Below are positions 1-48,487 of a stretch of 48,487 nucleotides of DNA, in pieces. The notes under the pieces are model-generated. The model ran no database searches, was not told where the DNA came from, and worked only from the letters and a program-made list of their open reading frames with translations. The translations under genes were made by a program, and so were the position numbers. Within the stretch, counting starts at the first letter, position 1, and each line of letters starts with the position of its first letter. Origin of the DNA: a virus; the IMG/VR virus record IMGVR_UViG_3300022752_000113, positions 1 through 48,487 of that record; one strand, written 5' to 3'.

Positions 1-26
1 GGCAATATTGTTTCGTATTCGTTCAT
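1..26 (-). CDS. Start of a leftward gene that leaves the window (partial)
   Basis: Only the first eight codons (MNEYETIL) lie in the window. The ATG at 24-26 overlaps the TGA stop of the preceding leftward gene in an ATGA arrangement, which is why I read it as a translationally coupled gene. Nothing can be said about function. Confidence 0.45.
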
Positions 27-232
27 TTTGGCGTTCTTTCATCTTCTGGTCTGTATGGCGGAAATAAATTGGGCCATTGATGTCTGGCTCGTAATTCATA
101 AATATCATGTCTGATATTTTTTACATCTTCGCTTATCTTATATGAAATAAAAGTCATTATGAGTACCAACATCATAATGATAATCATATTAAACAAAATA
201 ACTGCTTTAAATAACTTATCGTTTTCGTTCAT
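23..232 (-). CDS. Small single-pass membrane protein
   Basis: A 69-residue protein. Residues about 9-31 form one hydrophobic segment rich in Ile, Met and Val, followed by a charged C-terminal part rich in Asp, Arg and Pro. It is the third gene of a tight leftward series and its stop overlaps the next start by an ATGA. An AAGG stretch precedes the ATG. I do not recognise a family. Small membrane proteins of this kind are common among early phage accessory genes, but no role is inferred. Confidence 0.6.
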   Translation of the reverse strand: MNENDKLFKAVILFNMIIIMMLVLIMTFISYKISEDVKNIRHDIYELRARHQWPNLFPPYRPEDERTPK

Positions 233-258
233 TTTTTTTGCCTTGTTCTAGCCAAAGA

Positions 259-756
259 TCATGCATCATTAGTCTCCAAAGGGTTGTGGGGCTTTTTTTC
301 TACTATTTTCCAGCCGAAACTTTCAATATCGTTTTTTATTTGTTCTGTAATTGTTCCTTCGCTTACATAGGGTGCGTCTCGACCAATTCCAGAACAATAC
401 CAATCGATATAGTCACCGTGTTGGTTGAGGTTGGCAACGATACCTCCTGCGTGTCTCCATGAGCAGTGCCATGTGATTCCGTCTTTGACAAAATCATTAT
501 TACAGAGTGCTGCGTACAAATTTTGGCTATATTCTTTGCTGGTTTGACATTTAAACACGATTGCATTTGATGATCTTAGATCATTTTCTAAGGAAAGTTC
601 TTCGCTGGGGATTGCATCTTTTTGTCGTGCTTCGTCCCACATTTTTTCTAGTTTATCGAAAACTTCTTGTGTCATATGTCCTTCTTCGAATTGTTTTTTT
701 TGATTATTTCTTTGAAACGTGTACCGATCTGGGCTTGTGGAGTAGAATTCGCTCAT
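259..756 (-). CDS. Conserved phage hypothetical protein with WHCSWRHAGG motif
   Basis: A 165-residue soluble protein. The C-terminal half has a Trp/Cys/Gly-rich block, WHCSWRHAGGIV followed about 15 residues later by DWYCSG, then a segment ending in ESFGWKIV. From memory this block recurs in uncharacterised proteins of other phages and bacteria, but no function is attached to it. The N-terminal half is polar. It starts two bases after the stop of the upstream leftward gene, so the two are probably co-translated. The paired Cys/Trp residues could suit metal binding; that is speculation. Confidence 0.7.
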   Translation of the reverse strand: MSEFYSTSPDRYTFQRNNQKKQFEEGHMTQEVFDKLEKMWDEARQKDAIPSEELSLENDLRSSNAIVFKCQTSKEYSQNLYAALCNNDFVKDGITWHCSWRHAGGIVANLNQHGDYIDWYCSGIGRDAPYVSEGTITEQIKNDIESFGWKIVEKKPHNPLETNDA

Positions 757-757
757 A

Positions 758-1156
758 TTATTTTAATTTTAAGAGTGGATTACAATTAACGCCGCATTTA
801 TCTGTTAGGTGAAATTCGATTGTGTTATCGTATAATTCGTAGTGTGATATTGAGTATTGTGACGCTGCATATTCAATATACACATCTGGAATGTCGTGTT
901 CGAATAGGTGTTCGCCAAGGTTTATTATTTTAAGTAATTTATTTGAATCTACTCTATGTTCCAGATCGTTTGCTACCCAGAGTTGCAGTACGCATTTTTC
1001 AGTTTTTCTTTTTGTTGTGCTGCAGTCTACAAAAACTCTATTTTCTTTGCCTATTTCGGTTATATAAAAATTTTTTGGTATTTCTTCATTGTCTATAATG
1101 AAGCAAATGTTTTGATTTGGCTCAGAAATAACTTTTTTTAATTCTATAAGGTTCAT
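758..1156 (-). CDS. DUF6428-like protein
   Basis: A 132-residue protein that I match from memory to the DUF6428 family: a short helix, then a block ending in FYITEIG, then FVDCSTTKR, LQLWVANDLEHR and a C-terminal segment with TDKCGVNC. In bacteria this family often sits near metal or redox genes, but its function is unknown. Cys46 in the VDC block and the C-terminal Cys pair are the conspicuous residues. It is first in the run leading to the genes at 259-756 and 23-232. Confidence 0.6.
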   Translation of the reverse strand: MNLIELKKVISEPNQNICFIIDNEEIPKNFYITEIGKENRVFVDCSTTKRKTEKCVLQLWVANDLEHRVDSNKLLKIINLGEHLFEHDIPDVYIEYAASQYSISHYELYDNTIEFHLTDKCGVNCNPLLKLK

Positions 1157-1203
1157 ATTATGACATTCTAGCTAAAATGTCTTTAAAAAGCAATAGCGTT
1201 AGG

Positions 1204-1290
1204 TTATTTTTTAATAAGGGCTTCAGAAAATTCAATTAATAATTTTTCTGGTGGTTTTTTGATTGGGTTTAAGTTTTTATGATCGCACAT
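1204..1290 (-). other. Probable displaced C-terminus of the nuclease-like gene
   Basis: This stretch is open in a frame one base off from the gene at 1307-1714. If the eight-T run at 1320-1327 (A8 on the coding strand) is one base wrong or slippery, the upstream protein continues past its present stop for about 40 residues through YMCDHKNLNP and ends at 1204, filling an otherwise empty gap. Read alone it is a 28-residue peptide beginning MCDHKNL without a clear ribosome binding site. I favour the frameshifted-tail reading. Confidence 0.45.
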
Positions 1291-1306
1291 ATAATTAAGT
1301 GGACCG

Positions 1307-1714
1307 TTAGCTTTGCATCTTTTTTTTAGGAAGTTTAATTACTTCATTTCTGGGTAGTTGTCCTATGAGTTCGATTCTGTTGTAATTGTGTGGATTTACA
1401 CAAGCAAGCATATATGTTTGTATTTCTTCGTGGTCGTGTTTAACTTCTGCTCTGAGCCAAGGATCTTTCCAATATGTTGTGGATTTAACTTGGGTGATAC
1501 CGTAGTGGGGCAGAAAAAGGTCTTGGCCATCATCGCCGTGATCTTCAAATATTCGTCTATCGATATCGAAATAATGAGCCACTGCTAACTCAGCAACCAT
1601 TCCTATAACGTGGGCTTCAAGTGATTGGCGGGTTATTTTTCCGCCGGAATATGTCATTGCGCCGAATCTTTTTTCTTTTTTATTTATTAATTCGGCAATT
1701 TTTTTTAATTTCAT
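1307..1714 (-). CDS. PD-(D/E)XK nuclease-like protein, C-terminus displaced
   Basis: A 135-residue protein as written. Residues about 30-90 look like a PD-(D/E)XK core: Glu42 in a helix (MVAELAVAHYF), Asp58-61 around DHGDDGQDL, and a strand with GITQVKST supplying the catalytic-type Lys. A basic and aromatic stretch, KDPWLRAEVKHD, follows. Known members of this fold are restriction, repair or resolvase nucleases; the specific role here is not readable. The reading frame ends just after an A8 run, and one base of shift there would add about 40 residues (to 1204), so the C-terminus may be mis-called. Confidence 0.6.
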   Translation of the reverse strand: MKLKKIAELINKKEKRFGAMTYSGGKITRQSLEAHVIGMVAELAVAHYFDIDRRIFEDHGDDGQDLFLPHYGITQVKSTTYWKDPWLRAEVKHDHEEIQTYMLACVNPHNYNRIELIGQLPRNEVIKLPKKKMQS

Positions 1715-1770
1715 TTATTTTTTCAAATGATAGTTCAACTTTGATCTTTTGTTGTAATCATATTTTTATT

Positions 1771-1962
1771 TTATTTGAATATAATGTTTGTCGTTTGATT
1801 TTGGAACATTAGTGCAAGACCAATAAAAAATATTTTTTTACGTCTTTGAATATAATAATGACATTCTGTTTCGTCTGTATATTTTCTTTCAGAATCAATT
1901 AATTTTAGTGAAATTGTTAATACAAAAAGAAAAATAATATCTACAATTGTAAATTCATCCAT
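1771..1962 (-). CDS. Small membrane protein downstream of tRNA-Cys
   Basis: A 63-residue protein beginning MDEFTIVDIIF, with a hydrophobic segment at about residues 6-22 and a second weaker one near 45-60. I start it at 1962 because the longer open frame upstream runs through the tRNA gene. It directly follows tRNA-Cys on the same strand. No recognised family. Confidence 0.45.
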   Translation of the reverse strand: MDEFTIVDIIFLFVLTISLKLIDSERKYTDETECHYYIQRRKKIFFIGLALMFQNQTTNIIFK

Positions 1963-1979
1963 ATAAATTTTATTTTTAG

Positions 1980-2052
1980 AAGCGCCAGCCGGAGTCGAAC
2001 CGGCATGATACGGATTTGCAATCCGCTCCCTAGCCTTTCGGGTCATAGCGCC
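1980..2052 (-). tRNA. tRNA-Cys (GCA)
   Basis: A 73-nt cloverleaf read by eye. The 7-bp acceptor stem has G:U at pair 1-72. The anticodon arm is GCGGA, loop TTGCAAA, TCCGT, giving anticodon GCA. The T arm is GCCGG TTCGACT CCGGC. The discriminator base is U, as typical of tRNA-Cys. The CCA end is not encoded (TCT follows), so it must be added by the host. The D arm pairs only if shifted by one base. The anticodon and T arms closely resemble bacterial tRNA-Cys. Confidence 0.93.
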
Positions 2053-2079
2053 GCGAAAGGCTGATTGTACTAAAATTTT

Positions 2080-2319
2080 CTAAGAAATCAAAATCAATTC
2101 ATTTAATTCTGTGGTCAGGCTGTATCCTTGCTCTGTTTTAATTGAATTTACTTGAATTGGAGTTGGTGTTGGAGTTGGTGTTGGAGTGTTAGTTGGATTT
2201 ATTATAGGCTTTATAATAACAAAAACATTTTCTGGTGCTGCAAAAAACTTGCTATTAAAAAGTCTTTTTCTTAATCCGCTTGTTAACTTATAGTGACCTT
2301 GGCCTCTTTTTATTTTCAT
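2080..2319 (-). CDS. Hypothetical protein with a Thr-Pro repeat
   Basis: A 79-residue protein with a basic N-terminus (MKIKRGQGHYKL), a middle segment EFFAAP-like (KFFAAPENVFVIIKP), then a low-complexity linker of alternating Thr and Pro (residues about 42-53) and a short acidic tail. The Thr-Pro repeat is encoded by a GGTGTTGGAGTT-type DNA repeat at about 2157-2195 and could vary in length. It begins downstream of an AATAAATA box (2325-2332) and diverges from the rightward genes at 2454. No function recognised. Confidence 0.5.
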   Translation of the reverse strand: MKIKRGQGHYKLTSGLRKRLFNSKFFAAPENVFVIIKPIINPTNTPTPTPTPTPIQVNSIKTEQGYSLTTELNELILIS

Positions 2320-2453
2320 ATAACTATTTATTGCAAAAACAAATGAAAAAAAACTAAATAAATTTACGCCAAATGCAAATTGAATTTCGAACTAAAAATA
2401 CATAAATATATTAATAATATTTTTAAATGATAATCAACAACAAGGAGTATAAA

Positions 2454-2729
2454 ATGATCAAATTCAACCCGCCATTAGATGTAGCAGTAAAAGAAAAAAC
2501 AATTAAAGTTTCTGAATTGCCTTTAGTTATTGTTGATGTTCAAAGAATTAGAGTATGCAGGGCTCAATCTAGTCCATTTTTCAAAACATTAAATTTGTGG
2601 GAAGGCGATGCTTATGATGCCATCGGCAACTATACGCAAGAGCAAGCCGAAGCAAGATTTTTGGAATTGTTAGGTGATAATCCAGCAGTTGAATTGGCTA
2701 AATTGTATGTTGAACCACAAGCCAAATGA
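2454..2729 (+). CDS. Hypothetical protein with YTQEQAEA motif
   Basis: A 91-residue protein. I take the ATG at 2454 rather than the one at 2427 because AAGGAG at 2442-2447 is correctly spaced for it. The C-terminal third contains NYTQEQAEARFLELL, which reappears in the fragmentary gene at 3319-3483 (SYTQAQAEAIILEVL), so the two are related copies flanking the GC-rich gene at 2765. Family and function unknown. Confidence 0.65.
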   Translation: MIKFNPPLDVAVKEKTIKVSELPLVIVDVQRIRVCRAQSSPFFKTLNLWEGDAYDAIGNYTQEQAEARFLELLGDNPAVELAKLYVEPQAK

Positions 2730-2764
2730 ATTTAAACTAAAGGAATAAAAAAATAGGAGAAAAT

Positions 2765-3169
2765 ATGGAAACCTTGTATTTTAACGGTGCAGTTGATAGT
2801 AACTGGACCACTTTGGGTAACTGGTGGATGGATGATGCGTTTACCGTTCCGGCGACGAGTCTGCCGACGAGTATTGATAGCGTAATCGCCAATGCGAACA
2901 TTACGGCCAGCGGTCAGACGGTGGCTAATTTTGACTTGCTGTTTAACTCTGCACTGAACGGCGATCTAACCGTCACCGGCAACGCCACTTTCAACGGTTA
3001 TTCAGGCAACAACGACGGCTACGTCACCGCGCGCAACAACTTCTACGGCCTCGTCAATGGCGACGCTACGTTTCGCGGATCGGCCTACAACAAGTCCAAC
3101 ATCGGCGGAAACGTCATTCTGGCCTACGAAAAAGGCATAAACGGTTCCTCAATCCTTGGAATAGTCTAA
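2765..3169 (+). CDS. GC-rich adhesin-like repeat protein (short module)
   Basis: A 134-residue Gly/Asn/Thr-rich protein without a signal peptide. After an N-terminal block (LYFNGAVDSNWTTLGNWW) come imperfect repeats built on GNATFNG and GDATFRG with intervening SYN-type turns, the pattern of a right-handed beta-helix or filamentous adhesin. It ends in GINGSSILGIV. Codon use is strikingly GC-rich compared with the rest of the window, especially from 2860 to 3160, which suggests recent acquisition. A GGAG site precedes the ATG. A tail-fibre or head-decoration role is inferred only from composition. Confidence 0.6.
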   Translation: METLYFNGAVDSNWTTLGNWWMDDAFTVPATSLPTSIDSVIANANITASGQTVANFDLLFNSALNGDLTVTGNATFNGYSGNNDGYVTARNNFYGLVNGDATFRGSAYNKSNIGGNVILAYEKGINGSSILGIV

Positions 3170-3249
3170 TGCCAATTTATTTAAAAGGTAATATGCTAAA
3201 TAGAAGAGGCAGGGGAATAAATGGATCTGGCCTGCTAGGAATTGTATAA
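3169..3249 (+). CDS. Mini-protein repeating the INGSxxLGIV ending
   Basis: A 26-residue frame (starts MPIYLKGNML) whose ATG overlaps the last base of the preceding stop. It ends GINGSGLLGIV, nearly the same ending as the upstream gene (GINGSSILGIV), but its codons are AT-rich while the upstream copy is GC-rich. It may be a remnant of a second module or a C-terminal cap peptide. Seen directly: the repeated ending. Function unknown. Confidence 0.4.
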   Translation: MPIYLKGNMLNRRGRGINGSGLLGIV

Positions 3250-3318
3250 AAGGAGGAGAATTTTACGCCTTCCAGAATTAGGGGATGGGATGAATGGTGG
3301 TAAAATCACACACTATAT

Positions 3319-3483
3319 ATGGTGCCGTTCAAGAAAGCTGGAAGTTATACTCAAGCACAAGCTGAAGCCATAATTTTAGAAGTATTAAAAAAAGACATTG
3401 CCAAGAGCTTATTAGACTTGCATGTGCCTCTTCCAAATCCAAATCCAAAAACAAAAACAGAAACAGAACCTGCTAAAAAATAA
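3319..3483 (+). pseudogene. Partial copy of the 2454 gene
   Basis: A 54-residue frame (starts MVPFKKAG) that resembles only the C-terminal third of the gene at 2454-2729 (shared Y-T-Q-x-Q-A-E-A and following helix) and then carries an Asn-Pro/Lys-Thr tail. No ribosome binding site is seen and an in-frame stop lies just upstream, so I read it as a truncated duplicate left beside the GC-rich insertion. It could still be expressed as a short protein. Confidence 0.45.
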
Positions 3484-3493
3484 ATAAAGCAAA

Positions 3494-3538
3494 CCCCGAA
3501 TGCCTCCTAACTAATGCACACTTTTCGGGGTCTTTTTT
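3494..3538 (+). terminator. Rho-independent terminator after the 2.4-3.5 kb genes
   Basis: Stem CCCCGAA (3494-3500) pairs with TTCGGGG (3524-3530), followed by TCTTTTTT. It closes the rightward mosaic and overlaps the last codons of the convergent glycosyltransferase gene. Confidence 0.75.
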
Positions 3539-4437
3539 ATTAATTCTTCTATTACAGATAATATTTTATTTTTTAATTGATTGTGCCCAAATTCTTCTAT
3601 TTTAGATTTAGAAATTTCACATTCTGATTTATATGAATAAACACCCAACAAGTCTACGGCTTTATCAATGTCTGTGGGCTTAATTTCTGTTAGAGGGAAC
3701 AATAATTTTTGAACCTCACTATGACACCCTATGCAAATTGCTCTTGCTGCTGCTGCATCTAACTGGAACCTGCCCCAAGTCATTCTATTGTCCATAGATA
3801 AATGAGCATAGCATCTAGCAGCTTCCTTTAAATATTCGATCCAAGGAACACTATTATGAATAGTCCAATTTTTAATATTAAAAGTATTTTTTAATTCTAA
3901 TAATAATTGAGGATCTGAATATGAATGAAAATGCAGTTGTGGAGACTTCTGCATGACTCTTAGTGTTCCAGTAATATTTCCTTCGCTAGATGTAGATCTA
4001 GATAGATTTACACAAACTCTTCCTCGCTCTTTTTTTATTCCCTTGGTAATAAATAAAGCTGTCTTAAAACAATAAGCTGGTCTGAAAAGATAGGTTGGCT
4101 TATTAAATATGTTGTAGAAGTCGATAAGCTGTTCAGTGTGAACAAGAAAAGCATCAAATCCAACTTTATTTAAATATTCAAGATACCAATCAGTATTAAT
4201 TACTCCAAATCCAGCTTCTTCTATTCCAATAAGAATTTTCCAATTAGGAGACTTTTTACAACCTTCTGGTCGATGTGGCGGCAAACTTGATATTACAACA
4301 TCATATTCGTTTTGTTGCTCTTCATCTAAATTATGCCAAACTCCATCCAAGGCGTATGCTATATTTTCATACCCACTGCCTTGAATAGTTTTGTGATAGG
4401 TTGTATTTCTGCCGAAAGAGCCGAATATTATTTTCAT
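3511..4437 (-). CDS. Putative glycosyltransferase (GT-B-like)
   Basis: A 308-residue protein resembling a GT-B glycosyltransferase with alternating strand/helix segments. The N-terminus (MKIIFGSFGRN) is a plausible first beta strand, and the C-terminal domain contains VNLSRS, then WIEYLKEAARCYAHLS and RFQLDAAAARAICIG, which looks like the nucleotide-sugar-binding helix where GT-B enzymes have a conserved acidic residue. It ends a leftward operon after polymerase and the sigma-like gene. Likely acts in the cytoplasm on a host or virion glycan. The family assignment is by pattern, not by a strict motif. Confidence 0.5.
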   Translation of the reverse strand: MKIIFGSFGRNTTYHKTIQGSGYENIAYALDGVWHNLDEEQQNEYDVVISSLPPHRPEGCKKSPNWKILIGIEEAGFGVINTDWYLEYLNKVGFDAFLVHTEQLIDFYNIFNKPTYLFRPAYCFKTALFITKGIKKERGRVCVNLSRSTSSEGNITGTLRVMQKSPQLHFHSYSDPQLLLELKNTFNIKNWTIHNSVPWIEYLKEAARCYAHLSMDNRMTWGRFQLDAAAARAICIGCHSEVQKLLFPLTEIKPTDIDKAVDLLGVYSYKSECEISKSKIEEFGHNQLKNKILSVIEELIKKTPKSVH

Positions 4438-4523
4438 CTAATTCCTAGAAAATATCCGATTAAGAAGGCCAGAATAACAATGCCAATAGAATAAATATTA
4501 TGTTTTAATTTTCTATCAATCAA
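4434..4523 (-). CDS. Possible 29-residue membrane mini-protein
   Basis: A TTG-started frame that overlaps the sigma-like gene's stop by a few bases and whose own TGA overlaps the ATG of the glycosyltransferase gene. The peptide is basic at the N-terminus and then almost wholly hydrophobic (IYSIGIVILAFLIGYFLG), a single membrane span. Overlaps at both ends suggest coupling. The TTG start keeps confidence low. Confidence 0.35.
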   Translation of the reverse strand: MIDRKLKHNIYSIGIVILAFLIGYFLGIR

Positions 4524-5080
4524 TTTTGACCGCCTAAATAATCAAATTCAGAAATTGAAACCATTCCAGTTCTTATTGATTTTTCTCTTGTTATTCTTTT
4601 GCCAAGAGCCTTTTGAGCATTCCAAGTTATAGCCTTGCAATAAGTAATAAACTTAGAATCCATTTTTAGTGGAGCACTCTTGTCTGGCCTCTCTTTTATT
4701 GGTACTAAGCACTTAACTAGCTTGTCTAGCATTTTTTCTTGATGAGGACCAAACTTTTGACAATTTGCCCCATGCCTTGTTTTGTTTTTCCACAAATTAA
4801 TCAATTGCTTTATTACAGACTTTATAAATTCATCATTTGCGTATTTCTTACAAAGATTAAGAGCATTTTCGATGTAGCATTGTCTTTTGTAATAACTTGC
4901 AGCACGTAGCAATGCTATTCTCATATCTTGAGCTATATCTTCTTGGCTATCTGTGTGGTTATTCTTTGTGTTCTTTTTTAGAAGCTGCCATGCTTGATAT
5001 TCGCATAGCTCTCCGAATTTACTATTTAGCAAAAGATATTCTTCTTCTGTTACAGGGAACGCATTTTGAATTGTTTTCAT
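4520..5080 (-). CDS. Sigma-factor-like protein
   Basis: A 186-residue basic protein. Residues about 10-65 resemble sigma70 region 2: a helix with FGELCEYQAWQLL, then an acidic turn EDIAQDMRIALLRAASYY like the DLVQE helix that binds core polymerase. The middle is Lys-rich, and the C-terminal part (ITWNAQKALGKRITREKS) is a basic helix that could touch DNA. If correct, it would be a second sigma-like factor besides the clearer gp55-like one at 38520. Alternatively it is a conserved phage protein of unknown function. Its start overlaps the polymerase stop by four bases. Confidence 0.45.
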   Translation of the reverse strand: MKTIQNAFPVTEEEYLLLNSKFGELCEYQAWQLLKKNTKNNHTDSQEDIAQDMRIALLRAASYYKRQCYIENALNLCKKYANDEFIKSVIKQLINLWKNKTRHGANCQKFGPHQEKMLDKLVKCLVPIKERPDKSAPLKMDSKFITYCKAITWNAQKALGKRITREKSIRTGMVSISEFDYLGGQN

Positions 5081-6372
5081 ATTTTAATTTTCTCCTTTAT
5101 ATTATTCAAATTATTTAAACTAGATCCAAATTTACAAGAAACTCTTAGCCTTAAACCAGGAAACATTTCGTCTTTGTCTTCCAAAGCTTTTTTAGCAGAA
5201 ATATACACATCTTTTAATTTATTTTTATCACAAGACAGAATGTATCCGTCATGCACATGAATGCATAATTTAGCCTTGTCTTTAATTGAATCGTAAAGTT
5301 CAACTAGTTTTTTTAAACAAATCATATTGGATGGGGATTGAATCGAAAAATTTTTTATTTTATAAAACTCTGACTCAAACTTTCTACGTCTACCGAAAAT
5401 ATCTGTTGCAAAATTGTTGCTATCGACTACTTGGGAATCCACCCAAGAAAAAGCAACGGGAAATGTCTGTCTAAGTTTATATATTAGTTTCTCGGCAGAA
5501 TTTTCTGAAATGCCTAGTCTTTGCGACAAAGAATACGCTTTTTGCCCGAATAATACGGGCAAAAATATATTTTTACAAATGTTTCTTTGACTCTTATTGG
5601 CCTCCTGTTTAGTTAAACTAAACCATATTGACTTATATAAGTCAATATTAGAATTAACTATTTTAGTTAGTTCTGGGTCTTTGGTCATCCATGCCAAAGC
5701 AGAAACTTCCATGTGTTTAAAGTCAAAAGAAACAAAGAAATCAGAATCGCTCTTTAGTCTAATGCTTTCTTTTTCTTTCTCTCCCAAAGAATGAGGCATA
5801 AAACAATCTTTTAGATTTTTTAAAGTCTTCATTCTTCCATTGGCTTGTCCTTCTAACTCATAATAAGAATACACAATTTTCTTGTTTTTATAGTCAACTA
5901 AACCATTGGTTTCTATGCTCGGAATCACCTTAGAAATTAAAGGCCAATAAATTTTGTCGTAAAAATTTTCAAAGTTATTCCACCTGTCTGTGCTTTTTAT
6001 ATAATCAATGAGAAAAATAGCTTCTTTCAAAGAACTTGGCTTTTTCTTTGGCAGAGAAAAATAAGAACACAATACATTTAAGTCATAAATTTTATTAGAA
6101 TTAACTTCAATTGAAGTTCTTTTTTTGAAAAAAGAGAAAAAATTCTTTACGTTCCAAGAGATTAATTTAGAGTTTTTTGTGTAGAAATAAAAACTAGCTG
6201 CGATGTCTTCTATGTCTTTTGAGTTATAAAGTTCAATTGTAGACTTTTGTCCATTTGAATAAATAAGCAATTTTACAGGATCGCTTTTGGTCCAATCTAC
6301 AAAATCAGAATCAAAATGAAAAAATACCTCTTTGTCTCTTAAAGACTCTAAAATATCAGCAATTTCTGGCAT
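5077..6372 (-). CDS. Family A DNA polymerase, compact and divergent
   Basis: A 431-residue polymerase of the Pol I family. Motif A is FDFKHMEVSALAW (Asp216), motif B RNICKNIFLPVLFGQ (Arg263, Lys267) and motif C HVHDGYIL (Asp375). By alignment the residue matching E. coli Phe762 is Leu, Tyr766 is Phe, and the Glu after the motif C Asp is Gly. Residues about 1-120 look like a 3'-5' exonuclease fold (KLISWNVKNFF, KIYDLNVLCSYF) but lack clear catalytic acids, so proofreading is probably absent. It is shorter than the usual 550-900 residues. Presumed replicative or repair polymerase. It is second in a leftward operon from the control region at 6572-7043. Confidence 0.85.
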   Translation of the reverse strand: MPEIADILESLRDKEVFFHFDSDFVDWTKSDPVKLLIYSNGQKSTIELYNSKDIEDIAASFYFYTKNSKLISWNVKNFFSFFKKRTSIEVNSNKIYDLNVLCSYFSLPKKKPSSLKEAIFLIDYIKSTDRWNNFENFYDKIYWPLISKVIPSIETNGLVDYKNKKIVYSYYELEGQANGRMKTLKNLKDCFMPHSLGEKEKESIRLKSDSDFFVSFDFKHMEVSALAWMTKDPELTKIVNSNIDLYKSIWFSLTKQEANKSQRNICKNIFLPVLFGQKAYSLSQRLGISENSAEKLIYKLRQTFPVAFSWVDSQVVDSNNFATDIFGRRRKFESEFYKIKNFSIQSPSNMICLKKLVELYDSIKDKAKLCIHVHDGYILSCDKNKLKDVYISAKKALEDKDEMFPGLRLRVSCKFGSSLNNLNNIKEKIKI

Positions 6373-6373
6373 G

Positions 6374-6571
6374 CTAAGATTGTATGTGTTTTTTTGATAT
6401 TAATCTAGATGAGACTTTCTTACACTTACCTTTATTTCTCTTTTTAAGAATAGAAAAAATTACATTTTTATCAACTGTTTGATCATTATAAAATTTAGCA
6501 ATAGATTCTTTAATCGAAATGTTAAATTTCTTTGATAATCTTTTAATATTTCTTCTATGTTTTTTATTCAT
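6374..6571 (-). CDS. Small basic protein upstream of polymerase
   Basis: A 65-residue protein with many Lys, Arg and Ser and a helical middle (FNISIKESIAKFY). It ends one base before the polymerase start, so it is likely co-transcribed and may bind DNA or RNA; the function is inferred only from charge. A TATAAT-like box on the leftward strand at 6583-6588 lies just upstream. Confidence 0.5.
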   Translation of the reverse strand: MNKKHRRNIKRLSKKFNISIKESIAKFYNDQTVDKNVIFSILKKRNKGKCKKVSSRLISKKHIQS

Positions 6572-6629
6572 ATTTAATACTAATTATAGAAAGGGGGCGT
6601 ATTCCCTGAGGACCCTTATATCTCAAAGA

Positions 6630-6669
6630 GTTAATTCTGATTAACTAGAATTAACTATGATTAATTAGG
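6630..6669. repeat. Four 10-bp AT-rich direct repeats (iteron-like)
   Basis: Four consecutive decamers, GTTAATTCTG, ATTAACTAGA, ATTAACTATG and ATTAATTAGG, share RTTAAYT at the same phase with about one helical turn per unit. They lie between divergent operons, upstream of the polymerase gene. Such arrays can be protein-binding operators or origin iterons; which applies is unknown. Confidence 0.55.
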
Positions 6670-6993
6670 ATTTTGGGAATTTTGTTTTTATTTGATCTCA
6701 TCTTTTCAGTTTCCTCGTTAAGATATACTAACACACTTTTTTTATTCTGTTAAAGGTTGTCCTTTTTTGACCATGACCCAACGCCCCGTTGACAGATCAT
6801 AATACTGTCTGGTTACATGGAAAAACCCGTAGGAAAAAAGTGCTTTCTATCAAAACAATTCAGCCCTGAGTAACATCCCTTTTGGGGATCTACTAACAAT
6901 TTGTTAGTTGGCTTAGAAACACTAGGGGAGTTTTTAACCCTTGTGATTTCAAGATCAAATTTACTCAAAGTTCAAAGTAAATAGTTATTGTGG

Positions 6994-7022
6994 TTGACAA
7001 CATTGTATTGGTTTATGATAAT
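6994..7022 (+). promoter_or_regulatory. Strong sigma70-type promoter
   Basis: TTGACA at 6994-6999, exactly 17 bases, then GATAAT at 7017-7022. It is one base off consensus and is expected to be read by the host polymerase, giving early expression of the rightward operon 7044-9643. Its position is why I reject the GTG at 6990 as the start of the next gene. Confidence 0.8.
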
Positions 7023-7043
7023 ATAGTCAACAACAAAAAAAAT

Positions 7044-7706
7044 ATGAATGATTTAGAATTAATTCTTAAGTATAAAATGAACGACATTGAAGCAAAGTCT
7101 TACAAACTTTGTCTCATGTATGAGGAATTATGTCTTAAAGAATTTCCAAATGAAAGACATATTAAATTATCTAAAAAAAGTGATCCTAGAAAAACAACTA
7201 TTTTTAAATATTGTTACAAACTATTAAAAGAAACAAAGGGAATATTTGAAGAAAAAGATTATTATCTTTACATATTGGCTCAATTTCAAGTATTAAAATT
7301 AATTAAAGAAGGAAATATCCATGCTCTTATTGAACCACAAATATTGGTTGGAGATAAAGCATGGAAAAGATGGAAAATATGGAAAAAAATATATGATAAA
7401 AAAATGAATTCTTTAAATACGTCTCAAGATCTTGGAATTGTTTCAAGTGAAAGTAAATTAAAAATACAATTAAAAAATACTCATAAGTTTTTGAAAAAGA
7501 ATAATTGTTTAACTGAAGTTGAAATAAAAGATAAAATAACTGATCTTTTAAGATGGATAAAGACCGGGCAAGTTTCTCCTTATTATGTGATTCTTAGTCC
7601 TAATTTATCAAAAATTAAAGTAGATTTAGATGTTGCTTTGTATAAACCTTCCATAACTCCTTCTATTGAAGAATTTTTTAAGAAAGAATTTAGTGATGAA
7701 ATTTAA
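7044..7706 (+). CDS. Hypothetical protein, first gene of an early operon
   Basis: A 220-residue Lys-rich, mainly helical protein. I start it at the ATG at 7044, about 15 bases after the expected transcription start; no Shine-Dalgarno is visible. Noticeable parts are KWSDP-like KLSKKSDPRKTTIFKY, a Trp-rich stretch (DKAWKRWKIWKKIYDKK, residues about 105-121) and LRWIKTGQVSPYYVILSP near 170-185. The Trp/Lys stretch could bind nucleic acid. It overlaps the next gene by 11 bases. I do not recognise it. Confidence 0.7.
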   Translation: MNDLELILKYKMNDIEAKSYKLCLMYEELCLKEFPNERHIKLSKKSDPRKTTIFKYCYKLLKETKGIFEEKDYYLYILAQFQVLKLIKEGNIHALIEPQILVGDKAWKRWKIWKKIYDKKMNSLNTSQDLGIVSSESKLKIQLKNTHKFLKKNNCLTEVEIKDKITDLLRWIKTGQVSPYYVILSPNLSKIKVDLDVALYKPSITPSIEEFFKKEFSDEI

Positions 7707-8148
7707 AAAAAGCATATTTGAAAAGCAAGAAGAAGTTATTAATGATAATATTTATAAAATAAAAATATATAAAAGTTCCAATAACATATGGTGCTTTGAT
7801 AAAGATAATAAAACTTATGGGATGACTCCTGCTTTAATTGCTCAAATGAGTTTGTCCCCTTTAGTTGCATCAACTGATTTAATAATAAAAACTATATCTG
7901 AACTAAAGCAAATTAAAAATCCCTCAAAGGGCTTTTATGTTTATTTTTCAAAAGATATTTTTTACGACTGTGATTTTAGCTTAGAGTTAAGAGATTCTTT
8001 ATTAGATGGTTGGATTTATGAAGCCTCTTCTGAAAACTTTAAAATAGATAAAGAACAAAAAGTTTGGGCTTGCTCTTATTTAAAGCTTTATTTTAATGAA
8101 CCACCAAAAAATATTTATATATTAATAAAAGATTTAGATGAGAACTAG
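7696..8148 (+). CDS. Hypothetical protein, DUF6717-like
   Basis: A 150-residue protein. I take the ATG at 7696 inside the end of the previous gene. The pattern IYKSSNNIWCFDKDNKTYGM near the N-terminus, then a helix, GFYVYFS in the middle and LKLYFNEPPKNIYIL at the C-terminus reminds me of the uncharacterised DUF6717 family. The match is from memory and moderate. Function unknown. It lies in the operon that ends with the methyltransferase and DUF3445 genes. Confidence 0.5.
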   Translation: MKFKKSIFEKQEEVINDNIYKIKIYKSSNNIWCFDKDNKTYGMTPALIAQMSLSPLVASTDLIIKTISELKQIKNPSKGFYVYFSKDIFYDCDFSLELRDSLLDGWIYEASSENFKIDKEQKVWACSYLKLYFNEPPKNIYILIKDLDEN

Positions 8149-8899
8149 CATATCCGATTATAAAGAATATAAATCTGCTTGTTTAAGAGCAGTAGAAGAA
8201 GAAGATTTTTATAAAAACTTCAAAACTCATCCGGATTATTTTCCTATAGTTCCGGGAATACATCATCAAGATTTTATTGAATATGGCAAAAAATATGTTC
8301 AAATTATAAATGAAAGTAATTTTAATTTCGATAAATTAGATTTAATTAAAAAAAATGATTTAATGGGCAATGATCATCTGGAAGATTATGGTCCTCCTTA
8401 CAATAAAATTTCAACCGTTACTCTGCGATATCTTAAAGTTTTAGTAGAAATTGAATCTGTTTTTGGAAATTTTGATAATAAAGATGTAATTGAAATTGGA
8501 GGAGGATATGGCGGCCAATGTTTTTTATTTATGAATTACTTTAAGCCAAAATCTTATACGATTATAGATTTGCCTGAAGCTTTAAGATTATCTGAAAAAT
8601 ATTTGCTTGAGTTTTCTAATATTAATTTTATTTCTTATAATCAAATTAATATTTTAGAAAATAATAATTACGATCTTGCAATAAGCAACTATGCCTTTTC
8701 TGAGTGCGAAAAGAAATTGCAATTAGATTATATTAATATTTTTAAAAAATGTAAAAATGGTTATGTTACTTATAATCAAATATCTGGTTTATTTGGAATA
8801 AATTCATTGTCTGCTGATGAGTTTTTGAGCATAATGAATTGTAAAATTATGGAAGAAACTCCAAAAACCAATGAGAAAAACTTAATTTTATATTGGTGA
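8138..8899 (+). CDS. Putative sugar O-methyltransferase
   Basis: A 253-residue class I SAM-dependent methyltransferase. The SAM-binding glycine loop is VIEIGGGYGGQCFLF (residues about 117-131), followed by the acidic strand YTIIDLPEAL and a later strand YDLAISNYAFSE. The overall layout, with the N-terminal helical part ending in GPPYNKISTVTLRYLKVL, fits the putative sugar O-methyltransferase family of surface-polysaccharide clusters. It overlaps the upstream gene by 11 bases and is four bases from the DUF3445 gene. Likely methylates a glycan; substrate unknown. Confidence 0.75.
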   Translation: MRTSISDYKEYKSACLRAVEEEDFYKNFKTHPDYFPIVPGIHHQDFIEYGKKYVQIINESNFNFDKLDLIKKNDLMGNDHLEDYGPPYNKISTVTLRYLKVLVEIESVFGNFDNKDVIEIGGGYGGQCFLFMNYFKPKSYTIIDLPEALRLSEKYLLEFSNINFISYNQINILENNNYDLAISNYAFSECEKKLQLDYINIFKKCKNGYVTYNQISGLFGINSLSADEFLSIMNCKIMEETPKTNEKNLILYW

Positions 8900-8902
8900 A
8901 AT

Positions 8903-9643
8903 ATGTATCATGTTTATAAAGATGGATATAGCACCTTGCCCAATCTTAAAAAACTTAAGAATAATGAAGTTTTTGAAAAAGATCATTCTGAATCTGAATT
9001 TATTCAACAAGAAAAAAAAGAAGCTTTGCTAAATCAAAAATACTTTTTTGAACACGATAATGACAAATATTTTTATGATATATGCCAAAATTTTATATTA
9101 GAAAACTATCATTTTCCAATAAAAAGCACAAATTATTTAGACACAATAAAAGAAATAGATGAAGATTTTATAATTCATAGAATAAAAGATGGTAAAGACT
9201 TTATGTCTAGTGCCCATGTTTGTTTTGCAAGCCATTGGCTTCCTGAAGAAAAAATAGGGACTAATTTTGATCAAATTCACGCTCCTGTTCCTATGAATTT
9301 AAAGAATAGTAAAAAAATTGTGGAAGCAATGATTTATAATGGAACATTTGAAAGGTTTGTGTGGAGTGTTATTTACGAAAAAAGATATAATTTTCATCCT
9401 AGGTTCAAAAAAATAAACTTTGATAAAAATAATCCCAAGGTACTTATCAAAGTAGAAAGACAAGTTAGTGTTGCTTTTCCTGAAAATGATTTTTGTTTAT
9501 TTATACTTAGACAATATGTTATAGAAGAAAAATATATTGATAAAAAGGCTTTGTCTTCTGCAATTATCAACATGACACCAGAGCAAAAGAAATATAAGGA
9601 CTTAGAAAATTGCCAAGATCTTTTAGATTATTTGAATAAGTAA
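8903..9643 (+). CDS. DUF3445 / heme-dependent oxidative N-demethylase-like protein
   Basis: A 246-residue protein matching DUF3445 (PF11927): FASHWLPEEKIGTNFDQIHAPVP (residues about 108-130, quoted in parts: SHWLPEEKIG and IHAPVP), FERFVWSV, then VERQVSVAFPEND and ILRQYV, and a final YKDLENCQDLLDYL. Characterised relatives are PAS-fold heme enzymes that oxidatively remove N-methyl groups, related to dimethylamine monooxygenase. Whether the heme ligand is kept cannot be settled by eye. It directly follows a methyltransferase gene in the promoter-driven operon. Its presence in a phage is unusual. Confidence 0.75.
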   Translation: MYHVYKDGYSTLPNLKKLKNNEVFEKDHSESEFIQQEKKEALLNQKYFFEHDNDKYFYDICQNFILENYHFPIKSTNYLDTIKEIDEDFIIHRIKDGKDFMSSAHVCFASHWLPEEKIGTNFDQIHAPVPMNLKNSKKIVEAMIYNGTFERFVWSVIYEKRYNFHPRFKKINFDKNNPKVLIKVERQVSVAFPENDFCLFILRQYVIEEKYIDKKALSSAIINMTPEQKKYKDLENCQDLLDYLNK

Positions 9644-9886
9644 TTATTTTAATATTTCGTGATTTTTATATGTAATTTGTCCGTGATCTACCTTGTTGTC
9701 GTCCAATTTATCGCCCATTTTTTGAATTCATCTGCTGATCTTGGAATGAAATAAGAAGAATTATAATGGCTTCTAATGTATCCATCAGGATACGCCCAGT
9801 GCATTATTCCTCCTCTACAAGATTTTTCTTGATATATTGGAAGCTCTTTTTTTTGTTTCTATGCAATATTCTATAAATGTTTTCAT
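9644..9886 (-). pseudogene. Frameshifted small gene
   Basis: Three leftward frames join into one plausible protein of about 80 residues: MKTFIEYCIETKK, then, after the eight-T run at 9847-9854, ELPIYQEKSCRGG through HWAYPDGYIRSHYNSS to SADEFKK, then, after the six-T run at 9718-9723, GDKLDDNKVDHGQITYKN to a stop at 9644. The breaks fall exactly at A/T homopolymers, so either the gene has decayed or the assembly has indels. The stop abuts the convergent DUF3445 gene. Function unknown. Confidence 0.55.
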
Positions 9887-9921
9887 GCTTTATATATGAA
9901 AAACTACTATTGAATTTTTAA

Positions 9922-9929
9922 TATATAAA
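9922..9929 (+). promoter_or_regulatory. TATA-type box upstream of the HD-domain gene
   Basis: TATATAAA, 34 bases upstream of the ATG at 9964. It belongs to the repeated T4-late-like motif set. Confidence 0.4.
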
Positions 9930-9963
9930 CAGTAAAATTTCTTTATCTTTATTTGGAACAATC

Positions 9964-10860
9964 ATGAAAAAAATAGAACTAGAAGAATTTCTATATGGGT
10001 ATATAGAAAGTTCAGGAGATCAGGAAAAGGGAAATTTTACTACCTATGTAATCAATACAAATACCCAAAAGGGGAAAATATCATTTAAATTTTGGAATAC
10101 TAGTAAAAAAAATGACCTTCCTAAAGCCGGGGATTTTATAAAAATTAAGGTTTTCGATATAGAAAAAGCAACAAATGAGCTTGTCACATACAAAACCCTT
10201 TCTTTGGATTCTTTGAAGAGCAAGCCTCATTTTTGCGATTATATTCAAATAAATCAAGAAGATGTGCCTTCTGAAATAATTGGATCCATATTCAAAGATA
10301 GAACTAAGCAGATTTCTTTAGCTGCTAGCATATTGAAAGACGCTTCTTGTTGGGAAGATAAGAACATTTATAAGTTTTTGATGGATTTTATAAAACCTCA
10401 TCTAGAAAAGTTCACAACTGCACCTGCGGCTACTTCTCATCATCATAATTACAAAGGCGGTCTTTTTGTTCATACTAGTGAGGTTTTTAGCAACTGCTAT
10501 GCTATTTTAAACGCTACTTGTAATAAAGAATTCTATCAAGACGAAGTTGATTCTGATGTGTTGTACCTAAGTGCTTGGCTTCATGATTTTGGTAAGATTG
10601 AAATATATTACATGGAAGAAGATAGCCCTCGAATTAATTCCGCTAAAGAATCTGAGATTGGACATTCTACAATTTCTAACCTTATGTTCAGAGAGGCTGC
10701 TAAAAAATATGGGCTTGATGAAGAATTTGTAGATAGAGTTTCTCATTGCATACTTGCTCACCACCGGCGAAAAAAGTGGGGAGCGGTAGTCAAGCCTCAA
10801 ACAAAAGAAGCAGAACTTTTATGCGAAGCAGATATGATTAGTTCAAGAATATCAAATTAG
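9964..10860 (+). CDS. YhaM-like OB-fold/HD-domain exoribonuclease
   Basis: A 298-residue protein. Residues 1-85 form an OB-like nucleic-acid-binding domain (FKFWNTSKK, GDFIKIKVFDIEK). Residues about 110-295 are an HD domain: HHHNYKGGLFVHTSEV with His170, the metal pair LHDFGK (His207, Asp208), GHS (His234) and ILAHHRRKKWG (His266-267), ending in EADMIS. This order matches YhaM/Cbf1 3'-5' exoribonucleases of Gram-positive bacteria. A phage could use it for RNA turnover or for single-stranded nucleic acid trimming. Its TAG overlaps the stop of the convergent carboxypeptidase gene. Confidence 0.8.
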   Translation: MKKIELEEFLYGYIESSGDQEKGNFTTYVINTNTQKGKISFKFWNTSKKNDLPKAGDFIKIKVFDIEKATNELVTYKTLSLDSLKSKPHFCDYIQINQEDVPSEIIGSIFKDRTKQISLAASILKDASCWEDKNIYKFLMDFIKPHLEKFTTAPAATSHHHNYKGGLFVHTSEVFSNCYAILNATCNKEFYQDEVDSDVLYLSAWLHDFGKIEIYYMEEDSPRINSAKESEIGHSTISNLMFREAAKKYGLDEEFVDRVSHCILAHHRRKKWGAVVKPQTKEAELLCEADMISSRISN

Positions 10861-11792
10861 TTTTGTATATTTACATTGACTGATTCTTGAATGAAATAAA
10901 TAAATGCTTCAAATGTTTTATTGAATTCGCTTTTTGTCTCTTCTAAAGATGGTTTTCTTTGGTGAGATCCGAATTCCATAACCATTGCAAATGCTTTATG
11001 TCTATGATACCAATCTGTTTCTGTTCCATATATTGGTTTATTATACATTTCACAAGCTCTTTGATATTTATAGCCTGATAATTTGGACATGCTAGAAGCT
11101 ATTCTTTCGTAATCTGAAATGTTGGGGTTATTTTTTGTGCTATCGCCCCAAGGTATTAAGAATACTCTTCCGTAAGTATGGCCAGAAAGAACGCTATCTG
11201 GTTTTATTTTTAAGAAAAAATCTTGAAGATTTTTAATTGGAATAACAGATATTTTTTCTGGTTCTTTTAGGGTTGGAAAATTTCTATTAGGATCAACTCC
11301 ATCTACGCTTCTGCTGAAAGGATAGCTGTCAGGCGAAACTACAGGAATAAAATATATTACTCTTGAATCTATTAATTTTGTTAAAGTTTCATCTTTTCCA
11401 TAAGATGAAAGTAATTTTCCGGCATAACTCATTATTACGCTTGTTGACCAAGGTTCGTTTCCATGTATGCAAGCGGTAATTAGCACGATCTCATTACCAG
11501 GACTATACTCATTGCTTATTTTTAGATAATAATGATCTTCTCCTTTTGTTGTTTTTCCATATGTTCCTATTTCAACTAAATCTGAAGCTTCTTGTTCCCA
11601 ATTTTTAAATGTTTCTGATATTTCTTTGTAACTTTGATACCCAAAGAAGTATTCATTTATTTCTGGAGACTTTGGCTTTATTTGTTCTTTTTGTTGTGTA
11701 TTTTCTAATGTCTTTGTGCTTTTATTTATGCAGATTGCAGAAGTGCAAGCTCCAATTGTTATTATTACACATAATAAAATTCTATTAAACAT
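10857..11792 (-). CDS. Exported M14-family zinc carboxypeptidase (lipoprotein-like)
   Basis: A 311-residue protein with an N-terminal hydrophobic segment ending in IGAC (Cys15), a plausible lipobox, then a polar linker. The M14 catalytic set is present: zinc ligands in HGNEPW (His110, Glu113) and SGHTYG (His205), substrate-carboxylate residues in DPNRNF (Asn169, Arg170), Tyr255 and the general base in VMEFG (Glu273). M14 enzymes remove C-terminal residues, and some cut peptidoglycan peptides. An envelope or lysis-related role is likely but inferred. AAGGAGG sits before the ATG. The thioredoxin gene lies just upstream. Confidence 0.85.
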   Translation of the reverse strand: MFNRILLCVIITIGACTSAICINKSTKTLENTQQKEQIKPKSPEINEYFFGYQSYKEISETFKNWEQEASDLVEIGTYGKTTKGEDHYYLKISNEYSPGNEIVLITACIHGNEPWSTSVIMSYAGKLLSSYGKDETLTKLIDSRVIYFIPVVSPDSYPFSRSVDGVDPNRNFPTLKEPEKISVIPIKNLQDFFLKIKPDSVLSGHTYGRVFLIPWGDSTKNNPNISDYERIASSMSKLSGYKYQRACEMYNKPIYGTETDWYHRHKAFAMVMEFGSHQRKPSLEETKSEFNKTFEAFIYFIQESVNVNIQN

Positions 11793-11817
11793 AAACCTCC
11801 TTGTTTTTGTTTGTTTT

Positions 11818-12222
11818 TTAATTTCTCCTTTCTGTTTTTAATTCTCTATTTTTAGACAGCCATTTTGTATAGTCTTCTTTTTTGTATCCTACCTTTTTTG
11901 AAATTACTTCTTTGTTTTTAATGATCAAAGAAGTGGGATAAGAAGAAATAGAATATTTTTTGCCAAGATCTTCTCTTTCTTCTACATCCACTATGCAAAT
12001 TGTGTAGTTGTCTAAATTTAGAGAGTCCAAATCATTTTTTAATTTTATGCATGATCCGCACCATTCTGTGCCGAATATCACTAAGATATTTTCATTTCTT
12101 TTTTCTATTACTTCTTCGTATTTAAAATTGATTTCTAGATTTACTTCGCCACATTTAGATATGTTTATGTTGCTTATTAATAAAGCTAAACTCATGGCAA
12201 CAATAGATATGAATCCTTTCAT
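11818..12222 (-). CDS. Exported thioredoxin-like protein
   Basis: A 134-residue protein. The start at 12222 (MKGFISIVAM) is set by AAGGAGG just upstream; a TTG five codons earlier lies inside that site. A signal peptide or membrane anchor covers residues 1-24. The thioredoxin fold carries WCGSC (Cys55, Cys58) in a strand-helix turn and a cis-Pro in SSYPTS (Pro96). It probably acts in the periplasm or outside, as a disulfide reductase or oxidase, perhaps for the neighbouring carboxypeptidase. The 18-base leader TTGCAAGGAGGCAAAATG recurs before the CAP gene. Confidence 0.85.
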   Translation of the reverse strand: MKGFISIVAMSLALLISNINISKCGEVNLEINFKYEEVIEKRNENILVIFGTEWCGSCIKLKNDLDSLNLDNYTICIVDVEEREDLGKKYSISSYPTSLIIKNKEVISKKVGYKKEDYTKWLSKNRELKTERRN

Positions 12223-12377
12223 TTTGCCTCCTTGCAAATTACTAATATATTTAGTGTTTTTATTATCTTTTATTTTTCACTAAATTATTTTTTTTATTTA
12301 TATTAGTTTTCAAGGCGTTATTTGGCCTTTTTATTTTTTCCAAAGATCCTATCAGAAAAACTATTTTTTAAAATCAA

Positions 12378-12385
12378 TATATATT
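12378..12385 (+). promoter_or_regulatory. TATA-type box upstream of the HNH gene
   Basis: CAATATATATT context; TATATATT ends three bases before a GAAGG ribosome binding site serving the ATG at 12402. Confidence 0.4.
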
Positions 12386-12401
12386 TTGAAGGAAAAATAA
12401 A

Positions 12402-13094
12402 ATGAATTTTAATGAATGTAAAAAAATAATTTTAGAAATTTTAAAGGAAAGAAATTTTATTTTAATAAACGAAAATACAATTTGGCATAATCATCATATT
12501 TTGCCTAAGCATTTTGGTGGCAAAAATGAAGAAGAAAATTTAATTAAAGTTACGAGCGAAGAACACGCTAGAATACATAAAAAATTATTTGAACAATTTA
12601 ATAATAAAAAAGATTGGCTAGCATGGCAAGGTCTTTCTGGCTTTTTAGGAAAAGAAGAGATAATTAAACAATCTATTAAAATTGGTTCATCTAAAGCTGG
12701 AAAAATCGCTGGAAAAAAATCTTTAGAGAGTGGTCGCTTACTAGAAATGTCTAAAAAAGGAATCGAAAAATTTCGTGAAAAATTTTCGAGCGAAAAAGAA
12801 TATAAAAGTTATTTTTCAAATATTTCTAAATTACAAAAAGGCAAAACAAAGCCAAATTTAAAAAATTATATATGGATCACAAATGGTTTGGAAAATAAAA
12901 AAATACACATAAATGATGAAATTCCAATAACATTTAGAAAAGGTAGAACAAAAAAATGGAAAACAGGTTTCAATAATAACAAAAAAGAAAAAATAATTTG
13001 TCCTTATTGTAAAAAAATAGGAGGCAAACCTGTTATGAAAAGATTTCATTTTGACAACTGTAAATTTATTAAACCTAAAATCGGAGAAACATGA
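12402..13094 (+). CDS. HNH homing endonuclease
   Basis: A 230-residue free-standing homing endonuclease. The HNH motif is HNHHILPKHFGG, ENLIKVTSEEHARIH (His31-32, Asn47, His55, His59). Next come Gly/Lys-rich NUMOD-like DNA-binding modules (GSSKAGKIAGKKS; WITNGLENKKI), and a C-terminal zinc finger with CPYC and a later His/Cys pair (HFDNC). Such enzymes spread by cutting phages that lack them. A GAAGG site precedes the start. Its TGA overlaps the ATG of the tagged gene at 13091, so it is coupled to it. Confidence 0.88.
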   Translation: MNFNECKKIILEILKERNFILINENTIWHNHHILPKHFGGKNEEENLIKVTSEEHARIHKKLFEQFNNKKDWLAWQGLSGFLGKEEIIKQSIKIGSSKAGKIAGKKSLESGRLLEMSKKGIEKFREKFSSEKEYKSYFSNISKLQKGKTKPNLKNYIWITNGLENKKIHINDEIPITFRKGRTKKWKTGFNNNKKEKIICPYCKKIGGKPVMKRFHFDNCKFIKPKIGET

Positions 13095-13537
13095 AATTTT
13101 CAGAATGGTTAGAATTAAGAGAAGAAAAAGATGCTTGTTATAAAAAAGTAAAATCAAGATATAAAGTCTGGCCTTCTGCGTATGCTTCTGGAGCCTTAGT
13201 TAAGTGTCGTAAAGTGGGAGCAAAAAACTGGGGCAATAAATCAATCAATAAAGAATCTTTTATCAATATGGATGTTGCATCTATGATTACTAAATTTAAT
13301 GAAGGCACTTTCGATCTTGAGAAAGAAAGAGGATTAAGAGGATGGTTCGATAGAAATCAAGGAAAAGGCTGGATAGATTGTAAAAAAAGCAAAAAAGGAA
13401 AATTAATTCCTTGTGGAAGAAAAAAAGCAGGCAGAGGAGCAGAAAGAAAGTACCCAGCCTGTAGGCCAAATCTTTCTGCTTGTAATAAAAAAGGCATAAA
13501 AAGAAAAAAGAGTTCTAAAAGAATTTCTTGGGATTAA
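13091..13537 (+). CDS. Tagged DUF5872-like basic protein
   Basis: A 148-residue, Cys- and Lys-rich protein. It opens with the recurring tag MKFSEWLELREE. Residues about 13-50 match DUF5872 in pattern (DACYKKVKSRYKVWPSAYAS, then KCRKVGAKNWG). The C-terminal half contains LRGWFDRNQGKGWIDC and CGRKKAGRGAERKYPACRP, a block I recall from aquatic phages, with six cysteines that may bind metal. Basic charge suits DNA or RNA binding. With its tag it is a candidate for packaging in the head. Confidence 0.75.
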   Translation: MKFSEWLELREEKDACYKKVKSRYKVWPSAYASGALVKCRKVGAKNWGNKSINKESFINMDVASMITKFNEGTFDLEKERGLRGWFDRNQGKGWIDCKKSKKGKLIPCGRKKAGRGAERKYPACRPNLSACNKKGIKRKKSSKRISWD

Positions 13538-13540
13538 ATT

Positions 13541-13645
13541 TCATTTTTTATCTCTTAGTCCTTTCAAGGTTTTCCAAAAGTTGCATTTCTTTTCAGCTTT
13601 ACTAGAAGGAGGATTTTGGCAATATTTTGTTATACTCTTTTTTTT
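13541..13645 (-). pseudogene. Displaced C-terminus of the 13602 gene
   Basis: Open in the frame one base from the written gene. It encodes a Cys-containing tail (CQNPPSSKAEKKCNFWKTL) ending LRDKK and stops four bases from the convergent gene at 13537. This is direct evidence of an indel, or slippage, at the T8 run. Confidence 0.45.
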
Positions 13646-13904
13646 CTTTGTTGCCGCTCTGGTCAAGTTTGATCCAATTTGAAAATTTGTAACTTTCGTC
13701 TTTTTGAGTAGCAAGTTTTTGAAACGTATTTATTGTTCTATTTGGATCTACTATTATTTTTTTTATTTCTTTTTCTCCATCTTTGCTTGTTATCTTTTTC
13801 CAAGCTTTTTCTCTTGTGTTCTTAGTGTATTTTTTGAATACCCCTTCCAAGCTTTTTGCAATGTCTACCACCGCGTCTTTAATGTTTGTGCTATTTTTTT
13901 CCAT
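13602..13904 (-). CDS. Helical basic protein with an internal tag motif; end frameshifted
   Basis: A 100-residue protein as written, Lys-rich and helical, with no known domain. Residue 71 onwards reads YKFSNWIKLDQSG, the same sort of motif that starts the tagged genes, but here internal and without a Met. The frame stops after an eight-T run (13638-13645). Shifting one base there gives a longer ending with KYCQNPPSSKAEKKCNFW and a stop at 13541, which exactly fills the space to the convergent gene. The written C-terminus is therefore doubtful. Confidence 0.5.
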   Translation of the reverse strand: MEKNSTNIKDAVVDIAKSLEGVFKKYTKNTREKAWKKITSKDGEKEIKKIIVDPNRTINTFQKLATQKDESYKFSNWIKLDQSGNKEKKEYNKILPKSSF

Positions 13905-13906
13905 AA

Positions 13907-14089
13907 TTAAGCCTTATTGAATTTCATTTTTAGTATTTTATTTTTTTTATTATTTTTGCATCCAAGATTAGATCCCGAACCTTGAATTTGAAAGTTTGGG
14001 TTGTTAAAATCTTTGCAAGACACTATAGACCCCACAGAGCCCATCATTTCTTTTAATTGTCTATTTTCAAGCCATTTTTTGAATTTCAT
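13907..14089 (-). CDS. Small tagged protein
   Basis: A 60-residue protein starting with the tag MKFKKWLENRQL. The rest is Gly/Ser/Asn-rich with two cysteines (VSCKD, LGCKN) and a basic end. No Shine-Dalgarno is seen; instead CAATATATAAA ends two bases before the ATG. It is in a leftward pair with the tagged gene at 14114. No known domain. Head packaging is inferred only from the tag. Confidence 0.65.
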   Translation of the reverse strand: MKFKKWLENRQLKEMMGSVGSIVSCKDFNNPNFQIQGSGSNLGCKNNKKNKILKMKFNKA

Positions 14090-14091
14090 AA

Positions 14092-14099
14092 TTTATATA
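14092..14099 (-). promoter_or_regulatory. TATA-type box abutting a tagged gene
   Basis: TATATAAA on the leftward strand, preceded by CAA, two bases from the ATG at 14089. If it is a -10 element, the transcript would be leaderless or nearly so. Confidence 0.4.
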
Positions 14100-14113
14100 T
14101 TGATTTTTTGTGT

Positions 14114-14899
14114 TTAATATGTGCTTAATGCTGCACAAATAGCATTTGTTATTTCTTGGATTGGTTGGGCAGGGGAGAAATATTCATCCCATTCCGATGG
14201 TTGAAGATACCAAACGTGTCCTTTTTTTGGAGATTGGACATCATGACCATACGAACGGATCAAACCTGTTTTTGGATTGTAGTTCATATTTATTTGAAAG
14301 TTTTCTAATCTAGAACTTCCTGGAGTTTCTACTCCTTGACCTTTACATTCAAAATATATGATGTAATTTTCGTTATGTTTTATTTCTTTTACTCCTCTGA
14401 AAATAAATATTTCTGGGAGTATGTTGGGCTTTTGACATTCGTGGACTAATTTGACAACTAGAGATTCTAAATTTGAATAGTCGCCAATAGCAGATTCAAG
14501 TTGATTTATTTCTTCAATTTTTTCAAACAATTTATAAGCTAGATCTTTATTGTTTTGTATATTGGCCTGTACAAGATCATGATAAGGAATTATTTTTTTA
14601 CATATCCAAGTGTCATTTCCTTCTAAATTTGTTTGCAATCCTCTTATTATACTTTTGAATGATCCTAATGGACTTACAACCATTCTTATCGCACCATTTT
14701 GGTTTCCCCATTGGATTTCATTTACGAATCTAGAAAATGGCATTTGATCTTTGAATGGCATTTTCAATAAAGTTTCTACTGCTACTTCTATATTAAGAGG
14801 CGTTATTGGAAGTTCTTCTGGTTGTTTTAAAACTTTGATTTTTGATATTTTTTCAAAACCAAATATATCTTCTTTTAATAGCCAATTTTTAAAGTTCAT
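14114..14899 (-). CDS. Tagged protein of unknown function
   Basis: A 261-residue protein opening with the tag MNFKNWLLKEDIFG. The remainder looks like a mixed alpha/beta globular domain: PFSRFVNEIQWGNQNGAIR and VSPLGSFKSIIRGLQ in the first half, an acidic helix in the middle, and YIIYFECKGQGVETPG with HVWYLQPSEWDEYF at the end. The strand with ECKGQ resembles a nuclease-type ExK, but I cannot place the other catalytic residues. It diverges from the tagged gene at 14936. Confidence 0.65.
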   Translation of the reverse strand: MNFKNWLLKEDIFGFEKISKIKVLKQPEELPITPLNIEVAVETLLKMPFKDQMPFSRFVNEIQWGNQNGAIRMVVSPLGSFKSIIRGLQTNLEGNDTWICKKIIPYHDLVQANIQNNKDLAYKLFEKIEEINQLESAIGDYSNLESLVVKLVHECQKPNILPEIFIFRGVKEIKHNENYIIYFECKGQGVETPGSSRLENFQINMNYNPKTGLIRSYGHDVQSPKKGHVWYLQPSEWDEYFSPAQPIQEITNAICAALSTY

Positions 14900-14935
14900 G
14901 ATAATTTATTTATTACTTTAGTACATAAATATTAT

Positions 14936-15259
14936 ATGGTAAAATTCTCTATTTGGCTGGAAAATAAGCAAATTGATATAATAAGAGACGCTATATTAGG
15001 CGTTGTTGGCGGAGAATCTGATCTTAGCATTCAAGAAAAACAACATTTTCTTCAAAGAAACACCACAGAGTTTAGCAATGAAATATTGAAAAAAATAATA
15101 AATTTAGGCATAATAAAAGCTTTGTCCCAAACAAATCCTAATAAATTTATATCAATTAAAAATCTTATAAAAAATGGAATTTCAATAGGCGAATTAATCG
15201 ATAAAATAAAATCAGAAAATATGGCTCCGAACGCACAAATAGAAAGCAATGTTGAATGA
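14936..15259 (+). CDS. Small tagged helical protein
   Basis: A 107-residue protein starting with the tag MVKFSIWLENKQ. The rest is mostly helix, with a hydrophobic stretch (DAILGVVGGE) and no cysteines. CATAAATA ends five bases before the ATG and there is no Shine-Dalgarno. Its last codons overlap the start of the glycosyltransferase gene by four bases. No known family. Confidence 0.65.
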   Translation: MVKFSIWLENKQIDIIRDAILGVVGGESDLSIQEKQHFLQRNTTEFSNEILKKIINLGIIKALSQTNPNKFISIKNLIKNGISIGELIDKIKSENMAPNAQIESNVE

Positions 15260-16092
15260 AAATTGCTGCATTAATTAATACACATAAAAATTCAGAAATA
15301 TTTAGAGAAGCATTAGATTCAATAAGAACTTATTTATCAAAAGATATATTCGTATTAATTGATGGATCTTATTCTAAACAATTTGATTCTTTAAATTGTA
15401 ATAAGATATATGGATTTAGACATGGAGAGAACATATCTGAGATTAATCATTCTTTAAAAACCAGAGCTCCTCATAGAAACGTTGCTTTAGGATTAATGAA
15501 AATATACGAAGCTTATAAAGATTCTGTGGATTGGTATTGTTATTTTGAATCTGATTGTCTGATCACATCCGACCAGATCAAGTACGAACTAAACAATTTT
15601 CTTAAAGATAATTATTGGGTTGTAGGCAATGATGTTCGAAGTGCAAAAGCAAAAATAAAATCTATAAGTTATTTTCTTGGAAAAGATTATGATGATTTAA
15701 GATATTGTTTAGGATGTTGCGTATTTTATAGTTCCAAATTTATAAAAAAATTATATGAAGATAATTTTTTTAATAGGTTTTTAGAAATAACAAATTTTTA
15801 TTCTGAATTTACTTGTGGATTTGTTTATGAAAATACAAACGAACAAGTATATGACCTAAGTGAATACTTGTACCCAACTTTAGCTCATTATTATGGGGGC
15901 AAAATAAAAGAGTTAAACTGTTGGGATAAAGAAAACAATAAGTGGAAAGAAAAAAAGTATCTAATGAGATTCAAGCCAGAAATCTCTGATGAAGATCCTT
16001 ATTTAGACGCATATATTGTTCATCCTATAAAGGATATTTCCAATCCAATATTGCAATACTACAAAAATAAAAGAAGCAGTTTTTATATATAA
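15256..16092 (+). CDS. Glycosyltransferase-like protein (GT-A type)
   Basis: A 278-residue protein. The N-terminus (MKIAALINTHKNSEIFREAL) has the strand and helix of family 2-like enzymes, LIDGSYS follows, and the likely metal-binding motif is YFESDCLI (residues about 95-102), an ExD variant of DxD. A Cys pair, YCLGCCVF, occurs in the middle. First of four sugar-transferase genes in a rightward run, overlapping the upstream tagged gene by ATGA. Substrate unknown. Confidence 0.65.
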   Translation: MKIAALINTHKNSEIFREALDSIRTYLSKDIFVLIDGSYSKQFDSLNCNKIYGFRHGENISEINHSLKTRAPHRNVALGLMKIYEAYKDSVDWYCYFESDCLITSDQIKYELNNFLKDNYWVVGNDVRSAKAKIKSISYFLGKDYDDLRYCLGCCVFYSSKFIKKLYEDNFFNRFLEITNFYSEFTCGFVYENTNEQVYDLSEYLYPTLAHYYGGKIKELNCWDKENNKWKEKKYLMRFKPEISDEDPYLDAYIVHPIKDISNPILQYYKNKRSSFYI

Positions 16093-16095
16093 TGT

Positions 16096-16728
16096 ATGAA
16101 AATTTGCACATTGGCAATAGGAGATAAATATATTGATTTAGCAAACAAATTGAAAGAAAGTTTGCCCTTTGAATTGCACATTTTTGATGAAAAAAAAATT
16201 CCTGCCGGATACTGTATTTTTAAAAATAATTTTTTTAATTACAATTGCAAAAGACATGTGCTTTTAGATGACAAAGAAACGGAATTCTTATTTGTTGATG
16301 CAGATAGCATATGTCATAAAAAAGATAAATTTCTAGACTTTTATACAACAACTGAATGTATGACACCAGGGGTGTATTCTACTTACACTTGGTCTTCTTA
16401 TGGATTTCATGTTCCTAAAATAAAAGAGAATGTATTAGATAAAAGTTTGCTAAAAGAAAAAGTAGTTTTATTCAATGAGTTATTGAAATTTACTGATGAA
16501 CAATTATTGAAACTACAAGCTCCTGGCGAGTGGATATTGTTTTATAAATTTGAGAACACTCAGCAAAAAAATAATTTTTACAAAATGTGGGGACTGTTAG
16601 AAAATAAATTGTTATCTAGTGATATAAAATATTTAGGAGCCGAATGCTTTTCGATTGCAATGTCGGCTATTTATTGTGACCTGCCTGTATGTAGATTTGG
16701 AAAAGACATAGGAATAAAACATAAGTGA
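16096..16728 (+). CDS. Glycosyltransferase-like protein with DxD motif
   Basis: A 210-residue protein. MKICTLAIGDKY resembles the first GT-A strand, and LFVDADSICHKK (residues about 56-67) contains a DxD-type metal site. The C-terminal half (GAECFSIAMSAIY) is helical. It is smaller than most complete glycosyltransferases, so it could be a minimal GT-A domain. It follows the previous transferase by three bases. Acceptor unknown. Confidence 0.6.
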   Translation: MKICTLAIGDKYIDLANKLKESLPFELHIFDEKKIPAGYCIFKNNFFNYNCKRHVLLDDKETEFLFVDADSICHKKDKFLDFYTTTECMTPGVYSTYTWSSYGFHVPKIKENVLDKSLLKEKVVLFNELLKFTDEQLLKLQAPGEWILFYKFENTQQKNNFYKMWGLLENKLLSSDIKYLGAECFSIAMSAIYCDLPVCRFGKDIGIKHK

Positions 16729-16768
16729 TATTGGAGTAAATATAACACATAAACATTTTTTATATGAA

Positions 16769-16794
16769 TATATAATTTAGTTATTATAAAGGAG
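16769..16794 (+). promoter_or_regulatory. TATA-type promoter box and ribosome binding site of the fucosyltransferase gene
   Basis: TATATAAT at 16769-16776, then AAAGGAG at 16788-16794, serving the ATG at 16802. This is the clearest pairing of the late-type box with a good Shine-Dalgarno. Confidence 0.5.
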
Positions 16795-16801
16795 TATAAA
16801 A

Positions 16802-17686
16802 ATGATAACAGGACGTTATATTGGAAGGCTTGGCAATAATATGTTTCAATACGCAACGTATTATGCAATATCTAGAAAAACAAACTATCTTTTAAAGTCT
16901 CCTTTTATAAAAGATTTTCCTAACACCAGCACTGTTTTTGGTGAAAAAAGTTACGAAACAGAAAAAAAATATAGGATCCCATGCAAATTCAATTACATGG
17001 TTGATTATTCAAAATTGAATTTAGATCCTCAACAAACAATAGAGTCGATTGGCCATTGGGAAAATATTTATAATTTCAATGAATATAAAGAAGAAATAAA
17101 AATCATATTTGATTTGCCACACTTCCCAGAAGAAGATTACAAATATTTTATTATAAATCGTAAAAAGAATATTTATGAAAATATACCCCTGGAACAGCCC
17201 ATTGGCAAGGATGATTTAGTTATATCTTTAAGACTTGGGGATTTTTTAAGGCCTAACGTAAAAACAAATCCTCCTTATAATGTTTTACTTTATAATTATT
17301 TTAAAATAATACTAAGAAACATAAAACACAACAGATTGTTTATTACTTCTGATGAACCTTTTAATCCTTTTGTTAATGAATTTAGAGATCATAATCCAAT
17401 AATAATAGAAAATGAAAGCGCTATAAAAACAATGTCTTTTGTTACAAAATTTAATAAAATAGCTATTTCTCAAAGCACGTTCAGTTGGTGGGCTGCTTAT
17501 TTATCAGAAGCAGAAGAGGTTTATTCTCCGATATCTAAAAGAGGGCCTTTTTCTATGGATAGAAATAGAATTAAGGATCAATACATTAGAGTTCATGAGT
17601 CAAGATACAAATATGTTCAACAAAGTTCTGGGGAAATATTCGATTGGATAGACGCCCCAGGAAGAAGAGACATAGATGATTTTTAG
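16802..17686 (+). CDS. GT11 alpha-1,2-fucosyltransferase-like protein
   Basis: A 294-residue protein with the GT11 signature set: GRLGNNMFQYA (residues 8-18) at the N-terminus, SLRLGDF (142-148, the counterpart of HxRxGDY with His replaced by Leu) and SQSTFSWWAAYL (223-234). Such enzymes move fucose from GDP-fucose to a galactoside. They occur in O-antigen and capsule clusters; here one sits among phage glycosyltransferases. The His-to-Leu change could alter activity. An acidic/aromatic tail (FDWIDAPGRRDIDD) is extra. Confidence 0.82.
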   Translation: MITGRYIGRLGNNMFQYATYYAISRKTNYLLKSPFIKDFPNTSTVFGEKSYETEKKYRIPCKFNYMVDYSKLNLDPQQTIESIGHWENIYNFNEYKEEIKIIFDLPHFPEEDYKYFIINRKKNIYENIPLEQPIGKDDLVISLRLGDFLRPNVKTNPPYNVLLYNYFKIILRNIKHNRLFITSDEPFNPFVNEFRDHNPIIIENESAIKTMSFVTKFNKIAISQSTFSWWAAYLSEAEEVYSPISKRGPFSMDRNRIKDQYIRVHESRYKYVQQSSGEIFDWIDAPGRRDIDDF

Positions 17687-17698
17687 TTATTATTGCAA

Positions 17699-17706
17699 TA
17701 TATAAA
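17699..17706 (+). promoter_or_regulatory. TATA-type box upstream of the 17733 gene
   Basis: TATATAAA in the context GCAATATATAAAAT, 26 bases before the ATG. No strong Shine-Dalgarno follows. Confidence 0.4.
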
Positions 17707-17732
17707 ATATATTTTTATTGTAGATATTTAAT

Positions 17733-18362
17733 ATGATTGTTACTTTTTATAATGATAAAATAAACCCTATTGTTGTTGAACTTCAGAAAAAAGTTTTTGA
17801 ACATTTTAATGCCAATATACTTCAAATTAAACCAAGTAAATGGGTAAGACATGGATTGGCAATAAATGATTACATTGATTCTATTGGAGAAAATTGGGAA
17901 TATCTTGTTTTGTTTGATATAGATTGCGTGCCTTTAGATGATAAAATTATTCCTGAAAGTATTGAATGGGCTCTTTCAAATACTGGAGTTTTTGGAGTAG
18001 CACAAAATGCAAATCACATTAAAGATTCTATAGTTTACGCAGCCCCTTCCTTTATGGTTTTTAGTAAAAAAACTTATAATTTATTAGGAAGACCTTCTTT
18101 TGCTGGCAATAGCAGATCGGATACTGGCGGGGAATTAACTCATGAATGTATTGCTAAAGGCTACGATGTTAAACTGCTGTACCCGACAGAATTTGAAGTT
18201 CCAAGGTGGAAACTTACAGAAATTATTAATTTTGGTCGTGCAACTACTTTTGAAAATAGAATATTTCATGATTTTCAATCAGCTCAAGGAAGAAATTTTC
18301 GATTTATTAGAAAATGCAAAAAAATAATAAATCCAAATTTTCATTATAAAATATTTGATTGA
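17733..18362 (+). CDS. Glycosyltransferase-like protein with DxD motif
   Basis: A 209-residue protein. The motif LFDIDCVPL (residues about 66-74) is a typical DxD metal-nucleotide-sugar site. Later AGNSRSDTGGELTHECIAKGY resembles the acceptor loop of GT-A enzymes that handle polysaccharide. Last of the rightward sugar-transferase run. The downstream gene on the opposite strand is a broken methyltransferase. Substrate unknown. Confidence 0.65.
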   Translation: MIVTFYNDKINPIVVELQKKVFEHFNANILQIKPSKWVRHGLAINDYIDSIGENWEYLVLFDIDCVPLDDKIIPESIEWALSNTGVFGVAQNANHIKDSIVYAAPSFMVFSKKTYNLLGRPSFAGNSRSDTGGELTHECIAKGYDVKLLYPTEFEVPRWKLTEIINFGRATTFENRIFHDFQSAQGRNFRFIRKCKKIINPNFHYKIFD

Positions 18363-18373
18363 ATTTAGTTTTT

Positions 18374-19065
18374 TTATAGAAATTTATGTTTCTTTTTTGT
18401 TGGCGGAAAATCTTTATTTTTTTTTATTATTGGCGGGAAGCCGGTAACTTTGCTTCTTGGAGGATCTAGTTTTTTCTTTTCTAAAACTATTACGCTGTCA
18501 TAATAGTGAATAGAACCCACTGATTTTGTAAATTCATTAGGTTCTAAATTTTCACCTCTGCTTTTATAAAGTTTTTTGAGTACTCAATAAAAGTTCCTTC
18601 TTTTTTATATCCTCCACCAAATTTTGGCCAATAAGAAGTATGTAGATCTTCACATAAATACACGCCATCTTCTTTTATGTGAGGAAAAAGTTCTTCGTAT
18701 GTTGTTATTTGCTGATTCATTGTGTGGCCGCCATCATCTATTAATATGTCAATTTTAGGAATTAGATTTTTTAAATTACTTAAAAAATTACGATCTTCTT
18801 GAGATCCAATAATTACTTCTATGTTTTCTCCTAAATCATATTGTGCACATTTTGGATCAACATCAATTCCATAAATTTTAGCATTTGAGCCAAAATAATG
18901 ACTCCACATCTGAAGACTTCCGCCGTTTTGCACTCCAATTTCAACTAAAATTATTTCTTTATTTCTATATTTGTTAAAATGCCTTTGTAAATATCAAAAT
19001 AATGCATCCACTTGTCAATTTTATTTTTTTTTATTATTTAAAAAATACAGTTCTAAATCATTCAT
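18374..19065 (-). pseudogene. Broken SAM-dependent methyltransferase gene
   Basis: Pieces in three frames join into one class I methyltransferase: MNDLELYF, then, after the nine-T run at 19024-19032, IDKWMHYFDIYKG, then, after a second shift, NKEIILVEIGVQNGGSLQMW with the SAM loop, GIDVDPKC, IDILIDDGGHT and YLCEDLHTSYW. The C-terminal end (HYYDSVIVLEKKKL, stop at 18374) is again in another frame and a stretch before it seems lost. The intact middle piece is 18544-18933. At least three lesions suggest real decay, though two are at homopolymers. Confidence 0.7.
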
Positions 19066-19092
19066 ATTTTATCTCAATTTTAAATATATCTA

Positions 19093-19122
19093 TTGATTTT
19101 TTGTAAAAAAATTTAGTAAAAT
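19093..19122 (+). promoter_or_regulatory. Possible sigma70 promoter for the UvsW-like gene
   Basis: TTGATT (19093-19098), 18 bases, TAAAAT (19117-19122), just before the ATG at 19131. The leader would be very short. Confidence 0.35.
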
Positions 19123-19130
19123 ACCCGCTT

Positions 19131-20537
19131 ATGCCAACCGTACTAAAAATAGACAACTGCTATAGTCAGCTTCTTTCTGACAATATGGAGATGTTGACTG
19201 TTCTCTATAACAATATGAGATTTAGAGAAAGAAACTATTTTCATAGCAGATTATACAAACAAAAGCTTTGGGATGGATATACAGATTTTTTTAGTAAAAA
19301 AACAGGCAAGTTCTTAACGGGCCTACTGCCAGAGGTGCAAGCTGCTTTGGATCATTTGGGAGAAAAGTACGAAACAATAGATAATAGACAACAAGTTAAT
19401 TTTGTTGTTGATCAAATAGATGAAAATTTTCTTGATGGATTTGAATTATATGATTATCAAGTAGATTTAACTAATGCACTAATAAAGCATAGACGTGGAG
19501 TTATTTGTGCTCCTACTGCTGCGGGAAAGACGGCAATTATGCTTTCTATATTAAAGGCTTTGCCTAAAAATTGTCCTACATTAATTCTTGCGAATAAGAA
19601 AAGCCTTGTAGAACAAAATTATGAAGAAATGACAAAAGCTGGTTTTGAGAATGTAGGAAGACTTTATGCAAATCATAATAAGCCAAACATTCTAACATGT
19701 GCCACAGTACAATCTCTACATAAAATGGAATCTTTATTAGATAAAATAAAAGCGGTTGTAGTTGATGAAATTCATGAAAATATGAGCAAAGAGCCCAAAA
19801 AGTACTTGAACAAAATGAAAAGTTGCTCAGTTAGAGTAGCGGTCAGCGCAACTCCATTTAAGTTTGGAGGAAAAGATTTGTGTCAAAAGTGGTTGGTAAA
19901 AGGATACTTTGGACCGGTACTAAAGTCAAAAAGTGCTGGTGGGGTTTTGACTACGAAACATCTTCAAGAAAGAGGAATGTTAGCTAAATCTAAATGTACA
20001 TTCTATCCGGTAAGAGAACCGGAATTAAAATATGAAATATATTTGGATGCTGTAACTCGTGGCATAGCAGAAAATTGGGGCTTCCACGATGCAGTTGTAA
20101 AGTTAGCAAATAAACTGCAAGGTAGAACTTTAATTTTGGTTGATAGAATAGCACATGGAGATGCTTTGTTCTCTATGATGCCCTATGCTCTTTGGGTTCA
20201 GGGCAAAGATGATTTAGATACAAGAAAATTTGTAATTGAAAAGCTTAAGTATAGCAAAGATAAAACTATAGCAATTGCAACCCAACAGATTTTTAATGCT
20301 GGCATTAATGTAAAAACACACAATGTAATAAACGCAGCAGGCGGTCAAGCTGATCACCATATAATTCAAAGAGTAGGAAGAGGACTTAGAACCGCTGATG
20401 ATAAGGATATATTAAATTACTATGATTTTATATTCTATAATAACCAATATTTACTGAACCATAGCAGAAAAAGAATAAAAATACTTCAAAAAGAAGGCCA
20501 TGAAATAATTATAAAAGATAACATTGATGATATATAA
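19131..20537 (+). CDS. uvsW: UvsW-like SF2 DNA helicase
   Basis: A 468-residue superfamily 2 helicase. An N-terminal DNA-binding part (residues 1-100, with NYFHSRLYKQKLWDGY) precedes the motor: Q-like YDYQ, Walker A APTAAGKT (127-134), DEIH (212-215), SAT (239-241) and motif VI QRVGRGLR near 422. Length and layout fit T4 UvsW (about 500 residues), which unwinds R-loops and branched DNA and moves Holliday junctions at the switch to recombination-dependent replication. It fits with the gp46/gp47 genes further right. Confidence 0.88.
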   Translation: MPTVLKIDNCYSQLLSDNMEMLTVLYNNMRFRERNYFHSRLYKQKLWDGYTDFFSKKTGKFLTGLLPEVQAALDHLGEKYETIDNRQQVNFVVDQIDENFLDGFELYDYQVDLTNALIKHRRGVICAPTAAGKTAIMLSILKALPKNCPTLILANKKSLVEQNYEEMTKAGFENVGRLYANHNKPNILTCATVQSLHKMESLLDKIKAVVVDEIHENMSKEPKKYLNKMKSCSVRVAVSATPFKFGGKDLCQKWLVKGYFGPVLKSKSAGGVLTTKHLQERGMLAKSKCTFYPVREPELKYEIYLDAVTRGIAENWGFHDAVVKLANKLQGRTLILVDRIAHGDALFSMMPYALWVQGKDDLDTRKFVIEKLKYSKDKTIAIATQQIFNAGINVKTHNVINAAGGQADHHIIQRVGRGLRTADDKDILNYYDFIFYNNQYLLNHSRKRIKILQKEGHEIIIKDNIDDI

Positions 20538-20563
20538 AAGCTAATTTTTAATATTTAAATCAA

Positions 20564-20571
20564 TATATAAT
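20564..20571 (+). promoter_or_regulatory. TATA-type box upstream of the Cys-rich tagged gene
   Basis: TATATAAT in CAATATATAAT, followed by a TGGAG site near 20586 and the ATG at 20598. Confidence 0.4.
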
Positions 20572-20597
20572 TAAAACTATAAAAATGGAGAAATTAA

Positions 20598-20954
20598 ATG
20601 GGGAATTTCAAGAATTGGGTAGATAAAAATAAAAATTGCAAGTGTAAGTGTCCCCCTTGTTCTAAAGGAAATTGTAAAAATTGTGATTGCAAAGATTGCA
20701 AATGTCTAAATTGTACTTGTGGAAATAAAAAACCAGTCAAAGCCTCAGAAAACAATAAAGAAATAAAAGTCAAAAAAACAAATAATAAAGAAAAAGAAAA
20801 TAAAATTGTTGATAATAAAAATAAAAATTGTTCTTGCCCTTGTTTTCCTTGCTCTAAACTAGGTAATTGCAAAGATTGCAATTGCAAAGGTTGCAAATGC
20901 AAAGGTTGTAAATGCAAAGGTTGTAAATGCAAAGGTTGTAAATGCAATAAATAA
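20598..20954 (+). CDS. Tagged cysteine-rich, metallothionein-like protein
   Basis: A 118-residue protein with 26 cysteines and 34 or so lysines and almost no hydrophobic residues. It begins with the tag MGNFKNWVDKNK. Two Cys-rich lobes (residues about 14-41 and 78-118) flank a Lys/Asn/Glu-rich linker. The lobes have CxC and CxxC spacing, and the second ends in four tandem KGCKC units. This is the chemistry of a thiolate metal-cluster protein. No metallothionein family match is claimed. Packaging into the head is inferred from the tag. The stop touches the next gene's start. Confidence 0.7.
   Translation: MGNFKNWVDKNKNCKCKCPPCSKGNCKNCDCKDCKCLNCTCGNKKPVKASENNKEIKVKKTNNKEKENKIVDNKNKNCSCPCFPCSKLGNCKDCNCKGCKCKGCKCKGCKCKGCKCNK
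20886..20945 (+). repeat. Four tandem 15-bp repeats encoding KGCKC
   Basis: AAAGGTTGTAAATGC four times (the first copy has one C for T), in frame with the Cys-rich gene. It can grow or shrink by five residues without a frameshift. Confidence 0.9.
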
Positions 20955-21524
20955 ATGCTCAAATTAAAACAAACAAGATTTATGATGGTTTCAATTCCTA
21001 GAAGTGGCCATCATTTGTTAGAAAGATTTTTAAGATATTATTATGAAAAAAATAATTTAGAATATAGTTACTGTGAGTTTTATAAACACTGCAATAGAAT
21101 TCCTTGTATAAATAACTCTATTTTTCAAAAGAACCATGATTGGGATCTATCTTTGCCTATAACAAAAGAATACAAATACATAGTGATGTATAGGGGCAAT
21201 ATAATTGAACAATTAGAATCTTTTTATAGGCATAATTACAAAATAAACTCTAAGGAAAATATTAATAATTTTTTTTCTTTTTTTAAAGATAAAAATGAAT
21301 ATTATATTAAATTTTTGAATAAATGGTTAATTAATGAAAATAAAAATATAATAAAAATTGAATATAATGAATTTGTTAATGATTATTTCAAAATATTATG
21401 CGAATTGCTAAAATTTATTTTTAAAGATAATTTTATAAATACTGAAACAATACATGACTTTGTTGAAATTGAAAAAATAAATAAAAAAAACAATGTTAGT
21501 TTATTCGATTTATTAAATATATAA
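20955..21524 (+). CDS. Sulfotransferase-like protein
   Basis: A 189-residue protein. The N-terminal SIPRSGHHLLERFLR (residues 13-27) is the PAPS 5'-phosphosulfate loop of sulfotransferases (PRSG variant), and YRGNIIEQLESFYRH matches the 3'-phosphate-binding strand-helix of the family. Shorter than most (250-300), so the acceptor part is reduced. Begins exactly after the stop of the Cys-rich gene. Probably adds sulfate to a glycan, in line with the sugar-transferase genes nearby. Confidence 0.65.
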   Translation: MLKLKQTRFMMVSIPRSGHHLLERFLRYYYEKNNLEYSYCEFYKHCNRIPCINNSIFQKNHDWDLSLPITKEYKYIVMYRGNIIEQLESFYRHNYKINSKENINNFFSFFKDKNEYYIKFLNKWLINENKNIIKIEYNEFVNDYFKILCELLKFIFKDNFINTETIHDFVEIEKINKKNNVSLFDLLNI

Positions 21525-21528
21525 ATTT

Positions 21529-22122
21529 ATGATAACATTTCAAAAATGGCTAGAACAAAATACTCTCGGCACTGAATTTGTAGATGAAAAACAAATTGAT
21601 TTAATCTATGATAATGCAAAATATGCTGTAAAACTCGTCCAACTTTATAGCAAAATGACTGGACAAAAATTATTAAACAACATAAGCACCATAGCTCCAC
21701 TTAGTTCTGGTGTTTATGGACTTTATAATTCTAAAGAAAATAAAAAAGTCATAGGTCCAACCGCCGCCAATAAAATAAAATTTAAGTTTGGACAAAATAT
21801 TGTTGATAAAAATAATTTAAATCAAATTCCAAATGTTGTAATTAAAAATTACATTCCTGATATTGATATCAATCAACTAAAGCCCTCAGTTGTAATACAT
21901 GTAAATGTCAATAAAATTGTTTCTGAATTAGGAGATTCTAAGCAAGCAATAATAGAAATAGCAAGTACCATAATTCATGAAGCTACACATGATTTAGAAT
22001 TTCAATCTACTGGAAAAACTAGCGAAATCGGACCCAGGTCAGCTGAATATAAATTCAAATCTTGGGTTGATAAAAATTGGAATTTAATTACTTCTAGAAT
22101 TCCTCAATTATCTTCTATTTAG
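21529..22122 (+). CDS. Tagged HEATH-type zinc metallopeptidase
   Basis: A 197-residue protein with the tag MITFQKWLEQN at its start. The C-terminal half has TIIHEATHDLEF with HEATH at residues 150-154, a zinc HExxH site, and Glu173 (SAEYKF) 19 residues later as a possible third ligand, as in gluzincin-like enzymes. There is no signal peptide. It could be a virion-internal protease acting in the head or in the host after injection; that is inference. The end overlaps the convergent membrane protein gene. Confidence 0.68.
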   Translation: MITFQKWLEQNTLGTEFVDEKQIDLIYDNAKYAVKLVQLYSKMTGQKLLNNISTIAPLSSGVYGLYNSKENKKVIGPTAANKIKFKFGQNIVDKNNLNQIPNVVIKNYIPDIDINQLKPSVVIHVNVNKIVSELGDSKQAIIEIASTIIHEATHDLEFQSTGKTSEIGPRSAEYKFKSWVDKNWNLITSRIPQLSSI

Positions 22123-22368
22123 TATCGCTTTTACTCCGCAAATAAAACCTACTAGCCCGATCAGGTTTACCGGAAGTGGAGCTAAAAAAAGCCAATACAA
22201 GCCTGATAAAATTGCAAAAAGACCAACTGCTATTGCGAGCACTGTAAATTTAAGTACTCGCAATAGCAGAGCCAATGGTCCAGATAATAATACAGATAAA
22301 AAAATTATACTAACTAATAAAGCTAAAGAGGCCACTTTTTGTCCTAATTTGAAAATACTACGCACCAA
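22108..22368 (-). CDS. Multi-pass membrane protein
   Basis: An 86-residue protein with three hydrophobic segments (about 13-34, 36-60 and 64-80) separated by short basic loops. The start may be the TTG at 22368 or the GTG one codon later. It overlaps the CAP gene end by 25 bases and the convergent metallopeptidase by 15. No family recognised; it could be a small holin-like or stress membrane protein. Confidence 0.55.
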   Translation of the reverse strand: MVRSIFKLGQKVASLALLVSIIFLSVLLSGPLALLLRVLKFTVLAIAVGLFAILSGLYWLFLAPLPVNLIGLVGFICGVKAILNRR

Positions 22369-22838
22369 TAATTTTGTCCTTGGTCATCTTTTTCAACAGC
22401 AAATCCAATTTTGCTGTATTTTGAGCCAAGTATGTTCCATCTATGACCGGGACTCCACATCCAAGATTCAACCACTTCTTTTTCTGTTTTTTGGCCCCAA
22501 GCTATATTTTCACCTACCCAAGTAGCTTCTTTATTGACTTTCTGCAAATTAGACATGCTTGAATGTACTAATTTATTGTTTTTAGCCATATAATTCGCAT
22601 GTTTTTTAGCATATTCACAAAGATTTTTATCTAATATTAGTGGATTAACACCATAGCGTTCTCTTTGTTTATTATGCAAATCTAAAAGCACACTACTGGG
22701 TTTTATCTCATTTATTTTTTTTTCGCTTATATTAGGTTTATTTTCAATCTTGTGCTCCTTAGGAACACTGCAACCAAACATAAGAAGTAAAAATACGATA
22801 GCTAAACCAGCCAGTATTGAATAATAATATTTTGCCAT
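22344..22838 (-). CDS. CAP-domain (SCP/PR1-like) lipoprotein
   Basis: A 164-residue protein starting at 22838, fixed by AAGGAGG. The signal segment ends in LLMFGC, a lipobox-like site with Cys at about residue 23. The CAP domain follows: LLDLHNKQRERYGVNPL, CEYAKKHANYMAKNNKLVHS, GENIAWGQ, VESWMWSPGHRWNIL and YWCVVFSN, so the CAP1 to CAP4 motifs are in order. CAP proteins in bacteria are exported and poorly understood. It shares its leader sequence with the thioredoxin gene. Confidence 0.85.
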   Translation of the reverse strand: MAKYYYSILAGLAIVFLLLMFGCSVPKEHKIENKPNISEKKINEIKPSSVLLDLHNKQRERYGVNPLILDKNLCEYAKKHANYMAKNNKLVHSSMSNLQKVNKEATWVGENIAWGQKTEKEVVESWMWSPGHRWNILGSKYSKIGFAVEKDDQGQNYWCVVFSN

Positions 22839-22863
22839 TTTGCCTCCTTGCAAAAAAAAACAC

Positions 22864-23046
22864 TTATTTGTTTTTTAATAAAACATACAAAGCATGAACT
22901 AATCCAATTATATAAAAACCTAAAATTGTTAATATTAGATTAATCCAGAACTCAGATTTTAAACCAAACTTGATAAATACACCTAATGGTGGTAAAATAA
23001 CAGAGCAGAATAGTGCTATAAGATCTTTTCCATCTAAATTTTCCAT
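22864..23046 (-). CDS. Pmp3/YqaE-family membrane peptide
   Basis: A 60-residue protein with two hydrophobic helices and the Pmp3 (UPF0057) pattern: LIALFCSVILPPLGVFIKFG, then a turn, FWINLILTILGFYIIGLVHALYVLL. The family is linked to membrane potential and stress in bacteria and yeast. AAGGAGG precedes the start. It diverges from the methionine aminopeptidase gene and precedes the CAP gene. Confidence 0.85.
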   Translation of the reverse strand: MENLDGKDLIALFCSVILPPLGVFIKFGLKSEFWINLILTILGFYIIGLVHALYVLLKNK

Positions 23047-23077
23047 TGCATACCTCCTTGTTGATGCATAAGTATAT

Positions 23078-23833
23078 ATGATTATTATAAAAAATAATTT
23101 CCAAATAAGAGAAATAAGAAAAAGCTGTAAGCTCGCTGCTAAATGCTTAGAGATTATTGAGCCTTATGTAAAACCCGGAGTGACTACCAATTACCTAAAT
23201 GAAATAATTAGTGATTTTATAAAAAAGAACAACGCAACTCCTGCCCCATTAAATTATAAAGGCTTTCCAAAAGAAACTTGTATTTCTGTCAATGAAGTAA
23301 TTTGTCATGGAATTCCTGATGAAAGAACTCTTTGCAATGGCGATATTCTAAATATAGATGTCACAGTCATTTTAAATGGTTTTTATGGAGATACTAGTAA
23401 AATGTTTTGTGTAGGAGAATCCACAGAAAATTCTAAAAATTTACTACAAGCTTCTAAAGATTCTTTGACCATAGGAATAAATTCTGTTGCTCCAAATATT
23501 CCATTCAATAGAATAGGATACGAAATAACCAATAATCTAAAAAATTCTAAATATTCTATTGTAGATAAATTTGTAGGCCATGGTTGCGGATTGCACTTTC
23601 ATGAAGATCCAAAGATTTGCCATTATGTAGAAGAAAAAATAAAAGATTTTGGTCCTAAGATACAACCAGGAATGATTTTTACCATAGAGCCTATGATAAA
23701 TGAAGGAGTTCCCGATTGTGTTATGTTGGAAGATAATTGGACGGCCATTACGGCTGATAAAAAGTTGTCTGCCCAATACGAACACATGATTCTTTGTACA
23801 CCTAGTGGTTATGAGATACTTACTGAATTATGA
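23078..23833 (+). CDS. map: Type I methionine aminopeptidase
   Basis: A 251-residue enzyme removing N-terminal Met from new proteins. All five metal ligands are present: Asp94 (NIDVTV), Asp105 (YGDTSK), His168 (VGHGCG), Glu204 (TIEPM) and Glu235 (QYEHM); His77 is the catalytic-type His (ICHGIP). Length is normal for a bacterial type I enzyme without N-terminal extension. It may help process virion proteins, including those with a short tag. The stop overlaps the next small gene. Confidence 0.93.
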   Translation: MIIIKNNFQIREIRKSCKLAAKCLEIIEPYVKPGVTTNYLNEIISDFIKKNNATPAPLNYKGFPKETCISVNEVICHGIPDERTLCNGDILNIDVTVILNGFYGDTSKMFCVGESTENSKNLLQASKDSLTIGINSVAPNIPFNRIGYEITNNLKNSKYSIVDKFVGHGCGLHFHEDPKICHYVEEKIKDFGPKIQPGMIFTIEPMINEGVPDCVMLEDNWTAITADKKLSAQYEHMILCTPSGYEILTEL

Positions 23834-23994
23834 AATATCGTAAAGTTTATGTGGAATATAATAATATAACTTCTAGTGCTTATATTATTAAGAAAATAGA
23901 CGCTAGTAATTATATGGTTTTTGTAGATAGCATTTCTAAAATTGTGGCTATAGAAAAAAAGTTTATTAAAGACTTAAATAATTTTTTTGTATAG
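23830..23994 (+). CDS. Small hypothetical protein coupled to map
   Basis: A 54-residue basic protein, MKYRKVYVEYNNI through SISKIVAIEKKF to NNFFV. Its ATG overlaps the TGA of the aminopeptidase gene (ATGA). No known family; predicted as a small alpha/beta protein. Confidence 0.5.
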   Translation: MKYRKVYVEYNNITSSAYIIKKIDASNYMVFVDSISKIVAIEKKFIKDLNNFFV

Positions 23995-24004
23995 CTTTGT
24001 TTCA

Positions 24005-24012
24005 TATATAAA
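24005..24012 (+). promoter_or_regulatory. TATA-type box abutting the Gly/Pro-rich tagged gene
   Basis: TATATAAA three bases before the ATG at 24016; no Shine-Dalgarno. Confidence 0.4.
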
Positions 24013-24015
24013 ATT

Positions 24016-24366
24016 ATGATAAATTTTTATGATTTTATAAACATTTTGAATGAGGCTCCAACACCGCCGCCAACGACTTCAACCCCACCTAAAAACCCAA
24101 CGCCCCCAGCAGGTGGAACCAATAGTCCAGAAATCGGAAGCCCTTCTAACGCTCCATTAGGGGGTCCAGCGGGAGGCATAGGAGGAGGGATTGGTTCTTT
24201 AGGGCCTGGGCCTGTAGGTGGTTCTTCTATCGGAGGCCCTCCTGAATTAAGTCCTTCGGGCTCTATGGGAAGTGGAAAATCAGGCCCTGTAGCGGTTCAA
24301 AAAGTAAAATCAATTGATGTTTGGTCTGCTTTAGAAAAGCTTATAAAAAATAACAATGGACAGTAA
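24016..24366 (+). CDS. Tagged Gly/Pro-rich protein
   Basis: A 116-residue low-complexity protein. The start MINFYDFINILNEAPT is a divergent form of the shared tag and contains LNE followed by Ala, which looks like a T4 prohead-protease cut site. Residues about 15-95 are Pro/Thr then Gly/Ser/Pro repeats, probably disordered or a filler. The last 20 residues form a helix (VWSALEKLIKN). Its GC is above the local mean. No known domain. Confidence 0.65.
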   Translation: MINFYDFINILNEAPTPPPTTSTPPKNPTPPAGGTNSPEIGSPSNAPLGGPAGGIGGGIGSLGPGPVGGSSIGGPPELSPSGSMGSGKSGPVAVQKVKSIDVWSALEKLIKNNNGQ

Positions 24367-24421
24367 CCAAACAAAATGATAAAATGACTTTTGTATTTTT
24401 CATTATTAATAAATAATAAAT

Positions 24422-25498
24422 ATGAAAGTTCTTATATTTAGCGATATCCATATTCATCCGCATAAAAAATCAGTCGAAAGACTTGAAGATTGCATAAAAG
24501 TTTTAGATTGGGTTTTTGAAACCGCTGAGTCAAATGGGATTCAGAATATTGTATTTCTAGGAGACCTGTTTCATGATAGGCAAAAAATAGATGTACTAAC
24601 CTATCAAAAAACTTTTGAAATTTTTGAAAAGCATCTATTAAACAAAAAAATAAATTTATATTTATTGTTAGGCAATCACGATCTTTGGCATAATCAAAAA
24701 TGGGATGTGTCATCTGTTAACCCGCTCAGAAACTTGCCGGGGGTAACTGTTATAAATGAACCTTGCGTAAAGTCTATTTCTGAAGATTATTTATTTGGAT
24801 TTTTGCCCTATACACATAACCCAATTGAAGATTTGAAAAAAGTTGAAAAAGATTGGGAAAAACAATCTAAGGCAAAGAAAATTAGTCCGCCTAAAATTTT
24901 GGGGGCCCATATTGCTGTGGACGGAGCGTTATGGAACGTTAAGCACGGAACCACAGCCGAAGTTGCAATAGAACATGACGGAGACATGATAAAAGTAGGC
25001 CCAGATATATTCTCTGACTGGGATAGGGTGTTTTTAGGCCACTACCACGCAGAGCAAAAATTGACAAAAAATGTAGAGTATATTGGCTCGCCCTTACAGT
25101 TGAGTTTTGGTGAGGCTTTTCAAGACAAGCAAATTATGATTTATGATTTGGAAAAAGACGAGTCGAAATACATAAAAAATGAATTTAGTCCAAAGCATTA
25201 TATTATCAATGAAAGTCAATTAGAAGATTATCAACTAGAGGGCAATTTTATTAGATTAGAAGTCGAAGATATAACCTCCGCATCCATGGCGGAGATTAGA
25301 AAAAATTTGGTAGAAGATAAAAAAGTTGCCACCATGGAAATAAAACAATTTGTAAAAAAAGAAGAGCACATTATAACAGATGCAAAATCAATTCTTTACA
25401 AAGAAGATGAAATGATAGAAAAGTACGTCGATCAGGTTAATGTTGATTTAGAAAAAGAAAAGCTCATAACCATAGGAAAACTAATTTTATCTAATTAA
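24422..25498 (+). CDS. 47: Recombination nuclease, gp47/SbcD/Mre11-like
   Basis: A 358-residue metallophosphatase, the nuclease subunit of the T4 gp46/gp47 complex that resects DNA ends. Motifs in order: SDIHIH (7-12), GDLFHDR (47-53), GNHD (84-87), GAH (161-163) and GHYHAEQ (206-212). The C-terminal part (from about 250) is the capping and ATPase-contact region. The gp46-like gene follows after a small leftward structural gene, an unusual separation. No Shine-Dalgarno is seen. Confidence 0.93.
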   Translation: MKVLIFSDIHIHPHKKSVERLEDCIKVLDWVFETAESNGIQNIVFLGDLFHDRQKIDVLTYQKTFEIFEKHLLNKKINLYLLLGNHDLWHNQKWDVSSVNPLRNLPGVTVINEPCVKSISEDYLFGFLPYTHNPIEDLKKVEKDWEKQSKAKKISPPKILGAHIAVDGALWNVKHGTTAEVAIEHDGDMIKVGPDIFSDWDRVFLGHYHAEQKLTKNVEYIGSPLQLSFGEAFQDKQIMIYDLEKDESKYIKNEFSPKHYIINESQLEDYQLEGNFIRLEVEDITSASMAEIRKNLVEDKKVATMEIKQFVKKEEHIITDAKSILYKEDEMIEKYVDQVNVDLEKEKLITIGKLILSN

Positions 25499-25520
25499 AA
25501 CTAATTTTATATAATTAAAA
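25481..25520 (+). repeat. Tandem 20-bp duplication at the gp47 stop
   Basis: CTAATTTTATCTAATTAAAA then CTAATTTTATATAATTAAAA with one mismatch. The first copy contains the gp47 stop codon. Confidence 0.8.
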
Positions 25521-25548
25521 AAAACTGCTCGGCCAAAAGACCGAGCAG
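25515..25548 (-). terminator. Terminator of the 25577 fibre-like gene
   Basis: An 8-bp perfect stem, CTGCTCGG (25525-25532) and CCGAGCAG (25541-25548), loop of eight. On the leftward strand it is followed by eight T, which fits a rho-independent terminator for the leftward gene. Confidence 0.75.
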
Positions 25549-25576
25549 CAACACGTTTAATGTGTAAAATCTAAAA

Positions 25577-26254
25577 CTAGCGAGCAAATTCAGAAATTTT
25601 TAGATACGCAGAAGTGGTATCAACAGACATTGTATCATCTCCAGTTGATCTACTACCAGAAACTTTAACATTTTTAGCTGTTGTGTTGCTGTTGGTGTAG
25701 ACCATGCTGATTGGGAATAAGACGCCGCTTCTTGTTCCGCCGCCTGCTGAGTTAGACCATGTTTGATCTCTCCATGTAATCTCACTGCCATCTACAGTAA
25801 TTCTTGATCTAAATCCGTCTCCATTGGCCCCGTTAACTGCAAATTGAGCATGGTATTCAATCAAAATTGTAGAGTTTGCATAAACAGGCGTGTAAGATAT
25901 ATTTGCGAAATCAGTATAAGTTCCACTGTTATTAGTTAGAACGCCATTGCTGAATGTATATAAGCTTGTGTTTAGTAATTGTCCTGCTGCATATCCTCTG
26001 ATGTAAGAATCAGATTCTATTTTTCCATCAACATAAAGTGTAGAATTTAACTGAACGTCATTTTCTACTGTCAACCCTCCGTTGATATAAGCAATTGGTT
26101 CGTTTTCTCCTGTTCCATCAACTGATAAAACTCCTTCATACATATCAAGAGCATTGCGAGATATGTTCACGTCTTTCACCACACCGTTGTAAAGTTTTGG
26201 TAAAATGTCAGCGGCTGAACCTGGACCTGTACCTTCTGTTGTTGTTGCACTCAT
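25577..26254 (-). CDS. Virion structural (fibre-like) protein
   Basis: A 225-residue beta-rich protein. The N-terminal segment (GSAADILPKLYNGVVKDVN) leads to short repeats (VDGTGENEP, VENDVQLNST, LYVDGKIES) like a fibre shaft or head-spike, and the C-terminal half (YTPVYANSTILIEYHAQF, SRITVDGSEI, YLKISEFA) resembles a compact jelly-roll domain. GC content and Ser/Thr richness fit a virion protein. An AAGGAG site precedes the start. It has its own terminator. It may bind a receptor; not shown. Confidence 0.65.
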   Translation of the reverse strand: MSATTTEGTGPGSAADILPKLYNGVVKDVNISRNALDMYEGVLSVDGTGENEPIAYINGGLTVENDVQLNSTLYVDGKIESDSYIRGYAAGQLLNTSLYTFSNGVLTNNSGTYTDFANISYTPVYANSTILIEYHAQFAVNGANGDGFRSRITVDGSEITWRDQTWSNSAGGGTRSGVLFPISMVYTNSNTTAKNVKVSGSRSTGDDTMSVDTTSAYLKISEFAR

Positions 26255-26393
26255 TTTTTAACTCCTTTTAAATAAAATTAAATGCTTACAAAATACTATA
26301 GGCCTTCCTTGTAATTTAAGCATTTTTTCCTTATAATATATATTCAACAATCTATTGATGTTATTTTTTTGTTTGGTGAAAAATTAATTCTAT

Positions 26394-28394
26394 ATGAAAA
26401 ATTTGAATTTCAAATATGTCTATGCTCAAAATTTTTTATGCTTTGGACCTGATGGGTTCGAATTGAATTTTCATGATTATTCTAATATAGTTTTAATTAA
26501 AGGTAATAATTTAGATATAAAAGAAATAGACGATAAAGCCGCCAGCAATGGGGTTGGTAAGAGTTCAATTCCAGAAATAATTGTTTACACTCTTTTTGGC
26601 AAAACAATTAAGCATCCAAAAAAGATAACTCATAAAGATGTTATAAATAATCAAGTTGGCAAAAATTTAAAAACCGAAGTTATTTGGGGCGACTTTAGAG
26701 TTGTAAGAACTAGAAAGCCAGATAGTCTAAGAATTTGGGAAGATAAAAATCATTTATGGAAAGATGAATCTGAGATTACTTTGGGAGGAATGCCCGCTAC
26801 CCAAAAATTATTAGAAGAAAAAATTGGACTAAATTACGAAACATTTGTTAATGTTTTAGTTTTTACTGATAATAATGCCGGAAGCTTCTTGGAATGCGAT
26901 GCCTCTGACAAGCGTCAAATAGTTGAGAATTTATTGTCGTTAGATAAGTATAGGGACTTTGCAGAAAAAGCTAAAGATTTAAAGAAAGAGAAAAAAGACT
27001 TAATAAAAAGTTTACTTTACGAATTTGAAACATTATCTTCACAATCAAAACAACTACAAACAAGATTAGAGTCTGTAGACAATCAAGAAAAAGAATGGCA
27101 AAATCAAAAGAAAAGTGAAATTAAAGATCTTGTTAAAAAGATAGAAGAATTAAAAGCCAATCTGCTCAACACAGATGAAGGGCAGGAATTATCTTTATAT
27201 ATAGAGGTTCAAAAAGAAATAGAAGATACAAGCGAAACTCTCAAGGAGATGGAGGCAAAACAAACTGAAGTTGAAGAAATGTTGGTTTTGGCCAAATCTA
27301 AATTAGATGAAAAAAATAGATCAAAAAATTCTTGCGATTTAAAAATAGACAATTTAGATAACAAAATAGAAAAATTAAATAGCAATTTGTCCGATTGTAA
27401 AAAAGAAATTAAAAAGTTTGAAGACAATAAAGGCTCCAAATGTAAATTTTGTTTTGGAGAGATATCTGAAGAAAATTATGGAAAATATGTTTTTGAAATA
27501 AAAAATAAGATAAAAGAAATAGAACAAAACTTGGTTGATGCTCAAGAAGATAAAAAAAAGATTGACGAAGAGGCTTCTGAGCTTGAGTCTAATATAATTA
27601 AATTAAATAAGGCGATAACTTCTGCTAAATCTAACTTTGAAGAAAACTCAAAGAAGATTATGCAGAAAAAGAAAAAAATTCAAGAACTAAGCAAAATAGA
27701 GAAACCAAAAAATCAAAAACTATCTGATCAAATAATAGAAGAAAAAATTAATAACATAAATGACCAGATACTTAATAAGAAAGAGGAACTATCTAATAGT
27801 CCTTTTATTAAAATAAAAGAATCTATTAATGAAGATTTTGAGAATAATAAAAAATTAATTCAAGAAAAAAAGGCTGATTTAGAATCTTTAGAAAAAGATC
27901 TTCCTTATTATGATTTTTGGACTGTGGCTTTTAGCGATTCTGGTATCAGGAAATTTGTAATAGATGGCATAATACCAGCTCTAAATTCAAGAATTGCTTA
28001 TTGGCTTCAATTCTTAATTGATGGAAAAATCAAGTTGGAATTTAATAATGAGCTGGAAGAAAAAATTGAGAGAAGCCCTTCGGATGGAGATCCTTTTGTT
28101 TATCACGCTATGAGCGGTGGAGAAAGAAGAAGATTGAATTTGGCTGTATCTCAAGCATTTGCTTACGTAATGTCTTTAAACTCGGGCGTGTATCCTTCTT
28201 TAGTTTTTCTAGATGAAGTTACCACTAATATTGACCCAATAGGAGTTTATGGGGTATATAATATGATTGCGGAACTTTCAAAAGATAGAAAAGTTTTTAT
28301 AACGACTCATGACCAAAATCTTTTAGATCTACTAGAAGGTTGTGAGTTAATAAGGCTGGAAAAAAAAGCCGGATTTACTAAAATAAAAAAATGA
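26394..28394 (+). CDS. 46: Recombination ATPase, gp46/SbcC/Rad50-like
   Basis: A 666-residue SMC-type ATPase. Walker A is NGVGKSS (about 52-58), long coiled coils run from about 190 to 340 and 355 to 500, with a CKFC zinc hook at 350-353, then the signature SGGERRR (574-580), Walker B LVFLDE (603-608) and a D-loop His (FITTHDQN). It is the partner of the gp47 protein for double-strand-break processing. Lengths match T4 gp46 (560) with longer coils. Its stop overlaps a 22-residue frame. Confidence 0.93.
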   Translation: MKNLNFKYVYAQNFLCFGPDGFELNFHDYSNIVLIKGNNLDIKEIDDKAASNGVGKSSIPEIIVYTLFGKTIKHPKKITHKDVINNQVGKNLKTEVIWGDFRVVRTRKPDSLRIWEDKNHLWKDESEITLGGMPATQKLLEEKIGLNYETFVNVLVFTDNNAGSFLECDASDKRQIVENLLSLDKYRDFAEKAKDLKKEKKDLIKSLLYEFETLSSQSKQLQTRLESVDNQEKEWQNQKKSEIKDLVKKIEELKANLLNTDEGQELSLYIEVQKEIEDTSETLKEMEAKQTEVEEMLVLAKSKLDEKNRSKNSCDLKIDNLDNKIEKLNSNLSDCKKEIKKFEDNKGSKCKFCFGEISEENYGKYVFEIKNKIKEIEQNLVDAQEDKKKIDEEASELESNIIKLNKAITSAKSNFEENSKKIMQKKKKIQELSKIEKPKNQKLSDQIIEEKINNINDQILNKKEELSNSPFIKIKESINEDFENNKKLIQEKKADLESLEKDLPYYDFWTVAFSDSGIRKFVIDGIIPALNSRIAYWLQFLIDGKIKLEFNNELEEKIERSPSDGDPFVYHAMSGGERRRLNLAVSQAFAYVMSLNSGVYPSLVFLDEVTTNIDPIGVYGVYNMIAELSKDRKVFITTHDQNLLDLLEGCELIRLEKKAGFTKIKK

Positions 28395-28459
28395 AAAAAT
28401 CTGAGTTATCAAACTTAGATAGATCTTATCTAGAAATATACAAGCAGGAGAATTTATGA
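28391..28459 (+). CDS. Coupled 22-residue mini-protein
   Basis: A frame (MKKSELSNLDRSYLEIYKQ) whose ATG overlaps the gp46 stop and whose TGA overlaps the NrdB ATG, both as ATGA. It could be a real peptide or merely a re-initiation bridge. A GGAG within it (about 28447) serves NrdB. Confidence 0.35.
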   Translation: MKKSELSNLDRSYLEIYKQENL

Positions 28460-29427
28460 TTTTTGAAGAGCAAATTAGTCGCAAACCCGACCATTATCCA
28501 TGGACTCAAGATTTTATTGAGGCAATGCATAATGGATTTTGGACGGATAGAGAATTCAATTTTCAAAGCGACATTCAAGATTTTAAAGTCTCATTAACAG
28601 AACAAGAGAGAGAAATTATAATTAGAGCCTTGGCAACCATAGGTCAATTAGAAATAAGCGTAAAAAAGTTCTGGGCAAAATTAGGAGATAATCTTCCTCA
28701 TCCAAGTATAAATGATATGGGCTATGTGATGGCAAACACCGAAGTTATTCATGGTGATGCTTATGAGCGTTTGCTAGAAGTTTTAGGCATAGACGATGCT
28801 TTCGATAAGGTTTTAGAACTGGATATTATAAAAGGTAGAGTTAATTACTTAAGAAAACACCTCCATAAATTCCATGCAGATAATAAAAAACAATTTGTTT
28901 ATTCTTTAATTCTTTTTACTTTGTTTGTTGAAAATATTGCTTTATTCTCTCAATTCTATACAATAAGCTGGTTTGGCAGATACAAAAATTTGCTAAAAGA
29001 TACAAATAAGCAAGTTGAATACACTTCTAGAGAAGAAAATCTTCATGCTATGATCGGAATGAAGATTATAAATGTGATTAGAAAAGAGCATCCCGAATTA
29101 TTTGACGAAGAACTTGAAGAAAAAATTGTTAGCGAAGCAAAAGAAGCTGTAAAGTACGAAATGCAAATTATAGAATGGATTGTAAATGGATATGGAGAGG
29201 AAAAATTAAATTCTCAGATATTGCAGGAATTTGTAAAAAATAGAATGAATGACTCATTGAAGCAAATAGGATATAATAAGATATTTGACGTTGATCAAGA
29301 GTTGCTTTCAAAAACAAATTGGTTTGAGGAGCAAGTCCTAGGCAACAACTCAACAGACTTCTTTCATAGCAGACCCGTTGAGTATTCTAAAAAGTCGCTC
29401 AGCTTCTCGGCAGATGAATTATTTTGA
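28456..29427 (+). CDS. nrdB: Ribonucleotide reductase class I small subunit
   Basis: A 323-residue diiron subunit. Ligands are Glu66, Glu96 and His99 (TEVIH), Glu159 (FVENIAL), and Glu194 and His197 (EENLH). Tyr103, at the usual spacing after the E-x-x-H pair (GDAYERLL), is a candidate for the radical. It makes dNTPs with NrdA. The order is nrdB before nrdA. The conserved C-terminal tail for NrdA docking (SFSADELF) is present. An aggagaat site lies upstream. Confidence 0.93.
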   Translation: MIFEEQISRKPDHYPWTQDFIEAMHNGFWTDREFNFQSDIQDFKVSLTEQEREIIIRALATIGQLEISVKKFWAKLGDNLPHPSINDMGYVMANTEVIHGDAYERLLEVLGIDDAFDKVLELDIIKGRVNYLRKHLHKFHADNKKQFVYSLILFTLFVENIALFSQFYTISWFGRYKNLLKDTNKQVEYTSREENLHAMIGMKIINVIRKEHPELFDEELEEKIVSEAKEAVKYEMQIIEWIVNGYGEEKLNSQILQEFVKNRMNDSLKQIGYNKIFDVDQELLSKTNWFEEQVLGNNSTDFFHSRPVEYSKKSLSFSADELF

Positions 29428-29457
29428 ATAGAAAGAAAAGAAAGAATATAAAATAAA

Positions 29458-31110
29458 ATGACCACCAAAGAATATTATTGGCTAAACTCCCACAGCAGGC
29501 TATTCCTTGAAAGAGGGTATCTTGAAGAAGGAAAAACTCCTGAACAGAGAATAAAAGAAATAGCAGATAATGCTGAAAAAATACTAAAAATAAAAGGATT
29601 TTCTAACAAATTTGAAAATTATATGAAATTAGGCTTTTATAGCCTAGCAACTCCAGTATGGACTAATTTTGGCAATAAAAGGGGATTGCCTGTAAGTTGC
29701 TTTAATTCCCATATATCTGACACCATGGAGGATATTTTAACCAAAACCGCCGAGGTTGGAATAATGTCCAAATTAGGTGGAGGTACAAGTGGATACTTCG
29801 GAGATCTTAGGGCCAGAGGAACTAAAATTAGTGTTGGCGGAGAGTCTAGTGGCGCGGTCCACTTTATGGAGATTTTTGACAAGGTCGCCAATGTAATAAG
29901 TCAAGGATCTGCAAGGCGAGGAAGTTTTGCTGCTTACTTGCCAATAGAGCACCCAGATATAGAAGAGTTTTTGCAAATTAGATCCGAAGGTCATTCCATA
30001 CAAAATATGAGTATTGGAATAACTGTTACGGATAAGTTTATGCAAGAGCTCATAGATGGAAATAAAGACAATAGAAAAATATGGGCCAAGGTAATTCAGA
30101 AAAGATTTGAAACTGGCTATCCTTATATAATGTTTGTTGACAATGTAAACAAACAAGCTCCTAAAGTTTATAAAGACAAGAAACTAAAAATTAAGTCTAG
30201 CAATCTTTGTAGTGAAATCAACCTGTTTTCAGATGAAAACAATTCTTTTGTTTGTGTTTTGTCTAGTCTTAATTTGCTTCATTGGGACGAAATAAAAGAC
30301 ACAGATGCAGTAGAAACTTTAATTTATTTTCTTGATGCAGTAAATGAAGAGTTTGTGCAAAAGACGGTTGGAATGAAGTACATGGAGGCTGCACATAATT
30401 TTGCCAAGGCTCAAAGAGCATTGGGGATGGGAGTTTTAGGCTGGCATTCTTATCTTCAATCAAAAATGATTCCTTTTGAATCAATGCAGGCCAAACTATT
30501 AAATGTAGATATTTGGAAAGCCATCAGACAAAAAGCTGATCAGGCTACTAAAGATATGGCTGAAGCTTATGGAGAGCCAGAATTACTTAAGGGATATGGA
30601 AGAAGAAATGTCACAACCTTAGCTGTTGCCCCAACAACTTCTAGTAGTTTTATATTGGGTCAAGTTAGTGCAAGCATAGAGCCATTAAATAGTAATTATT
30701 TTGTTAAGAATTTAGCAAAAGGCAAATTTACTTATAAAAATCCTTTTCTAAAAGAAATTCTTAAAAAATATGACCAGCATAATGATGATACTTGGAAAAG
30801 CATTCTTGTTAGGGGAGGTTCTGTTCAACACTTAAATTTTCTTTCTCAAGAAGAGAAAGATGTCTTTAAGACTTTTGGAGAAATATCTCAAAAAGAAATA
30901 GTCATACAAGCGGCTCAAAGACAAAAATATATTGACCAATCTCAATCATTAAATATAATGATACCTCCTTCTACTTCTCCAAAAGAAGTAAACACCTTGC
31001 TAATTGAAGGGTGGCAAATGGGAATCAAGACTTTTTATTATCAAAGAAGTGCTAATCCCGCACAAGAATTAGCCAGATCCATACTGACATGTGCATCTTG
31101 CGAGGCTTAA
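29458..31110 (+). CDS. nrdA: Ribonucleotide reductase class I large subunit, no ATP cone
   Basis: A 550-residue catalytic subunit, shorter than the usual 700-760 because the N-terminal ATP-cone is absent; it starts directly with the alpha domain (YYWLNSHSRL). Catalytic residues: the Cys81-Cys266 redox pair, Cys251 (NLCSEI) for the thiyl radical, the Tyr pair (TFYYQRSA) and the C-terminal pair CASC (545-548). The lack of the cone implies no dATP inhibition at that site. It follows nrdB by about 30 bases. Confidence 0.93.
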   Translation: MTTKEYYWLNSHSRLFLERGYLEEGKTPEQRIKEIADNAEKILKIKGFSNKFENYMKLGFYSLATPVWTNFGNKRGLPVSCFNSHISDTMEDILTKTAEVGIMSKLGGGTSGYFGDLRARGTKISVGGESSGAVHFMEIFDKVANVISQGSARRGSFAAYLPIEHPDIEEFLQIRSEGHSIQNMSIGITVTDKFMQELIDGNKDNRKIWAKVIQKRFETGYPYIMFVDNVNKQAPKVYKDKKLKIKSSNLCSEINLFSDENNSFVCVLSSLNLLHWDEIKDTDAVETLIYFLDAVNEEFVQKTVGMKYMEAAHNFAKAQRALGMGVLGWHSYLQSKMIPFESMQAKLLNVDIWKAIRQKADQATKDMAEAYGEPELLKGYGRRNVTTLAVAPTTSSSFILGQVSASIEPLNSNYFVKNLAKGKFTYKNPFLKEILKKYDQHNDDTWKSILVRGGSVQHLNFLSQEEKDVFKTFGEISQKEIVIQAAQRQKYIDQSQSLNIMIPPSTSPKEVNTLLIEGWQMGIKTFYYQRSANPAQELARSILTCASCEA

Positions 31111-31112
31111 TA

Positions 31113-31547
31113 ATGAAAATAAAATTGTTACACGAAAACGCAAAAGTCCCACTTAGGGCAAATCCTGAAGATGCCGGAGCAGATTTGTTTTCTGTTGAGG
31201 ATTGTTCGATTGGTCCTGGGGAAAGAAAAATAATACCAACTGGTATTAGTGTAAAATTACCTGAAGTTGTAGGAAGCGGCGGATATTATGGTAGAATAGC
31301 ACCAAGGTCAGGATTGGCTGCTAAAAATGGAATAGATGTTTTGGCAGGAGTAATAGACAGTACTTATACTGGAGAAATAAAAGTTGTTCTTCTAAACACC
31401 GGTGATAAAGTTTTTGAAATAAAATCTGGAGATAGAATTGCACAATTGATAATAGAAAAGCATTATAATTTTAATTTTGAAGTAGTCTCAGAGTTGCCAA
31501 AGACAGAAAGAGGAAGTGGCGGATTTGGTTCGACCGGAAAGAACTAA
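31113..31547 (+). CDS. dut: dUTPase
   Basis: A 144-residue trimeric-type dUTPase with all five motifs: DAGADLFS (1), PRSGLA (2), GVIDSTYTGE (3), GDRIAQLI (4) and RGSGGFGSTG (5). It converts dUTP to dUMP and keeps uracil out of DNA. I start it at 31113, three bases after the NrdA stop. It completes the nucleotide block. Confidence 0.95.
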   Translation: MKIKLLHENAKVPLRANPEDAGADLFSVEDCSIGPGERKIIPTGISVKLPEVVGSGGYYGRIAPRSGLAAKNGIDVLAGVIDSTYTGEIKVVLLNTGDKVFEIKSGDRIAQLIIEKHYNFNFEVVSELPKTERGSGGFGSTGKN

Positions 31548-31551
31548 ATTA

Positions 31552-31932
31552 ATGAAAAAAAAATTAGAACTTAAAAAGTCTAAAATTGAGCTATGTCCTA
31601 TTTGCAATCAAAAAATGGACATGTGTGTTACTTCTCATAAAAATAAGCCATTTGTAGATAATAAATTGTACCCAAAAATGTGCTTTACTTGCTATTCTGT
31701 TCCTAAAATAATTGATCAAAAGTATGATGAAAAAGGCTATATAATCGAAGAAAACATCTTAGAGTATAGCCATAAAAATTTACATAAATCAGAAGAAATA
31801 TTTCACCAAGGATCGGCAGATACACTAGAGCAAGCTAAAAAGTGTGTTAGGAGTGTAAAGAATTTAGTTGTACAAAAAGATGCCAAACAAAAAGAAAAAA
31901 GTAAGCCTAAATTAGAGTTTTATATTTTATGA
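31552..31932 (+). CDS. Zinc-ribbon-like small protein
   Basis: A 126-residue protein from 31552. The N-terminal CPICNQKMDMC and CFTCYS form a CxxC...CxxC zinc-ribbon-like site, then a helical Lys/Glu part (QGSADTLEQAKKCVRSVK). No named family. Its stop overlaps the next tagged gene's ATG. Confidence 0.65.
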   Translation: MKKKLELKKSKIELCPICNQKMDMCVTSHKNKPFVDNKLYPKMCFTCYSVPKIIDQKYDEKGYIIEENILEYSHKNLHKSEEIFHQGSADTLEQAKKCVRSVKNLVVQKDAKQKEKSKPKLEFYIL

Positions 31933-32267
31933 TGTTTAAAGAATTTTTATTAAATGAAAATAAAATTGTATTGTCCGAAAGGATAGGCGACATATTAAAT
32001 GCTTTAGAAGATTTGCTAGAGAACATGAAGAATCTTGGCTCTAGAATGTCCAGCGATGCGGCAGAAAATATTGTTAATCAAATAAGAAGTAAAATATTAA
32101 GAGTAAAGTGGCCAGACGCACAAAAAAATAATATTCTCTTAATAAGAAATTGTGCGGTTGCCATAATGAAAAGTATAAAAGAAAAAAACGATTTAGAAAT
32201 GGCAATTAAAATTTCTATAAAAACATTAGAAAAAATAGTATCAAATTTAGATTCTCCTATTTTTTAG
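31929..32267 (+). CDS. Tagged helical protein
   Basis: A 112-residue protein starting MMFKEFLLNENKI, a Phe form of the shared tag with an LNE site. The remainder is all-helical (ILNALEDLLENMKNLG, AENIVNQIRSKI, AIKISIKTLEKI). No known fold. Its stop shares a TTAG with the convergent fibre-like gene. Confidence 0.65.
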   Translation: MMFKEFLLNENKIVLSERIGDILNALEDLLENMKNLGSRMSSDAAENIVNQIRSKILRVKWPDAQKNNILLIRNCAVAIMKSIKEKNDLEMAIKISIKTLEKIVSNLDSPIF

Positions 32268-32947
32268 GAAATTGAACTAATTGTGTTTACTGAGATTACG
32301 GTAGGAATAGAAGAGAAAGCAAAAACAACAGGATAAACGGTTCCTTTTATTTCTGATATGTCAAATCCAGAAGAAATAATTGGACTTGATGTCTCGTTGT
32401 TCCAAAGACCTCTGTTAATTCTGAACCATATAAGATTATTAATTCTATCAACTGCAACATCGACCACCCCAGATGTAAAATTTTCAAAAATTTCATAAGA
32501 GTTGTTTTGATAATAAAATAACCCAGAATCCCATAATGCCATGGAATTGGTAGAGCCCTCAGATCCTGGCTGACCGTCACCCCCGGCATAATCCATTAAG
32601 TAGTTGTGATTATAATTTGCTATTCCAACACAACTATTATCTGTTCCGTTTGCTGTTTCAAAATTAACACTGAATATGTACTTTTTTCCTTTTTTCATAG
32701 GAAATGTTCCGTAAACAGAATTATAAGAAGTGTCATTTCCGGTCACGGTTCTAAAATTATTAGATAAAATACCAGAACCTACTCTGCTAGAGTCAAATTT
32801 CCATTTGTTAGAAGAAATCCATTCATTATTTTTTGTTTTAATTTTTATTAGTCCGAAATTTTGCTGACAAAGTGTTGTCGCTGGCAAATATGCTCTTTTT
32901 ATGTACTTCCAGTTGGCAATATATTCTTTTCTGCATATAATTCCCAT
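32264..32947 (-). CDS. SPRY-like virion protein
   Basis: A 227-residue beta-rich protein. The pattern KKGKKYIFSVNFE, CVGIANYNHN, ALWDSGLFYYQNNSY, VVDVAVDRINNLIWFRING-like WFRINRGLWN fits a SPRY/B30.2 domain, a fold seen in tail fibres. It has no signal peptide. TATATAAT lies just upstream of the start. Likely a fibre or baseplate tip protein binding a surface ligand; the ligand is unknown. Confidence 0.6.
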   Translation of the reverse strand: MGIICRKEYIANWKYIKRAYLPATTLCQQNFGLIKIKTKNNEWISSNKWKFDSSRVGSGILSNNFRTVTGNDTSYNSVYGTFPMKKGKKYIFSVNFETANGTDNSCVGIANYNHNYLMDYAGGDGQPGSEGSTNSMALWDSGLFYYQNNSYEIFENFTSGVVDVAVDRINNLIWFRINRGLWNNETSSPIISSGFDISEIKGTVYPVVFAFSSIPTVISVNTISSIS

Positions 32948-32950
32948 AAA

Positions 32951-32958
32951 ATTATATA
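32951..32958 (-). promoter_or_regulatory. TATA-type box abutting the SPRY-like gene
   Basis: TATATAAT on the leftward strand, three bases from the ATG at 32947. Confidence 0.4.
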
Positions 32959-33046
32959 CTTAAAAAATAAAAATATATTTTAAATTTATTTCCAAAAGAA
33001 CCTTTATTTTATCCAAAAATTAATATAAATTTAACTATATTAATTT

Positions 33047-33607
33047 ATGGAAGAAGATGAAATTGAAATAGACAATATTTTTGAGAAAAAACCAAAAAAA
33101 ATAAAATCTGGAAAAAAAGGCAAAAGAGTTGAATTAGAAATAGTCAAATCTTTAAATGATCGCTTTAATGATATTTTAAGTAAAAATCCCCAATTTGGAA
33201 AGTTCTCTAGAACGATTGGAAGCGGCAATAGATGGGGTCAAAATGTTTATTTGAGTCAATCTGCAATAAATAATTTTTCGGGCGATATAGTCTGTCCTGA
33301 TAACTTTAGGTTTGTTTTAGAGTCTAAAGGTGGATATAACGATATAGACTTGTGTTCTGCTTTTGAAAATGGTCAATCTGAATTAGATTTTTTCTTAAAA
33401 CAGGTTTTAGATGACTCAAGCAGATCCGGTAGGAAGCCCCTTTTGTTTTGGAAAAAAGATAGAAAACCAAGATTGTCATTTATTAGATCTTGTGACATTC
33501 CTAAAAAGAAATATGAAAATCTTTTTTATTTTATGAAATACAGAGAATGGATTGTATTAAATTATTCTGATTTAATTAAATTAGAAGATAATTTCTTTTT
33601 CAAGTGA
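33047..33607 (+). CDS. Hjc-like Holliday junction resolvase/nuclease
   Basis: A 186-residue protein with a basic/acidic N-terminus and a PD-(D/E)XK core: KGKRVELEIVKSL (Glu), a GSGNRWGQ loop, FSGDIVCPDNF (Asp) and FVLESKGGY (Glu-x-Lys). This order matches archaeal Hjc-type and phage resolvases. It probably cuts branched DNA alongside UvsW and gp46/47. Its TGA is immediately followed by a consensus promoter. Confidence 0.7.
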   Translation: MEEDEIEIDNIFEKKPKKIKSGKKGKRVELEIVKSLNDRFNDILSKNPQFGKFSRTIGSGNRWGQNVYLSQSAINNFSGDIVCPDNFRFVLESKGGYNDIDLCSAFENGQSELDFFLKQVLDDSSRSGRKPLLFWKKDRKPRLSFIRSCDIPKKKYENLFYFMKYREWIVLNYSDLIKLEDNFFFK

Positions 33608-33636
33608 TTGACAATCGTTTTTGGTTTAGCTATAAT
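33608..33636 (+). promoter_or_regulatory. Perfect consensus sigma70 promoter
   Basis: TTGACA (33608-33613), 17 bases, TATAAT (33631-33636), no mismatch. It abuts the stop of the Hjc-like gene and points to the small gene or hairpin RNA at 33638-33900. Confidence 0.85.
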
Positions 33637-33637
33637 T

Positions 33638-33666
33638 AATTTATTGGGTCTTTTGGTCAATAAATT
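33638..33666 (+). other. Hairpin at the expected transcript start
   Basis: Perfect 9-bp stem AATTTATTG/CAATAAATT with an 11-base loop (GGTCTTTTGGT), beginning two bases after the TATAAT. The RNA start would fall in the stem. It could stabilise the mRNA or hide a site. Confidence 0.6.
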
Positions 33667-33679
33667 AAGAGACTAATTT

Positions 33680-33900
33680 ATGCTAAAATTTGCATATCTA
33701 AGAGCTTTTTCTTTTACAGTGTGCTCTGTTGCTGCATTGACTTTCAACATATTTATTATCAAAAATTAATTAATTTATTGATACAAAAAGAAATAAAATA
33801 TACTGTTGTAAAAAATAAAGACTCACAACAGGATGAATATCAAAAGGGGTATGTTAGTGGATACCATAGAGCAATAGAACAATTTTCTTGCCCGAGATAA
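33680..33900 (+). pseudogene. Small membrane gene, probably split by a one-base shift
   Basis: The ATG at 33680 opens a 29-residue frame with one membrane span (SFTVCSVAALTFNIFII) that stops at 33769. A second frame continues without interruption from that point, LINLLIQKEIKYTVV to YQKGYVSGYHRAIEQF, stopping at 33900. One extra base at the A5 run near 33761 would join them into a 73-residue membrane protein. It sits under a perfect promoter. Alternatively the two are separate, the second with a TTG start. Confidence 0.5.
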
Positions 33901-33903
33901 CCC

Positions 33904-34104
33904 CTAATTTTTATAGTGTAATTCCTTACAAACTTTTTTGTAGTCTTTTTCTGTAATTATTATATTTATTTTTTTAAGTTTATTATATATAGCCTCAAAA
34001 GAAGGAGGCGTATTTACAATCGCACAAGCAATCCAATCTGATTTTAAAGAATCTGTTATTTTAGATTCTTTGAATTCTTCAGAATAATCTATATCTTCTA
34101 ACAT
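33904..34104 (-). CDS. Small hypothetical protein
   Basis: A 66-residue helical protein: MLEDIDYSEEFKESK, a hydrophobic patch WIACAIVNTPPSF, then a Lys-rich end (IITEKDYKKVCKEL). It follows the 34110 structural gene by five bases. No family recognised. Confidence 0.5.
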   Translation of the reverse strand: MLEDIDYSEEFKESKITDSLKSDWIACAIVNTPPSFEAIYNKLKKINIIITEKDYKKVCKELHYKN

Positions 34105-34109
34105 AATAA

Positions 34110-34856
34110 TTAATAAATCTGCAGTTGGGAATTATCTGAAATATATTTATTTTCTCCAAATTCCATTTCAAACCACACGTTGTATATTCCACATTCCATT
34201 CCCAAGTTTTCTGTATCTATAAAAAAACTTCCTTCTGCTCCCCTTCTGTGCTGAATAAGCTCTCCATCAACAACCATTCTTAGATCTTTTTCTTTTGGAA
34301 CACAATCTCCACAAGTTTTTTCTATGTATATTTTTAAAGGAGAAGATACAGCCAAGTTTACATAATATCTCTTAAGATCTGATACGTTAGGAACATTTGG
34401 GATTATATCTATATTAATCCATTTTCTTTCTCCGTATCTTATTCTATTTGGTCTAAATCCGAAAGAAAAATCATAAATTATAGGCAAATCTGAGGCGAAC
34501 CATAAATCTGGTATTACTCTAAACTCATTAGTAACAGTCCCAGATTGATTGGTATTAAATACTACTTCCCATACATCTAAATACTTTCCAATAACAAAAG
34601 CTTGATCCTGTATCAATACATCGACAGAATAATGTCCGCCAAAATTATCTTCTACTAATTCAACATCAGAACCATCAATTGTTTTCATTAAAATTTTACC
34701 TTCTGGATTATCTTCTGTTCTAGAATTTTCATCCAAATAGTAAATTTCTACCTTTTGAACACTTAATACATTTTGTCTATGATTTGAATTATAAGTAAAT
34801 AATCTTAGTTTTACTTCATCTCCAATTACTAAATTTTGGTTTCTTTCTTTTATCAT
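34110..34856 (-). CDS. Putative virion structural protein
   Basis: A 248-residue beta-rich protein with several Ig-like strands: VKLRLFTYNS, VEIYYLDEN, SVDVLIQDQ, VWEVVFNTNQSG, WINIDIIPN, GIYNVWFEMEFG. A Cys pair (CGDC) is near 182. The pattern suits a tail or baseplate protein, and its start overlaps the end of the small gene downstream of gp26 by ATGA. No named homologue recalled. Confidence 0.6.
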   Translation of the reverse strand: MIKERNQNLVIGDEVKLRLFTYNSNHRQNVLSVQKVEIYYLDENSRTEDNPEGKILMKTIDGSDVELVEDNFGGHYSVDVLIQDQAFVIGKYLDVWEVVFNTNQSGTVTNEFRVIPDLWFASDLPIIYDFSFGFRPNRIRYGERKWINIDIIPNVPNVSDLKRYYVNLAVSSPLKIYIEKTCGDCVPKEKDLRMVVDGELIQHRRGAEGSFFIDTENLGMECGIYNVWFEMEFGENKYISDNSQLQIY

Positions 34857-35017
34857 CTAGTCTTAGCCTTCTTTCTTGCTGCTTCCATAGCCTCATTTTC
34901 CTTTTCTTTTTGCTGAATAAATCTTTCAATTAACCATTTTCTTTCATTTATTGGCAAGCACATGAAGTTTTCTCTAGATTGCTTCATGTGATACATGAAA
35001 AAAAACAGTTCCTCCAT
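34853..35017 (-). CDS. Small tail gene after gp26; possible frameshift partner
   Basis: A 54-residue helical, basic protein, MEELFFFMYHMKQSREN, then LPINERKWLIERFIQQK and a Lys/Ala/Glu tail. GGAGG-like bases overlap the start. The frame stays open upstream of the ATG all the way back into the gp26 coding region, so it can be joined to gp26 by a -1 slip at 35077-35083. Such a pair would mirror the gpG/gpGT tail-assembly chaperones of other phages. Stand-alone translation is equally possible. Confidence 0.6.
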   Translation of the reverse strand: MEELFFFMYHMKQSRENFMCLPINERKWLIERFIQQKEKENEAMEAARKKAKTR

Positions 35018-35034
35018 CAAATTTTTCCACAAAT

Positions 35035-36078
35035 TTAAGCTTGCAGTGCTGTAGTCTTCCTCCTTGCCTTTGGGAAGAAAAAATTTGATTCTAGTGGCAA
35101 TTCAATTTCAAAATCATTTAGCGTATAAGGATTATTAATTGTAACCTTTGTTTCTACTCCAAATGGAGGTTCATTTACAATTGTTCTTAGATAAGCTACG
35201 TCTTGAATTGGTAATTTCTTTAGCAAGGTTTGAATTTCTATTTTGCTATTCAAACCCTCTATTTCTTCGATTAGGAATGCAGTTCTATATAACAAAGTGT
35301 CATCTGCTTGGCCTGACAAATCGAAATTTTTGGCTCTTCTTTCTCTGTATTCTTGAACTGACTGTTCGTCTTTTCCGCTTGCTAATCTATATCGGAATCT
35401 ATATCCCGTAACAGGAAGAACATCTTCTAGGTTATCTTTAGAAAAATCTTCTGGACAGTAATTTACATATAATTCACTTAGATTTATAGTTGTGGCAAAA
35501 GTTTGATCTGAATCTGGATCTTTGACTTCAACGTCATACTCTGGGGTGTAAGATATACCTCTGAGATAGATTAGCATATAAGTTCTGTCTTGAGTCAAGA
35601 AGGTAGATGAATCATAGTTTTCTTGCATGCATCTATTAAATATCATATTAATTGCTTGGCCTTTTTTGACGAATCTAGGAGTGGCCAATATTTCTTCTTC
35701 TTCACCTGTCATTGGTCTCAAATGTATGATTCCGTCTGTTGGGCCATTTTCTCCATCATAAAACTTTCCTTTTGATGGAAGCTGTACTTTTTCATAAATC
35801 ATATTGCCTTTTGAGGCAATTCCAGCAATAAGCTCTTCTAGCTTGTTGCTTCCTGTAACTCTCATTTCTGGCTGCTTGCCTGCTGGCGATGAATTTGTTT
35901 TTCCCTCTCTTTGTTGCATAACAGCCTTCTTAAAGGCCTCGGGCACATTGCCAGTGATTTTTACTCCGGTTTCAGCTTGTTGATTTTGTAGTTCTGAATC
36001 TATTTGTTCCATAGAGTTATCCCCGATATCTTCTGATGATATGGGTCTTTTTTGAGGTCTAAAAGTTTCATCAGCCAT
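35035..36078 (-). CDS. 26: T4 gp26-like baseplate/tail protein
   Basis: A 347-residue protein. The first 100 residues are polar and disordered. The core has VQLPSKGKFY, IIHLRPMTGEEEEILATPRFVK (in parts LRPMTGEEEE), INMIFNRCMQEN, DRTYMLIYLRGISY and YNCP-like VNYCPEDF, matching the T4 baseplate family (PF12322, gp26/gp51 kin). In T4 gp26 is a hub-assembly factor. AAGGAG sits before the ATG, with TATAAACA further up. A run of T near the end may permit a -1 shift into the small gene downstream. Confidence 0.75.
   Translation of the reverse strand: MADETFRPQKRPISSEDIGDNSMEQIDSELQNQQAETGVKITGNVPEAFKKAVMQQREGKTNSSPAGKQPEMRVTGSNKLEELIAGIASKGNMIYEKVQLPSKGKFYDGENGPTDGIIHLRPMTGEEEEILATPRFVKKGQAINMIFNRCMQENYDSSTFLTQDRTYMLIYLRGISYTPEYDVEVKDPDSDQTFATTINLSELYVNYCPEDFSKDNLEDVLPVTGYRFRYRLASGKDEQSVQEYRERRAKNFDLSGQADDTLLYRTAFLIEEIEGLNSKIEIQTLLKKLPIQDVAYLRTIVNEPPFGVETKVTINNPYTLNDFEIELPLESNFFFPKARRKTTALQA
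35077..35083 (-). other. Candidate -1 slippery site TTTTTTC
   Basis: On the coding strand the frame reads AAT TTT TTC TTC near the gp26 3' end, so T TTT TTC fits X XXY YYZ. After slipping, the codons run CTT CCC AAA GGC onward without a stop through 34853. No strong downstream pseudoknot was found by eye. Confidence 0.4.
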
Positions 36079-36093
36079 ATTTATTTTTCTCCT

Positions 36094-36101
36094 TGTTTAT
36101 A
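36094..36101 (-). promoter_or_regulatory. T4-late-like box of the gp26-like gene
   Basis: TATAAACA, one base from TATAAATA, followed by AAGGAG and the ATG at 36078. Confidence 0.45.
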
Positions 36102-36130
36102 ATTTGCAAATTTGCTATTCTTATAAGAGT

Positions 36131-36502
36131 ATGATCCGAATAAATATTCATAATGTAGAAGATATAATTTTCAAAAATAATGAAATATGGAAACATCTCC
36201 CTGAAATTAGGTATTTAAGAGACCAATGGAGAATGAGCAAAGTAAGCCCTATTTTTAAAGCAATGGCAAAAAAGGCCATGATTGACTTTTTAAATAAAGT
36301 AAACTCTGATCAGGAAAAAATAATATCAAAGCAATTAGGAACTTCTGTAACTATTGATAAATTAGATTATTACTTAATAAAAAATTTAGATTTTCATATA
36401 GATGACGCAGAGTTTGAGCTTAGTTTAATTAGTGAAGAATTGTATTCTTATTTTACAACTTATAGGAAAGGAGATAGATTATATGTTACTTTTTGGAGAT
36501 GA
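36131..36502 (+). CDS. Conserved phage hypothetical protein
   Basis: A 123-residue helical protein. I start at 36131 (MIRINIHNVEDI), since the earlier frame lacks a ribosome site. Segments include LRDQWRMSKVSPIFKAMAKK and LGTSVTIDKLDYYLIKNL. It ends overlapping the membrane gene at 36483 by 20 bases. No function recognised. Confidence 0.6.
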   Translation: MIRINIHNVEDIIFKNNEIWKHLPEIRYLRDQWRMSKVSPIFKAMAKKAMIDFLNKVNSDQEKIISKQLGTSVTIDKLDYYLIKNLDFHIDDAEFELSLISEELYSYFTTYRKGDRLYVTFWR

Positions 36503-36827
36503 TTTAGATATTAACATATCTAATTTAATTTTGTTTTTTTTATCTGTTATTGGCTTTACCCATATCATCGTGGACCCAGCAACAATAGCTAAGCCTTTTA
36601 GAGATTTTATTGAAAAATATGGCACTAATTGGATGAATAAGCTTTTTTCTTGTTACCAATGTTGTGGAACATGGATTGGTTTCTTTTGTGGATTTATATT
36701 GATAAGTAAAAATATTTTTGTTATATTCCTTTGCGGTATGGCAGGCAGCTTTGTTTCTACCTGGGGAGCTTATTACTTGAATTATTTAGAAGCAAAGAGT
36801 GTTATCTTAAATGACGATGAAAAATAA
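36483..36827 (+). CDS. DUF1360-like membrane protein
   Basis: A 114-residue protein starting at 36483 behind AAAGGAG. Three hydrophobic segments; the middle loop has SCYQCCGTWIGFFCG, like the CxxCxxxW pattern of DUF1360 membrane proteins of unknown role. It lies in a compact run of small rightward genes with overlaps at both ends. Confidence 0.62.
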   Translation: MLLFGDDLDINISNLILFFLSVIGFTHIIVDPATIAKPFRDFIEKYGTNWMNKLFSCYQCCGTWIGFFCGFILISKNIFVIFLCGMAGSFVSTWGAYYLNYLEAKSVILNDDEK

Positions 36828-37026
36828 AGCTAATTTTTATTATTGCGATTATTGCAATTGGAAAAAAACAACTAGAATTTTGCTTGAAACTAAAAAATGC
36901 CCTTCTTGTGGAAGACCTATAAAATCAAGAAAAGTTGAAGATTATCAAAAGAAAATAGAATTAGAAAATAAAAGCAATCAACAAAAAAAAGAATTTGAAG
37001 TTTGGATAAAGGAGAACTTAGAATGA
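36811..37026 (+). CDS. Zinc-ribbon protein
   Basis: A 71-residue protein: CDYCNWKKT and CPSCGRPIK form a four-Cys zinc ribbon in the first 35 residues, followed by a charged helix (YQKKIELENKSNQQ). It may start at 36811 or at the ATG two codons later. Coupled to neighbours by overlaps. A transcription or assembly role is possible but unknown. Confidence 0.65.
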   Translation: MTMKNKANFYYCDYCNWKKTTRILLETKKCPSCGRPIKSRKVEDYQKKIELENKSNQQKKEFEVWIKENLE

Positions 37027-37400
37027 AAAAAATAACTTTGATGGACGTTAAGGCAGCACTAAAAGATTCAAGATTTAGGTTGACTTTGCCAAAAGAAATG
37101 GAAAAAGAAGTAAATGAATTTCTAAATAATCCGGGCTGTCCATGCAACGTTCCGCTGTACAGAAAAGTATTCAAGGAGTGCAAACAGCAATTAGAAAAAT
37201 ATTATCCAAATTCTGAAGCCCCAGATGAATCTGAAGAAATACAAAAATTAGCAGAAAATCAATGGACTGTTATAAATTGCCATATTGATGAATTAGAAAA
37301 GAAATTAAGAAAATTAGGCCCCGGTAGAAAACAGCTAGACATGGCCAGGTATGAAGATCAAGTGACCGTTGTTGTTAATGAACTAGATTTGATTTTTTAG
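37023..37400 (+). CDS. Conserved phage hypothetical protein
   Basis: A 125-residue protein from 37023, with AAAGGAG upstream. It has LMDVKAALKDSRFRLTLP, then NNPGCPCNVPLYRKV (a Cys-x-Cys) and a helical C-terminal part (CHIDELEKKLRKLG). From memory it resembles hypothetical proteins of aquatic T4-like phages. Its TAG overlaps the stop of the convergent gene by a shared TTAG. Confidence 0.6.
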   Translation: MKKITLMDVKAALKDSRFRLTLPKEMEKEVNEFLNNPGCPCNVPLYRKVFKECKQQLEKYYPNSEAPDESEEIQKLAENQWTVINCHIDELEKKLRKLGPGRKQLDMARYEDQVTVVVNELDLIF

Positions 37401-38317
37401 TAAAAACTTGTATTTTCAATAATCTTATTTATATTTTCTATCATTGAAGTTGGGTAGGCTTTATACTTTTTTATTTCTATAGGCAATTCATCGTTTTTTC
37501 TTCTTTTTTGGCCTATTATTATTGCATTTTCATAAAATTCTTTTGCTTTTTTAATTTGATTTTGTTTATAAAATATATCGCCTAGAACGCACCAGAACTC
37601 AGCCATTTCTGGTTTTTGACTTACGCAAAGCAAAATGCTTTCTAGTGATTCTTTTATTTTATTAGTGTGAAGTTTTACTTGAGATATATAATATTTCATC
37701 ATTAAGTAGGATGATGAAATATTTGTTTCTCTTAAGAAATATTCTTCTGAAAAATAAAAAAATCTTTCATAGTTTCTTAGTGACAAATGACACAATGCAA
37801 GATAATAATAAACATCTAAATCAAATGGTCTTTCTAAATTCCATTTTTCTAGTATTTTTAGTTTTTCTTTTCTATCGTCTGGTGGGTTTTTAGAAGATAA
37901 TACTATTTCTTCATTTATTTTAGCTTCTTTGTTTATTATTGTTTCATATATTGGGTTTATGAATTTTTCTTTTTTCCATATTCTAAGCTCTTTAGAAATT
38001 ATATCGTTTTGAAAAACATATATTTGTTGGGATTCATTAGTATATTCTAATATTTCTTTTCCTTTTACTAAAATCTCCCAAGGATTTATGTACATATTAA
38101 TTTTTTTGGAAAGTTCATTTCTAATATCGCAAATTTTTTGATCTTTCTCTTTAAAATCTATTATTTTTATATTTTTATAGTTTGAACAAATTTCTAAAGT
38201 TTTGTCCTTGCATCCTAAATTTCCTATTAATATTTCGCAATTAATATCAATTAAAGAATCCAAAGTTTTCTTAATTGTATTTTCATTGTTTTTTACTAAT
38301 ATTTGTATTGTCAACAT
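37397..38317 (-). CDS. GT2-like glycosyltransferase with TPR tail
   Basis: A 306-residue protein. The N-terminus MLTIQILVKNNENTIKKTL and EILIGNLGCKDKT follow the family 2 glycosyltransferase start and first loop, but the DxD site is not obvious. The C-terminal half (from about residue 160) is a run of helical pairs (YYYLALCHLSLRNYERFF; FWCVLGDIFYKQNQIKKAKEFYE) like tetratricopeptide repeats. It probably modifies a glycan or a virion protein. Partner gene 38283 overlaps its start. Confidence 0.62.
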   Translation of the reverse strand: MLTIQILVKNNENTIKKTLDSLIDINCEILIGNLGCKDKTLEICSNYKNIKIIDFKEKDQKICDIRNELSKKINMYINPWEILVKGKEILEYTNESQQIYVFQNDIISKELRIWKKEKFINPIYETIINKEAKINEEIVLSSKNPPDDRKEKLKILEKWNLERPFDLDVYYYLALCHLSLRNYERFFYFSEEYFLRETNISSSYLMMKYYISQVKLHTNKIKESLESILLCVSQKPEMAEFWCVLGDIFYKQNQIKKAKEFYENAIIIGQKRRKNDELPIEIKKYKAYPTSMIENINKIIENTSFY

Positions 38318-38474
38318 TTTTAAACTTGCTATTAATTAAAAAATCTAAACATTCTGCTTCATAAATTAAATTGTTTTTTTGATAATATCTGAAAAGTTCT
38401 TTGTACCCCTTTTCCTCACTAGGGCTTTCTATAACTTTTAATAATCCAGATATGCATTTTTCCCAATTAATCAT
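38283..38474 (-). CDS. Small helical protein (TPR-like) upstream of the GT2 gene
   Basis: A 63-residue protein: CISGLLKVIESPSEEKGYKELF then YQKNNLIYEAECLDFLIN, a helix pair like one TPR unit. It overlaps the start of the next gene by 35 bases in another frame, suggesting coupling or a former fusion. No other clue. Confidence 0.5.
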   Translation of the reverse strand: MINWEKCISGLLKVIESPSEEKGYKELFRYYQKNNLIYEAECLDFLINSKFKNVDNTNISKKQ

Positions 38475-38519
38475 ACTATTTTAAATTGAGTATAATTTTT
38501 ATAAAAATCTAGGAGATTA

Positions 38520-39056
38520 ATGAGTAGTGAGTATTTAAATAACAAATTTTTTGAAAAAATAATATGTCAATTTCAAAATTGTAGAAGAGAAAAATTTAGA
38601 TTGGAAATTTTGATTGAAGATATAAATTTTACAATAATAAGAAAAAACAACAAAAATATAAATTGCTGTGCTAATAAAGAAGATTTATTAGAAAAACAAA
38701 GTAATTATAAAGAAACTTGTCAAGAGTATGAAGACATTAAGAAAAAACTTGCCATAGCCTTTTTTACATTATCAGAAAATATAGTTAGATATGCCAAATT
38801 TCAGTTAATAGATATGGATGATGCTATTCAAGAAGGAGTTATGATTTGTTTTGAAAAAATTAATAGATTTGACCCCAGAAAAGGCAAGGCATTTAACTAT
38901 ATGACAACTTGCATACTAAATCATTTTAGACAGTTGTATAGGTCTGCTAGGAATTATAATGAATTGAAAAAGAAATACTTAAAACACGTGCAATTTTTTC
39001 ATAATCAATTAATTATAAAAAATGGAAAAGAAATTTTTATAGAAAGATCAAAGTAA
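38520..39056 (+). CDS. 55: Late sigma factor, T4 gp55-like
   Basis: A 178-residue protein with sigma70 region 2: a long N-terminal helix, then IVRYAKFQLIDMDDAIQEGVM (in parts), with DMDDAIQEG as the DLxQE-type helix, FEKINRFDPRKGKAFNYMTTCI and FRQLYRSARNYNEL as regions 2.3-2.4 and the -10-binding part. There is no region 4, as in T4 gp55, which directs late transcription from TATAAATA boxes. TAGGAG lies before the ATG. Many TATA-type boxes in the window fit this role. Confidence 0.82.
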   Translation: MSSEYLNNKFFEKIICQFQNCRREKFRLEILIEDINFTIIRKNNKNINCCANKEDLLEKQSNYKETCQEYEDIKKKLAIAFFTLSENIVRYAKFQLIDMDDAIQEGVMICFEKINRFDPRKGKAFNYMTTCILNHFRQLYRSARNYNELKKKYLKHVQFFHNQLIIKNGKEIFIERSK

Positions 39057-39087
39057 TATTGATTTATATTAAATAATATACTATATT

Positions 39088-39095
39088 TATAAATA
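39088..39095 (+). promoter_or_regulatory. Exact T4 late-promoter consensus TATAAATA
   Basis: TATAAATA overlaps the A of the ATG at 39095. As a -10 element it would start RNA inside the gene, so it may act as a leaderless start or merely be AT-rich spacing. Confidence 0.35.
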
Positions 39096-39322
39096 TGAGC
39101 AATATTTTAGATGAAATGGAAAGACAAGAACTAATTAATAAACTTATAGAAAATGGGTTTGGAGATATAGTTCAAGTTTTATTAGAAAATGAAAATAAAG
39201 TTTATACTAAAAAAGGTAGACTGAATAAAAGTGGAGCTTGTAGAAAATTAAAATTGAAAACAAGAGAGCTAGAAGATAAATTACAAGAAATGAAAAATCT
39301 TCTAAAAAAAGATTTGGATTGA
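39095..39322 (+). CDS. Small conserved helical protein after sigma
   Basis: A 75-residue protein: RQELINKLIENGFGDIV, VYTKKGRLNKSGACRKLKLK, a basic turn, then a helix (ELEDKLQEMKNLL). The basic middle resembles a DNA-binding helix-turn. Being directly after the gp55-like gene, it could be a helper of late transcription, but there is no motif proof. No Shine-Dalgarno. Confidence 0.55.
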   Translation: MSNILDEMERQELINKLIENGFGDIVQVLLENENKVYTKKGRLNKSGACRKLKLKTRELEDKLQEMKNLLKKDLD

Positions 39323-39368
39323 GATAAAACACTTTTATTTAGTCTATAAGATTTCAATAAACTATATA

Positions 39369-39821
39369 ATGAATATAACTAATTTAGACTTTGAAAAAGA
39401 CATTAGATTTTCTATTAAGCCATCTACTATTCCTAAAGCTGGATTTGGTCTTTTTGCTGAAGATGATATAAAAAAAGGCGATAGATTATATGTCTTTGGA
39501 ATAAGCATCAAAAAATTTGATGATATAAATAAATGCACTAATTATGCTAGAAATTATAAATTTGCCGATCCAAAAGATAAAGAAAGGTGCATTATTCCTT
39601 TCAATTACGCAGGAATGATAAACCAAAATAATAAGATATTGAAAAATGCAGAAATTTCTAATGATGGAGAAAATCTTTATTTTGAATTCATCAGAGATAT
39701 TGAAAAAGATGAGGAAATTTTTACATACTACGGAGACGGTTGGTGCAGCATAGATTCAAAAGTTATGGCTTTTATAGATTCTATGATTACTCAATGTAGG
39801 CACGATCATATCGAAGGGTAA
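39369..39821 (+). CDS. SET-domain protein
   Basis: A 150-residue protein with a SET methyltransferase fold: KAGFGLFAEDDIKKGDRL (residues 23-40), NYAGMINQNN with the asparagine-type SAM contact (NxxxxxN; residues 79-88), and FEFIRDIEKDEEIFTYYGDGW (in parts: IRDIEKDEEI, YYGDGW, 120-125). SET domains methylate lysines, mainly in eukaryotes, though bacterial and viral ones exist. A target is not evident. Its 3' end overlaps the convergent tube-like gene by 35 bases. Confidence 0.75.
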   Translation: MNITNLDFEKDIRFSIKPSTIPKAGFGLFAEDDIKKGDRLYVFGISIKKFDDINKCTNYARNYKFADPKDKERCIIPFNYAGMINQNNKILKNAEISNDGENLYFEFIRDIEKDEEIFTYYGDGWCSIDSKVMAFIDSMITQCRHDHIEG

Positions 39822-40302
39822 GATCAATAGTTAAATAATTATTGTCTTGCATATCTAACTCTCCCCATTCTATATTATTCGGCCAAACATTAATAAATTT
39901 CCATGTTTCAATAACATTTCCACATCCATCGTACATTTCCAATGTTGCATTTTCTTTTTTAAATTTTCTATCATCTCCTCCGTAACCTACCTTCCACGTT
40001 CCGTTTTGCGTGTCATATTGTTCTTTTATCCAATTGAGAACAGGGTTTTGATTTTTTTTCAAATCATATAAAGTTAAATTAATTGGCTTCCAATCTGGCT
40101 TTGAAGGATAATATATTATCTCATTTAAATGCTGAACTTCTACCTCTTTAAAGCTCAAACTAGGCCTTGCACCCTTCTCAGGAGGCAATGAATTTACTCC
40201 TTGGGCACAAACTTCGTCTATTTTAAATAGCCATCTAAACTTCCTCATAAGGCATAGATCGGGCTTCTCTAATCCGAAGTCAAATCCCATTTGTTGAGCC
40301 AT
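39787..40302 (-). CDS. Tail tube-like protein (gp19 family), second copy
   Basis: A 171-residue protein with the gp19 pattern: MRKFRWLFKIDEVC, RPSLSFKEVEVQHLNEIIYYP, LTLYDLK, a WIKEQY helix, LEMYDGCGNVIETWKFINVWPNNIEWGELD (quoted in parts: LEMYDGCGN, WPNNIEWGELD) and LTIDLTLRYDRA. It parallels the next gene along its full length. It may form the tube end or a baseplate disc. A strong hairpin lies between the two genes. Confidence 0.8.
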   Translation of the reverse strand: MAQQMGFDFGLEKPDLCLMRKFRWLFKIDEVCAQGVNSLPPEKGARPSLSFKEVEVQHLNEIIYYPSKPDWKPINLTLYDLKKNQNPVLNWIKEQYDTQNGTWKVGYGGDDRKFKKENATLEMYDGCGNVIETWKFINVWPNNIEWGELDMQDNNYLTIDLTLRYDRAYIE

Positions 40303-40323
40303 TTTTATTCCTCTTTAAATAGG

Positions 40324-40360
40324 CACAAGAGGGTTTATAAGATAAACCCTCTTGTGTTTT
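40324..40360. terminator. Very strong hairpin between the two tube genes
   Basis: A 15-bp perfect stem, CACAAGAGGGTTTAT and ATAAACCCTCTTGTG, with a 3-base loop, followed on the rightward strand by TTTTAT. On the leftward coding strand the T-run is absent, so it may act as an attenuator or an mRNA end rather than a full terminator. Confidence 0.6.
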
Positions 40361-40387
40361 ATATGAATGATAATTTTATAATAAATA

Positions 40388-40972
40388 TCAAGAGCAGCTT
40401 TCGCAATTTGGTGAAGGTTCTTTGACGCAACCAGAGAGCGACTTGTAAGCAACGTTTGAGTATCTTAGAGTAACTTCAATTGTAACTTCTTCGGAAGAAG
40501 CATAATCTAGTTCTCCAAAATTTACTGCTTGTGGCCACATGTCTCCTAGGGTCCATTGTTCAAGAGCTGTACCGCAACCATCATACAATTTCAAGCTACC
40601 AAGCCCAGCATAACCTCTTCTGATGCTATTTTGCTTTAGTGAAACTGGCTTTGTATAATCGTATACGTTTGCTAGCCAAGTCCAAAGACCTTCGTTTCCT
40701 GTTCCGCCGCTGACTGCAACGTCATAATAGGTAACAGTAAGAGTTTCCCAAGTGCCTTTTCCTGGAATCCAGGTCTTTGCATTTAGGTAATTAATTTCCT
40801 GTTCTTCTATTGTGATATTTGGTCTTGCTGCGGTCTTAACAAAGTGTTCTGGGACCAATTGAGCTCCTTGAGCCCCTCCATCCTGTTGTTTGAAAACTTC
40901 AAATGTCCACCTAAACTTTCTCTTATGTAGAACACCTGAGCCACCTAGTTGGCCAATACCCATGTCTATCAT
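40388..40972 (-). CDS. 19: Tail tube protein, gp19-like
   Basis: A 194-residue protein with the gp19 tube fold: LHKRKFRWTFEVFKQ, RPNITIEEQEINYLNAKTWIPG (in parts), TVTYYDV, WTWLANVY, GSLKLYDGCG, WPQAVNFGELDYASSEEVT and RYSNVAYK. It makes the inner tube of the contractile tail. Situated right after the sheath gene, as in T4 (18-19). Its Cys-rich end (CVKEPSPNCESC) is unusual. Confidence 0.88.
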   Translation of the reverse strand: MIDMGIGQLGGSGVLHKRKFRWTFEVFKQQDGGAQGAQLVPEHFVKTAARPNITIEEQEINYLNAKTWIPGKGTWETLTVTYYDVAVSGGTGNEGLWTWLANVYDYTKPVSLKQNSIRRGYAGLGSLKLYDGCGTALEQWTLGDMWPQAVNFGELDYASSEEVTIEVTLRYSNVAYKSLSGCVKEPSPNCESCS

Positions 40973-41007
40973 TTTTTATTCTCCTTATTTTTTTACTTAA
41001 TTTTTTC

Positions 41008-43440
41008 TTAGAAACTTTCGGCAATTCCTTCAAAACTGCCTGTTCTATGAATGCTAAACTCAAGGAACATAAATTCTACCGCTCTTGTTGGTTGAACACC
41101 AATTCTGGCTCTGAATTCATTTCTATCAATAACATCCGGTGTATTTAGCTCGGTGTCTGCTTTGATAATGAAATCTGTCAATCCTCTTCCAACTTGAACT
41201 TGTTCAAGAATCTTAGTTGCTATTGTGATGAACTTCTGTCTGAATATTTCATCATGTGGTTCGAATAGCAAGATTCTAGAAGCAGCTCTAATTCTCTTTT
41301 CTATTACGAACATTAATCTTCTTACGTTGACTCTATCCAATGCTGTTGGTTTTCTTTGTAGTGTCTTTTGACCCCAAACAACATAGTCTTGTGAATCAAT
41401 GTATTGAACGATAGGATTGATTGCATTTCTATTTCCATACATCAAGTCTCTTTCTTCTAATGTTGGTCTGCTGAAAACGTCTGTTATATTTGGAACAACG
41501 CCTCTAGTTAGACCCGCTGGTGCAAACCAAGGTGCTGCCAAGAAGTCGTTTCTGGCATAAACAGCCATTACAGAGCCACTTGGTGGAACCCATACGTCAA
41601 CATTGTTGAATATGTCACGGATCTTGACCCATGGCCAGTATAGTGCAGCAAAGTCAGAATCAAATCTAGTTGTGTTCAATGGATGAGAACCGTTTTGCCA
41701 CATTACTATTTCCTTGACAGTTAGTCCGAATGGAGGATCAATAATTGCCAAGCAATCTGATCTTACATTTTGACACATGTCAATTAGGGCCAAAACTACG
41801 CCGGTTGAACAATGGCCTGGAACAGCAACAATATCAAGATCAATTTGTTCTGGTTCGCTCAAGGCATATATTCCTGACATTCCTAGTAGATTTCCAATTA
41901 TTAGATAATCTTGATCATCTGGGTCTGCTGGTATTCCGTCTTTTCCACCTGATAAACTATAGGTTCCATCAAGAGGAGGAGCAGGATTATCAGTGTTATC
42001 AACAACTCTTACGTAGTCAGAAACTAAAGATAAGAATGTTTCTACATAAAATCTGCTGGACTCATCCTTGGTAAGATTTCCCCAAGATTCCATTTGGACT
42101 CCATTGTTATAAACTTCCATTATGAAGTTGCCTTCTCTAATGTTATTCTTAACAACAATTTGAGTCGCATTTCCATCAACGCCCGCTGTATCGGCAGTAA
42201 CTCTAACAGAAACATCTCCCGTTGTGTTGCTGTCTCCTGATACTAAACCTAAGTCTTGGATGTTGGCATCTCCTGTTACTCCACTAGGAGTAATGCCCTC
42301 GGCTGTGTACCATATTCCTGGAGTTGATTCGTCATCGGTTGGATCTTCTAGTGGTTGGTCAAATCCGAAGAATTCAAATGTTGAGCTTTCGCTCTTTATT
42401 AGTATTCTTGCGTCTCTACCATGGTGTAATGTTTTTACCGAAACATTGTTTCCAACTGCAACTGCTTCAAATCCTCCTGGAACGTCTCCACTGCTTATTT
42501 GGTTATTGATTTCTGTAACCACAGCCGATGTTGAAACTGTAGAATCACCTGCAAAAGTTGACAAGTCAATTACTTGAACAACATTGTCTATGTTTACATT
42601 GTCTGTTCCGTCTACTACAACTTGTAGATCATATGAAGTTAGTTTTGTAAAGTCCCAATTTCCTGCGGTGTTGTATGAATCATCTGGATACATATCCAAA
42701 GCACCTGTAAATTGAGCAACAGTTAATCCTTGAGCCAAACCTGTTGGATGGTCTACTCCTATTGGTCCATAAATTGCATCTTGAACTGATACTAGTTCTA
42801 GTGTTGCACTAGGTCCGAAAGAAAATACTGTTCTAACTGCAATTTTTGCACTTACTTCATCTGTTGCAAAGAATTCAATTCCATCTATATCTGGAACTAA
42901 CTGTGAATTTAAGTCTTCTGCTAATTGAGCAGCAGAGTAGCCTGAGTCATTTACTACCGGATCTGGATGGTCTGAGTTAGCTAATACAACTAGTGTTTTT
43001 GATGCCAAAACTCCATTTAGTCTCCATCTCAAATAACCAGCCTTATTGAAATCATAATTTCCGGCAGTGTCAGATTGGAGAATTACTTGGCCACCAGCGC
43101 TAGGAACTTCTACGTAGGCTGCTGTTGCTGCTTCTGAACTTACTGCGTCTGTGTCAGCAACTCTTACTATGTATAGTTCATTGGCAACCAATAAATATTG
43201 CTCGGCGGCGTATATTAGATAAGGGTCGCCACTTTCTGGATGCGGATATCCAAATACAGTATTTAGCTGTCTTCTTGTGGATATCATCGTAGGTATGTTT
43301 ATTGGTCCTTTGCTTGCAAATCCAACCAGTCCAGCTCTGTGAAAAGATTGCTCTGGAGCAATAAAGCTTAGATCTTTTTCAGTTATACGAACTGATGGTG
43401 AAATTGTATTTGAAGGTGGAAAACCTTTTAGTATTGCCAT
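41008..43440 (-). CDS. 18: Tail sheath protein, gp18-like
   Basis: An 810-residue contractile sheath subunit, longer than T4 gp18 (659). The N-terminus (PSNTISPSVRITEKDLSFI, HRAGLVGFASKGPIN) and the C-terminal core (TLQRKPTALDRVNVRRLMF, EKRIRAASRILLFEPHDEIF, GRGLTDFIIKADTELNTPDVIDRNE in parts, RIGVQPTRAVEFMFLEF) are typical of the family. The middle, about 90-480, contains extra Ser/Thr/Asp-rich domains that likely sit on the outside. It contracts at infection. Gene order 15-18-19 is T4-like. Confidence 0.93.
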   Translation of the reverse strand: MAILKGFPPSNTISPSVRITEKDLSFIAPEQSFHRAGLVGFASKGPINIPTMISTRRQLNTVFGYPHPESGDPYLIYAAEQYLLVANELYIVRVADTDAVSSEAATAAYVEVPSAGGQVILQSDTAGNYDFNKAGYLRWRLNGVLASKTLVVLANSDHPDPVVNDSGYSAAQLAEDLNSQLVPDIDGIEFFATDEVSAKIAVRTVFSFGPSATLELVSVQDAIYGPIGVDHPTGLAQGLTVAQFTGALDMYPDDSYNTAGNWDFTKLTSYDLQVVVDGTDNVNIDNVVQVIDLSTFAGDSTVSTSAVVTEINNQISSGDVPGGFEAVAVGNNVSVKTLHHGRDARILIKSESSTFEFFGFDQPLEDPTDDESTPGIWYTAEGITPSGVTGDANIQDLGLVSGDSNTTGDVSVRVTADTAGVDGNATQIVVKNNIREGNFIMEVYNNGVQMESWGNLTKDESSRFYVETFLSLVSDYVRVVDNTDNPAPPLDGTYSLSGGKDGIPADPDDQDYLIIGNLLGMSGIYALSEPEQIDLDIVAVPGHCSTGVVLALIDMCQNVRSDCLAIIDPPFGLTVKEIVMWQNGSHPLNTTRFDSDFAALYWPWVKIRDIFNNVDVWVPPSGSVMAVYARNDFLAAPWFAPAGLTRGVVPNITDVFSRPTLEERDLMYGNRNAINPIVQYIDSQDYVVWGQKTLQRKPTALDRVNVRRLMFVIEKRIRAASRILLFEPHDEIFRQKFITIATKILEQVQVGRGLTDFIIKADTELNTPDVIDRNEFRARIGVQPTRAVEFMFLEFSIHRTGSFEGIAESF

Positions 43441-43444
43441 AATT

Positions 43445-43669
43445 TTATTCTCCCTTGTTCAACTCTTTTTTTGTTAGGTATCTAGTAGAAATCAAACCCA
43501 TTTTTTCTGCTCTTTCAACATATTCCGTATTTCTTTCATCTTCTAGGTAATAAGTATTACGTCCTGCTCCTAAACCTGGAATATTTAGAGTTGTAAAAGC
43601 TTTAGGGGCCTTTCTTGATCTAATTACTAACTGTACTGGACTTTTCATTTTATTTTTTATTTCGATCAT
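43445..43669 (-). CDS. Small conserved tail-region protein
   Basis: A 74-residue protein: MKSPVQLVIRSRKAPKAFTTLN, a GLGAGRNTYYLEDERNTEYV turn and a basic end. Between gp15 and gp18. I recall similar proteins beside sheath genes in aquatic T4-like phages, function unknown. It directly abuts both neighbours. Confidence 0.6.
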   Translation of the reverse strand: MIEIKNKMKSPVQLVIRSRKAPKAFTTLNIPGLGAGRNTYYLEDERNTEYVERAEKMGLISTRYLTKKELNKGE

Positions 43670-44667
43670 TATTGCCCTTTCTTATACTCTTCAACTTCTT
43701 CTTCTAACCTTCCTAAAACTTCTTTGATTTTATTTTCCTCTACACTGTTGTAAAAATCAATTTTAGTCTTAAGTACCGACTTCTTACGAGTTATCGGCTG
43801 TGGTATATATGTCTTAGCGGTAAAATTTATTTCATATTTTATTATTCTTTGATTTTGATCGCCAGGCTCATAATCAACATTGTTTGCAACAGAGTCTAAA
43901 CTTACCGTTGTTTCCCAATGAACACCACGTACACTTATATATGCAATAGGAGAAAATTTTAAAAATATTTGTTCTAAAATTTGATCTACGTCTTCCATAA
44001 ACATAGTCCAAATTAATAAAGTATAGCCTTTATTTATAGGAATTCCGCGAGAAACACCGAACACAGTATCTCTTTCATATTTTTCTTTTATTGCAAATCC
44101 TGGCTTGCCATCAGATCGTAAGTCTCTTAAGTAATCTAAAGCTCTATGATATGTGTATCTTTCTGTATCGAAATCCATTGAATTTGAATAAATTGCCATC
44201 ATTGGCAATCTTATTCTTTCAACAACCAAACTGCCGTCTTTTCTAGTGTTATCTTGAAGTATCCAAGCAACTGCTTTTTCTTGAGTTCCCCATATTATTG
44301 GTACTTTATGAGCTTTTCCATCTTCATCTATTACCACTACGTTATTGAATAAATTCAACATTGCTTCATCGCAACCTCTTATACTTTTTGAATATCTATA
44401 AACCACTTCTCTAGTGGGGGATTTTATATCTTCTACAATTTGTCCGGTTTGAATTGGATCGCATTGAGCTTCTTCCCCCAGTCCAATTTTTTTATTGGCT
44501 GATTCTTCTAGCCACCCTAAATCTGGGCCCTGCACAGATTTTAAAGTTTCTTCATTTTTGCCACATTGACTAGGAACTTGGTCTTTATTTAATTGAGACT
44601 GAATGGGACTTTTGGCATTGCATTCATTTATACTTTTGTTGGGATAATTTCCTGGATCTACAGACAT
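43669..44667 (-). CDS. 15: Tail sheath stabiliser, gp15-like
   Basis: A 332-residue protein. The first about 90 residues are polar, then a gp15-like core: VPIIWGTQEKAVAWIL, VERIRLPMMAIYSNSMDFD, a TLLIWTMFMEDVDQILEQIFLKFSP helix (in parts), VHWETTVSLDSVANNVD and KYEINFTAKTYIPQPI. T4 gp15 caps the tail and joins it to the neck. Position between gp14-like and gp18 genes supports this. The N-terminal extension is longer than in T4. Confidence 0.78.
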   Translation of the reverse strand: MSVDPGNYPNKSINECNAKSPIQSQLNKDQVPSQCGKNEETLKSVQGPDLGWLEESANKKIGLGEEAQCDPIQTGQIVEDIKSPTREVVYRYSKSIRGCDEAMLNLFNNVVVIDEDGKAHKVPIIWGTQEKAVAWILQDNTRKDGSLVVERIRLPMMAIYSNSMDFDTERYTYHRALDYLRDLRSDGKPGFAIKEKYERDTVFGVSRGIPINKGYTLLIWTMFMEDVDQILEQIFLKFSPIAYISVRGVHWETTVSLDSVANNVDYEPGDQNQRIIKYEINFTAKTYIPQPITRKKSVLKTKIDFYNSVEENKIKEVLGRLEEEVEEYKKGQ

Positions 44668-44699
44668 TTGTTTTCCTCACTAATTTATTTAGTAAAGAT

Positions 44700-44837
44700 A
44701 TGAAATATTATAAAATTGTAAAAAAACAAGTTAAAAATCCTAAAAAGCCTTATATTAAAGAAATAATTATAAATAAAAAACCTGTTTTTCCAAGAATTAT
44801 GTTTTGGAAATCACTGATTAGGAAACTCACCAAATAA
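44700..44837 (+). CDS. Possible small basic rightward gene
   Basis: A 45-residue frame rich in Lys, Ile and Tyr (MKYYKIVKKQVKNPKKPYIK to KSLIRKLTK). It occupies the gap between two leftward genes and overlaps the end of the tagged gene at 44811. No ribosome binding site. Could be real; evidence is only the open frame and its charge. Confidence 0.35.
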   Translation: MKYYKIVKKQVKNPKKPYIKEIIINKKPVFPRIMFWKSLIRKLTK

Positions 44838-45323
44838 AGCTTTTTTCATGTTTACATTGCTGGCTCCTGTTGCACTTTGAATTGACTGTCCAATTTGATG
44901 CAATAAAGCATATCCTTTATTTTTATTTTTCATTTTAGAAATCAAATTCAATAATTTTCCTAAAACATTTTGCATTTGAGAGCTAAGAACTTTTAATTCT
45001 TTATCTTCTTCATTCCAATTGCTAATTAATTCACTTGGTTTATATTCTTCAAGTTTTGGATTTGAGTGCAAATGGTAATCTTTATCATCCATGTACATAT
45101 CTGAATCTCTGTCGTAATATTTTCCTTCTTTTGGATCATAGTAAACTACCTTGCCACTTTTTAGCATAAAAGGGCCTTCTAGTCCTTCAATTTCTGTATA
45201 TCTGTCTTTATCTATTGGCGGCATCTTTTTGCCGTACTTGTTCAGTACGGATTGAATAAATTGTTTTTTTTGATCCACAGAATTTTGTTTGTTTTCTACT
45301 ATCCAATTTGAAAATTTTTTCAT
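44811..45323 (-). CDS. Tagged protein inside the neck/tail cluster
   Basis: A 170-residue protein with the tag MKKFSNWIVENKQN at its start. After it come VLNKYGKKMPPIDKDRYTE, GPFMLKSGKVVYYDPKEGKYYDRD and a helical C-terminus (MQNVLGKLLNLISKMKN). Lying between gp14- and gp15-like genes suggests a virion part, which links the tag family to the particle. GATAAATA and AAGGA precede the start. Confidence 0.7.
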   Translation of the reverse strand: MKKFSNWIVENKQNSVDQKKQFIQSVLNKYGKKMPPIDKDRYTEIEGLEGPFMLKSGKVVYYDPKEGKYYDRDSDMYMDDKDYHLHSNPKLEEYKPSELISNWNEEDKELKVLSSQMQNVLGKLLNLISKMKNKNKGYALLHQIGQSIQSATGASNVNMKKALFGEFPNQ

Positions 45324-45341
45324 TTTTATTTTCCTTATTTA

Positions 45342-45893
45342 TCAACTTCTTTTATTTAGATCATTTAAATCAAAATCTGGTTTTTTTTCTGTAACTTTTC
45401 CTTCTCCTGTAGTTATGCTTTCTTGGAATCTTTGACATAGAATTTGAATTCTAATTTGACTCCAAAGCATTGTTTCTCCTATATTTCTTTGAATTATTAC
45501 CCAATCTTCTTTTCTATGAGGCGTATGAATTCTAGATCCTATTTTTGGAGGATGTCCTACTCTATCCAAAACATCTCTGTAATTTAGATCAAAAATTATT
45601 TCGTCTGGCGAATCTATTCCGAATGCATTTTGATAATTTTGATTAGGTATAGGCTCGTAACTTGCGTATAAAACTATAGGATTATTAGACCAAATTTTGC
45701 CTCTGTCTTCCCTATAAACCCTATCCAAAGAACCAGTTTGAATAAAAACTTCATAATAAAAAATAGGGGATCCATATATCTTTATCATTTCTGCATCCCA
45801 AGTGTTAAATAAACAACGCTCGGGATTATCTGGGTCGAATTGATCCAAACTACCTATAGGTTTATATGGAGAACCATCTGAATTTTTTAGCAT
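45342..45893 (-). CDS. 14: Neck protein, gp14-like
   Basis: A 183-residue protein aligning in pattern with T4 gp14: AEMIKIYGSPIFYYEVFIQ, IWSNNPIVLYASYEPI, then FGIDSPDEIIFDLNYRDVLDRVGHPPKIG (in parts: FGIDSPDEIIFDLN, PPKIGSRIHTP) and WVIIQRN. gp14 joins the head-tail neck. It is shorter than T4 gp14 (256). AAGGAGG precedes the start, and CATAAATA is just upstream. A tagged gene follows. Confidence 0.68.
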   Translation of the reverse strand: MLKNSDGSPYKPIGSLDQFDPDNPERCLFNTWDAEMIKIYGSPIFYYEVFIQTGSLDRVYREDRGKIWSNNPIVLYASYEPIPNQNYQNAFGIDSPDEIIFDLNYRDVLDRVGHPPKIGSRIHTPHRKEDWVIIQRNIGETMLWSQIRIQILCQRFQESITTGEGKVTEKKPDFDLNDLNKRS

Positions 45894-45907
45894 AAGCCTC
45901 CTTGCGT

Positions 45908-45915
45908 TATTTATG
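45908..45915 (-). promoter_or_regulatory. T4-late-like box of the gp14-like gene
   Basis: CATAAATA on the leftward strand, 14 bases before the ATG at 45893 with AAGGAGG in between. Confidence 0.5.
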
Positions 45916-45923
45916 CAATGAAA

Positions 45924-46325
45924 TTAACTTAATTGAACTTGAGGACGAACAGCTATTTCTCCGCCGCCAGAAGGCAAAGCAAAAGGTGCTCCTGGGAATC
46001 TTTCAGCCCATAGCAAATTGCCCGTAGGAGTATCTGTTACGTAGTATCCGTATACACTTTCTCCAACTGAGAATGTGAAGGTGATACCAGCACTATAAAG
46101 TGCAGAGCTAGTTCCGTCTGTTGTTCCAACGCTCCATGAGCTTCCTGATAGTGTTGCCGAACTGTAACCTGATGAAGTGGCCTCAGTGTATGTGCTTGAA
46201 ACATCTAATTCTGATGGTGTTATATCGTTTACGTATAAGTGCAAAACTAAATTAGTTGGAGATACATTGTTTACTATGTATTTTAGTAATCTTACTTCTC
46301 CCACGTTGGGTACTACCAGGGCCAT
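45924..46325 (-). CDS. Virion structural protein, beta-rich
   Basis: A 133-residue protein with MALVVPNVGEVRLL then NLVLHLYVNDITPSELDVS and a Ser/Thr/Gly-rich middle. Similar short proteins beginning MALVVPN are common in aquatic phages near head or tail genes. TAGGAG precedes the start. No catalytic residues. Function in the particle is unknown. Confidence 0.6.
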   Translation of the reverse strand: MALVVPNVGEVRLLKYIVNNVSPTNLVLHLYVNDITPSELDVSSTYTEATSSGYSSATLSGSSWSVGTTDGTSSALYSAGITFTFSVGESVYGYYVTDTPTGNLLWAERFPGAPFALPSGGGEIAVRPQVQLS

Positions 46326-46357
46326 AATTTTTCTCCTAAAAAAGTGATTTGTCTTTT

Positions 46358-46369
46358 ATTATATATAAG
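46358..46369. promoter_or_regulatory. Palindromic TATATATAA box between divergent genes
   Basis: TTATATATAA reads as a late-type box on both strands: leftward TATATAAT for the 46325 gene and rightward TATATAAG for the 46396 gene. Confidence 0.45.
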
Positions 46370-46395
46370 TGAATAATTATTTTTTTTTTACCAAT

Positions 46396-47094
46396 ATGTC
46401 AATTACCGATAAAGAGGGAAAAGTCTATAAAATATCTGGGCCAAATAAACTTGCAAAAGCACAAGTTTCTTGGGATATTAAAAAATTGGTATTTCATAAC
46501 TTTAACTGGCCAGAAATTAGAACATCTGCTGACAAAAAAATAACAAAAAATAAAATTAAAATTAAAGAAAATATACAAGAAATAAAACAGCCAGAAGTTC
46601 CAATTGCAATTTCAGAAGAGCAAATTTCTTATAAAGAATCACAATATCAAGAAATTAAAGAACCCGAATATAAAGAAACTCAAGAGCCAGAACAAGAAAC
46701 TAAAAAAGAGACTTTAGAATTTGAACTTCCAATGATTAAGTATAAGGTTCTAATGCACTGTCTTCCAGCAGAAAGAAAAAGTTATCAAGACAATCTTTAC
46801 GGAGAAAGTTGGACAAAAGTTACTTACAAAAAGAAATTTATTTTTCCTGCTGTTATTATTGATAACGAAGATTTGTTTATGACCTTTTGGTCCTCAGATC
46901 CAAAAGAAAAAATAACTCTAGATTCTATTGTCTATCCTTTTGTTTATGAAGTTTATGAAGAGAGCACTGATTCTTACAATCGAGTTCCTTATAACCAACA
47001 TAGATGGTGGAAAATAGTTGAAAAAGAAAACAAAGATATTGGTTGGATCTATAAGGCCATACCATCCGACAACCAACCAGATTTTTCAGATTGA
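46396..47094 (+). CDS. Conserved phage protein with a repeat-rich middle
   Basis: A 232-residue protein from the ATG at 46396 (MSITDKEGKVYKISGPN). A GTG nine codons earlier is possible. Residues about 50-110 are Glu/Lys/Pro-rich and repeated (KEPEYKETQEPEQET). The C-terminal domain (GESWTKVTYKKKFIFPAVII, WSSDPKEKITLDS, HRWWKIVEKE) looks globular and beta-rich. Beside neck genes, so likely structural. No Shine-Dalgarno. Confidence 0.62.
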   Translation: MSITDKEGKVYKISGPNKLAKAQVSWDIKKLVFHNFNWPEIRTSADKKITKNKIKIKENIQEIKQPEVPIAISEEQISYKESQYQEIKEPEYKETQEPEQETKKETLEFELPMIKYKVLMHCLPAERKSYQDNLYGESWTKVTYKKKFIFPAVIIDNEDLFMTFWSSDPKEKITLDSIVYPFVYEVYEESTDSYNRVPYNQHRWWKIVEKENKDIGWIYKAIPSDNQPDFSD

Positions 47095-47095
47095 A

Positions 47096-47380
47096 TTATT
47101 TGAATATTTTAGCGTCATTAGGAACTTCTTTTGTTAGATTAACTTTCATTCCTATCTTTGACAAAGATTCTTTATGCTGCTCAACAGAAAGATGAAATCC
47201 TCTTTGAAAGCAATCGCTCACTAACTTAACAAATCCAGTTACGTCTTCCTCAACAGTAAGACCCACACAAATTCTATCTATGAATTTTTCATTTTCTCCA
47301 TATTTTTCTTTTAATATCTCAAAAAGATATTTTTTAATATTTGGAGCATGAGGATTTGCAAAAAAATTTGACCAACTCAT
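47096..47380 (-). CDS. Small hypothetical protein
   Basis: A 94-residue protein, MSWSNFFANPHAPNIKKYLF then RICVGLTVEEDVTGFVKLV and CFQRGFHLSVEQHKESL. Mostly helical. Convergent with the 46396 gene and divergent from gp13. No known family. Confidence 0.5.
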   Translation of the reverse strand: MSWSNFFANPHAPNIKKYLFEILKEKYGENEKFIDRICVGLTVEEDVTGFVKLVSDCFQRGFHLSVEQHKESLSKIGMKVNLTKEVPNDAKIFK

Positions 47381-47439
47381 GTCATATAATAGTTTATTTT
47401 ATTTAAAAATAATAATACATATCTTAGGAGAAAAATCAT

Positions 47440-48330
47440 ATGCCTTGTGGAAATAATACTTTAGCTATAAATAGACCAAGTAAAGACAATATGCAATCTA
47501 TGCTTTGTTCTTCTTCTTGCAATGACTTAGGTCCCTTAGATCCTTTAAATAAAAATAAATTAGGGCCTAGAAGACAAAGAGAAAAAGTAAGAGAGCAAAT
47601 TAAAGAGTATTGTCTTCATATGCTAGGGGCTCCGGTAGTCAAATTGGAGTTTGACGAACAAAATTTGGATTTTTGTGTCGATCAGGCAATGAAAGTTTTT
47701 GAAGATTATGCTGGAAAAGAATATTTTTCATATTATGTATTCAATACTACTCCTGGTAAAAGCATATACGAAATGCCACCAGAAATAGGAATGATTAGAA
47801 ATGTTTATTACAAAGAAACAGGAACTTTTGCTTTTCAAAGCACAGACTTAAATGGCGCAATACCTATCGAATATTTTTATCCAGGTGGAGCCTATGCTAG
47901 TATACAAGGCGGCTTAATAGATCCTGTACAACCAATGTGGGGCAGAATGGGAGAATGGGCGCTTTACAAACAGTATGAGCAAATGTATAGCAGAGTAAGT
48001 TCTAATTTAGGTGGTTGGGAATTTATAGGCGGATTTAATACCATAAAACTCTATCCAGTTCCATTTAGAGTTCAAAAAGTTATAGTTCATTATATGCAAA
48101 AGCAAAAAGATTGGGCCGAGGTCACACAGGCAATTCAAGAAGGCGCTTTGACTTATCTAAAAGAAATTTTAGGCAGAATAAGAAGCAAGTATCAAAGTGT
48201 ACCAGGAGCAGGTGGAAGTGTCGCTTTAGATGGACAACAACTACTTCAAGAAGCAAGAGAAGATAGGCAAAAATGGTTTGATGATTTGATTTATAAATTT
48301 GGTGACATATTACCAATTACTTTAGATTGA
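47440..48330 (+). CDS. 13: Neck protein, gp13-like
   Basis: A 296-residue protein. Residues about 47-80, REQIKEYCLHMLGAPVVKLEF followed by LDFCVDQAMKVFEDYAGKEYF, align with the start of T4 gp13 (helix, then LGAPV). The middle YEMPPEIGMIRNVYYKE and GGWEFIGGFNTIKLYPVPFRV matches the strand region. T4 gp13 with gp14 closes the head after packaging. The N-terminal 45 residues are Cys-containing and extra. AGGAG lies before the ATG. Confidence 0.8.
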   Translation: MPCGNNTLAINRPSKDNMQSMLCSSSCNDLGPLDPLNKNKLGPRRQREKVREQIKEYCLHMLGAPVVKLEFDEQNLDFCVDQAMKVFEDYAGKEYFSYYVFNTTPGKSIYEMPPEIGMIRNVYYKETGTFAFQSTDLNGAIPIEYFYPGGAYASIQGGLIDPVQPMWGRMGEWALYKQYEQMYSRVSSNLGGWEFIGGFNTIKLYPVPFRVQKVIVHYMQKQKDWAEVTQAIQEGALTYLKEILGRIRSKYQSVPGAGGSVALDGQQLLQEAREDRQKWFDDLIYKFGDILPITLD

Positions 48331-48367
48331 CAATAGGCAAGTAAATAACTTACAACATGGAGTAAAA

Positions 48368-48487
48368 ATGCAGTACGAGTTTAATTTCAGCCCCGATTTC
48401 CCAATGTCCTCATATAACACGGAGGGCGGCCTTGATTCTTCCACCTTCATCAAGAATAATAATAAAATAGAACTAGTCAAAGACGGT
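48368..48487 (+). CDS. Start of a gene that leaves the window (partial)
   Basis: Forty codons from the ATG at 48368 (MQYEFNFSPDFPMSSYNTE). GGAG lies seven bases upstream. Its bases are more GC-rich than its neighbours. It follows gp13 in the same direction. Function cannot be read. Confidence 0.55.
   Translation, partial: MQYEFNFSPDFPMSSYNTEGGLDSSTFIKNNNKIELVKDG

Follow-up and report, generated by a model that had tools for sequence, protein, structure and literature searches.

A candidate capsid-targeting leader of the phage T4 type on many otherwise unrelated proteins in a clade of large T4-like phages

Phage T4 has few known internal proteins, and experiments have established what their leader does. 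The capsid-targeting sequence (CTS) of the T4 internal proteins IPI, IPII and IPIII was reportedly described by Mullaney and Black in 1996. In experiments with IPIII the first ten residues were enough for packaging, residues 4 and 7 serve mainly targeting and residues 8 and 10 processing, and a CTS with Asp at position 10 is blocked in processing with its targeting intact (PMC9026906). Further internal proteins recognised by this leader are known in the T-even phages (PMC12373910), and T4 also injects Alt, an ADP-ribosyltransferase that is cleaved by gp21 (PMC9026906, PMC5512222). Polyvalent proteins and the head ejection proteins of the phiKZ/SPN3US type are likewise packaged in the head and delivered with the DNA, in some cases by jumbo phages, yet a polyvalent protein combines many domains in a single polypeptide and the phiKZ head proteins, likened here by description, are cut at S/A-x-E (PMC5512222, PMC9026906).

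Here we describe a shared N-terminal tag in a 48,487-base stretch of DNA (the window), which is the whole IMG/VR record IMGVR_UViG_3300022752_000113 and derives from one virus of bacteria. It encodes a tail sheath (41008..43440, minus strand), tail tube, tail sheath stabilizer, baseplate hub, head-tail adaptor and a gp55-like late sigma factor (38520..39056, plus strand; phrog_234 late sigma transcription factor, E 1e-8), and evidently covers only part of a larger T4-like phage, without the head genes. The tail sheath gene served as the query for relatives and retrieved 23 related loci on contigs of up to 126.6 kb. Contig G003, which shares 74% tail sheath identity with the window, carries both gp21 and gp23; its gp23, used as a second query, retrieved 80 further loci, among them contigs of 532.7 and 343 kb, and also led to the 595-kb phage LR756511. 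A window-type tail sheath is present at 62-78% identity in eight of 13 gp21-bearing related records. Gene starts in the window and its relatives were taken from a simple gene caller, and the relatives' contigs are mostly fragments, so tagged-gene counts per genome are lower bounds.

Nine tagged genes in the window

An earlier note on this DNA had picked out nine open-reading frames with like N-termini, and their coordinates, strands and starts are all as it gave them. The pattern M-x(1,2)-[FY]-x-x-[WF]-[LIVM] fits all nine and none of the other plausible gene starts in the window; the extra matches are internal Met codons within the 14114 gene and the helicase gene at 19131, and an internal-Met control gave 4 matches in 204. 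Seven of the 67 automatically called genes are tagged, where the frequency of the pattern inside the same proteins predicts 0.27 (p = 1.2e-8); 13907 (60 aa) and 20598 (Cys-rich) had been dropped by the caller for size or composition. The DNA of the five-residue tag core averages 64% identity between window genes and differs at wobble bases, which places the likeness at the protein level; recent copying of the tag as DNA was rejected, as the residues are kept while the wobble bases vary.

The bodies behind the tags are diverse, and a Pfam search of all nine found nothing above cut-off. Scores given here come from a position-weight profile of the tag built from this clade alone, with T4 left out. 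The first gene (13091..13537, plus strand; tag MKFSEWLELREE at 13091-13126, score 24.3) has a candidate cleavage site LRE and a body that the earlier note had called DUF5872-like: that Pfam match is weak (E 0.027, below cut-off), and membership of the phage family phrog_727 is clear (E 8.5e-23). Two minus-strand genes follow, 13907..14089 (tag MKFKKWLENRQL at 14054-14089, score 22.4, site LKE), with orthologs at 79018 in G001 and 3801 in G009, and 14114..14899 (261 aa; tag MNFKNWLLKEDI at 14864-14899, score 19.1, site LKE), whose orthologs in G001, G004, G008 and G009 retain the tag. On the plus strand, 14936..15259 (tag MVKFSIWLENKQ at 14936-14971, score 19.3) is helical and has a tagged ortholog at 77885 in G001, 20598..20954 (tag MGNFKNWVDKNK at 20598-20633, score 16.4) is Cys-rich, and 21529..22122 (tag MITFQKWLEQN at 21529-21561, score 18.3) encodes a predicted metallopeptidase with an HExxH motif (HEATH), for which no relatives were found in bacterial genomes. 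The Gly/Pro-rich product of 24016..24366 (plus strand; tag MINFYDFINILNEA at 24016-24057, score 10.5) has a candidate site LNE followed by A, and tagged Gly/Pro-rich counterparts in G001, G002, G009, G019 and G023. A four-helix protein found across the clade is encoded at 31929..32267 (plus strand; tag MMFKEFLLNENK at 31929-31964, site LNE), and F3 and E10 are invariant in 12 orthologs sharing 36-46% identity with the window's copy. The last gene, 44811..45323 (minus strand; tag MKKFSNWIVENK at 45288-45323, score 17.4, site IVE), sits within the tail/neck gene cluster; its tag has the spacing of T4 IPIII (aromatics at 4 and 7, Ile 8, Glu 10), and no relatives of the protein were found in viral contigs.

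In AlphaFold2 models of 21529 and 31929, built from shallow alignments, the tag is modelled with the lowest confidence of any part of the protein, or close to it (pLDDT below 50 for residues 1-20 of 21529), weak evidence that the tag may be an add-on to the body. Fold searches with both models returned no significant match.

Recurrence of the tag across the clade and its likeness to T4

The earlier note had proposed searching related phages for the tag, and there too it is found on unrelated bodies. Tagged genes exceed expectation in G003 (10 vs. 0.25), G001 (10 vs. 0.42), G019 (9 vs. 0.34), G023 (9 vs. 0.20) and G024 (5 vs. 0.19), as well as in the large records G013 (533 kb; 10 vs. 1.6) and LR756511 (595 kb; 22 vs. 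2.5). In six records besides the window p is 7e-6 or lower, and some of them have 51-53% GC. The loci found through gp23 contribute 808 unique genes, of which 59 carry the tag. The strict pattern found no tags in G005, G007 and G020, the last a gp21-bearing relative; a few genes of G005 and G020 are tagged by profile score. Density reaches 7-14 tags per 100 kb in several contigs, with 22-32 in the 595-kb genome. Clustering the bodies of all 133 distinct tagged proteins gave 91 unrelated groups, of which 70 have a single member, and the tag consensus is approximately M-K-[TN]-F-K-E-W-L-E-[NE]-K-E, an acidic peptide.

Pfam domains of tagged proteins begin after the tag and comprise sigma-70 regions 2 and 4, C39 peptidase, AAA_33, NIF-like phosphatase, GP88, RNA ligase, RNase_T exonuclease, NUDIX and DUF3293, the latter with a SAM-lyase-like match in which the SAM-lyase model itself lies just below cut-off. 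One body was seen both with and without the tag: the DUF5872-like body is fused directly to it in the window, G001, L240 and L241/L242, is untagged in many other phages (e.g. MPKDACYKKVK in L275), and in another group stands 170-320 residues behind a CTS-like start, MKTFSQFLLEA. The occurrence of the same body with or without tag, like the promoter link described below, adds support to the idea of a T4-type CTS.

Run blind on T4, the clade-only profile ranked gp61.1 first, IPI second, IPIII third and IPII fifth of 242 called genes. The T4 leaders (IPI MKTFKEFTST; IPII/IPIII MKTYQEFIAE|A) share with the clade tag the N-terminal place, length, aromatics at 4 and 7, aliphatic residue at 8 and Glu at 10, and the functional positions 4, 7, 8 and 10 of the T4 CTS are those conserved here; in both, a single leader stands ahead of unrelated bodies. 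They differ in that the clade has many more carriers, whereas T4 has four high scorers, in that Trp is commonest at the second aromatic of the clade and Phe in T4, in the leaderless late promoters that the clade appears to use, and in cargo whose enzyme domains have no known counterpart in the internal proteins of T4. Alt, likened by description, is similarly a head-carried enzyme with an N-terminal propeptide that gp21 removes; the sole PARP-like match among tagged proteins (L140 17465) is weak and below cut-off. As for other T4-like phages with gp21, cyanophage P-RSM4 gave three tag matches vs. 0.35 expected, and no match came from Mel-JY01 or LIS04; possession of gp21 thus does not in general go with heavy use of the tag. 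The capsid-targeting idea put forward in the earlier note is supported by recurrence of the tag on unrelated bodies, by gp21 in relatives and by the blind retrieval of IPI, IPII and IPIII, and we consider it very probable that the tag acts as a T4-type CTS.

Late-promoter-like elements and candidate cleavage sites

The T4 late element TATAAATA occupies positions -13 to -6 relative to where transcription starts (PMC1524935), and similar elements closely precede several tagged genes of the window: AATATATA (14094..14101, minus strand) lies 4 nt before the ATG of 13907, in a register read by hand within an AT-rich stretch where other registers are possible; AATAAATA (14907..14914, minus strand) lies 7 nt before the ATG of 14114 and faces CATAAATA (14924..14931, plus strand), 4 nt before that of 14936; a second AATATATA (21516..21523, plus strand; register read by hand) and CATATATA (24003..24010, plus strand) each lie 5 nt before the ATG, of 21529 and 24016 respectively. 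A scan for elements with up to two mismatches to that of T4 within 26 nt upstream found one at 47 of 76 tagged vs. 406 of 2012 untagged genes (p = 1e-14), and abutting elements become more frequent as tag score increases, from 7% to 59% of genes. In 24 of the 47 element-bearing tagged genes the element ends 4-5 nt before the ATG, which at T4 spacing would put the start of transcription at about the A of the ATG; we infer that many tagged genes may make leaderless late mRNAs. The gp55-like sigma factor of the window would read such promoters, and predicted late expression of the tagged genes is supported by this factor together with the promoter enrichment. The link between tag and late promoter is a new observation here.

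Cleavage of the tags by a gp21-like protease had also been suggested in the earlier note. No gp21 was found in the 48,487-base window, as expected for a fragment without head genes; it is present in 13 of 13 related head-bearing records, and also in G003, which for the window's own phage is indirect. Of the cleavage motif itself, L/I-x-E follows six of the nine window tags, with [LIVM]-x-E at most nine residues past the second aromatic, and is absent near the tags of 14936, 20598 and 21529, in the last case throughout its family. Across the clade [LIVM]-x-E stands beside the tag in 53% of body-cluster representatives vs. 11% in later windows of the same proteins, and at the point corresponding to the T4 gp23 cut, assigned by analogy, clade gp23 conserves L-[IM]-N-E with S, T, A, N or V as the next residue. 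These sequences leave tag cleavage by gp21 partly supported; it may be optional in the clade, since in the T4 Asp-10 result processing was blocked and targeting kept (PMC9026906).

Alternative readings and a proposed route of delivery

The main alternative, which we think unlikely, also has the tag target the prohead core, with carriers that are scaffold or head-assembly proteins and not injected effectors. The 31929 family is kept throughout the clade, the tagged gene 10734 of G003 directly follows the portal gene, and T4 IPIII aids head assembly too (PMC9026906), all of which fit such a role; the 91 mostly lineage-specific bodies, with enzyme domains (sigma-70, C39 peptidase, RNA ligase, NUDIX, DUF3293/SAM-lyase-like), are however unlike scaffolds. 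The tag could instead be an N-terminal amphipathic helix that sends proteins elsewhere, for example to the membrane, to a replication compartment or to the tail: AlphaFold2 models it as a helix, and Phe, Trp and Leu line up along one side. T4 proheads, moreover, form on the membrane. Set against this, the peptide is acidic and not basic, a gp21-like site ends about half of the tags, and the profile picks out T4 internal proteins whose address is proven, which makes this a distinctly improbable reading.

The strong link of the tag to an abutting late element raises the question of whether the shared start is an expression signal of leaderless late mRNAs, with no role at the protein level. Genes 13091, 20598 and 44811 have both a Shine-Dalgarno sequence and the tag, which is thus not merely part of a leaderless start, and with the conservation of residues over varying wobble bases this led us to reject a pure expression signal as highly implausible. 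The remotest reading is a chance likeness in an AT-rich genome, as the motif is short and Phe and Leu are common; it is refuted by the relatives, where orthologs retain the tag and the enrichment (p = 1e-8 in the window) extends to the further records, GC-richer ones among them.

Under the capsid-targeting reading that we favour, tagged proteins would be made late in infection from the late promoters that their upstream sequences suggest, often on leaderless mRNAs. The N-terminal peptide (an aromatic at 3-4, an aromatic three on, then Leu/Ile) would bring them into the prohead core, a step that rests on likeness to the proven T4 signal, and gp21 would then cut many, though by optional cleavage not necessarily all, after [LIM]-x-E. 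By analogy to T4, the proteins would be retained in the head and would accompany the DNA into the next host. Their bodies would comprise variable early-acting enzymes or inhibitors and at least one widely kept core-like protein, the 31929 family. We infer that the tagged proteins are packaged in the head, cleaved and endowed with cargo functions, and that most of the cargo is probably injected into the host.

More broadly, and with somewhat less assurance, we lean towards the view that this clade of large and huge T4-like phages runs a general, sequence-addressed delivery system, in which genes combining a late promoter and the tag yield leaderless late mRNAs whose products pass to the head and are injected, with ~10 to 30+ cargo proteins per genome, including predicted transcription, SAM-degrading, proteolytic and RNA-processing enzymes. 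We found no report in the open-access literature of such an expansion of the tag outside the T-even phages, and what we describe is apparently a large, previously unreported extension of a known mechanism. Sequence is enough to recognise this leader throughout a diverse, uncultured clade with members of 500-600 kb, and candidate proteins of the first minute of infection, likely injected, can be listed from DNA alone. This cargo is mostly of unknown families, with some domains expected of counter-defence or host take-over, and the list is a source of testable anti-defence candidates, whilst the joining of late promoter to tag suggests a route by which new cargo may be recruited.

A possible reach of the tag beyond the clade

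When a position-weight profile of the N-terminal tag, built from the clade only, was run on the 242 called genes of T4, the best score fell to gp61.1, an uncharacterised protein of 54 aa (gene 61.1, 18966-19130 in T4 sequence L063) which begins MKTFKEFIKE|D, ahead of the known internal proteins. This protein may be an unrecognised T4 internal protein. Long DUF5872-like-domain proteins of another phage set (sequences L280, L288, L289, L292, L313 and L274) start with MKTFSQFLLEA or MKTFSDFLLEA, which suggests that the reach of the tag extends past the clade. The related record G020 (L190-L196) encodes gp21 and the window's sheath at 64%, and has zero matches to the strict tag pattern; a few looser tag-like starts were found by profile score, e.g. 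MELNFKRWLEDAG and MDFSFKDFLTE, and this phage may use a different tag spacing, or use the tag differently.

An internal tag-like stretch and a shared intergenic region

An untagged window protein (13602-13904, minus strand) contains an internal tag-like stretch, YKFSNWIKLDQ, whose counterpart in sequence L248 is fused to a tag and a DUF5872-like body. Elsewhere in the window, one short intergenic stretch (14900-14935) is common to two divergent tagged genes, with late elements on each strand; in related record G001 (L034, 18194-18211), the 20 nt that precede each of the two genes form one identical palindrome, ATAGTAATATATATATTACT.

Tagged SAM-lyase-like proteins and a sigma factor

Two tagged proteins of the 533 kb record G013 (L173:19469-19861 and L152:8798-9505) have SAM-lyase-like matches, the SAM-lyase model itself falling just below its cut-off. 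A tagged protein of related record G019 (48900; L180:8900-9556) is a sigma-70 family factor by its domain matches, to region 2 at E 3e-12 and to region 4 at E 3e-8. Were an injected protein to remove SAM, restriction or methylation-based defence would be blunted, and injection of the G019 sigma-70 factor could allow it to redirect the host's RNA polymerase immediately.
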